A DNA stretch of 53,689 nt from Saccoglossus kowalevskii (taxonomy: Eukaryota > Hemichordata > Enteropneusta > Harrimaniidae): contig NW_003139501.1 of NCBI RefSeq assembly GCF_000003605.2, positions 1 through 53,689 of the forward strand. The letters are read 5' to 3'. Below, piece after piece: positions 1 to 53,689 of this stretch. The translations under genes and the position numbers were made by a program. The notes below the pieces were generated by a model. That model had not been told where the DNA came from. It ran no database searches and worked only from the letters and a program-made list of their open reading frames with translations. Each line of letters begins with the position of its first letter. Position 1 is the stretch's first letter.

Positions 1-200
1 AGTCCTGCCAGTGGAATTTATTGATTGTAGTATATTTTCCAGCCCTGCCACTGGAATTCATGGACTGTATTATATATTTCAGCCCTGCCAGTGGAATTCA
101 TGCATTGTAGTATATATTGCACCCTTTCTGTAGATTCCATGCATTGTTGTATCTATTGCAACCATGTCAGTGAAATTTATGCATTGCAGTGTCTATTGCA
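1..200 (+). repeat. M marker block, copy 1 (5'-truncated by window start)
   Basis: The window opens inside the most diverged block of the array. Diagnostic variants in order are AGTCCTGCC, ATTGATTG, TCCAGCCCTGCCACTGG, GGACTGTATT, ACCCTTTCTGTAGATTCC, a GTTGTATC monomer, CAACCATGTCAGTGAAA and GCATTGCAGTG. The same series recurs near 12,040, 19,100, 41,185, 47,521, 49,272, 51,942 and 53,579. Together with the next block it matches 41,185-41,777 at a constant offset of 41,184. Confidence 0.9.
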
Positions 201-240
201 GCCCTGCCAGTGGAATTCATGCATTGTAGTATCTATTGCA
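201..240 (+). repeat. Consensus monomer (type example)
   Basis: This copy matches the commonest base at every position. It has 9 G, 9 C, 9 A and 13 T, no CpG, one EcoRI site and one ATGCAT palindrome directly after it. Variants with CTACTGCAG instead of CTATTGCAG (for example near 395, 3,065, 15,425, 35,215 and 36,290) gain a PstI site. Each monomer also holds TATTGCAG, which resembles a 3' splice site by chance. Confidence 0.95.
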
Positions 241-600
241 GCCCTGCCAGTGGAATTCATGGATTGTAGTATCTATTGCAGCCCTTTCAGTGGAATTCAT
301 GCATTGTAGTATCTATTGCAGCCCTGCCAGTGGGAATCGTGGATTGTAGTATATATTTCAGCCCTATCAGTGGGATTCATGCATTGTGGTATCTACTGCA
401 GGCCTTTCAGTGGAATTCATGCATTATAGTATCTATTGCAACCCTGCCAGTTGAATTCATGTATTGTAGTATCTATTGCAGCCCTTTCAGTGGAATTCAT
501 GCATTGTGGTATCTATTGCAGCCCTGCCAGTGGAATTCATGCATTGTAGTATCTATTGCAGCCCTGCCAGTGGAATTCATGCATTTTAGTATCTATTGCA
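201..600 (+). repeat. Private block shared only with 41,385-41,777
   Basis: Rare variants mark this stretch: GTGGGAATCGTGGATTG near 331, CAGCCCTATCAGTGGGATTC near 361, TCTACTGCAGGCC near 391, and CAACCCTGCCAGTTGAATTC near 440. All but the AGGCC variant recur in the same order after the M block at 41,275-41,384, and I found them nowhere else in the window. The match ends near 593, and monomers with one-base length changes follow at about 611-690. Confidence 0.85.
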
Positions 601-2240
601 GCCCTGCCAGTGGAAATTCATGGATTGTATTATATATTGCAGCCGTGTCAGTGGAATTCATGCATTGTAGTATCTATGCAGCCTGCCAGTGGAATTCATG
701 CATTGTAGTATATATTGCACCCTGTCAGTGTAATTCATGCATTGTAGTATCCATTGCAGCCCTGCCAGTGGAATTCATGCATTGTAGTATATATTGCACT
801 CTGTCAGTGTAGTTCATGCTTTGTAGTATCTATTGCAGCCCTGCCAGTGGCATTCATGCATTGTAGTATATATTGCATCCCTGCCAGTTGCATTCATGCA
901 TTGTAGTATATATTGCACCCTGTCAGTGTAATTCATGCATTGTAGTATCTATTGCAGCCCTGTCAGTGGAATTCATGCAGTGTAGTATATATTGCAGCCC
1001 TGCCAGTGGAATTCATGCATTGTAGTATCTATTGCAGTCCTGCCAGTGGAATTCATGCATTGTAGTATCTATTGCAGCCCTGTCAGTGGAATTCATGCAG
1101 TGTAGTGTCCATTGAAGCCCTGTCAGTTGAATTCATGCTTTGTAGTACCTATTGCACCCCTGCCAGTGGCATTCATGCATTGTAGTATATATTGCACCCA
1201 GTCAGTGGAATTCATGCAATGTAGTATCTATTGCAGCCCTGTCAGTGGAATCCATGCAGTGTAGTGTCCATTGCAGCCCTGTCAGTGGAATTCATGCTTT
1301 TTAGTATCTATTGCATTCCTGCCAGTGGCATTCATGCATTGTAGTATATATGGCATCTCTGCCCAGTGGCATTCATGCATTGTAGTATATATTGCACCCT
1401 GTCAGTGTAATTCATGCTTTGTAGTATCTATTGCAGCCCTGCCAGTGGCATTCATGCATTGTAGTATATATTGTATCCCTGCCAGTGGCATTCATGCATT
1501 GTAGTATATATTGCACCCTGTCAGTGTAATTCATGCATTGTAGTATCTATTGCAGCCCTGCCAGTGGAATTCATGCATTGTAGTATCTATTGCAGCCCTG
1601 CCAGTGGAATTCATGCATTGTAGTATCCATTGCAGCCCTGCCAGTGGAATTCATGCATTGTAGTATATATTGCACCCTGTCATTGTAATTCATGCTTTGT
1701 AGTATCTATTGCAGCCCTGCCAGTGGCATTCATGCATTGTAGTATCTATTGCAGCCCTGCCAGTGGAATTCATACATTGTAGTATATATTGCACCCTGTC
1801 AGTGTAATTCATACATTGTATTATCTATTACAGCCCTGTCAGTGGAATTCATGCAGTGTAGTATATATTGCAGCCCTGCCAGTGGAATTCATGCATTGTA
1901 GTATCTATTGCAGCCCTGCCAGTGGAATTCATGCATTGTAGTATCTATTGCAGCCCTGTCAGTGGAATTCATGCAGTGTAGTGTCCATTGAAGCCCTGTC
2001 AGTGGCATTCATGCAGTGTAGTATATATTGCACCCTGTCAGTAGAATTCATGCAATGTAGTATCTATTGCAGCCCTGTCAGTGGAATTCATGCAGTGTAG
2101 TGTCCATTGCAGCCCTGTCAGTGGAATTCATGCTTTGTAGTATCTATTGCAGCCCTGCCAGTGGCATTCATGCATTGTAGTATATATTGCAGCCCTGCCA
2201 GTGTAATTCATGCATTGTAGTGTATATTGAAGCCCTGTCA
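600..2240 (+). repeat. B/P mixed block with many 39-bp monomers
   Basis: 40-bp and 39-bp monomers alternate here. B variants (GGCATTC, GCATCTCTGCC or GCATCCCTGCC, and TGTATCCC near 1,472) mix with P variants (GCAGTGTAGTGTCC near 1,101 and 1,971, then CAGTAGAATTC). Off-length monomers sit near 611 (extra A), 675-684 (T and C missing) and 1,352 (TGGCATCTCTGCCC). A GTACC/CACCCCTGCC pair near 1,140 links this part to the 917-bp units at 27.7-29.4 kb. There is no gene or unique DNA. Confidence 0.85.
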
Positions 2241-2860
2241 GTGGAATTCATGCATTGTAGTATCTATTGCAGCCCTGCCAGTGGAATTCATGCTTTGTAG
2301 TATCTATTGCAGCCCTGCCAGTGGAATTCATGGATTGTATTATATATTGCAGCCCTGCCAGTGTAATTCATGCATTGTAGTATCTATTGCAGCCCTGTCA
2401 GTGGAATTCATGCATTGTAGTATCTATTGCAGCCCTGCCAGTGGAATTCATGCATTGTAGTATCTATTGCAGCCCTGCCAGTGGAATTCATGGATTGTAT
2501 TATATATTGCAGCCGTGTCAGTGGAATTCATGCAATGTAGTATCTATTGCAGCGCTGCCAATGAAATTCCCGCATTGTAGTATATATTGCAGCCCTGTCA
2601 GTGGAATTCATACATTGTAGTATCTATTGCAGCCCTGCCAGTGGAATTCATGCATTGTAGTGTATATTGAAGCCCTTTCAGTGGAATTCATGCATTGTAG
2701 TATATATTGCAGCCCTTTCAGTGGAATTCATGCATTGTAGTATATATTGCAGCCCTGCCAGTGGAATTCATGCATTGTAGTATATATTGCAGCCCTGCCA
2801 GTGGAATTCCCGCATTGTAGTATATATTGCACCCTGTCAGTGGAATTCATGCATTGTGGT
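2240..2860 (+). repeat. F block, CpG-bearing
   Basis: This is the first clear F block. In order it shows GGATTGTATTATATATTG, AGCCGTGTCAG with a CpG at 2,514, GCAATG, AGCGCTGCCAATG with a CpG at 2,553, TTCCCGCATTG with a CpG at 2,571, CATACATTG, GTGTATATTGAAG and two CCCTTTCAG monomers. The three CpGs fall within about 60 bp, in an array whose consensus has none. Confidence 0.85.
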
Positions 2861-3480
2861 ATTAATTGCAGCCCTGTCAGTGGAATTCATGCATGGTAGT
2901 AAATATTGCAGCCCTGTCAGTGGAATTCATGCTTTGTAGTATCTATTGCAGCACTGCCAATGGAATTCATGCATTGTGGTATTTATTGCAGCCCTTTCAT
3001 TGGAATTCATGCATTGTAGTATCTATTGCAGCCCTTTCAGTGGAATTCATGCATTGTAGTATATACTGCAGCCCTGCCAGTGGAATTCATGCATTGTAGT
3101 ATCTATTGCAGCCCTGCCAGTGGAATTCATGCATTGTAGTATCTATTGCAGCCCTGCCAGTGGAATTCACGGTTTGTAGTATTTATTGCAGCCCTGTCAG
3201 TGTAATTCATGCATTGTAGTATATATTGCAGCCCTGTCAGTGGAATTCATGCTTTGTAGTATCTATTACAGCACTGCCAATGGTATTCATGCATTGTGGT
3301 ATTTATTGCAGCCCTGTCATTGGAATTTATGCATTGTAGTGTCTATTGCAGCCCTGCCAGTGGAATTCATGCAGTGTAGTATCTCTTGCAGCCATGTCAG
3401 TGGAATTCATGCATTGTGGTATTAATTGCAGCCCTGTCAGTGGAATTCATGCATTGTAGTATATATTGCACCCTGTCAGT
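2860..3480 (+). repeat. S block, two rounds
   Basis: S variants appear in order: GCATGGTAGTAAATATTG, GCTTTG, GCACTGCCAATGG, GCATTGTGGTATTTATTG and CCCTGTCATTGG. The TAG at monomer positions 27-29 is TGG in several copies. The second round, about 3,190-3,481, matches about 30,563-30,854 at an offset of 27,373, including the rare TATTACAGCACTGCC and GGAATTTATGC variants. Confidence 0.85.
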
Positions 3481-3540
3481 GTAATTCATGCATTGTAGTA
3501 TCTATTGCAGCCCTGCCAGTGGAATTCATGCATTGTAGTA

Positions 3541-4600
3541 TAAATTGCACCCTGTCAGTGTAATTCATGCATTGTAGTATCTATTGCAGCCCTGCCAGTG
3601 GAATTCATGCATTGTAGTATCTATTGCAGCCCTGCCAGTGTAATTCATACATTGTAGTATCTATTGCAGCCCTGCCAGTGTAATTCATGCATTGTAGTAT
3701 CTATTGCAGCCCTGCCAGTGGAATTCATGCATTGTAGTATCTATTGCAGCCCTGCCAGTGTAATTCATGCATTGTATTATTTATTACAGCCCTGTCAGTG
3801 GAATTCATGCAGTGTAGTATATATTGCAGCCCTGCCAGTGGAATTCATGCATTGTAGTATCTATTGCAGCCCTGCCAGTGGAATTCATGCATTGTAGTAT
3901 CTATTGCAGCCCTGTCAGTGAAATTCATGCAGTGTAGTGTCCATTGAAGCCCTGTCAGTGGCATTCATGCAGTGTAGTATATATTGCACCCTGTCAGTAG
4001 AATTCATGCAATGTAGTATCTATTGCAGCCCTGTCAGTGGAATTCATGCAGTGTAGTGTCCATTGCAGCCCTGTCAGTGGAATTCATGCTTTGTAGTATC
4101 TATTGCAGCCCTGCCAGTGGCATTCATGCATTGTAGTATATATTGCAGCCCTGCCAGTGTAATTCATGCATTGTAGTGTATATTGAAGCCCTTTCAGTGG
4201 AATTCATGCAGTGTAGTGTCCATTGAAGCCCTGTCAGTGGCATTCATGCAGTGTAGTATATATTGCACCCTGTCAGTAGAATTCATGCAATGTAGTATCT
4301 ATTGCAGCCCTGTCAGTGGAATTCATGCAGTGTAGTGTCCATTGCAGCCCTGTCAGTGGAATTCATGCTTTGTAGTATCTATTGCAGCCCTGCCAGTGGC
4401 ATTCATGCATTGTAGTATATATTGCAGCCCTGCCAGTGTAATTCATGCATTGTAGTATCTATTGCAGCCCTGCCAGTGGAATTCATGCATTGTAGTATCT
4501 ATTGCAGCCCTGCCAGTGGAATTCATGGATTGTATTATATATTGCAGCTGTGTCAGTGGAATTCATGCAATGTAGTATCTATTGCAGCGCTGCCAATGAA
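3541..4600 (+). repeat. Duplicated 1.06-kb P-type segment, copy 1 (pairs with 5,815-6,874)
   Basis: From TAAATTGCACC at 3,541 the sequence repeats at 5,815 with a constant offset of 2,274, up to the GCGCTGCCAATGAAA monomer. The second copy then changes to GAAATTTATGC where this one has TTCCCGCATTG. Internal landmarks are TTATTTATTACAG, AGTGAAATTC, two GTGTCCATTGAAG rounds and CAGTAGAATTC. Part of it (about 3,450-3,890) also matches 42,362-42,802 at an offset of 38,912. Confidence 0.88.
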
Positions 4601-5456
4601 ATTCCCGCATTGTAGTATATATTGCAGCCCTGTCAGTGGAATTCATACATTGTAGTATCTATTGCAGCCCTGCCAGTGGAATTCATGCATTGTAGTGTAT
4701 ATTGAAGCCCTTTCAGTGGAATTCATGCATTGTAGTATATATTGCAGCCCTTTCAGTGGAATTCATGCATTGTAGTATATATTGCAGCCCTGCCAGTGGA
4801 ATTCATGCATTGTAGTATCTATTGCAGCCCTGCCAGTGGAATTCACGCATTGTAGTATATATTGCACCCTGTCAGTGGAATTCATGCATTGTGGTATTAA
4901 TTGCAGCCCTGTCAGTGGAATTCATGCATGGTAGTAAATATTGCAGCCCTGTCAGTGGAATTCATGCTTTGTAGTATCTATTGCAGCACTGCCAATGGAA
5001 TTCATGCATTGTGGTATTTATTGCAGCCCTGTGAGTGTAATTCATGCATTGTAGTATCTATTGCAGCCCTCTCAGTGGAATTCATGCTTTGTAGTATCTA
5101 TTGCAGCACTGCCAATGGTATTCATGCATTGTGGTATTTATTGCAGCCCTGTCATTGGAATTCATGCATTGTAGTGTCTATTGCAGCCCTGCCAGTGGAA
5201 TTCATGCAGTGTAGTATCTCTTGCAGCCCTGTCGGTGGAATTCATGCATTGTGGTATTAATTGCAGCCCTGTCAGTGTAATTCATGCATTGTAGTATCAA
5301 TTGCAGCCCTGTCAGTGGAATTCATGCATTGTAGTATCTATTGCAGCACTGCCAATGGAATTCATGCATTGTGGTATTTATTGCAGCCCTGTCATTGGAA
5401 TTCATGCATTGTAGTGTCTATTGCAGCCCTGCTAGTGGAATTCATGCAGTGTAGTA
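4555..5456 (+). repeat. F/S segment duplicated at 15,558-16,459
   Basis: A run of about 900 bp matches at a constant offset of 11,003. Shared rare changes include CCCTGTGAGTGTAATTC, CCCTCTCAGTGG, CCAATGGTATTC, TATCTCTTGCAG, GTCGGTGGAATTC and TATCAATTGCAG. Differences are few, mostly at the F monomer near 4,597 versus 15,600. The match ends where this copy goes to GGAATTTATGC and the other enters a Q block. Confidence 0.88.
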
Positions 5457-5459
5457 TAT

Positions 5460-5814
5460 ATTGCAGCCCTGCCAGTGGAATTTATGCTTTGTAGTATCTA
5501 TTGCAGCACTGCCAGTGGCATTCATGCATTGTAGTATATATTGCACCCTGTCAGTGTAATTCATGCTTTGTAGTATCTATTGCAGCCCTGCCAGTGGCAT
5601 TCATGCATTGTAGTATATATTGTATCCCTGCCAGTGGAATTCATGCATTGTAGTATATATTGCACCCTGTCAGTGTAATTCATGCATTGTAGTATCTATT
5701 GCAGCCCTGCCAGTGGAATTCATGCATTGTAGTATCTATTGCAGCCCTGCCAGTGGAATTCATGCATTGTAGTATCCATTGCAGCCCTGCCAGTGGCATT
5801 CATGCATTGCAATA
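5460..5814 (+). repeat. B block ending in TAAATT
   Basis: B monomers carry GGCATTC, a TGTATCCCTGCC at 5,621 and TGCAATATAAATTGCA near 5,809. From about 5,530 this region and the start of the next match 9,513-10,018 at an offset of 3,983. The TGCAATATAAATTGCA element is a one-base-imperfect form of the palindrome described for the Q blocks. Confidence 0.8.
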
Positions 5815-6874
5815 TAAATTGCACCCTGTCAGTGTAATTCATGCATTGTAGTATCTATTGCAGCCCTGCCAGTGGAATTCATGCATTGTAGTATCTATTG
5901 CAGCCCTGCCAGTGTAATTCATACATTGTAGTATCTATTGCAGCCCTGCCAGTGTAATTCATGCATTGTAGTATCTATTGCAGCCCTGCCAGTGGAATTC
6001 ATGCATTGTAGTATCTATTGCAGCCCTGCCAGTGTAATTCATGCATTGTATTATTTATTACAGCCCTGTCAGTGGAATTCATGCAGTGTAGTATATATTG
6101 CAGCCCTGCCAGTGGAATTCATGCATTGTAGTATCTATTGCAGCCCTGCCAGTGGAATTCATGCATTGTAGTATCTATTGCAGCCCTGTCAGTGAAATTC
6201 ATGCAGTGTAGTGTCCATTGAAGCCCTGTCAGTGGCATTCATGCAGTGTAGTATATATTGCACCCTGTCAGTAGAATTCATGCAATGTAGTATCTATTGC
6301 AGCCCTGTCAGTGGAATTCATGCAGTGTAGTGTCCATTGCAGCCCTGTCAGTGGAATTCATGCTTTGTAGTATCTATTGCAGCCCTGCCAGTGGCATTCA
6401 TGCATTGTAGTATATATTGCAGCCCTGCCAGTGTAATTCATGCATTGTAGTGTATATTGAAGCCCTTTCAGTGGAATTCATGCAGTGTAGTGTCCATTGA
6501 AGCCCTGTCAGTGGCATTCATGCAGTGTAGTATATATTGCACCCTGTCAGTAGAATTCATGCAATGTAGTATCTATTGCAGCCCTGTCAGTGGAATTCAT
6601 GCAGTGTAGTGTCCATTGCAGCCCTGTCAGTGGAATTCATGCTTTGTAGTATCTATTGCAGCCCTGCCAGTGGCATTCATGCATTGTAGTATATATTGCA
6701 GCCCTGCCAGTGTAATTCATGCATTGTAGTATCTATTGCAGCCCTGCCAGTGGAATTCATGCATTGTAGTATCTATTGCAGCCCTGCCAGTGGAATTCAT
6801 GCATTGTATTATATATTGCAGCTGTGTCAGTGGAATTCATGCAATGTAGTATATATTGCAGCGCTGCCAATGAA
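5815..6874 (+). repeat. Duplicated 1.06-kb P-type segment, copy 2
   Basis: This is the second copy of 3,541-4,600 at an offset of 2,274. It keeps the same order of TTATTTATTACAG, AGTGAAATTC, two P rounds and the GCAGCTGTGTCAG monomer. Between the two copies lie F, S and B blocks, so the larger tandem unit is about 2.27 kb. Confidence 0.88.
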
Positions 6875-8520
6875 ATTTATGCTTTGTAGTATATATTGCA
6901 GCACTGCCAGTGGCATTCATGCATTGTAGTATATATTGCAGCCCTGTCAGTGTAATTCATGCTTTGTAGTATCTATTGCAGCCCTGCCAGTGGAATTCAT
7001 GCATTGTAGTATATATTGCACCCTGTCAGTGTAATTCATGCTTTGTAGTATCTATTGCAGCCCTGCCAGTGGCATTCATGCATTGTAGTATATATTGCAT
7101 CTCTGCCAGTGGCATTCATGCATTGTAGTATATATTGCACCCTGTCAGTGTAATTCATGCTTTGTAGTATCTATTGCAGCCCTGCCAGTGGCATTCATGC
7201 ATTGTAGTATATATTGTATCACTGTCAGTGGCATTCATGCATTGTAGTATATATTGCACCATGTCAGTGTAATTCATGCATTGTAGTATCTATTGCAGCC
7301 CTGCCAGTGGAATTCATGCATTGTAGTATCTATTGCAGCCCTGCCAGTGGAATTCATGCATTGTAGTATCCATTGCAGCCCTGCCAGTGGAATTCATGCA
7401 TTGTAGTATATATTGCACCCTGTCATTGTAATTCATGCTTTGTAGTATCTATTGCAGCCCTGCCAGTGGCATTCATGCATTGCAATATATATTGCACCCT
7501 GTCAGTGTAATTCATACATTGTATTATCTATTACAGCCCTGTCAGTGGAATTCATGCAGTGTAGTATCTATTGCAGCCCTGCCAGTGGAATTCATGCATT
7601 GTAGTATCTATTGCAGCCCTGTCAGTGGAATTCATGCAGTGTAGTGTCCATTGAAGCCCTGTCAGTGGCATTCATGCAGTGTAGTATATATTGCACCCTG
7701 TCAGTAGAATTCATGCAATGTAATATCTATTGCAGCCCTGTCAGTGGAATTCATGCAGTGTAGTGTCCATTGCAGCCCTGTCAGTGGAATTCATGCTTTT
7801 TAGTATCTATTGCAGCCCTGCCAGTGGCATTCATGCATTGTAGTATATATTGCACCCTGTCAGTGGAATTCATGCATTTTAGTATCTATTGCAGCCCTGC
7901 CAGTGGAATTCATGCATTGTAGTATCTATTGCAGCCCTGCCAGTGGAATTCATGCATTGTAGTATCTATTGCAGCCCGGCCAGTGGAATTCATGCATTGT
8001 AGTATCCATTGCAGCCCTGCCAGTGGAATTCATGCATTGTAGTATATATTGCAGCCCTGTCAGTGGAATTTATGCTTTGTAGTATCTATTGCAGCACTGC
8101 CAGTGGCATTCATGCATTGTAGTATATATTGCAGCCCTGTCAGTGTAATTCATGCTTTGTAGTATCTATTGCAGCCCTGCCAGTGGAATTCATGCATTGT
8201 AGTATATATTGCACCCTGTCAGTGTAATTCATGCTTTGTAGTATCTATTGCACCCCTGCCAGTGGCATTCATGCATTGTAGTATATATTGCATCTCTGCC
8301 AGTGGCATTCATGCATTGTAGTATATATTGCACCCTGTCAGTGTAATTCATGCTTTGTAGTATCTATTGCAGCCCTGCCAGTGGCATTCATGCATTGTAG
8401 TATATATTGTATCCCTGCCAGTGGCATTCTTGCATTGTAGTATATATTGCACCCTGTCAGTGTAATTCATGCATTGTAGTATCTATTGCAGCCCTGCCAG
8501 TGGAATTCATGCATTGTAGT
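6875..8520 (+). repeat. B/P block, three rounds
   Basis: Rounds begin with GGAATTTATGCTTTG (near 6,875 and 8,067) and run through GCACTGCCAGTGGC, GCATCTCTGCC (near 7,098 and 8,289) and TGTATCACTG or TGTATCCCTG (7,210 and 8,408). A perfect 16-bp palindrome lies at 7,481-7,496. P variants near 7,630-7,780 include TAATATC instead of TAGTATC. No gene is seen. Confidence 0.83.
7481..7496. repeat. 16-bp perfect palindrome, one of 15 copies
   Basis: TGCAATATATATTGCA equals its own reverse complement. It arises when TTGTAGTATATATTGCA becomes TTGCAATATATATTGCA and lies at the end of a monomer before a 39-bp unit (CACCCTG follows). Other exact copies start at 8,955, 9,274, 10,670, 11,147, 13,020, 16,493, 16,812, 29,951, 32,296, 32,615, 39,814, 46,030, 48,540 and 51,050. 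Near-palindromes with one changed base lie near 5,809 and 9,792. All sit in B, Q or 477-bp units. A role is not known. Confidence 0.9.
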
Positions 8521-9428
8521 ATCTATTGCAGCCCTCTCAGTGGAATTCATGCTTTGTAGTATCTATTGCAGCACTGCCAATGGTATTCATGCATTGTGGT
8601 ATTTATTGCAGCCCTGTCATTGGAATTCATGCATTGTAGTGTCTATTGCAGCCCTGCCAGTGGAATTCATGCAGTGTAGTATCTCTTGCAGCCCTGTCGG
8701 TGGAATTCATGCATTGTGGTATTAATTGCAGCCCTGTCAGTGTAATTCATGCATTGTAGTATCAATTGCAGCCCTGTCAGTGGAATTCATGCATTGTAGT
8801 ATCTATTGCAGCACTGCCAATGGAATTCATGCATTGTGGTATTTATTGCAGCCCTGTCATTGGAATTCATGCATTGTAGTGTCTATTGCAGCCCTGCTAG
8901 TGGAATTCATGCAGTGTAGTATCCATTGCAGCCCTGCCAGTGGCATTCATGCATTGCAATATATATTGCACCCTGTCAGTGTAATTCATGCATTGTAGTA
9001 TCTATTGCAGCCCTGCCAGTGTAATTCATGCATTGTAGTATTCATTGCAGCCCTGCCAGTGTAATTCATACATTGTAGTATCTATTGCAGCCCTGCTAGT
9101 GCAATTCATGCATTGTAGTATATATTGCAGCCCTGCCAGTGGAATTCATGCATTGTAGTATCTATTGCAGCCCTGCCAGTGGAATTCATGCATTGTAGTA
9201 TCTATTGCAGCCCTGCCAGTGGAATTCATGCATTGTAGTATCCATTGCAGCCCTGCCAGTGGCATTCATGCATTGCAATATATATTGCACCCTGTCAGTG
9301 TAATTCATGCATTGTAGTATCTATTGCAGCCCTGCCAATGTAATTCATGCATTGTAGTATTCATTGCAGCCCTGCCAGTGTAATTCATACATTGTAGTAT
9401 CTATTGCAGCCCTGCTAGTGTAATTCAT
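8520..9428 (+). repeat. S plus Q segment duplicated at 16,058-16,966
   Basis: A 909-bp match runs at an offset of 7,538. It holds the S variants CCCTCTCAG, CCAATGGTATTC and GTCGGTGG, then two Q rounds with TTCATTGCAG, CATACATTG, CTGCTAGTGCAATTC and palindromes at 8,955-8,970 and 9,274-9,289. I noted one internal difference, TATATATTG here near 9,120 against TATCTATTG near 16,658. The match ends at GCTTTG here against GCATTG there. Confidence 0.9.
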
Positions 9429-10479
9429 GCTTTGTAGTATCTATTGCAGCCCTGCCAGTGGCATTCATGCATTGTAGTATATATTGCATCTCTGCCAGTG
9501 GCATTCATGCATTGTAGTATATATTGCACCCTGTCAGTGTAATTCATGCTTTGTAGTATCTATTGCAGCCCTGCCAGTGGCATTCATGCATTGTAGTATA
9601 TATTGTATCCCTGCCAGTGGAATTCATGCATTGTAGTATATATTGCACCCTGTCAGTGTAATTCATGCATTGTAGTATCTATTGCAGCCCTGCCAGTGGA
9701 ATTCATGCATTGTAGTATCTATTGCAGCCCTGCCAGTGGAATTCATGCATTGTAGTATCCATTGCAGCCCTGCCAGTGGCATTCATGCATTGCAATATAA
9801 ATTGCACCCTGTCAGTGTAATTCATGCATTGTAGTATCTATTGCAGCCCTGCCAGTGGAATTCATGCATTGTAGTATCTATTGCAGCCCTGCCAGTGTAA
9901 TTCATACATTGTAGTATCTATTGCAGCCCTGCCAGTGTAATTCATGCATTGTAGTATCTATTGCAGCCCTGCCAGTGGAATTCATGCATTGTAGTATCTA
10001 TTTGCAGCCCTGCCAGTGTAATTCATGCATTGTATTATTTATTACAGCCCTGTCAGTGGAAATTCATGCAGTGTAGTATATATTGCAGCCCTGTCAGTGG
10101 AATTCATGCATTGTAGTATCTATTGCAGCCCAGCCAATGGAATTCATGCAGTGTAGTGTCCATTGCAGCCCTGCCAGTCGAATTCATGCATTGTAGTATA
10201 TATTGCAGCCCTGTCAGTGGAATTCATGCATTGTGGTATATATTGCAGGTCTGCCAGTGGAATTCATGCATTGTAGTATATATTGCAGCCCTGTCAGTGG
10301 AAATCATGCAGTGTAGTATATATTGCAGCCCTGTCAGTGGAATTCATGCATTGTAGTATCTATTGCAGCCCAGCCAAAGGAATTCATGCAGTGTAGTGTC
10401 CATTGCAGCCCTGTCAGTGGAATTCATGCATTGTAGTATCTATTGCAGCCCTGCCAGTGGAATTCATGCATTGTAGCAT
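9429..10479 (+). repeat. B block, then the CAGGTCTGCC block
   Basis: Up to about 10,018 this follows 5,530-6,035. A stray T at 10,001 (TATTTGCAG) and an extra A near 10,060 (GGAAATTC) break the phase. From about 10,180 the rare CAGGTCTGCC (10,246) and GGAAATCATGCAGTG variants match 17,119-17,400 and beyond at an offset of 6,939. Confidence 0.8.
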
Positions 10480-10966
10480 ATATTGCACCCTGTCAGTGTA
10501 ATTCATGCATTGTAGTATACACTGCAGCCCTGCCAGTGGAATTCATGCATTGTAGTATATATTTCACTCTGTCAGTGTAGTTCATGCTTTGTAGTATCTA
10601 TTGCAGCCCTGCCAGTGGCATTCATGCATTGTAGTATATATTGCATCCCTGCCAGTGGCATTCATGCATTGCAATATATATTGCACCCTGTCAGTGTAAT
10701 TCATACATTGTATTATCTATTACAGCCCTGTCAGTGGAATTCATGCAGTGTAGTATATATTGCAGCCCTGCCAGTGGAATTCATGCATTGTAGTATCTAT
10801 TGCAGCCCTGCCAGTGGAATTCATGCATTGTAGTATCTATTGCAGCCCTGCCAGTGGAATTCATGGATTGTATTATATATTGCAGCCGTGTCAGTGGAAT
10901 TCATGCAATGTAGTATCTATTGCAGCGCTGCCAATGAAATTCCCGCATTGTAGTATATATTGCACC
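10480..10966 (+). repeat. 477-bp higher-order unit, copy 1
   Basis: This is a 12-monomer unit of nine 40-bp and three 39-bp monomers (477 bp). It contains TATACACTGCAG, ATTTCACTCTGTCAG, AGTTCATGCTTTG, a palindrome at 10,670-10,685, TTATCTATTACAG and an F core ending in CCAATGAAATTCCCG. It is followed directly by copy 2 at the same 477-bp offset. Confidence 0.9.
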
Positions 10967-11450
10967 CTGTCAGTGTAATTCATGCATTGTAGTATACACT
11001 GCAGCCCTGCCAGTGGAATTCATGCATTGTAGTATATATTTCACTCTGTCAGTGTAGTTCATGCTTTGTAGTATCTATTGCAGCCCTGCCAGTGGCATTC
11101 ATGCATTGTAGTATATATTGCATCCCTGCCAGTGGCATTCATGCATTGCAATATATATTGCACCCTGTCAGTGTAATTCATACATTGTATTATCTATTAC
11201 AGCCCTGTCAGTGGAATTCATGCAGTGTAGTATATATTGCAGCCCTGCCAGTGGAATTCATGCATTGTAGTATCTATTGCAGCCCTGCCAGTGGAATTCA
11301 TGCATTGTAGTATCTATTGCAGCCCTGCCAGTGGAATTCATGGATTGTATTATATATTGCAGCCGTGTCAGTGGAATTCATGCAATGTAGTATCTATTGC
11401 AGCGCTGCCAATGAAATTCCCGCATTGTAGTATATATTGCAGCCCTGTCA
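10967..11450 (+). repeat. 477-bp higher-order unit, copy 2
   Basis: This is a direct repeat of 10,490-10,966 at an offset of 477, with the palindrome at 11,147-11,162. Near the right edge copy 1 passes into GCACCCTGTCAGTGTAATTC, while this copy passes into GCAGCCCTGTCAG and CATACATTG, so the tandem stops here. The near identity of adjacent copies suggests a recent local duplication. Confidence 0.9.
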
Positions 11451-12490
11451 GTGGAATTCATACATTGTAGTATCTATTGCAGCCCTGCCAGTGGAATTCA
11501 TGCATTGTAGTGTATATTGAAGCCCTTTCAGTGGAATTCATGCATTGTAGTATATATTGCAGCCCTTTCAGTGGAATTCATGCATTGTAGTATCTATTGC
11601 AGCCCTGCCAGTGGAATTCATGGATTGTATTATATATTGCAGCCGTGTCAGTGGAATTCATGCAATGTAGTATCTATTGCAGCGCTGCCAATGGAATTCC
11701 CGCATTGTAGTATATATTGCACCCTGTCAGTGTAATTCATGCATTGTAGTATCTATTGCGCCCCTGTCAGTGGAATTCATGCATTGTGGTATTAATTGCA
11801 GCCCTGTCAGTGGAATTCATGCATGGTAGTAAATATTGCAGCCCTGTCAGTGGAATTCATGCTTTGTAGTATCTATTGCAGCACTGCCAATGGAATTCAT
11901 GCATTGTGGTATTTATTGCAGCCCTGTCATTGGAATTCATGCATTGTAGTGTCTATTGCAGCCCTGCTAGTGGAATTCATGCAGTGTAGTATCTATTGCA
12001 GCCCTGCCAGTGGAATTCATGCATTGTGGTATCTATTGCAGTCCTGCCAGTGGAATTCATTGATTGTAGTATATATTCCAGCCCTGCCACTGGAATTCAT
12101 GGACTGTATTATATATTTCAGCCCTGCCAGTGGAATTCATGCATTGTAGTATATATTGCACCCTTTCTGTAGATTCCATGCATTGTTGTATCTATTACAA
12201 CCATGTCAGTGAAATTTATGCATTGCAGTGTCTATTGCAGCCCTGCCAGTGGAATTCATGCATTGTAGTATATATTGCAGCCCTGCCAGTGGAATACATG
12301 CATTGTAGTATCCATTGCAGCCCTGCCAGTGGAATTCATGCATTGTAGTATATATTGCAGCCCTGCCAGTGGAATTTATGCTTTGTAGTATCTATTGCAG
12401 CACTGCCAGTGGCATTCATGCATTGAAGTATATATTGCAGCCCTGTCAGTGTAATTCATGCTTTGTAGTATCTATTGCAGCCCTGCCAGT
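11450..12490 (+). repeat. F block then M marker block, copy 2
   Basis: Two F rounds lead through TATTGCGCCCCTGTCAG into M: GCATGGTAGTAAATATTG, TGG monomers, CTGCTAGTGG, AGTCCTGCC, ATTGATTG, CCACTGG, GGACTG and the GTTGTATC monomer. From about 11,700 to 12,490 the sequence matches 18,759-19,549 at an offset of 7,059. Before that the offset is 7,019, because the other copy holds one extra 40-bp monomer. Confidence 0.9.
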
Positions 12491-13450
12491 GGAATTCATG
12501 CATTGTAGTATATATTGCACCCTGTCAGTGTAATTCATGCTTTGTAGTATCTATTGCAGCCCTGCCAGTGGCATTCATGCATTGTAGTATATATTGCATC
12601 TCTGCCAGTGGCATTCATGCATTGTAGTATATATTGCACCCTGTCAGTGTAATTCATGCTTTGTAGTATCTATTGCAGCCCTGCCAGTGGCATTCATGCA
12701 TTGTAGTATATATTGTATCCCTGCCAGTGGCATTCATGCATTGTAGTATATATTGCACCCTGTCAGTGTAATTCATGCATTGTAGTATCTATTGCAGCCC
12801 TGCCAGTGGAATTCATGCATTGTAGTATCTATTGCAGCCCTGCCAGTGGAATTCATGCATTGTTGTATCCATTGCAGCCCTGCCAGTGGAATTCATGCAT
12901 TGTAGTATATATTGCACCCTGTCATTGTAATTCATGCTTTGTAGTATTTATTGCAGCCCTGCCAGTGGCATTCATGCATTGTAGTATATATTGCATCCCT
13001 GCCAGTGGAATTCATGCATTGCAATATATATTGCACCCTGTCAGTGTAATTCATACATTGTATTATCTATTACAGCCCTGTCAGTGGAATTCATGCAGTG
13101 TAGTATATATTGCAGCCCTGCCAGTGGAATTCATGCATTGTAGTATCTATTGCAGCCCTGCCAGTGGAATTCATGCATTGTAGTATCTATTGCAGCCCTG
13201 TCAGTGGAATTCATGCAGTGTAGTGTCCATTGAAGACCTGTCAGTGGCATTCATGCAGTGTAGTATATATTGCACCCTGTCAGTAGAATTCATGCAATGT
13301 AGTATCTATTGCAGCCCTGTCAGTGGAATTCATGCAGTGTAGTGTCCATTGCAGCCCTGTCAGTGGAATTCATGCTTTGTAGTATCTATTGCAGCCCTGC
13401 CAGTGGCATTCATGCATTGTAGTATATATTGCAGCCCTGCCAGTGTAATT
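12491..13450 (+). repeat. B/P block
   Basis: A full B series runs GCATCTCTGCC near 12,597, TGTATCCC near 12,714, a 39-bp GTCATTGTAATTC monomer near 12,922 and a palindrome at 13,020-13,035. A P series with the rare GAAGACCTG near 13,232 follows. From about 12,970 to 13,913 it matches 51,000-51,943 at an offset of 38,030. Related but less exact series lie at 39,200-40,260 and 45,420-46,460. Confidence 0.88.
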
Positions 13451-14750
13451 CATGCATTGTAGTGTATATTGAAGCCCTTTCAGTGGAATTCATGCATTGT
13501 AGTATATATTGCAGCCCTTTCAGTGGAATTCATGCATTGTAGTATCTATTGCAGCCCTGCCAGTGGAATTCATGCATTGTAGTATCTATTGCAGCCCTGC
13601 CAGTGGAATTCATGGATTGTATTATATATTGCAGCCGTGTCAGTGGAATTCATGCAATGTAGTATCTATTGCAGCGCTGCCAATGGAATTCCCGCATTGT
13701 AGTATATATTGTAGCCCTGTCAGTGGAATTCATTCATTGTAGTATCTATTGCAGCCCTGCCAGTGGAATTCATGCATTGTAGTGTATATTGAAGCCCTTT
13801 CAGTGGAATTCATGCATTGTAGTATATATTGCAGCCCTTTCAGTGGAATTCATGCATTGTAGTATATATTGCAGCCCTGCCAGTGGAATTCATGCATTGT
13901 AGTATCTATTGCAGCCCTGCCAGTGGAATTCATGCATTGTAGTATATATTGCAGCCCTGTCAGTGGAATTCATGCAGTGTAGTATATATTGCAGCCCTGC
14001 CAGTGGAATTCATGCATTGTAGTATCTATTGCAGCCCTGCCAGTGGAATTCATGCATTGTAGTATCTATTGCAGCCCTGCCAGTGGAATTCATGGATTGT
14101 ATTATATATTGCAGCCGTGTCAGTGGAATTCATGCAATGTAGTATCTATTGCCGCGCTGCCAATGAAATTCCCGCATTGTAGTATATATTGCAGCCCTGT
14201 CAGTGGAATTCATACATTGTAGTATCTATTGCAGCCCTGCCAGTGGAATTCATGCATTGTAGTGTATATTGAAGCCCTTTCAGTGGAATTCATGCATTGT
14301 AGTATATATTGCAGCCCTTTCAGTGGAATTCATGCATTGTAGTATATATTGCAGCCCTGCCAGTGGAATTCATGCATTGTAGTATCTATTGCAGCCCTTT
14401 CAGTGGAATTCATGCATTGTAGTATCTATTGCAGCCCTGCCAGTGGAATTCATGCATTGTAGTATCTATTGCAGCCCTGCCAGTGGAATTCATGGATTGT
14501 GTTATATATTGCAGCCGTGTCAGTGGAATTCATGCAATGTAGTATCTATTGCAGCGCTGCCAATGGAATTCCCGCACTATAGTACATATTGCAGCCCTGT
14601 CAGTGGAATTCATACATTGTAGTATCTATTGCAGCCCTGCCAGTGGAATTCATGCATTGTAGTGTATATTGAAGCCCTTTCAGTGGAATTCATGCATTGT
14701 AGTATCTATTGCAGCCCTTTCAGTGGAATTCATGCATTGTAGTATCTATT
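13451..14750 (+). repeat. F block, three rounds
   Basis: F cores near 13,680, 14,160 and 14,560 are spaced 480 and 400 bp, that is 12 and 10 monomers. Rare variants are TATTGTAGCCC with CATTCATTG near 13,710, TATTGCCGCGCTGCC near 14,150 and CACTATAGTACATATTG near 14,575. The part 13,671-14,390 matches 17,939-18,657 (offset 4,268, then 4,267). The part 14,366-14,780 matches 35,392-35,806 (offset 21,026). Confidence 0.88.
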
Positions 14751-15570
14751 GCAGCCCTGCCAGTGGAATTCATGCATTGTAGTATCTATTGCAGCCCTGC
14801 TAGTGGAATTCATGCATTGTAGTATCTATTGCAGCCCTGTCAGTGGAATTCATGCATTGTAGTATCTATTGCAGCCCTGTCAGTGGAATTCATGCATTGT
14901 ATTATCTATTGCAGCCCTGTCAGTGGAATTCATGCAGTGTAGTATATATTGCACCCTGTCAGTGTAATTCATGCATTGTATTATCTATTGCACCCTGTCA
15001 GTGTAATTCATGCATTGTGTTATCTATTGCAGCCCTGTCAGTGGAATTCATGCAGTGTAGTATATATTGCACCCTGTCAGTGGAATTCATGCATTGTAGT
15101 ATCTATTGCAGCCCTGAAAGTGGAATTCATGCATTGTATTATCTATTGCAGCCCTGTCAGTGGAATTCATGCAGTGTAGTATATATTGCAGCCCTGCCAG
15201 TTCAATTCATGCATTCTAGTATCTATTGCAGCCCTGCCAGTGGAATTCATGCATTCTAGTATCTATTGCAGCCCTTTCAGTGGAATTCATGCATTATAGT
15301 ATCTATTGCAGCCTTTTCAGTGGAATTCATGCATTGTAGTATCTATTGCAGCCCTGTCTGTGGAATTCATGCAGTGTAGTGTCCATTGAAGCCCTGTCAG
15401 TGGCATTCATGCATTGTAGTATATACTGCAGCCCTGCCAGTGGAATTCATGCATTGTAGTATCTATTGCAGCCCTGCTAGTGGAATTCATGCATTGTAGT
15501 ATCAATTGCACCCTGTCAGTGTAATTCATGCATTGTAGTATATATTGCAGCCCTGCCAGTGGAATTCATG
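14750..15570 (+). repeat. D block, copy 1
   Basis: D variants are CTGCTAGTGG, TATTATCTATTG, two GCACCCTGTCAGTGTAATTC monomers in a row, GTGTTATC, CTGAAAGTGG near 15,115, CAGTTCAATTC near 15,200, CATTCTAG and CTGTCTGTGG. The block matches 19,654-20,474 at an offset of 4,904 and most of 34,540-35,360 at 19,790. The AAAGTGG change is shared only with the 20-kb copy, so those two are closer relatives. Confidence 0.88.
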
Positions 15571-16992
15571 CAATGTAGTATCTATTGCAGCGCTGCCAAT
15601 GGTATTCCCGCACTATAGTATATATTGCAGCCCTGTCAGTGGAATTCATACATTGTAGTATCTATTGCAGCCCTGCCAGTGGAATTCATGCATTGTAGTG
15701 TATATTGAAGCCCTTTCAGTGGAATTCATGCATTGTAGTATATATTGCAGCCCTTTCAGTGGAATTCATGCATTGTAGTATATATTGCAGCCCTGCCAGT
15801 GGAATTCATGCATTGTAGTATCTATTGCAGCCCTGCCAGTGGAATTCACGCATTGTAGTATATATTGCACCCTGTCAGTGGAATTCATGCATTGTGGTAT
15901 TAATTGCAGCCCTGTCAGTGGAATTCATGCATGGTAGTAAATATTGCAGCCCTGTCAGTGGAATTCATGCTTTGTAGTATCTATTGCAGCACTGCCAATG
16001 GAATTCATGCATTGTGGTATTTATTGCAGCCCTGTGAGTGTAATTCATGCATTGTAGTATCTATTGCAGCCCTCTCAGTGGAATTCATGCTTTGTAGTAT
16101 CTATTGCAGCACTGCCAATGGTATTCATGCATTGTGGTATTTATTGCAGCCCTGTCATTGGAATTCATGCATTGTAGTGTCTATTGCAGCCCTGCCAGTG
16201 GAATTCATGCAGTGTAGTATCTCTTGCAGCCCTGTCGGTGGAATTCATGCATTGTGGTATTAATTGCAGCCCTGTCAGTGTAATTCATGCATTGTAGTAT
16301 CAATTGCAGCCCTGTCAGTGGAATTCATGCATTGTAGTATCTATTGCAGCACTGCCAATGGAATTCATGCATTGTGGTATTTATTGCAGCCCTGTCATTG
16401 GAATTCATGCATTGTAGTGTCTATTGCAGCCCTGCTAGTGGAATTCATGCAGTGTAGTATCCATTGCAGCCCTGCCAGTGGCATTCATGCATTGCAATAT
16501 ATATTGCACCCTGTCAGTGTAATTCATGCATTGTAGTATCTATTGCAGCCCTGCCAGTGTAATTCATGCATTGTAGTATTCATTGCAGCCCTGCCAGTGT
16601 AATTCATACATTGTAGTATCTATTGCAGCCCTGCTAGTGCAATTCATGCATTGTAGTATCTATTGCAGCCCTGCCAGTGGAATTCATGCATTGTAGTATC
16701 TATTGCAGCCCTGCCAGTGGAATTCATGCATTGTAGTATCTATTGCAGCCCTGCCAGTGGAATTCATGCATTGTAGTATCCATTGCAGCCCTGCCAGTGG
16801 CATTCATGCATTGCAATATATATTGCACCCTGTCAGTGTAATTCATGCATTGTAGTATCTATTGCAGCCCTGCCAATGTAATTCATGCATTGTAGTATTC
16901 ATTGCAGCCCTGCCAGTGTAATTCATACATTGTAGTATCTATTGCAGCCCTGCTAGTGTAATTCATGCATTGTAGTATCTATTGCAGCCCTT
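15571..16992 (+). repeat. F, S and Q segment
   Basis: The left part is the partner of 4,555-5,456. The middle is the partner of 8,520-9,428. The right part, 16,271-16,992, matches 32,074-32,795 at an offset of 15,803. One stretch thus overlaps three different duplications with different partners. Palindromes lie at 16,493-16,508 and 16,812-16,827. Confidence 0.88.
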
Positions 16993-17938
16993 TCAGTGGA
17001 ATTCATGCATTGTAGTATATATTGCAGCCCTTTCAGTGGAATTCATGCATTGTAGTATATATTGCAGCCCTGCCAGTGGAATTCATGCATTGTAGTATCT
17101 ATTGCAGCCCTGCCAGTGGAATTCATGCATTGTAGTATATATTGCAGCCCTGTCAGTGGAATTCATGCATTGTGGTATATATTGCAGGTCTGCCAGTGGA
17201 ATTCATGCATTGTAGTATATATTGCAGCCCTGTCAGTGGAAATCATGCAGTGTAGTATATATTGCAGCCCTGTCAGTGGAATTCATGCATTGTAGTATCT
17301 ATTGCAGCCCAGCCAATGGAATTCATGCAGTGTAGTGTCCAATGCAGCCCTGTCAGTGGAATTCATGCATTGTAGTTTCTATTGCAGCCCTGCCAGTGGA
17401 ATTCATGCATTGTAGTATATATTGCACCCTGTCAGTGTAATTCATGCATTGTAGTATCCATTGCAGCCCTGCCAGTGGAATTCATGCATTGTAGTATATA
17501 TTGCACTCTGTCAGTGTAGTTCATGCTTTGTAGTACCTATTGCAGCCCTGCCAGTGGCATTCATGCATTGTAGTATATATTGCATCCCTGCCAGTGGCAT
17601 TCATGCATTGTAGAATATATTGCACCCTGTCAGTGTAATTCATACATTGTAGTATCTATTGCAGCTCTGTCAGTGGAATTCATGCAGTGTAGTATATATT
17701 GCAGCCCTGCCAGTGGAATTCATGCATTGTAGTATCTATTGCAGTCCTGCCAGTGGAATTCATGCATTGTAGTATCTATTGCAGCCCTGTCAGTGGAATT
17801 CATGCAGTGTATTGTCCATTGAAGCCCTGGCAGTCGAATTCATGCTTTGTAGTACCTATTGCACCCGTGCCAGTGGCATTCATGCATTGTAGTATATATT
17901 GCACCCAGTCAGTGGAATTCATGCAATGTAGTATCTAT
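16993..17938 (+). repeat. Mixed block, partner of 10.2-10.7 kb and 27.7-28.2 kb
   Basis: Near 17,119-17,430 it follows 10,180-10,491, with CAGGTCTGCC at 17,185. From about 17,430 to 17,938 it follows 27,701-28,209 at an offset of 10,271, with GTAGAATATATTG, CAGTCCTGCC, GTATTGTCCATTG, CCCTGGCAGTCGAATTC and CACCCGTGCC all shared. The match stops inside a short monomer (CTATGCAG) at 17,938. Confidence 0.88.
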
Positions 17939-19549
17939 GCAGCGCTGCCATGGAATTCCCGCATTGTAGTATATATTGTAGCCCTGTCAGTGGAATTCAT
18001 TCATTGTAGTATCTATTGCAGCCCTGCCAGTGGAATTCATGCATTGTAGTGTATATTGAAGCCCTTTCAGTGGAATTCATGCATTGTAGTATATATTGCA
18101 GCCCTTTCAGTGGAATTCATGCATTGTAGTATATATTGCAGCCCTGCCAGTGGAATTCATGCATTGTAGTATCTATTGCAGCCCTGCCAGTGGAATTCAT
18201 GCATTGTAGTATATATTGCAGCCCTGTCAGTGGAATTCATGCAGTGTAGTATATATTGCAGCCCTGCCAGTGGAATTCATGCATTGTAGTATCTATTGCA
18301 GCCCTGCCAGTGGAATTCATGCATTGTAGTATCTATTGCAGCCCTGCCAGTGGAATTCATGGATTGTATTATATATTGCAGCCGTGTCAGTGGAATTCAT
18401 GCAATGTAGTATCTATTGCCGCGCTGCCAATGAAATTCCCGCATTGTAGTATATATTGCAGCCCTGTCAGTGGAATTCATACATTGTAGTATCTATTGCA
18501 GCCCTGCCAGTGGAATTCATGCATTGTAGTGTATATTGAAGCCCTTTCAGTGGAATTCATGCATTGTAGTATATATTGCAGCCCTTTCAGTGGAATTCAT
18601 GCATTGTAGTATATATTGCAGCCCTGCCAGTGGAATTCATGCATTGTAGTATCTATTGCGGCCCTGCCAGTGGAATTCATGGATTGTATTATATATTGCA
18701 GCCGTGTCAGTGGAATTCATGCAATGTAGTATCTATTGCAGCGCTGCCAATGGAATTCCCGCATTGTAGTATATATTGCACCCTGTCAGTGTAATTCATG
18801 CATTGTAGTATCTATTGCGCCCCTGTCAGTGGAATTCATGCATTGTGGTATTAATTGCAGCCCTGTCAGTGGAATTCATGCATGGTAGTAAATATTGCAG
18901 CCCTGTCAGTGGAATTCATGCTTTGTAGTATCTATTGCAGCACTGCCAATGGAATTCATGCATTGTGGTATTTATTGCAGCCCTGTCATTGGAATTCATG
19001 CATTGTAGTGTCTATTGCAGCCCTGCTAGTGGAATTCACGCAGTGTAGTATCTATTGCAGCCCTGCCAGTGGAATTCATGCATTGTGGTATCTATTGCAG
19101 TCCTGCCAGTGGAATTCATTGATTGTAGTATATATTCCAGCCCTGCCACTGGAATTCATGGACTGTATTATATATTTCAGCCCTGCCAGTGGAATTCATG
19201 CATTGTAGTATATATTGCACCCTTTCTGTAGATTCCATGCATTGTTGTATCTATTACAACCATGTCAGTGAAATTTATGCATTGCAGTGTCTATTGCAGC
19301 CCTGCCAGTGGAATTCATGCATTGTAGTATATATTGCAGCCCTGCCAGTGGAATACATGCATTGTAGTATCCATTGCAGCCCTGCCAGTGGAATTCATGC
19401 ATTGTAGTATATATTGCAGCCCTGCCAGTGGAATTTATGCTTTGTAGTATCTATTGCAGCACTGCCAGTGGCATTCATGCATTGAAGTATATATTGCAGC
19501 CCTGTCAGTGTAATTCATGCTTTGTAGTATCTATTGCAGCCCTGCCAGT
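17939..19549 (+). repeat. F block then M marker block, copy 3
   Basis: The left part is the partner of 13,671-14,390, including GTAGCCC, CATTCATTG and GCCGCGCTGCC. The right part is the partner of 11,450-12,490, with one extra monomer near 18,620. M landmarks lie at about 18,855-19,300. The match with 12 kb ends near 19,549, where GGCATTC replaces GGAATTC. Confidence 0.9.
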
Positions 19550-19574
19550 GGCATTCATGCATTGTAGTATATAT

Positions 19575-20970
19575 TGCATCCTGCCAGTGGCATTCATGCA
19601 TTGTAGTATCTATTGCAGCCCTGCTCGTGGAATTCATGTAGTGCAGTATATATTGCAGCCCTGCCAGTGGAATTCATGCATTGTAGTATCTATTGCAGCC
19701 CTGCTAGTGGAATTCATGCATTGTAGTATCTATTGCAGCCCTGTCAGTGGAATTCATGCATTGTAGTATCTATTGCAGCCCTGTCAGTGGAATTCATGCA
19801 TTGTATTATCTATTGCAGCCCTGTCAGTGGAATTCATGCAGTGTAGTATATATTGCACCCTGTCAGTGTAATTCATGCATTGTATTATCTATTGCACCCT
19901 GTCAGTGTAATTCATGCATTGTGTTATCTATTGCAGCCCTGTCAGTGGAATTCATGCAGTGTAGTATATATTGCACCCTGTCAGTGGAATTCATGCATTG
20001 TAGTATCTATTGCAGCCCTGAAAGTGGAATTCATGCATTGTATTATCTATTGCAGCCCTGTCAGTGGAATTCATGCAGTGTAGTATATATTGCAGCCCTG
20101 CCAGTTCAATTCATGCATTCTAGTATCTATTGCAGCCCTGCCAGTGGAATTCATGCATTCTAGTATCTATTGCAGCCCTTTCAGTGGAATTCATGCATTA
20201 TAGTATCTATTGCAGCCCTTTCAGTGGAATTCATGCATTGTAGTATCTATTGCAGCCCTGTCTGTGGAATTCATGCAGTGTAGTGTCCATTGAAGCCCTG
20301 TCAGTGGCATTCATGCATTGTAGTATATACTGCAGCCCTGCCAGTGGAATTCATGCATTGTAGTATCTATTGCAGCCCTGCTAGTGGAATTCATGCATTG
20401 TAGTATCAATTGCACCCTGTCAGTGTAATTCATGCATTGTAGTATATATTGCAGCCCTGCCAGTGGAATTCATGTATTATAGTGTATATTGAAGCCATTT
20501 CAGTGGAATTCATGCATTGTAGTATCTATTGCAGCCCTTTCAGTGGAATTCATGCATTGTAGTATCTATTGCAGCCCTGCCAGTGGAATTCATGCATTGT
20601 AGTATCTATTGCAGCCCTGCCAGTGGAATTCATGGATTGTGTTATATATTGCAGCCGTGTCAGTGGAATTCATGCAATGTAGTATCTATTGCAGCGCTGC
20701 CAATGGTATTCCCGCACTATAGTATATATTGCAGCCCTGTCAGTGGAATTCATACATTGTAGTATCTATTGCAGCCCTGCAAGTGGAATTCATACATTGT
20801 AGTGTATATTGAAGCCCTTTCAGTGGAATTCATGCATTGTAGTATCTATTGCAGCCCTTTCAGTGGAATTCATGCATTGTAGTATCTATTGCAGCCCTGC
20901 CAGTGGAATTCATGCATTGTAGTATCTATTGCAGCCCTGCCAGTGGAATTCATGCATTGTAGTATATATT
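19575..20970 (+). repeat. 1,396-bp D higher-order unit, copy 1
   Basis: The unit starts after a short GCATCCTGCC monomer. It carries GCTCGTGGAATTCATGTAGTG near 19,623, then a D block, GTATTATAGTG with GAAGCCATTTCAG near 20,474, and an F core with CCAATGGTATTCCCG. The part 20,372-20,900 matches 33,505-34,033 at an offset of 13,133. Confidence 0.87.
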
Positions 20971-21826
20971 GCATCCCTGCCAGTGGCATTCATGCATTGT
21001 AGTATCTATTGCAGCCCTGCTCGTGGAATTCATGTAGTGTAGTATATATTGCAGCCCTGCCAGTGGAATTCATGCATTGTAGTATCTATTGCAGCCCTGC
21101 TAGTGGAATTCATGCATTGTAGTATCTATTGCAGCCCTGTCAGTGGAATTCATGCATTGTAGTATCTATTGCAGCCCTGTCAGTGGAATTCATGCATTGT
21201 ATTATCTATTGCAGCCCTGTCAGTGGAATTCATGCAGTGTAGTATATATTGCAGCCCTGTCAGTGTAATTCATGCATTGTATTATCTATTGCACCCTGTC
21301 AGTGTAATTCATGCATTGTGTTATCTATTGCAGCCCTGTCAGTGGAATTCATGCAGTGTAGTATATATTGCACCCTGTCAGTGGAATTCATGCATTGTAG
21401 TATCTATTGCAGCCCTGCCAGTGGAATTCATGCATTGTATTATCTATTGCAGCCCTGTCAGTGGAATTCATGCAGTGTAGTATATATTGCAGCCCTGCCA
21501 GTTCAATTCATGCATTCTAGTATCTATTGCAGCCCTGCCAGTGGAATTCATGCATTCTAGTATCTATTGCAGCCCTTTCAGTGGAATTCATGCATTGTAG
21601 TATCTATTGCAGCCCTTTCAGTGGAATTCATGCATTGTAGTATCTATTGCAGCCCTGTCTGTGGAATTCATGCAGTGTAGTGTCCATTGAAGCCCTGTCA
21701 GTGGCATTCATGCATTGTAGTATATACTGCAGACCTGCCAGTGGAATTCATGCATTGTAGTATCTATTGCAGCCCTGCTAGTGGAATTCATGCATTGTAG
21801 TATCAATTGCACCCTGTCAGTGGATT
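20971..21826 (+). repeat. 1,396-bp D higher-order unit, copy 2 (partial)
   Basis: GCTCGTGG recurs at 21,019, 1,396 bp after 19,623. Further right the offset is 1,397, because one 39-bp monomer of copy 1 is a 40-bp monomer here (GCAGCCCTGTCAGTGTAATTC near 21,252). The copy ends at a short monomer, CAGTGGATTC near 21,820, and then switches to an F block. Confidence 0.87.
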
Positions 21827-22320
21827 CATGCAATGTAGTATCTATTGCAGCGCTGCCAATGGAATTCCCGCACTGTAGTATATATTGCAGCCCTGTCAGT
21901 GGAATTCATACATTGTAGTATCTATTGCAGCCCTGCCAGTGGAATTCATGCATTGTAGTGTATATTGAAGCCCTTTCAGTGGAATTCATGCATTGTAGTA
22001 TCTATTGCAGCTCTTTCAGTGGAATTCATGCATTGTAGTATCTATTGCAGCCCTGCCAGTGGAATTCATGTATTGTAGTATCTATTGCAGCCCTGCCAGT
22101 GGAATTCATGCATTGTAGTATCTATTGCAGCCCTGCCAGTGGAATTCATGGATTGTATTATATATTGCAGCCGTGTCAGTGGAATTCATGCAATGTAGTA
22201 TCTATTGCAGCGCTGCAAATGGAATTCCCCAGTGTAGTATATATTGCAGCCCTGTCAGTGGAATTCATGCAATGTAGTATCTATTGCAGCCCTGTCAGTG
22301 GAATTCATACATTGTAGTAT
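21827..22320 (+). repeat. F block with an irregular core
   Basis: F cores lie near 21,857 and 22,215. The second is irregular: GCTGCAAATGG followed by TTCCCCAGTG, with the usual CGCATTG sequence shortened. CATACATTG and GCAGCTTGTCAG then lead into T variants. Confidence 0.82.
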
Positions 22321-24180
22321 ATATTGCAGCTTGTCAGTGGAAATCATGCTTTGTGGTACCTATTGCAGCCCAGCCAGTGGAATTCATGCAGTGTAGTATC
22401 TGTTGCAGCCCTGTCAGTGGAATTCATGCATTATAGTATATATTGCACCCTGTCAGTGGAAATCATGCTTTGTATTACCTATTGCAGCCCAGCCAGTGGA
22501 ATTCATGCAGTGTAGTATCTATTGCAGCCCTGTCAGTGGAATTCATGCAGTGTAGTGTCCATTGAAGCCCTGTCAGTGGCATTCATGCATTGTAGTATAT
22601 ATTTCAGCCCTGCCAGTGGAATTCATGCATTGTAGTATCTATTGCAGCCCTGCTAGTGGAATTCATGCATTGTAGTATATATTGCAGCCTGTCAGTGGAA
22701 TTCATGCATTGTAGTATCTATTGCAGCCCTGCTAGTGGAATTCAAGCATTGTAGTGTATATTGAAGCCCTTTCAGTGGAATTCATGCATTGTAGTATCTA
22801 TAGCGGCCCTGTCAGTGGAATTCATGCATTGTAGTATCTATTGCAGCCCTTTCAGTGGAATTCATGCATTGTGGTATTAAATGCAGCCCTGTCAGTGGAA
22901 TTCATGCATTGTAGTATATATTGCACCCTGTCAGTGGAATTCATGCATTGTGGTATTAATTGCAGCCCTGTCAGTGGAATTCATGCATTGTAGTATATAT
23001 TGCACCCTGTCAGTGGAATTCATTCTTTGTAGTATCTATTGCAGCACTGCCAATGGAATTCATGTATTGTAGTATATATTGCAGCCCTGTCAGTGTAATT
23101 CATGCATTGTAGTATCTATTGCAGCACTGTCAGTGGAATTCATGCTTTGTAGTGTCTATTGCAGCCCTGCCAGTGGAATTCATGCATTGTGGTATTTATT
23201 GCAGCCCTGTCATTGGAATTCATGCATTGTAGTGTATATTGCAGCCCTGCCAGTGGAATTCATGCAGTGTAGTATCTATTGCAGCCCTGTCAGTGGAATT
23301 CATGCATTGTGGTATTAATTGCAGCCCTGTCAGTGGAATTCATGCATTGTAGTATATATTGCACCCTGTCAGTGTAATTCTTGCATTGTAGTATATATTG
23401 CAGCCCTGCCAGTGGAATTCATGAAGTGTAGTATCTGTTGCAGCCCTGTCAGTGGAATTCATGCATTGTGGTATTAATTGCACCCTGTCAGTGGAATTCA
23501 TGCATTGTAGTATATATTGCACCCTGTCAGTGGAATTCATGCATTGTAGTATCTATTGCACTCTGTCAGTGGAATTCATGCATTGTAGTATCTATTGCAC
23601 CCTGTCAGTGGAATTCATGCTGTGTAGTATCTGTTGCAGCCCTGTCAGTGGAATTCATGCATTGTGGTATTAAATGCAGCCCTGTCAGTGGAATTCATGC
23701 ATTGTAGTATATATAGCACCCTGTCAGTGGAATTCATACATTGTAGTATATATTGCACCCTGTCAGTGGAAATCATGCTTTGTAGTACCTATTGCAGCCC
23801 AGCCAGTGGAATTCATGCAGTGTAGTATCTGTTGCAGCCCTGTCAGTGGAATTCATGCATTGTGGTATTAAATGCAGCCCTGTCAGTGGAATTCATGCAT
23901 TGTAGTATCTATTGCACCCTGTCAGTGGAATTCATGCATTGTAGTATCTATTGCACCCTGTCAGTGGAATTCATGCTTTGTAGTACCTATTGCAGCCCAG
24001 CCAGTGGAATTCATGCAGTGTAGTATCTGTTGCAGCCCTGTCAGTGGAATTCATGCATTGTGGTATTAAATGCAGCCATGTCAGTGAAATTCATGCATTG
24101 TAGTACCTATTGCAGCCCTGCCAGTGGAATTCATGCAGTGTAGTATCTCTTGCAGCCCTGTCAGCGGAATTCATGCATTG
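22321..24180 (+). repeat. T block with runs of 39-bp monomers
   Basis: GGAAATCATGCTTTG, GTACCTATTG, CAGCCCAGCCAG, TATCTGTTGCAG and GGTATTAAATGCAG mark the block. Runs of adjacent 39-bp monomers occur near 23,480-23,630 and 23,700-23,990. A run of 39-bp units keeps one reading frame, so both strands show short stop-free stretches here; this is a length effect and not coding evidence. Confidence 0.87.
23480..23630 (+). repeat. Pure run of 39-bp monomers
   Basis: At least four consecutive units start CACCCTGTCAGTGG or CACTCTGTCAGTGG and lack the first G of the consensus, so each is 39 bp or exactly 13 codons. Similar runs lie near 23,700-23,990, 25,980-26,160, 36,610-36,790 and 43,690-43,870. 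The latter pairs with 25,980-26,160 in the 2.0-kb duplication. Confidence 0.88.
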
Positions 24181-25150
24181 TGGTGTTAATTGCAGCCCTG
24201 TCAGTGGAATTCATGCATTGTAGTATCTATTGCAGCCCTGCTAGTGGAATTCATGCATTGTAGTATCTATTGCAGCCCTGTCAGTGGAATTCATGCATTG
24301 TAGTATCTATTGCAGCCCTGTCAGTGGAATTCATGCATTGTATTATCTATTGCAGCCCTGTCAGTGGAATTCATGCAGTGTAGTATATATTGCACCCTGT
24401 CAGTGGAATTCATGCATTGTATTATCTATTGCACCCTGTCAGTGTAATTCGTGCATTGTATTATCTATTGCAGCCCTGTCAGTGGAATTCATGCAGTGTA
24501 GTATATATTGCAGCCCTGTCAGTGGAATTCATACATTGTAGTATATATTGCACCCTGTCAGTGTAATTCATGCATTGTATTATCTATTGCAGCCATGTCA
24601 GTGGAATTCATGCAGTGTAGTATATATTGCAGCCCTGCCAGTGCAATTCATGCATTGTAGTATCTATTGCAGCCCTGCCAGTGGAATTCATGCATTGTAG
24701 TATCTATTGCAGCCCTTTCAGTGGAATTCATGCATTGTAGTATCTATTGCAGCCCTTTCAGTGGAATTCATGCATTGTAGTATCTATTGCAGCCCTGACA
24801 GTGGAATTCATGCAGTGTAGTGACCATTGAAGCCCTGTCAGTGGCATTCATGCATTGTAGTATATATTGCAGCCCTGCCAGTGGAATTCATGCATTGTAG
24901 TATCTATTGCAGCCCTGCTAGTGGAATTCATGCATTGTAGTATATATTGCAGCCTGTCAGTGGAATTCATGCATTGTAGTATCTATCGCACCCTGTCAGT
25001 GTAATTCATGCATTGTAGTATATATTGCAGCCATGCCAGTGGAATTCATGCAATGTAGTATCTATTGCAGCGCTGCCAATGGAATTCCCGCACTGTAGTA
25101 TATATTGCAGCCCTGTCAGTGGAATTCATACATTGTTGTATCTATTGCAG
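24181..25150 (+). repeat. D block then F block
   Basis: D variants include TATTATC, a GCACCCTGTCAGTGTAATTC monomer with GTGCATTG near 24,450, and CAGTGCAATTC near 24,640. This D copy is the most different of the five; for example TTCAATTC is replaced by TGCAATTC. A short GCAGCCTGTCAG monomer near 24,953 is shared with 22,686 and 31,555, so it is an inherited length variant and not a private error. Confidence 0.8.
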
Positions 25151-27140
25151 CCCTGCCAGTGGAATTCATGCATTGTAGTGTATATTGAAGCCCTTTCAGT
25201 GGAATTCATGCATTGTAGTATCTATTTCAGCCCTTTCAGTGGAATTCATGCATTGTAGTATCTATTGCAGCCCTGCCAGTGGAATTCATGTATTGTAGTA
25301 TCTATTGCAGCCCTGCCAGTGGAATTCATGCATTGTAGTATCTATTGCAGCCCTGCCAGTGGAATTCATGGATTGTATTATATATTGCAGCCGTGTCAGT
25401 GGAATTCATGCAATGTAGTATCTATTGCAGCGCTGCCAAGGGAATTCCCGCATTGTAGTATCTATTGCAGCCCTGTCAGTGGAATTCATACATTGTAGTA
25501 TATATTGCACCCTGTCAGTGGAAATCATGCTTTGTGGTACCTATTGCAGCCCAGCCAGTGGAATTCATGCAGTGTAGTATCTGTTGCAGCCCTGTCAGTG
25601 GAATTCATGCATTGTAGTATATATTGCACCCTGTCAGTGGAATTCATGCATTGTGGTATTAATTGCAGCCCTGTCAGTGGAATTCATGCATTGTAGTATA
25701 TATTGCACCCTGTCAGTGGAATTCATTCTTTGTAGTATCTATTGCCGCACTGCCAATGGAATTCATGTATTGTAGTATATATTGCAGCCCTGTCAGTGTA
25801 ATTCATGCATTGTAGTATCTATTGCAGCCCTGTCAGTGGAATTCATGCTTTGTAGTGTCTATTGCAGCCCTGCCAGTGGAATTCATAAAGTGTAGTATCT
25901 ATTGCAGCCCTGTCAGTGGAATTCATGCATTGTGGTATTAAATGCAGCCCTGTCAGTGGAATTCATGCATTGAAGTATATATTGCACCCTGTCAGTGGAA
26001 TTCATGCATTGTGGTATTAATTGCACCCTGTCAGTGGAATTCATGCATTGTAGTATATATTGCACCCTGTCAGTGGAATTCATGCATTGTAGTATCTATT
26101 GCACTCTGTCAGTGGAATTCATGATTTGTAGTATCTATTGCACCTTGTCAGTGGAATTCATGCTTTGTAGTACCTTTTGCAGCTCAGCCAGTGGAATTCA
26201 TGCAGTGTAGTATCTGTTGCAGCCCTGTCAGTGGAATTCATGCATTGTGGTATTAAATGCAGCCCTGTCAGTTGAATTCATGCATTGTAGTATATATTGC
26301 AGCCCTGCCAGTGGAATTCATGTATTGTAGTGTATATTGAAGCCCTTTCAGTGGAATTCATGCATTGTAGTATCTATTGCAGCCCTTTCAGTGGAATTCA
26401 TGCATTGTAGTATCTATTGCAACCCTGCCAGTGGAATTCATGCATTGTAGTATCTATTGCAGCCCTGCCAGTGGAATTCATGGATTGTGTTATATATTGC
26501 AGCCGTGTCAGTGGAATTCATGCAATGTAGTATCTATTGCAGCGCTGCCAATGGAATTCCCGCACTGTAGTATATATTGCAGCCCTGTCAGTGGAATTCA
26601 TACATTGTAGTATCTATTGCAGCCCTGCCAGTGGAATTCATGCATTGTAGTGTATATTGAAGCCCTTTCAGTGGAATTCATGCATTGTAGTATCTATTGC
26701 AGCCCTTTCAGTGGAATTCATGCATTGTAGTATCTATTGCAGCCCTGCCAGTGTAATTCATGTATTGTAGTATCTATTGCAGCCCTGCCAGTGGAATTCA
26801 TGCATTGTAGTATCTATTGCAGCCCTGCCAGTGGAATTCATGGATTGTAATATATATTGCAGCCGTGTCAGTGGATTTCATGCATGTAATATCTATTGCA
26901 GCGCTGCCAATGGAATTCCCGCATTGTATTATATATTGCAGCCCTGTCATGGAATTTCATGCATTGTAGTATCCATTGCAGCCCTGCCAGTGGAAATCAT
27001 GCATTGTAGTATATATGCACTCTGTCAGGGTAGTTCATGCTTTGTAGTATCTATTGCAGCCCTGCCAGTGGCATTCATGCATTGTAGTATATATTGCATC
27101 CCTGCCAGTGGCATTCATGCATTGTAGTATATATTGCACC
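25150..27140 (+). repeat. 2.0-kb F/T/F segment, copy 1 (pairs with 42,821-44,850)
   Basis: The match runs through TATCTATTTCAG (25,221 against 42,892), GGAAATCATGCTTTGTGG, CATTCTTTG, CATAAAGTG, GCATTGAAG, CACCTTGTCAG, CAGCTCAGCC and CAGTTGAATTC. The offset is 17,671 on the left and 17,711 after one extra monomer near 43,150 in the other copy. Near 26,885-27,025 this copy alone has several one-base indels. Confidence 0.9.
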
Positions 27141-27700
27141 CAGTCAGTGGAATTCATGCAATGTAGTATCTATTGCAGCCCTGTCAGTGGAATCCATGCA
27201 GTGTAGTGTCCATTGCAGCCCTGTCAGTGGAATTCATGCTTTTTAGTATCTATTGCAGCCCTGCCAATGGAATTCATGTATTGTATTATATATTGCAGCC
27301 CTGTCAGTGGAATTCATGCATTTTAGTATCTATTGCAGCCCTGCCAGTGGAATTCATGCATTGTAGTATCTATTGCAGCCCTGCCAGTGGAATTCATGCA
27401 TTGTAGTATCTATTGCAGCCCTGCCAGTGGAATTCATGCATTGTAGTATCCATTGCAGCCCTGCCAGTGGAATTCATGCATTGTAGTATATATTGCAGCC
27501 CTGCCAGTGGAATTTATGCTTTGTAGTATCTATTGCAGCACTGCCAGTGGCATTCATGCATTGTAGTATATATTGCAGCCCTGTCAGTGTAATTCATGCT
27601 TTGTAGTATCTATTGCAGCCCTGCCAGTGGAATTCATGCATTGTAGTGTATATTGCACCCTGTCAGTGTAATTCATGCTTTGTAGTATCTATTGCAGCCC
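27141..27700 (+). repeat. Mixed B/P bridge
   Basis: P variants (GGAATCCATGCAGTG near 27,190, GCTTTTTAG near 27,238) pass into consensus-like monomers and a B start (GGAATTTATGCTTTG near 27,510). The GGAATCCATG plus GCTTTTTAG pair also occurs near 1,250-1,300 and 28,228-28,280. Confidence 0.8.
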
Positions 27701-28616
27701 TGTCAGTGTAATTCATGCATTGTAGTATCCATTGCAGCCCTGCCAGTGGAATTCATGCATTGTAGTATATATTGCACTCTGTCAGTGTAGTTCATGCTTT
27801 GTAGTACCTATTGCAGCCCTGCCAGTGGCATTCATGCATTGTAGTATATATTGCATCCCTGCCAGTGGCATTCATGCATTGTAGAATATATTGCACCCTG
27901 TCAGTGTAATTCATACATTGTAGTATCTATTGCAGCCCTGTCAGTGGAATTCATGCAGTGTAGTATATATTGCAGCCCTGCCAGTGGAATTCATGCATTG
28001 TAGTATCTATTGCAGTCCTGCCAGTGGAATTCATGCATTGTAGTATCTATTGCAGCCCTGTCAGTGGAATTCATGCAGTGTATTGTCCATTGAAGCCCTG
28101 GCAGTCGAATTCATGCTTTGTAGTACCTATTGCACCCGTGCCAGTGGCATTCATGCATTGTAGTATATATTGCACCCAGTCAGTGGAATTCATGCAATGT
28201 AGTATCTATTGCAGCCATGTCAGTGGAATCCATGCAGTGTAGTGTCCATTGCAGCCCTGTCAGTGGAATTCATGCTTTTTAGTATCTATTGCAGCCCTGC
28301 CAGTGGCATTCATGCATTGTAGTATATATTGCACCCTGTCAGTGGAATTCATGCATTTTAGTATCTATTGCAGCCCTGCCAGTGGAATTCATGCATTGTA
28401 GTATCTATTGCAGCCCTGCCAGTGGAATTCATGCATTGTAGTATCTATTGCAGCCCTGCCAGTGGAACTTTCATGCATTGTAGTATCCATTGCAGCCCTG
28501 CCAGTGGAATTCATGCAGTGTAGTGTCCATTGCAGCCCTGTCAGTGGAATTCATGCATTGTGGTATCTATTGCAGCCCTGCCAGTGGAATTCATGCATTG
28601 TAGTATATAGTGCACC
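27700..28616 (+). repeat. 917-bp higher-order unit, copy 1
   Basis: GCTTTTTAG at 28,274 recurs at 29,191 and CAGTGTAATTC at 27,704 recurs at 28,621, both 917 bp apart. The unit holds GCACTCTGTCAGTGTAGTTC, CAGTCCTGCC, CAGTCGAATTC with GTACC, CACCCAGTCAG and GCATTTTAG. An irregular GGAACTTTCATGC monomer (extra bases) lies near 28,465 in this copy only. Confidence 0.88.
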
Positions 28617-29400
28617 CTGTCAGTGTAATTCATGCATTGTAGTATCCATTGCAGCCCTGCCAGTGGAATTCATGCATTGTAGTATATATTGCACTCTGTC
28701 AGTGTAGTTCATGCATTGTAGTATCTATTGCAGCCCTGCCAGTGGCATTCATGCATTGTAGTATATATTGCATCCCTGCCAGTGGCATTCATGCATTGTA
28801 GTATATATTGCACCCTGTCAGTGTAAGTCATGCATTGTAGTATCTATTGCAGCCCTGTCAGTGGAATTCATGCAGTGTAGTATATATTGCAGCCCTGCCA
28901 GTGGAATTCATGCATTGTAGTATCTATTGCAGTCCTGCCAGTGGAATTCATGCATTGTAGTATCTATTGCAGCCCTGTCAGTGGAATTCATGCAGTGTAG
29001 TGTCCATTGAAGCCCTGTCAGTCGAATTCATGTTTTGTAGTACCTATTGCACCCCTGCCAGTGGCATTCATGCATTGTAGTATATATTGCACCCAGTCAG
29101 TGGAATTCATGCAATGTAGTATCTATTGCAGCCATGTCAGTGGAATTCATGCAGTGTAGTGTCCATTGCAGCCCTGTCAGTGGAATTCATGCTTTTTAGT
29201 ATCTATTGCAGCCCTGCCAGTGGCATTCATGCATTGTAGTATATATTGCACCCTGTCAGTGGAATTCATGCATTTTAGTATCTATTGCAGCCCTGCCAGT
29301 GGAATTCATGCATTGTAGTATCTATTGCAGCCCTGCCAGTGGAATTCATGCATTGTAGTATCTATTGCAGCCCTGCCAGTGGAATTCATGCATTGTAGTA
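28617..29400 (+). repeat. 917-bp higher-order unit, copy 2 (partial)
   Basis: This follows copy 1 at 917 bp until about 29,375. A related third copy lies at 44,694-45,229 at an offset of 16,039; it shares GTCGAATTC, CACCCCTGCC and CACCCAGTCAG. Copy 2 and the 45-kb copy have CACCCCTGCC where copy 1 has CACCCGTGCC. Confidence 0.87.
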
Positions 29401-30562
29401 TCCATTGCAGCCCTGCCAGTGGAATTCATGCATTGTAGTATATATTGCAGCCCTGTCAGTGGAATTTATGCTTTGTAGTACCTATTGCAGCACTGCCAGT
29501 GGCATTCATGCATTGTAGTATATATTGCAGCCCTGTCAGTGTAATTCATGCTTTGTAGTATCTATTGCTGCCCTGCCAGTGGAATTCATGCATTGTAGTA
29601 TATATTGCACCCTGTCAGTGTAATTCATGCTTTGTAGTATTTATTGCAGCCCTGCCAGTGGCATTCATGCATTGTAGTATATATTGTATCCCTGCCAGTG
29701 GCATTCATGCATTGTAGTATATATTGCACCCTGTCAGTGTAATTCATGCATTGTAGTATCTATTACAGCCCTGCCAGTGGAATTCATGCATTGTAGTATC
29801 TATTGCAGCCCTGCCATTGGAATTCATGCATTGTACTATCCATTGCAGCCCTGCCAGTGGAATTCATGCATTGTAGTATATATTGCACCCTGTCATTGTA
29901 ATTCATGCTTTGTAGTATCTATTGCAGCCCTGCCAGTGGCATTCATGCATTGCAATATATATTGCACCCTGTCAGTGTAATTCATACATTGTATTATCTA
30001 TTACAGCCCTGTCAGTGGAATTCATGCAGTGTAGTATATATTGCAGCCCTGCCAGTGGAATTCATGCATTGTAGTATCTATTGCAGCCCTGCCAGTGGAA
30101 TTCATGCATTGTAGTATCTATTGCAGCCCTGTCAGTGGAATTCATGCAGTGTAGTGTCCATTGAAGCCCTGTCAGTGGCATTCATGCAGTGTAGTATATA
30201 TTGCACCCTGTCAGTAGAATTCATGCAATGTAGTATCTATTGCAGCCCTGTCAGTGGAATTCATGCAGTGTAGTGTCCATTGCAGCCCTGTCAGTGGAAT
30301 TCATGCTTTTTAGTATCTATTGCAGCCCTGCCAGTGGAATTCATGCATTGTAGTATCTATTGCAGCCCTTTCAGTGGAATTCATGCAGTGTAGTGTCCAT
30401 TGAAGCCCTGTCAGTGGCATTTATGCAGTGTAGTATATATTGCACCCTATCAGTAGAATTCATGCAATGTAGTATCTATTGCAGCCCTGTCAGTTGAATT
30501 CATGCATTGTAGTGTCCATTGCAGCCCTGTCAGTGGAATTCATGCTTTGTAGTATCTATTGC
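29401..30562 (+). repeat. B/P block
   Basis: A B series with GGAATTTATGCTTTG near 29,465, TGTATCCC near 29,686, TTGTACTATCC near 29,832 and a palindrome at 29,951-29,966 is followed by two P rounds. Private changes include CCCTATCAGTAG near 30,445 and GGCATTTATGC near 30,418. Confidence 0.83.
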
Positions 30563-31402
30563 AGCCCTGTCAGTGGAATTCATGCATTGTAGTATATATT
30601 GCAGCCCTGTCAGTGGAATTCATGCTTTGTAGTATCTATTACAGCACTGCCAATGGTATTCATGCATTGTGGTATTTATTGCAGCCCTGTCATTGGAATT
30701 TATGCATTGTAGTGTCTATTGCAGCCCTGCCAGTGGAATTCATGCAGTGTAGTATCTCTTGCAGCCATGTCAGTGGAATTCATGCATTGTGGTATTAATT
30801 GCAGCCCTGTCAGTGGAATTCATGCATTGTAGTATATATTGCACCCTGTCAGTGTAATTCTTGCATTGTAGTATCTATTGCAGCCCTGCCAGTGGAATTC
30901 ATGAAGTGTAGTATCTGTTGCAGGCCTGTCAGTGAAATTCATGCATTGTGGTATTAATTGCACCCTGTCAGTGGAATTCATGCATTGTATTATATATTGC
31001 GCCCTGCCAGTGGAATTCATGCATTGTAGTATATATTGCACCCTGTCAGTGGAATTCATGTTTTGTAGTATCTATTGCAGCTCAGCCAGTGGAATTCATG
31101 CAGTGTAGTATCTGTTGCAGCCATGTCAGTGGAATTCATGCATTGTGGTATTAAATGCAGCCCTGTCAGTGGAATTCATGCATTGTAGTATATATTGCAC
31201 CCTGTCAGTGGAATTCATACCTTGTAGTATATATTGCACCCTGTCAGTGGAAATCATGCTTTGTAGTACCTATTGCAGCCCAGCTAGTGGAATTCATGCA
31301 GTGTAGTATCTGTTGCAGCCCTGTCAGTGGAATTCATGCATAGTGGTATCTATTGCACCCTGTCAGTGGAATTCATGCTTTGTAGTACCTATTGCAGCCC
31401 CA
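30563..31402 (+). repeat. S then T segment duplicated at 37,924-38,680
   Basis: From about 30,645 the match has an offset of 7,279 and shares GTAATTCTTGC, CATGAAGTG, GCAGGCCTGTCAG, AGTGAAATTC, a short TATTGCGCCCTG monomer and GCATAGTGG. The block includes 39-bp runs, so both strands show short open stretches. It ends near 31,402 with CAGCCCCAGCC, one C longer than usual. Confidence 0.88.
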
Positions 31403-32073
31403 GCCAGTGGAATTAATGCAGTGTAGTGTCCATTGAACCCTGTCAGTGGCATTCATGCATTGTAGTATATATTGCAGCCCTGCCAGTGGAATTCATACAT
31501 TGTAGTATCTATTGCAGCCCTGCTAGTGGAATTCATGCATTGTAGTATATATTGCAGCCTGTCAGTGGAATTCATGCATTGTAGTATCTATTGCACCCTG
31601 TCAGTGTAATTCATGCATTGTAGTATATATTGCAGCCCTGCCAGTGGAATTCATGCATTGTAGTGTATATTGAAGCCCTTTCAGTGGAATTCATGCATTG
31701 TAGTATCTATTGCAGACCTTTCAGTGGAATTCATGCATTGTAGTATCTATTGCAGCCGTGCCAGTGGAATTCATGCATTGTAGTATCTATTGCAGCCCTG
31801 CCAGTGGAATTCATGGATTGTGTTATATATTGCAGACGTGTCAGTGGAATTCATGCAATGTAGTATCTATTGCAGCGCTGCCAATGGAATTGCCGCACTG
31901 TAGTATATATTGCAGCCCTGTCAGTTGAATTCATACATTGTAGTATCTATTGCAGCCCTGCCAGTGGAATTCATGCATTGTAGTGTATATTGAAGCCCTT
32001 TCAGTGGAATTCATGCATTGTAGTATCTATTGCAGCCCTTTCAGTGGAATCATGCATGTAGTATCTATGCAGT
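31403..32073 (+). repeat. F block ending in a deletion-rich junction
   Basis: It resembles 24,840-25,300 and 26,260-26,760 (GCAGCCTGTCAG, GGATTGTGTT, a core near 31,880 with GGAATTGCCGC). The last monomer before 32,074 lacks three single bases: GGAATCATG for GGAATTCATG, GCATGTAG for GCATTGTAG and CTATGCAG for CTATTGCAG. Confidence 0.85.
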
Positions 32074-32795
32074 CCTGTCAGTGTAATTCATGCATTGTAG
32101 TATCAATTGCAGCCCTGTCAGTGGAATTCATGCATTGTAGTATCTATTGCAGCACTGCCAATGGAATTCATGCATTGTGGTATTTATTGCAGCCCTGTCA
32201 TTGGAATTCATGCATTGTAGTGTCTATTGCAGCCCTGCTAGTGGAATTCATGCAGTGTAGTATCCATTGCAGCCCTGCCAGTGGCATTCATGCATTGCAA
32301 TATATATTGCACCCTGTCAGTGTAATTCATGCATTGTAGTATCTATTGCAGCCCTGCCAGTGTAATTCATGCATTGTAGTATTCATTGCAGCCCTGCCAG
32401 TGTAATTCATACATTGTAGTATCTATTGCAGCCCTGCTAGTGCAATTCATGCATTGTAGTATCTATTGCAGCCCTGCCAGTGGAATTCATGCATTGTAGT
32501 ATCTATTGCAGCCCTGCCAGTGGAATTCATGCATTGTAGTATCTATTGCAGCCCTGCCAGTGGAATTCATGCATTGTAGTATCCATTGCAGCCCTGCCAG
32601 TGGCATTCATGCATTGCAATATATATTGCACCCTGTCAGTGTAATTCATGCATTGTAGTATCTATTGCAGCCCTGCCAATGTAATTCATGCATTGTAGTA
32701 TTCATTGCAGCCCTGCCAGTGTAATTCATACATTGTAGTATCTATTGCAGCCCTGCTAGTGTAATTCATGCATTGTAGTATCTATTGCAGCCCTG
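32074..32795 (+). repeat. Q segment (partner of 16,271-16,992)
   Basis: The 722-bp match has an offset of 15,803 and starts abruptly after the damaged monomer. It holds TATCAATTGCAG, CCAATGG, TGG monomers, TTCATTGCAG, CTGCTAGTGCAATTC and palindromes at 32,296-32,311 and 32,615-32,630. Confidence 0.9.
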
Positions 32796-33507
32796 CCAGT
32801 GGAATTCATGCATTGTAGTATCTATTGCAGCCCTGCCAGTGTAATTCATACATTGTATTATTTATTACAGCCCTGTCAGTGGAATTCATGCAGTGTAGTA
32901 TATATTGCAGCCCTGCCAGTGGAATTCATGCATTGTAGTATCTATTGCAGCCCTGCCAGTGGAATTCATGCAGTGTAGTGTCCATTGAAGCCCTGTCAGT
33001 GGCATTCATGCAGTGTAGTATATATTGCACCCTGTCAGTAGAATTCATGCAATGTAGTATCTATTGCAGCCCTGTCAGTGGAATTCATGCAGTGTAGTGT
33101 CCATTGCAGCCCTGTCAGTGGAATTCATGCTTTGTAGTATCTATTGCAGCCCTGCCAGTGGCATTCATGCATTGTAGTATATATTGCAGCCCTGCCAGTG
33201 TAATTCATGCATTGTAGTGTATATTGAAGCCCTTTCAGTGGAATTCATGCAGTGTAGTGTCCATTGAAGCCCTGTCAGTGGCATTCATGCAGTGTAGTAT
33301 ATATTGCACCCTGTCAGTAGAATTCATGCAATGTAGTATCTATTGCAGCCCTGTCAGTGGAATTCATGCAGTGTAGTGTCCATTGCAGCCCTGTCAGTGG
33401 AATTCATGCTTTGTAGTATTTATTGCAGCCCTGCCAGTGGCATTCATGCATTGTAGTATATATTGCAGCCCTGCCAGTGTAATTCATGCATTGTAGTATC
33501 TATTGCA
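32796..33507 (+). repeat. P block, two rounds
   Basis: Two rounds of GCAGTGTAGTGTCCATTGAAG, GGCATTC, CAGTAGAATTC, GCAATG, GTGTCCATTGCAG and GCTTTG occur near 32,970 and 33,250. The order is that of 3,930-4,420 and 6,204-6,694, preceded by the same TTATTTATTACAG monomer. Confidence 0.83.
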
Positions 33508-35260
33508 GCCCTGCTAGTGGAATTCATGCATTGTAGTATCAATTGCACCCTGTCAGTGTAATTCATGCATTGTAGTATATATTGCAGCCCTGCCAGTGGA
33601 ATTCATGTATTATAGTGTATATTGAAGCCATTTCAGTGGAATTCATGCATTGTAGTATCTATTGCAGCCCTTTCAGTGGAATTCATGCATTGTAGTATCT
33701 ATTGCAGCCCTGCCAGTGGAATTCATGCATTGTAGTATCTATTGCAGCCCTGCCAGTGGAATTCATGGATTGTGTTATATATTGCAGCCGTGTCAGTGGA
33801 ATTCATGCAATGTAGTATCTATTGCAGCGCTGCCAATGGTATTCCCGCACTATAGTATATATTGCAGCCCTGTCAGTGGAATTCATACATTGTAGTATCT
33901 ATTGCAGCCCTGCAAGTGGAATTCATACATTGTAGTGTATATTGAAGCCCTTTCAGTGGAATTCATGCATTGTAGTATCTATTGCAGCCCTTTCAGTGGA
34001 ATTCATGCATTGTAGTATCTATTGCAGCCCTGTCAGTGGAATTCATGCATTGTAGTATCTATTGCAGCCCTGCCAGTGGAATTCATGCATTGTAGTATCT
34101 ATTGCAGCCCTGCCAGTGGAATTCATGGATTGTATTATATATTGCAGCCGTGTCAGTGGAATTCATGCAATGTAGTATCTATTGCAGCCCTACCAATGGA
34201 ATTCCCGCATTGTAGTATATATTGCAGCCCTGTCAGTGGAATTCATACATTGTAGTATATATTGCACCCTGTCAGTGGAAATCGTGCTTTGTAGTACCTA
34301 TTGCAGCCCAGCCAGTGGAATTCATGCAGTGTAGTATATATTGCAGCGCTGCCAATGGAATTCCCGCATTGTAGTATTTATTGCACCCTGTCAGTGGAAT
34401 TCATGCATTGTAGTATATATTGCACCCTGTCAGTGGAAATCATGCTTTGTAGAACCTATTGCAGCCCTGCCAATGGAATTCATTCATTGTAGTGTATATT
34501 GAAGCCCTTTCAGTGGAATTCATGCATTGTAGTATCTATTGCAGCACTTTCAGTGGAATTCATGCATTGTAGTATCTACTGCAGCCCTGCTAGTGGAATT
34601 CATGCATTGTAGTATCTATTGCAGCCCTGTCAGTGGAATTCATGCATTGTAGTATCTATTGCAGCCCTGTCAGTGGAATTCATGCATTGTATTATCTATT
34701 GCAGCCCTGTCAGTGGAATTCATGCAGTGTAGTATATATTGCACCCTGTCAGTGTAATTCATGCATTGTATTATCTATTGCACCCTGTCAGTGTAATTCA
34801 TGCATTGTGTTATCTATTGCAGTCCTGTCAGTGGAATTCATGCAGTGTAGTATATATTGCACCCTGTCAGTGGAATTCATGCATTGTAGTATCTATTGCA
34901 GCCCTGCCAGTGGAATTCATGCATTGTATTATCTATTGCAGCCCTGTCAGTGGAATTCATGCAGTGTAGTATATATTGCAGCCCTGCCAGTTCAATTCAT
35001 GCATTGTAGTATCTATTGCAGCCCTGCCAGTGGAATTCATGCATTCTAGTATCTATTGCAGCCCTTTCAGTGGAATTCATGCATTGTAGTATCTATTGCA
35101 GCCCTTTCAGTGGAATTCATGCATTGTAGTATCTATTGCAGCCCTGTCAGTGGAATTCATGCAGTGTAGTGTCCATTGAAGCCCTGTCAGTGGCATTCAT
35201 GCATTGTAGTATATACTGCAGCCCTGCCAGTGGAATTCATGCATTGTAGTATCTATTGCA
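33508..35260 (+). repeat. 1,753-bp higher-order unit, copy 1
   Basis: CTGCTAGTGG at 33,508 recurs at 35,261. The unit is TATCAATTG, GTATTATAGTG with GAAGCCATTTCAG, two F rounds 360 bp apart (cores near 33,827 and 34,187), a GGAAATCGTGCTTTG / GTACC / CAGCCCAGCC passage, then a complete D block. It combines pieces also found apart at 14.4-15.5 kb and 20.4-20.9 kb. Confidence 0.9.
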
Positions 35261-36290
35261 GCCCTGCTAGTGGAATTCATGCATTGTAGTATCAATTGCA
35301 CCCTGTCAGTGTAATTCATGCATTGTAGTATATATTGCAGCCCTGCCAGTGGAATTCATGTATTATAGTGTATATTGAAGCCATTTCAGTGGAATTCATG
35401 CATTGTAGTATCTATTGCAGCCCTTTCAGTGGAATTCATGCATTGTAGTATCTATTGCAGCCCTGCCAGTGGAATTCATGCATTGTAGTATCTATTGCAG
35501 CCCTGCCAGTGGAATTCATGGATTGTGTTATATATTGCAGCCGTGTCAGTGGAATTCATGCAATGTAGTATCTATTGCAGCGCTGCCAATGGAATTCCCG
35601 CACTATAGTACATATTGCAGCCCTGTCAGTGGAATTCATACATTGTAGTATCTATTGCAGCCCTGCCAGTGGAATTCATGCATTGTAGTGTATATTGAAG
35701 CCCTTTCAGTGGAATTCATGCATTGTAGTATCTATTGCAGCCCTTTCAGTGGAATTCATGCATTGTAGTATCTATTGCAGCCCTGCCAGTGGAATTCATG
35801 CATTGTAGTATCTATTGCAGCCCTGCCAGTGGAATTCATGCATTGTAGTATCTATTGCAGCCCTGCCAGTGGAATTCATGGATTGTATTATATATTGCAG
35901 CCGTGTCAGTGGAATTCATGCAATGTAGTATCTATTGCAGCCTTACCAATGGAATTCCCGCATTGTAGTATATATTGCAGCCCTGTCAGTGGAATTCATA
36001 CATTGTAGTATATATTGCACCCTGTCAGTGGAAATCGTGCTTTGTAGTACCTATTGCAGCCCAGCCAGTGGAATTCATGCAGTGTAGTATATATTGCAGC
36101 GCTGCCAATGGAATTCCCGCATTGTAGTATTTATTGCACCCTGTCAGTGGAATTCATGCATTGTAGTATATATTGCACCCTGTCAGTGGAAATCATGCTT
36201 TGTAGTACCTATTGCAGCCCTGCCAATGGAATTCATTCATTGTAGTGTATATTGAAGCCCTTTCAGTGGAATTCATGCATTGTAGTATCT
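35261..36290 (+). repeat. 1,753-bp higher-order unit, copy 2 (partial, no D block)
   Basis: It follows copy 1 at a constant offset of 1,753, including GCCCTACCAATGG or GCCTTACCAATGG, GGAAATCGTGC and TATTTATTGCACC. Near 36,245 it lacks the CACTTTCAG monomer of copy 1, and the D block is absent. In the first F core it has CACTATAGTACATATTG, as at 14,575, where copy 1 has CACTATAGTATATATTG as at 20,717. Confidence 0.9.
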
Positions 36291-37370
36291 ACTGCAGCCC
36301 TGCCAGTGGAATTCATGCATTGTAGTAACTATTGCAGCCCTGCCAGTGGAATTCATGCATTGTAGTATCTATTGCAGCCCTGCCAGTGGAATTCACGGAT
36401 TGTAGTATTTATTGCAGCCCTGTCAGTGGAATTCATACATTGTAGTATATATTGCACCCTGTCAGTGGAAATAATGCTTTGTAGTACCTATTGAAGCCCA
36501 GCCAGTGGAATTCACGCAGTGTAGTATCTGTTGCAGCCCTGTCACTGGAATTCATGCATTGTGGTATTAAATGCAGCCCTGTCAGTGGAATTCATGCATT
36601 GTAGTATATATTGCACCCTGTCAGTGGAATTCATGCATTGTGGTATTAATTGCAGCCCTGTCAGTGGAATTCATGCATTGTAGTATATATTGCACCCTGT
36701 CAGTGGAATTCATGCATTGTAGTATATATTGCACCCTGTCAGTGGAATTCATGCATTGTAGTATATATTGCACCCTGTCTGTGGAATTCATGCTTTGTAG
36801 TATCTATTGCAGCACTGCCAATGGAATTCATGTATTGTAGTATATATTGCAGTCCTGTCAGTGTAATTCATGCATTGTAGTATCTATTGCAGCCCTGTCA
36901 GTGGAATTCATGCTTTGTAGTATCTATTACAGCACTGCAAATGGTATTCATGCATTGTGGTATTTATTGCAGCCCTGACATTGGAATTCATGTATTGTAG
37001 TGTCTATTGCAGCCCTGCCAGTGGAATTCATGCAGTGTCGTATCTCTTGCAGCCCTGTCAGTGGAATTCATTCATTGTGGTATTAATTGCAGCCCTGTCA
37101 GTGGAATTCATGCATTGTAGTATATATTGCACCCTGTCAGTGGAATTCTTGCATTGTATATCCATTGCAGCCCTGCCAGTGGAATTCATGAAGTGTAGTA
37201 TCTGTTGCAGCCCTGTCAGTGGAATTCATGCATTGTGGTATTAATTGCACCCTGTCAGAGGAATTCATTCATTGTAGTATATATTGCACCCTGTCAGTGG
37301 AATTCATACATTGAATATATATTGCACCCTGTCAGTGGAAATCATGCTTTTGTAGTACCTATTGCACCCC
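36291..37370 (+). repeat. T block with an irregular right part
   Basis: A run of consecutive 39-bp monomers spans about 36,600-36,790. S-like variants follow (GCACTGCAAATGG near 36,930, CCCTGACATTGG near 36,975). From 37,150 on, off-length monomers become frequent: GCATTGTATATCC near 37,152, CATTGAATATAT near 37,310 and GCTTTTGTAG near 37,347. Confidence 0.85.
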
Positions 37371-39100
37371 AGCCAGTGGAATTCATGCAGTGGTAGTATC
37401 TGTTGCAGCCCTGTCAGTGGAATTCATGGATTTGTGGTATTAAATGCAGCCCGGAAAGTGAATTCATGGATTGTAGTATATATTGCACCCTGTCAGTGGA
37501 ATTCATGCATTGTAGTATCTATTGCAGCCCTGTCAGTGGAATTCATGCATTGTAGTATCTATTGCAGCACTGCCAATGGAATTCATGCATTGTGGTATTT
37601 ATTGCAGCCCTGCCAGTGGAATTCATGCATTGTAGTATATATTGCACCCTTTCTGTAGAATTCATGCATTGTTGTATTAAATGCAGCCCTGTCAGTGGAA
37701 TTCATGCAATGTAGTATATATTGCACCCTGTCAGTGGAATTCATACATTGTAGTATATATTGCACCCTGTCAGTGGAAATCATGCTTTGTAGTACCTATT
37801 ACAGCCCAGCCAGTGGAATTCATGCATTGTAGTATCTATTGCACCCTGTCAGTGGAATTTATGCATTGTAGTATCTATTGCAGCCCTGTTAGTGGAATTC
37901 ATGCATTGTAGTAACTATTGCAGCACTGCCAATGGAATTCATGCTTTGTGGTAATTATTGCAGCCCTGTCATTGGAATTCATGCATTGTAGTGTCTATTG
38001 CAGCCCTGCCAGTGGAATTCATGCAGTGTAGTATCTCTTGCAGCCATGTCAGTGGAATTCATGCATTGTGGTATTAATTGCAGCCCTGTCAGTGGAATTC
38101 ATGCATTGTAGTATATATTGCACCCTGTCAGTGTAATTCTTGCATTGTAGTATCTATTGCAGCCCTGCCAGTGGAATTCATGAAGTGTAGTATCTGTTGC
38201 AGGCCTGTCAGTGAAATTCATGCATTGTGGTATTAATTGCACCCTGTCAGTGGAATTCATGCATTGTATTATATATTGCGCCCTGTCAGTGGAATTCATG
38301 CATTGTAGTATATATTGCACCCTGTCAGTGGAATTCATGCTTTGTAGTATCTATTGCAGCTCAGCCAGTGGAATTCATGCAGTGTAGTATCTGTTGCAGC
38401 CCTGTCAGTGGAATTCATGCATTGTGGTATTAAATGCAGCCCTGTCAGTGGAATTCATGCATTGTAGTATATATTGCACCCTGTCAGTGGAATTCATACA
38501 TTGTAGTATATATTGCACCCTGTCAGTGGAAATCATGCTTTGTAGTACCTATTGCAGCCCAGCCAGTGGAATTCATGCAGTGTAGTATCTGTTGCAGCCC
38601 TGTCAGTGGAATTCATGCATAGTGGTATCTATTGCACCCTGTCAGTGGAATTCATGCTTTGTAGTACCTATTGCAGCACAGCCAGTGGAATTCATGCAGT
38701 GTAGTATCTGTTGCAGCCCTGTCAGTGGAATTCATGGATTGTGGTATTAAATGCAGCCCGGAAAGTGGAATTCATGGATTGTAGTATATATTGCACCCTG
38801 TCAGTGGAATTCATGCATTGTAGTATCTATTGCAGCCCTGTCAGTGGAATTCATGCATTTTAGTATCTATTGCAGCACTGCCAATGGAATTCATGCATTG
38901 TGGTATTTATTGCAGCCCTGCCAGTGGAATTCATGCATTGTAGTATATATTGCACCCTTTCTGTAGAATTCATGCATTGTTGTATTAAATGCAGCCCTGT
39001 CAGTGGAATTCATGCAATGTAGAATATATATTGCACCCTGTCAGTGGAATTCATACATTGTAGTATATATTGCACCCTGTCAGTGGAAATCATGCTTTGT
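37371..39100 (+). repeat. 1,307-bp T/S higher-order unit, one and a third copies
   Basis: AGCCAGTGG at 37,371 recurs at 38,680 (offset 1,309). After two extra bases in the first copy (CAGTGGTAG, GGATTTGTGG), CCCGGAAAGTG at 37,450 recurs at 38,757 (offset 1,307), and CCCTTTCTGTAG at 37,647 recurs at 38,954. The CCCTTTCTG monomer is otherwise seen only in M blocks, so a piece of M appears embedded here. Confidence 0.86.
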
Positions 39101-40260
39101 AGTATCCATTGCAGCCCTGCCAGTGGAATTCATGCATTGTAGTATCTATTGCAGCCCGGCCAGTGGAATTCATGCATTGTAGTATCTATTGCAGCACTGC
39201 CAGTGGCCTTCATGCATTGTAGTATATATTGCAGCCCTGTCAGTGTAATTCATGCTTTATAGTATCTATTGCAGCCCTGCCAGTGGAATTCATGCATTGT
39301 AGTATATATTGCACCCTGTCAGTGTAATTCATGCTTTGTAGCATCTATTGCAGCCCTGCCAGTGGCATTCATGCATTGTAGTATATATTGCATCTCTGCC
39401 AGTGGCATTCATGCATTGTAGTATATATTGCACCCTGTTAGTGTAATTCATGCTTCGTAGTATATATTGCAGCCTTGCCAGTGGCATTGATGCATTGTAG
39501 TATATATTGTATCCCTGCCAGTGGCATTCATGCATTGTAGTATATATTGCACCCTGTCAGTGTAATTCATGCATTGTAGTATCTATTGCAGCCCTGCCAG
39601 TGGAATTCATGCATTGTAGTATCTATTGCAGCCCTGCCAGTGGAATTCATGCATTGTAGTATCAATTGCAGCCCTGCCAGTGGAATTCATGCATTGTAGT
39701 ATATATTGCACCCTGTCATTGTAATTCATGCTTTGTAGTATCTATTGCAGCCCTGCCAGTGGCATTCATGCATTGTAGTATATATTGCATCCCTGCCAGT
39801 GGCATTCATGCATTGCAATATATATTGCACCCTGTCAGTGTAATTCATACATTGTATTATCTATTACAGCCCTGTCAGTGGAATTCATGCAGTGTAGTAT
39901 ATATTGCAGCCCTGTCAGTGGAATTCATGCATTGTATTATCTATTGCAGCCCTGCCAGTGGAATTCATGCATTGTAGTATCTCTTGCAGCCCTGTCAGTG
40001 GAATTCATGCAGTGTAGTGTCCATTGAAGACCTGTCAGTGACATTCATGCAGTGTAGTATATATTGCACCCTGTCAGTAGAATTCATGCAATGTAGTATC
40101 TATTGCAGCCCTGTCACTGGAAATCATGCAGTGTAGTGTCCATTGCAGCCCTGTCAGTGGAATTCATGCTTTGTAGTATCTATTGCAGCCCTGCCAGTGG
40201 CATTCATGCATTGTAGTATATATTGCAGCCCTGCCAGTGTAATTCATGCATTGTAGTGTA
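39101..40260 (+). repeat. B/P block
   Basis: The B/P order follows 12,390-13,480: GCATCTCTGCC near 39,389, TGTATCCC near 39,508, GTCATTGTAATTC, a palindrome at 39,814-39,829 and GAAGACCTG near 40,027. GAAGACCTG is also found near 13,232 and 51,263. Private changes include GGCATTGATGC near 39,483 and GTGACATTC near 40,037. Confidence 0.84.
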
Positions 40261-40880
40261 TATTGAAGCCCTTTCAGTGGAATTCATGCATTGTAGTATC
40301 TATTGCAGCCCTTTCAGTGGAATTCATGCATTGTAGTATCTATTGCAGCCCTGCCAGTGGAATTCATGCATTATAGTATCTATTGCAGCCCTGCCAGAGG
40401 AATTCATGGATTGTATTATATATTGCAGCCGTGTCAGTGGAATTCATGCAATGTAGTATCTATTGCAGCGCTGCCAATGGAATTCCCGCATTGTAGTATA
40501 TATTGCAGCCCTGTCAGTGGAATTCATACATTGTAGTATCTATTGCAGCCCTGCCAGTGGAATTCATGCATTGTAGTGTATATTGAAGCCCTTTCAGTGG
40601 AATTCATGCATTGTAGTATATATTGCAGCCCTTTCAGTGGAATTCATGCATTGTAGTATATATTGCAGCCCTGCCAGTGGAATTCATGCATTGTAGTATC
40701 TATTGCAGCCCTGCCAGTGGAATTCATGCATTGTAGTATCTATTGCAGCCCTGCCAGTGGAATTCATGGATTGTATTATATATTGCAGCCGTGTCAGTGG
40801 AATTCATGCAATGTAGTATCTATTGCAGCGCTGCCAATGGAATTCCCGTATTGTAGTATATATTGCACCCTGTCAGTGTA
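40261..40880 (+). repeat. F block, exact 360-bp spacing
   Basis: Two F cores (AGCGCTGCC) start at 40,467 and 40,827, exactly 360 bp or nine monomers apart. The surrounding monomers are in the same order in both rounds: CCCGCATTG or CCCGTATTG, CATACATTG, GTGTATATTGAAG, two CTTTCAG, two or more consensus, GGATTG, CCGTGTCAG, GCAATG. Confidence 0.88.
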
Positions 40881-41777
40881 ATTCATGCATTGTAGTATCT
40901 ATTGGCCCCTGTCAGTGGAATTCATGCATTGTGGTATTAATTGCAGCCCTGTCAGTGGAATTCATGCATGGTAGTAAATAGTGCAGCCCTGTCAGTGGAA
41001 TTCATGCTTTGTAGTATCTATTGCAGCACTGCCAATGGAATTCATGCATTGTGGTATTTATTGCAGCCCTGTCATTGGAATTCATGCATTGTAGTGTCTA
41101 TTGCAGCCCTGCTAGTGGAATTCATGCAGTGTAGTATCTATTGCAGCCCTGCCAGTGGAATTCATGCATTGTGGTATCTATTGCAGTCCTGCCAGTGGAA
41201 TTTATTGATTGTAGTATATATTCCAGCCCTGCCACTGGAATTCATGGACTGTATTATATATTTCAGCCCTGCCAGTGGAATTCATGCATTGTAGTATATA
41301 TTGCACCCTTTCTGTAGATTCCATGCATTGTTGTATCTATTGCAACCATGTCAGTGAAATTTATGCATTGCAGTGTCTATTGCAGCCCTGCCAGTGGAAT
41401 TCATGCATTGTAGTATCTATTGCAGCCCTGCCAGTGGAATTCATGGATTGTAGTATCTATTGCAGCCCTTTCAGTGGAATTCATGCATTGTAGTATCTAT
41501 TTCAGCCCTGCCAGTGGGAATCGTGGATTGTAGTATATATTTCAGCCCTATCAGTGGGATTCATGCATTGTGGTATCTACTGCAGCCCTTTCAGTGGAAT
41601 TCATGCATTATAGTATCTATTGCAACCCTGCCAGTTGAATTCATGTATTGTAGTATCTATTGCAGCCCTTTCAGTGGAATTCATGCATTGTGGTATCTAT
41701 TGCAGCCCTGCCAGTGGAATTCATGCATTGTAGTATCTATTGCAGCCCTGCCAGTGGAATTCATGCATTTTAGTATC
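40881..41777 (+). repeat. M marker block, copy 4, plus private block
   Basis: A shortened TATTGGCCCCTGTC near 40,902 leads into a full M block (GCATGGTAGTAAATAGTG through GCATTGCAGTG near 41,370). The private block known from 201-593 follows. The region 41,185-41,777 equals 1-593 at an offset of 41,184 and includes the shared GGAATTTATTGATTG variant that the other M copies lack. It ends at a short CTATGCAG monomer. Confidence 0.9.
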
Positions 41778-42820
41778 TATGCAGCCCTGTCAGTGGAATT
41801 CATGCTTTGTAGTATCCATTGCAGCCCTGCCAATGGTATTCATGCATTGTGGTATTTATTGCAGCCCTGTCATTGGAATTCATGCATTGTAGTGTCTATT
41901 GCAGCCCTGCCAGTGGAATTCATGCAGTGTAGTATCTCTTGCAGCCCTGTCAGTGGAATTCATGCATTGTGGTATTAATTGCAGCCCTGTCAGTGTAATT
42001 CATGCATTGTAGTATCAATTGCAGCCCTGTCAGTGGAATTCATGCATTGTAGTATCTATTGCAGCACTGCCAATGGAATTCATGCATTGTGGTATTTATT
42101 GCAGCCCTGTCATTGGAATTCATGCATTGTAGTGTCTATTGCAGCCCTGCTAGTGGAATTCATGCAGTGTAGTATCTATTGCAGCCCTGTCAGTGTAATT
42201 CATGCATTGTAGTATCCATTGCAGCCCTGCCAGTGGAATTCATGCATTGTAGTATATATTGCACTCTGTCAGTGTAGTTCATGCTTTGTAGTATCTATTG
42301 CAGCCCTGCCAGTGGCATTCATGCATTGTAGTATATATTGCATCCCTGCCAGTGGCATTCATGCATTGTAGTATATATTGCACCCTGTCAGTGTAATTCA
42401 TGCATTGTAGTATCTATTGCAGCCCTGCCAGTGGAATTCATGCATTGTAGTATAAATTGCACCCTGTCAGTGTAATTCATGCATTGTAGTATCTATTGCA
42501 GCCCTGCCAGTGGAATTCATGCATTGTAGTATCTATTGCAGCCCTGCCAGTGTAATTCATACATTGTAGTATCTATTGCAGCCCTGCCAGTGTAATTCAT
42601 GCATTGTAGTATCTATTGCAGCCCTGCCAGTGGAATTCATGCATTGTAGTATCTATTGCAGCCCTGCCAGTGTAATTCATGCATTGTATTATTTATTACA
42701 GCCCTGTCAGTGGAATTCATGCAGTGTAGTATATATTGCAGCCCTGCCAGTGGAATTCATGCATTGTAGTATCTATTGCAGCCCTGCCAGTGGAATTCAT
42801 GTATTGTAGTATCTATTGCA
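41778..42820 (+). repeat. S then mixed block
   Basis: The S part (TATCTCTTGCAG, TATCAATTGCAG, CTGCTAGTGG) follows the order of 8,530-8,930, but carries CAGTGG where that copy has CGGTGG. The part 42,362-42,802 matches 3,450-3,890 at an offset of 38,912, including TATAAATTGCACC and TTATTTATTACAG. Confidence 0.85.
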
Positions 42821-44850
42821 GCCCTGCCAGTGGAATTCATGTATTGTAGTGTATATTGAAGCCCTTTCAGTGGAATTCATGCATTGTAGTATCTATTTCA
42901 GCCCTTTCAGTGGAATTCATGCATGGTAGTATCTATTGCAGCCCTGCCAGTGGAATTCATGTTTTGTAGTATCTATTGCAGCCCTGCCAGTGGAATTCAT
43001 GCATTGTAGTATCTATTGCAGCCCTGCCAGTGGAATTCATGGATTGTATTATATATTGCAGCGGTGTCAGTGGAATTCATGCAATGTAGTATCTATTGCA
43101 GCGCTGCCAATGGAATTCCCGCATTGTAGTATATATTGCAGCCCTGTCAGTGGAATTCATGCAATGTAGTATCTATTGCAGCCCTGTCAGTGGAATTCAT
43201 ACATTGTAGTATATATTGCACCCTGTCAGTGGAAATCATGCTTTGTGGTACCTATTGCAGCCCAGCCAGTGGAATTCATGCAGTGTAGTATCTGTTGCAG
43301 CCCTGTCAGTGGAATTCATGCATTGTAGTATATATTGCACCCTGTCAGTGGAATTCATGCATTGTGGTATTAATTGCAGCCCTGTCAGTGGAATTCATGC
43401 ATTGTAGTATATATTGCACCCTGTCAGTGGAATTCATTCTTTGTAGTATCTATTGCAGCACTGCCAATGGAATTCATGTATTGTAGTATATATTGCAGCC
43501 CTGTCAGTGTAATTCATGCATTGTAGTATCTATTGCAGCCCTGTCAGTGGAATTCATGCTTTGTAGTGTCTATTGCAGCCCTGCCAGTGGAATTCATAAA
43601 GTGTAGTATCTATTGCAGCCCTGTCAGTGGAATTCATGCATTGTGGTATTAAATGCAGCCCTGTCAGTGGAATTCATGCATTGAAGTATATATTGCACCC
43701 TGTCAGTGGAATTCATGCATTGTGGTATTAATTGCACCCTGTCAGTGGAATTCATGCATTGTAGTATATATTGCACCCTGTCAGTGGAATTCATGCATTG
43801 TAGTATCTATTGCACTCTGTCAGTGGAATTCATGCCTTGTAGTATCTATTGCACCTTGTCAGTGGAATTCATGCTTTGTAGTACCTATTGCAGCTCAGCC
43901 AGTGGAATTCATGCAGTGTAGTATCTGTTGCAGCCCTGTCAGTGGAATTCATGCATTGTGGTATTAAATGCAGCCCTCTCAGTTGAATTCATGCATTGTA
44001 GTATATATTGCAGCCCTGCCAGTGGAATTCATGTATTGTAGTGTATATTGAAGCCCTTTCAGTGGAATTCATGCATTGTAGTATCTATTGCAGCCCTTTC
44101 AGTGGAATTCATGCATTGTAGTATCTATTGCAACCCTGCCAGTGGAATTCATGCATTGTAGTATCTATTGCAGCCCTGCCAGTGGAATTCATGGATTGTG
44201 TTATATATTGCAGCCGTGTCAGTGGAATTCATGCAATGTAGTATCTATTGCAGCGCTGCCAATGGAATTCCCGCACTGTAGTATATATTGCAGCCCTGTC
44301 AGTGGAATTCATACATTGTAGTATCTATTGCAGCCCTGCCAGTGGAATTCATGCATTGTAGTGTATATTGAAGCCCTTTCAGTGGAATTCATGCATTGTA
44401 GTATCTATTGCAGCCCTTTCAGTGGAATTCATGCATTGTAGTATCTATTGCAGCCCTGCCAGTGGAATTCATGTATTGTAGTATCTATTGCAGCCCTGCC
44501 AGTGGAATTCATGCATTGTAGTATCTATTGCAGCCCTGCCAGTGGAATTCATGGATTGTAATATATATTGCAGCCGTGTCAGTGGATTTCATGCAATGTA
44601 GTATCTATTGCAGCGCTGCCAATGGAATTCCCGCATTGTAGTATATATTGCAGCCCTGTCAGTGGAATTCATGCAATGTAGTATCTATTGCAGCCCTGCC
44701 AGTGGAATTCATGCATTGTAGTATATATTGCACTCTGTCAGTGTAGTTCATGCTTTGTAGTATCTATTGCAGCCCTGCCAGTGGCATTCATGCATTGTAG
44801 TATATATTGCATCCCTGCCAGTGGCATTCATGCATTGTAGTATATATTGC
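42821..44850 (+). repeat. 2.0-kb F/T/F segment, copy 2
   Basis: This is the partner of 25,150-27,140. It holds one extra GCAATG monomer near 43,150 and private changes GCATGGTAG near 42,922 and CATGTTTTG near 42,960. F cores near 44,262 and 44,622 are 360 bp apart. The stretch equivalent to the indel-rich 26,885-27,025 is in perfect 40-bp phase here. Confidence 0.9.
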
Positions 44851-45280
44851 ACCCTGTCAGTGTAATTCATGCATTGTAGTATCTATTGCAGCCCTGTCAG
44901 TGGAATTCATGCAGTGTAGTATATATTGCAGCCTTGCCAGTGGAATTCATGCATTGTAGTATCTATTGCAGTCCTGCCAGTGGAATTCATGCATTGTAGT
45001 ATCTATTGCAGCCCTGTCAGTGGAATTCATGCAGTGTAGTGTCCATTGAAGCCCTGTCAGTCGAATTCATGCTTTGTAGTACCTATTGCACCCCTGCCAG
45101 TGGCATTCATGCATTGTAGTATATATTGCACCCAGTCAGTGGAATTCATGCAATGTAGTATCTATTGCAGCCCTGTCAGTGGAATTCATGCAGTGTAGTG
45201 TCCATTGCAGCCGTGTCAGTGGAATTCATGCATTTTAGTATCTATTGCAGCCCTGCCAGTGGCATTCATGCATTGTAGTA
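44694..45280 (+). repeat. Third copy of the 917-bp type unit
   Basis: GCACTCTGTCAGTGTAGTTC at about 44,730 starts a series matching 28,655-29,190 at an offset of 16,039, with GTCGAATTC, GTACC, CACCCCTGCC and CACCCAGTCAG. The left edge overlaps the 2.0-kb segment, so two duplication events meet here. Confidence 0.83.
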
Positions 45281-46750
45281 TCTATTGCAGCCCTGCCAGT
45301 GGAATTTATGCATTGTAGTATCTATTGCAGCCCTGCCAGTGGAATTCATGCATTGTAGTATCCATTGCAGCCCTGCCAGTGGAATTCATGCATTGTAGTA
45401 TATATTCCAGCCCTGCCAGTGGAATTTATGCTTTGTAGTATCTATTGCAGCACTGCCAGTGGCATTCATGCATTGTAGTATATATTGCAGCCCTGTCAGT
45501 GTAATTCATGCTTTGTAGTATCTATTGCAGCCCTGCCAGTGGAATTCATGCATTGCAGTATATATTGCACCCTGTCAGTGTAATTCATGCTTTGTAGTAT
45601 CTATTGCAGCCCTGCCAGTGGCATTCATGCATTGTAGTATATATTGCATCTCTGCCAGTGGCATTCATGCATTGTAGTATATATTGCACCCTGTCAGTGT
45701 AATTCATGCTTTGTAGTATCTATTGCAGCCCTGCCAGTGGCATTCATGCATTGTAGTATATATTGTATCCCTGCCAGTGGCATTCATGCATTGTAGTATA
45801 TATTGCACCCTGTCAGTGTAATTCATGCATTGTAGTATCTATTGCAGCCCTGCCAGTGGAATTCATGCATTGTAGTATCCATTGCAGCCCTGCCAGTGGA
45901 ATTCATGCATTGTAGTATATATTGCACCCTGTCATTGTAATTCATGCTTTGTAGTATCTATTGCAGCCCTGCCAGTGGCATTCATGCACTGTAGTATATA
46001 TTGCAGCCCTGTCAGTGGAATTCATGCATTGCAATATATATTGCACCCTGTCAGTGTAATTCATACATTGTATTATCTATTACAGCCCTGTCAGTGGAAT
46101 TCATGCAGTGTAGTATATATTGCAGCCCTGCCAGTGGAATTCATGCATTGTAGTATCTATTGCAGCCCTGCCAGTGGAATTCATGCATTGTAGTATCTAT
46201 TGCAGCCCTGTCAGTGGAATTCATGCAGTGTAGTGTCCATTGAAGCCCTGTCAGTGGCATTCATGCAGTGTAGTATATATTGCACCCTGTCAGTAGAATT
46301 CATGCAATGTAGTATCTATTGCAGCCCTGTCAGTGGAATTCATGCAGTGTAGTGTCCATTGCAGCCCTGTCAGTGGAATTCATGCTTTGTAGTATCTATT
46401 GCAGCCCTGCCAGTGACATTCATGCATTGTAGTATATATTGCAGCCCTGCCAGTGTAATTCATGCATTGTAGTGTATATTGAAGCCCTTTCAGTGGAATT
46501 CATGCAGTGTAGTGTCCATTGAAGCCCTGTCAGTGTCATTCATGCAGTGTAGTATCTATTGCACCCTGTCAGTAGAATTCATGCAATGTAGTATCTATTG
46601 CAGCCCTGTCAGTGGAATTCATGCAGTGTAGTGTCCATTGCAGCCATGTCAGTGGAATTCATGCTTTGTAGTATCTATTGCAGCCCTGCCAGTGGCATTC
46701 ATGCATTGTAGTAAATATTGCAGCCCTGCCAGTGTAATTCATGCATTGTA
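45281..46750 (+). repeat. B/P block
   Basis: A B series (GGAATTTATGCTTTG near 45,425, GCATCTCTGCC near 45,650, TGTATCCC near 45,763, GTCATTGTAATTC, a palindrome at 46,030-46,045) is followed by two P rounds near 46,220 and 46,505. GTGACATTC near 46,413 and GTGTCATTC near 46,532 are private. Confidence 0.84.
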
Positions 46751-47829
46751 GTATCTATTGCAGCCCTTTCAGTGGAATTCATGCATTGTAGTATCTATTG
46801 CAGCCCTGCCAGTGGAATTCATGCATTGTAGTATCTATTGCAGCCCTGCCAGTGGAATTCATGGATTGTATTATATATTGCAGCCGTGTCAGTGGAATTT
46901 ATGCAATGTAGTATCTATTGCAGCGCTGCCAATGAAATTCCCGCATTGTAGTATATATTGCAGCCCTGTCAGTGGAATTTATACATTGTAGTATCTATTG
47001 CAGCCCTGCCAGTGGAATTCATGCATTGTAGTGTATATTGAAGCCCTTTCAGTTGAATTCATGCATTGTAGTATATATTGCAGCCCTTTCAGTGGAATTC
47101 ATGCATTGTAGTATATATTGCAGCCCTGCCAGTGGAATTCATGCAATGTAGTATCTATTGCAGCACTGCCAATGGAATTCCCGCATTGTAGTATATATTG
47201 CACCCTGTCAGTGTAATTCATGCATTGTAGTATCTATTGCGCCCCTGTCAGTGGAATTCATGCATTGTGGTATTAATTGCAGCCCTGTCAGTGGAATTCT
47301 TGCATGGTAGTAAATATTGCAGCCCTGTCAGTGGAATTCATGCTTTGTAGTATCTATTGCAGCACTGCCAATGGAATTCATGCATTGTGGTATTTATTGC
47401 AGCCCTGTCATTGGAATTCATGCATTGTAGTGTCTATTGCAGCCCTGCTAGTGGAATTCATGCTGTGTAGTATCTATTGCAGCCCTGCCAGTGGAATTCA
47501 TGCATTGTGGTATCTATTGCAGTCCTGCCAGTGGAATTCATTGATTGTAGTATATATTCCAGCCCTGCCACTGGAATTCATGGACTGTATTATATATTTC
47601 AGCCCTGCCAGTGGAATTCATGCATTGTAGTATATATTGCACCCTTTCTGTAGATTCCATGCATTGTTGTATCTATTGCAACCATGTTAGTGAAATTTAT
47701 GCATTGCAGTGTCTATTGCAGCCCTGCCAGTGGAATTCATGCATTGTAGTATCTATTGCAGCCCTGCCAGTGGAATTCGTGCATTGTAGTATCCATTGCA
47801 GCCCTGCCAGTGGAATTCATGCATTGTAG
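46751..47829 (+). repeat. F block then M marker block, copy 5
   Basis: An F core with CCAATGAAATTCCCG near 46,930 is followed by M landmarks from about 47,277 to 47,720. The region 46,865-48,045 matches 48,656-49,796. The offset is 1,791, then 1,751 after a monomer near 47,200 that is missing from the other copy, so this is a tandem of about 1.75-1.79 kb. Confidence 0.88.
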
Positions 47830-48640
47830 TATATATTGCAGCCCTGCCAGTGGAATTTATGCTTTGTAGTATCTATTGCAGCACTGCCAGTGGCATTCAT
47901 GCATTGTAGTATATATTGCAGCCCTGTCAGTGTAATTCATGCTTTGTAGTATCTATTGCAGCCCTGCCAGTGGAATTCATGCATTGTAGTATATATTGCA
48001 CCCTGTCAGTGTAATTCATGCTTTGTAGTATCTATTGCAGCCCTGCCAGTGGCATTCATGCATTGTAGTATATATTGCATCTCTGCCAGTGGCATTCATG
48101 CATTGTAGTATATATTGCACCCTGTCAGTGTAATGCATGCTTTGTAGTATCTATTGCAGCCCTGCCAGTGGCATTCATGCATTGTAGTATATATTGTATC
48201 CCTGCCAGTGGCATTCATGCATTGTAGTATATATTGCACCCTGTCAGTGTAATTCATGCATTGTAGTATCTATTGCAGCCCTGGCAGTGGAATTCATGCA
48301 TTGTAGTATCTATTGCAGCCCTGCCAGTGGAATTCATGCATTGTAGTATCCATTGCAGCCCTGCCAGTGGAATTCATGCATTGTAGTATATATTGCACCC
48401 TGTCATTGTAATTCATGCTTTGTAGTATCTATTGCAGCCCTGCCAGTGGTATTCATGCATTGTAGTATCTATTGCAGCCCTGCCAGTGGAATTCATGCAT
48501 TGTAGTGTATATTGCAGCCTGTCAGTGGAATTCATATATTGCAATATATATTGCACCCTGTCAGTGTAATTCATACATTGTATTATCTATTACAGCCCTG
48601 TCAGTGGAAATCATGCAGTGTAGTATATATGCAGCCCTGC
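47830..48640 (+). repeat. B block ending in an irregular junction
   Basis: A B series runs from GGAATTTATGCTTTG near 47,852 through GCATCTCTGCC near 48,077 and TGTATCCC near 48,196. Near 48,511-48,640 come GCAGCCTGTCAG, CATATATTG, a palindrome at 48,540-48,555, GGAAATCATG and a short TATATGCAG monomer. Confidence 0.83.
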
Positions 48641-49796
48641 CAGTGGAATTCATGCATTGTATTATATATTGCATCCGTGTCAGTGGAATTCATGCAATGT
48701 AGTATCTATTGCAGCGCTGCCAATGAAATTCCCGCATTGTAGTATATATTGCAGCCCTGTCAGTGGAATTCATACATTGTAGTATCTATTGCAGCCCTGC
48801 CAGTGGAATTCATGCATTGTAGTGTATATTGAAGCCCTTTCAGTGGAATTCATGCATTGTAGTATATATTGCAGCCCTTTCAGTGGAATTCATGCATTGT
48901 AGTATATATTGCAGCCCTGCCAGTGGAATTCATGCATTGTAGTATCTATTGCAGCCCTGCCAGTGGAATTCCCGCATTGTAGTATATATTGCACCCTGTC
49001 AGTGGAATTCATGCATTGTGGTATTAATTGCAGCCCTGTCGGTGGAATTCATGCATGGTAGTAAATATTGCAGCCCTGTCAGTGGAATTCATGCTTTGTA
49101 GTATCTATTGCAGCACTGCCAATGGAATTCATGCATTGTGGTATTTATTGCAGCCCTGTCATTGGAATTCATGCATTGTAGTGTCTATTGCAGCCCTGCT
49201 AGTGGAATTCATGCAGTGTAGTATCTATTGCAGCCCTGCCAGTGGAATTCATGCATTGTGGTATCTATTGCAGTCCTGCCAGTGGAATTCATTGATTGTA
49301 GTATATATTCCAGCCCTGCCACTGGAATTCATGGACTGTATTATATATTTCAGCCCTGCCAGTGGAATTCAGGCATTGTAGTATATATTGCACCCTTTCT
49401 GTAGATTCCATGCATTGTTGTATCTATTGCAACCATGTCAGAGAAATTTATGCATTGCAGTGTCTATTGCAGCCCTGCCAGTGGAATTCATGCATTGTAG
49501 TATCTATTGCAGCCCTGCCAGTGGAATTCATGCATTGTAGTATCCATTGCAGCCCTGCCAGTGGAATTCATGCATTGTAGTATCTATTGCAGCCCGGCCA
49601 GTGGAATTCATGCATTGTAGTATCTATTGCAGCACTGCCAGTGGCATTCATGCATTCTAGTATATATTGCAGCCCTGTCAGTGTAATTCATGCTTTGTAG
49701 TATCTATTGCAGCCCTGCCAGTGGAATTCATGCATTGTAGTATATATTGCACCCTGTCAGTGTAATTCATGCTTTGTAGTATCTATTGCAGCCCTG
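48641..49796 (+). repeat. F block then M marker block, copy 6
   Basis: This copy carries GTCGGTGG at 49,034 (normally GTCAGTGG), CAGGCATTG near 49,370 and GTCAGAGAAA near 49,437. The part 48,695-49,360 matches 53,002-53,667 at an offset of 4,307, with GTCGGTGG shared. The part 49,271-50,340 matches 51,942-53,011 at an offset of 2,671, with CAGGCATTG and GTCAGAGAAA shared. Confidence 0.9.
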
Positions 49797-50550
49797 CCAG
49801 TGGAATTCATGCAGTGTAGTGTCCATTGAAGCCCTGTCAGTGGCATTCATGCAGTGTAGTATATATTGCACCCTGTCAGTAGAATTCATGCAATGTAGTA
49901 TCTATTGCAGCCCTGTGAGTGGAATTCATGCAGTGTAGTGTCCATTGCAGCCCTGTCAGTGGAATTCATGCTTTGTAGTATCTATTGCAGCCCTGCCAGT
50001 GGCATTCATGCATTGTAGTATATATTGCAGCCCTGCCAGTGTAATTCATGCATTGTAGTGTATATTGAAGCCCTGTCAGTGGAATTCATGCATTGTAGTA
50101 TCTATTGCAGCCCTGCCAGTGGAATTCATGCATTGTAGTATCTATTGCAGCCCTGCCAGTGGAATTCATGGATTGTATTATATATTGCAGCCCTGCCAGT
50201 GTATTTCATGCATTGTAGTATCTATTGCAGCCCTGTCAGTGGAATTCATGCATTGTAGTATCTATTGCAGCCCTGCCAGTGGAATTCATGCATTGTAGTA
50301 TCTATTGCAGCCCTGCCAGTGGAATTCATGGATTGTATTATATATTGCAGCCGTGTCAGTGGAATTCATGCAATGTAGTATCTATTGCAGCGCTGCCAAT
50401 GAAATTCCCGCATTGTAGTATATATTGCAGCCCTGTCAGTGGAATTCATACATTGTAGTATCTATTGCAGCCCTGCCAGTGGAATCCATGCATTGTAGTG
50501 TATATTGAAGCCCTTTCAGTGGAATTCATGCATTGTAGTATATATTGCAG
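49797..50550 (+). repeat. P then F block
   Basis: A P round with CCCTGTGAGTGG near 49,913 (shared with 52,584) is followed by F rounds with CpGs. GTGTATTTCATG near 50,200 is private; the partner near 52,871 has GTGTAATTCATG. Confidence 0.85.
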
Positions 50551-51943
50551 CTCTTTTCAGTGGAATTCATGCTTTGTAGTATATATTGCAGCCTGCCAGT
50601 GGAATTCATGCATTGTAGTATCTATTGCACCTGTCAGTGTAATTCATGTTTTGTAGTATCTATTGCAGCCCTGCCAGTGGCATTCATGCATTGTAGTATA
50701 TATTGCATCTCTGCCAGTGGCATTCATGCATTGTAGTATATATTGCACCCTGTCAGTGTAATTCATGCTTTGTAGTATCTATTGCAGCCCTGCCAGTGGC
50801 ATTCATGCATTGTAGTATATATTGTATCCCTGCCAGTGGCATTCATGCATTGTAGTATATATTGCACCCTGTCAGTGTAATTCATGCATTGTAGTATCTA
50901 TTGCAGCCCTGCCAGTGGAATTCATGCATTGTAGTATCTATTGCAGCCCTGCCAGTGGAATTCATGCATTGTAGTATCCATTGCAGCCCTGCCAGTGGAA
51001 TTCATGCATTGTAGTATATATTGCATCCCTGCCAGTGGAATTCATGCATTGCAATATATATTGCACCCTGTCAGTGTAATTCATACATTGTATTATCTAT
51101 TACAGCCCTGTCAGTGGAATTCATGCAGTGTAGTATATATTGCAGCCCTGCCAGTGGAATTCATGCATTGTAGTATCTATTGCAGCCCTGCCAGTGGAAT
51201 TCATGCATTGTAGTATCTATTGCAGCCCTGTCAGTGGAATTCATGCAGTGTAGTGTCCATTGAAGACCTGTCAGTGGCATTCATGCAGTGTAGTATATAT
51301 TGCACCCTGTCAGTAGAATTCATGCAATGTAGTATCTATTGCAGCCCTGTCAGTGGAATTCATGCAGTGTAGTGTCCATTGCAGCCCTGTCAGTGGAATT
51401 CATGCTTTGTAGTATCTATTGCAGCCCTGCCAGTGGCATTCATGCATTGTAGTATATATTGCAGCCCTGCCAGTGTAATTCATGCATTGTAGTGTATATT
51501 GAAGCCCTTTCAGTGGAATTCATGCATTGTAGTATATATTGCAGCCCTTTCAGTGGAATTCATGCATTGTAGTATCTATTGCAGCCCTGCCAGTGGAATT
51601 CATGCATTGTAGTATCTATTGCAGCCCTGCCAGTGGAATTCATGGATTGTATTATATATTGCAGCCGTGTCAGTGGAATTCATGCAATGTAGTATCTATT
51701 GCAGCGCTGCCAATGGAATTCCCGCATTGTAGTATATATTGTAGCCCTGTCAGTGGAATTCATTCATTGTAGTATCTATTGCAGCCCTGCCAGTGGAATT
51801 CATGCATTGTAGTGTATATTGAAGCCCTTTCAGTGGAATTCATGCATTGTAGTATATATTGCAGCCCTTTCAGTGGAATTCATGCATTGTAGTATATATT
51901 GCAGCCCTGCCAGTGGAATTCATGCATTGTAGTATCTATTGCA
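50551..51943 (+). repeat. B/P/F segment, partner of 12,970-13,913
   Basis: Three off-length monomers lie close together at the left (GCTCTTTTCAG near 50,551, GCAGCCTGCC near 50,591, GCACCTGTC near 50,628). From about 51,000 to 51,943 the sequence equals 12,970-13,913 at an offset of 38,030, with GAAGACCTG, GTAGCCC and CATTCATTG. A palindrome lies at 51,050-51,065. The match ends at AGTCCTGCC. Confidence 0.88.
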
Positions 51944-52143
51944 GTCCTGCCAGTGGAATTCATTGATTGTAGTATATATTCCAGCCCTGCCACTGGAATT
52001 CATGGACTGTATTATATATTTCAGCCCTGCCAGTGGAATTCAGGCATTGTAGTATATATTGCACCCTTTCTGTAGATTCCATGCATTGTTGTATCTATTG
52101 CAACCATGTCAGAGAAATTTATGCATTGCAGTGTCTATTGCAG
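51942..52143 (+). repeat. M marker block, copy 7 (5'-truncated by internal breakpoint)
   Basis: Here M starts abruptly at AGTCCTGCC, without the GCATGGTAG and TGG monomers that precede it in copies 2-6. The block follows copy 6 at an offset of 2,671. The truncation point is the same base at which the window itself begins inside M. Confidence 0.88.
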
Positions 52144-53333
52144 CCCTGCCAGAGGAATTCATGCATTGTAGTATCTATTGCAGCCCTGCCAGTGGAATTC
52201 ATGCATTGTAGTATCCATTGCAGCCCTGCCAGTGGAATTCATGCATTGTAGTATCTATTGCAGCCCGGCCAGTGGAATTCATGCATTGTAGTATCTATTG
52301 CAGCACTGCCAGTGGCATTCATGCATTGTAGTATATATTGCAGCCCTGTCAGTGTAATTCATGCTTTGTAGTATCTATTGCAGCCCTGCCAGTGGAATTC
52401 ATGCATTGTAGTATATATTGCACCCTGTCAGTGTAATTCATGCTTTGTAGTATCTATTGCAGCCCTGCCAGTGGAATTCATGCAGTGTAGTGTCCATTGA
52501 ATCCCTGTCAGTGGCATTCATGCAGTGTAGTATATATTGCACCCTGTCAGTAGAATTCATGCAATGTAGTATCTATTGCAGCCCTGTGAGTGGAATTCAT
52601 GCAGTGTAGTGTCCATTGCAGCCCTGTCAGTGGAATTCATGCTTTGTAGTATCTATTGCAGCCCTGCCAGTGGCATTCATGCATTGTAGTATATATTGCA
52701 GCCCTGCCAGTGTAATTCATGCATTGTAGTGTATATTGAAGCCCTGTCAGTGGAATTCATGCATTGTAGTATCTATTGCAGCCCTGCCAGTGGAATTCAT
52801 GCATTGTAGTATCTATTGCAGCCCTGCCAGTGGAATTCATGGATTGTATTATATATTGCAGCCCTGCCAGTGTAATTCATGCATTGTAGTATCTATTGCA
52901 GCCCTGTCAGTGGAATTCATGCATTGTAGTATCTATTGCAGCCCTGCCAGTGGAATTCATGCATTGTAGTATCTATTGCAGCCCTGTCAGTGGAATTCAT
53001 GCAATGTAGTATCTATTGCAGCGCTGCCAATGAAATTCCCGCATTGTAGTATATATTGCAGCCCTGTCAGTGGAATTCATACATTGTAGTATCTATTGCA
53101 GCCCTGCCAGTGGAATTCATGCATTGTAGTGTATATTGAAGCCCTTTCAGTGGAATTCATGCATTGTAGTATATATTGCAGCCCTTTCAGTGGAATTCAT
53201 GCATTGTAGTATATATTGCAGCCCTGCCAGTGGAATTCATGCATTGTAGTATCTATTGCAGCCCTGCCAGTGGAATTCCCGCATTGTAGTATATATTGCA
53301 CCCTGTCAGTGGAATTCATGCATTGTGGTATTA
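52144..53333 (+). repeat. B/P/F segment, partner of 49,473-50,500
   Basis: It continues the 2,671-bp copy up to the GGATTG monomer. One 40-bp monomer is then missing (offset 2,631 from about 52,987), and F monomers lead on to the next M block. GAATCCCTGTCAG near 52,499 and CCCTGTGAGTGG near 52,584 are landmarks. Confidence 0.86.
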
Positions 53334-53689
53334 ATTGCAGCCCTGTCGGTGGAATTCATGCATGGTAGTAAATATTGCAGCCCTGTCAGTGGAATTCATG
53401 CTTTGTAGTATCTATTGCAGCACTGCCAATGGAATTCATGCATTGTGGTATTTATTGCAGCCCTGTCATTGGAATTCATGCATTGTAGTGTCTATTGCAG
53501 CCCTGCTAGTGGAATTCATGCAGTGTAATATCTATTGCAGCCCTGCCAGTGGAATTCATGCATTGTGGTATCTATTGCAATCCTGCCAGTGGAATTCATT
53601 GATTGTAGTATATATTCCAGCCCTGCCACTGGAATTCATGGACTGTATTATATATTTTCAACCCTGCCAATGTAAATTCAGCATTTGTA
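53334..53689 (+). repeat. M marker block, copy 8 (cut by window end)
   Basis: M variants run from GTCGGTGG and GCATGGTAG to AATCCTGCC, ATTGATTG, CCACTGG and GGACTG. The last 40 bases are irregular: TATTTTCAACC has an extra T, GTAAATTCAGC an extra A and a missing T, and GCATTTGTA an extra T. Confidence 0.88.

Follow-up and report, generated by a model that had tools for sequence, protein, structure and literature searches.

Recombination out of register is textbook behaviour of satellite DNA, and satellite arrays were reportedly described by Smith in 1976 as evolving by random unequal exchange; in human alpha-satellite, a higher-order unit recurs many times over in tandem. PMC8997354 describes unequal exchange of satellites and a break-induced replication variant of that model, PMC2834710 treats gene conversion and reshuffled rice CentO arrays, and both cite the random unequal exchange of Smith 1976. 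The array analysed here resembles random-unequal-exchange satellites in its tandem monomers, in variants spread out of register and in blocks of variants duplicated together, but differs in its unit of 40 bp and in having no dominant higher-order period. With the break-induced replication model, which PMC8997354 treats for human higher-order repeats at kinetochores, it has in common the duplications, deletions and complex nested structure that follow from an out-of-register restart. Reshuffled monomer variants and segmental duplications are also described for rice CentO in PMC2834710, where inversions are reported, whereas here not one 20-mer of the whole window is in common with its reverse complement. 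Human alpha-satellite (PMC8997354) is likewise a satellite with variant monomers, but no higher-order unit dominates here.

The window, by which the whole analysed stretch of 53,689 bases is meant, is a single unbroken head-to-tail array of a 40-bp satellite unit on the forward strand (positions 4 to 53,656; 1,346.9 copies with 87% matches by TRF), with the consensus CCTGTCAGTGGAATTCATGCATTGTAGTATCTATTGCAGC. Wrap-around alignment to the unit yielded 1,349 pieces, including two partial ones and with 391 distinct, with lengths of mostly 40 bp (1,108) or 39 bp (221), no more than 2 inserted bases per monomer, at least 70% identity to the unit in every full monomer and a mean monomer-to-monomer identity of 0.876. 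Two columns of the monomer alignment showed strong polymorphism, column 20 (C 771, A 489, T 87) and column 34 (T 689, C 650), and the G of column 28 was absent from 208 of the 1,347 full monomers. The final 33 bases (53,657 to 53,689, forward strand) lie beyond the end of the TRF array and aligned poorly to the unit, with several indels; they look like the edge of the array or an error at the contig end. The full array may be much longer than the window. CpG is nearly absent (observed/expected 0.064 over the window), which would fit a methylated genome, though the unit itself holds no CpG.

As is usual for satellites, the copies run head to tail without a break over tens of kilobases and the array appears non-coding: 22 open reading frames of at least 100 amino acids were counted, the longest of 178, and a coding repeat was ruled out since the frames are short and the unit length of 40 is not divisible by 3. 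Rfam gave no match in positions 1–5,000, the portion of the window searched. A distant blastn search with the low-complexity filter on, covering 4,000 of the 53,689 bases (window 1–4,000), gave no match in phages and plasmids, and 37-base and 21-base pieces of the unit had no exact match in viral_contigs and genome_contigs, from which records of the same or a near genome were possibly excluded; a phage, plasmid, viral or prokaryotic origin was set aside on the basis of these searches of window 1–4,000 and the unit pieces. Three pieces of the unit's letters were found in no paper of the library searched, and a search at the level of titles for 40-bp satellites returned nothing recognised. The family is thus unrecognised in the collections searched, and its behaviour is ordinary for satellites. 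The character of the array, together with the lack of matches in these prokaryote and virus collections, would point to a eukaryote.

Shared blocks were defined at two levels. At base level, a diagonal was a gap-free match 300 bp or longer with an identity of 97% or more; 295 such diagonals were found, which covered 88.6% of the window at a mean depth of 5.1. In the monomer register, a link was a shared block of at least 6 monomers at 97% or more; 536 were found, of 6–43 monomers (229 of them of at least 10), and 96.1% of monomers were covered. The earlier note had described a mosaic in which the same blocks recur with different neighbours, and these counts agree with it: 20 shuffles of the monomer order gave between 0 and 12 blocks by the same definition. 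The recurring blocks measure roughly 0.3 to 1.6 kb and stand at many different spacings, and this multiplicity of offsets, together with the changing neighbours, is what is expected of unequal exchange. The longest exactly shared run comprised 24 monomers; 200 shuffles of the order reached no more than 4, and 200 resamplings by a first-order Markov chain no more than 19. With neighbour pairs preserved, as in the Markov control, exact runs of at least 3 monomers were more numerous than in the array (mean 633 vs 451) but those of at least 10 were scarcer (2.7 vs 18). By identity, 34 of the 536 links fell at 99.5% or above, 151 at 98.5–99.5% and 351 lower, down to the 97% cut-off, so the links are spread over time. 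Near-tandem links, in which the length exceeded 0.8 of the lag, numbered 11 of 536 (2.1%). The breaks of the diagonals fell into 311 clusters of ends and 280 of beginnings, and in either set 66 clusters held at least three breaks; the phase of the breaks within the unit did not follow a simple null model (chi-square 64.6 and 38.8, df 7), although the breaks are non-independent, with junctions common to several diagonals.

All individual blocks described here lie on the forward strand. The longest gap-free block, 12,383–13,945, is matched at 39,177–40,739 (1,563 bp, 98.5%), and a part of it, 12,970–13,914, recurs at 51,000–51,944 with 100% identity; this 945-bp block, identical at a distance of 38 kb, thus has one copy inside the longer, older shared block and the other copy outside it. 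Another block, 25,454–26,884, is paired with 43,165–44,595 (offset 17,711, 1,431 bp, 99.6%), and the 24-monomer exact run lies in a young block, 3,539–4,603, paired with 5,813–6,877 (offset 2,274, 1,065 bp, 99.8%). The segment 15,558–16,992, proposed in the earlier note to have different partners to left and right, was found from the diagonals and a partner check to be composite, with different partners from part to part: for the sequence on its left side, up to 15,570, the stretches 19,651–20,474 and 34,551–35,360; for its left part, 15,616–16,460, the stretch 4,613–5,457 (100%); and for its right part, 8,504–9,453 (99.8%) and 32,074–32,794 (100%). Among the 17 offsets listed in that note, 15 corresponded to real diagonals within 1 bp (1,396 was found as 1,397 and 4,268 as 4,267), but two did not hold: offset 360 gave short matches only (exact over 101 bp at the longest, with 97.5% in the best stretch of 240 bp), and offset 1,307 was not real (63.8% in its best stretch of 240 bp).

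The best single offset, 26,794, covered 5.8% of the window, so no higher-order period dominates, as had been proposed. Likewise, the mean identity of monomers at the best lag was 0.888 against 0.876 overall, a gain of 0.012, and the single dominant multi-monomer period of arrays of the alpha-satellite type was absent. Block sharing was independent of distance across 53.7 kb. Expected numbers of links were computed by random pairing corrected for the partner density at each position, and in lag classes from lag 6 upward, which took in 535 links and left out a single one at lag 5, the observed and expected counts were 14 and 16.3, 25 and 20.3, 39 and 37.1, 75 and 70.5, 97 and 111.6, 87 and 86.8, 71 and 75.5, 68 and 67.2, and 59 and 50.7. 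A plain triangular expectation left an excess at lags of at least 800 (68 vs 53.0 and 59 vs 36.0), and part of the fit to random pairing therefore rests on the density correction; the excess is mostly explained by array ends that are richer in partners. On the scale of the window the array acts as a well-mixed one, and it offers a satellite whose turnover is well resolved and whose block sharing can be measured against distance inside a single array.

We consider it somewhat more probable than the opposite that this is a non-coding 40-bp satellite whose turnover proceeds through recombination with itself out of register, in steps of broad, heavy-tailed size, and we infer that the main process was unequal exchange or out-of-register break-induced replication. 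Each event would join two points that occupy the same phase of the 40-bp unit but lie any number of units apart, on a sister chromatid, a homolog or the same strand, and the material between the joined points would be duplicated or deleted. Event sizes would range from a few units up to hundreds, and later events would cut up older duplications, leaving a patchwork of blocks 6 to 43 monomers long that have other neighbours at each copy. Break-induced replication restarting out of register would leave the same kind of junction, and ectopic conversion or insertion is possible as a minor contributor.

These processes were compared in simulated arrays of 1,349 or 4,000 units evolving by unequal exchange, by ectopic conversion or by copy-and-insert with deletion, with models and priors chosen by the authors. 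An initial 18 runs with uniform mutation were replaced, the divergence being too high in all of them. In the first round 1,090 runs were kept unfiltered and the 946 with 20–5,000 links were used; in successive sets thereafter, acceptance of a run depended on its mean identity and on how many distinct monomers it contained (970 of 2,965, 625 of 2,930, 475 of 2,238 and 708 of 2,972). Exchange with a mean step of 3–15 units gave a median 6.0-fold excess of links below lag 100, and with a mean step of 15–40 units a 3.8-fold excess, against 1.04 observed; an excess of at most 1.25 occurred in 1 of 215 runs (107 + 108) with a mean step below 40 units and in 0 of 97 in a second set. Short-step unequal exchange is strongly disfavoured. 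The 20 runs nearest to the array in the first round comprised 11 of insertion, 5 of exchange and 4 of conversion. In the second round, limited to geometric steps, the nearest 25 were 12 of conversion, 8 of exchange and 5 of insertion, the nearest 100 were 44 of insertion, 32 of exchange and 24 of conversion, and a classifier with an out-of-bag accuracy of 0.68–0.72 was undecided, giving exchange 0.38–0.39, conversion 0.32–0.33 and insertion 0.29–0.30. After heavy-tailed and two-scale steps had been included, the classifier weight came to 0.70 for the three exchange variants combined, 0.165 for insertion and 0.133 for conversion (out-of-bag accuracy 0.80), and heavy-tailed exchange supplied 12 of the nearest 25 runs from 208 of the 1,100 accepted; the heavy-tailed variants were introduced after the first results, so the gain of exchange is partly fitted. 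A hybrid round of 708 runs included 195 of pure heavy-tailed exchange and hybrids of exchange with conversion or insertion. The share of each model's runs among the 100 nearest was 0.104 for heavy-tailed exchange, 0.075 for the exchange-conversion hybrid, 0.060 for two-scale exchange, 0.040 for conversion, 0.033 for the exchange-insertion hybrid, 0.028 for geometric exchange and 0.016 for insertion; the single nearest run was a hybrid of 82% exchange and 18% insertion.

Individual features of the array were then set beside the runs with flat lags. Small register changes between colinear neighbours stood at 1.55 times background, and heavy-tailed runs had a median of 1.63. The share of nearly identical links, 0.063 in the array, had medians of 0.10–0.12 under exchange, 0.32 under conversion and 0.34 under insertion, and was as low as observed in 17 of 86 exchange, 2 of 115 conversion and 5 of 110 insertion runs. 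The longest block of the array has 43 monomers; none above 52 was present in 0 of 86 exchange runs (1 of 30 in the hybrid round), 43 of 115 conversion runs and 41 of 110 insertion runs. The equal-gap ratio, 1.46 in the array, had medians of 1.28 under conversion (the nearest), 0.99–1.04 under exchange and 0.76 under insertion, and was attained by 50 of 115, 16 of 86 and 19 of 110 runs, respectively. Simple exchange has most difficulty with two of these features, the shortness of the longest block and the equal-gap ratio. Flat lags, a short longest block and high coverage occurred jointly in 0 of 1,100 runs and 0 of 708 in the hybrid round; with bands relaxed post hoc, all three were seen in 2 runs of heavy-tailed exchange, 1 of insertion and 3 hybrids. 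Broad-step exchange is the likeliest main process and a share of conversion or insertion is quite possible, a division that a single array cannot settle. The overlapping exchanges or conversions, or block shuffling, suggested by the earlier note are supported in this general form; exchange alone comes close to the pattern in simulation, and a special block-shuffling process is therefore not required. The array suggests that, for a mosaic without a higher-order period, no special mechanism is needed beyond out-of-register exchange with broad steps.

Dominant ectopic gene conversion, in which tracts of ~0.6–1.6 kb from anywhere would overwrite other places and leave the length of the array unchanged, is unlikely, although several features speak for it. 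Conversion runs combined flat lags with a short longest block and most often attained the equal-gap ratio, as given above, and they led the nearest 25 of the second round; in the array, colinear pairs with equal gaps numbered 26, against 17.6 at gap differences of 4–10. The equal-gap distributions of the simulated models overlap, however, and equal gaps did not outnumber those that differed by 1 or 2 units (34, 29, 37 and 20). Conversion alone reached the observed coverage in only 8 of 115 flat-lag runs, produced too many nearly identical links and had the lowest weight in the last classifier comparison.

Copy-and-insert, the re-insertion of small pieces far away, for example by extrachromosomal circles or replication template switching, is a little less probable still. 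It would account for short blocks at any distance with few tandem links and for the 945-bp block, identical at 38 kb, of which only one copy sits inside an older block; insertion was also the commonest model among the nearest 20 of the first round and the nearest 100 of the second, and the hybrid nearest of all carried a portion of it. Against it, its classifier weight was low, coverage was low in most of its runs (9 of 110 with flat lags reached the observed level) and its equal-gap ratio fell well below that of the array; no junction motif was shown, and the deviation of the break phases rests on diagonals that are not independent. A reading in which the main process is short-patch copy-and-paste by template switching or circle re-insertion and not crossing over would have 0.3–1.6 kb blocks moving independently of distance over at least 53 kb without leaving long duplications; we give it about the same low credence as dominant conversion.

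Satellite arrays are hard to assemble, and an assembly artefact, in which reads from different parts of the array were joined and the mosaic is partly false, would also agree with the final 33 bases if these are a low-quality contig end; it is very improbable, as blocks of 97% to 100% identity interlock and many copies differ by variants, while chimaeric joins should yield identical copies at a small number of junctions. Some local tandem duplications, at lags 5, 7, 8, 10, 12 and 23, might point to a simple higher-order repeat of a single dominant period, but this has next to no probability and is refuted for the window by the small coverage of the best offset and the small gain at the best lag. 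Among the few true tandem duplications is that at 10,478–11,441 (forward strand), where 12 monomers are repeated at offset 477 with a 487-bp match of 100% identity.

One base of the 40-bp satellite unit (column 28) is missing from 208 of the 1,347 full monomers, and 174 of these 208 carry A at column 20 together with T at column 34; the array therefore contains subfamilies of the satellite monomer. Turnover of the array is uneven along the window, since monomers without an identical copy are more frequent at ~22,000–32,000 and ~36,000–42,000 (20–44% per 50-monomer bin) than at ~2,000–22,000, where they make up only 2–12% per 50-monomer bin.

A distinctive dimer lies close to both ends of the window and was located by fuzzy matching at eight places in it (10–81, 12,047–12,120, 19,106–19,179, 41,193–41,265, 47,528–47,601, 49,279–49,352, 51,950–52,023 and 53,587–53,660). 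The 60 bases that follow the dimer are alike in seven of the eight occurrences, with at most one difference, and the last occurrence continues into the degenerate final 33 bases of the window (53,657–53,689), which fit the unit poorly.

The EcoRI site GAATTC is retained in 939 of the 1,347 full monomers, across the whole array, and on this count of sites digestion with EcoRI should yield a ladder. Over the window (1–53,689), 151 CG dinucleotides were counted (CpG observed/expected 0.064) and the AT skew was −0.19, the strand being T-rich.
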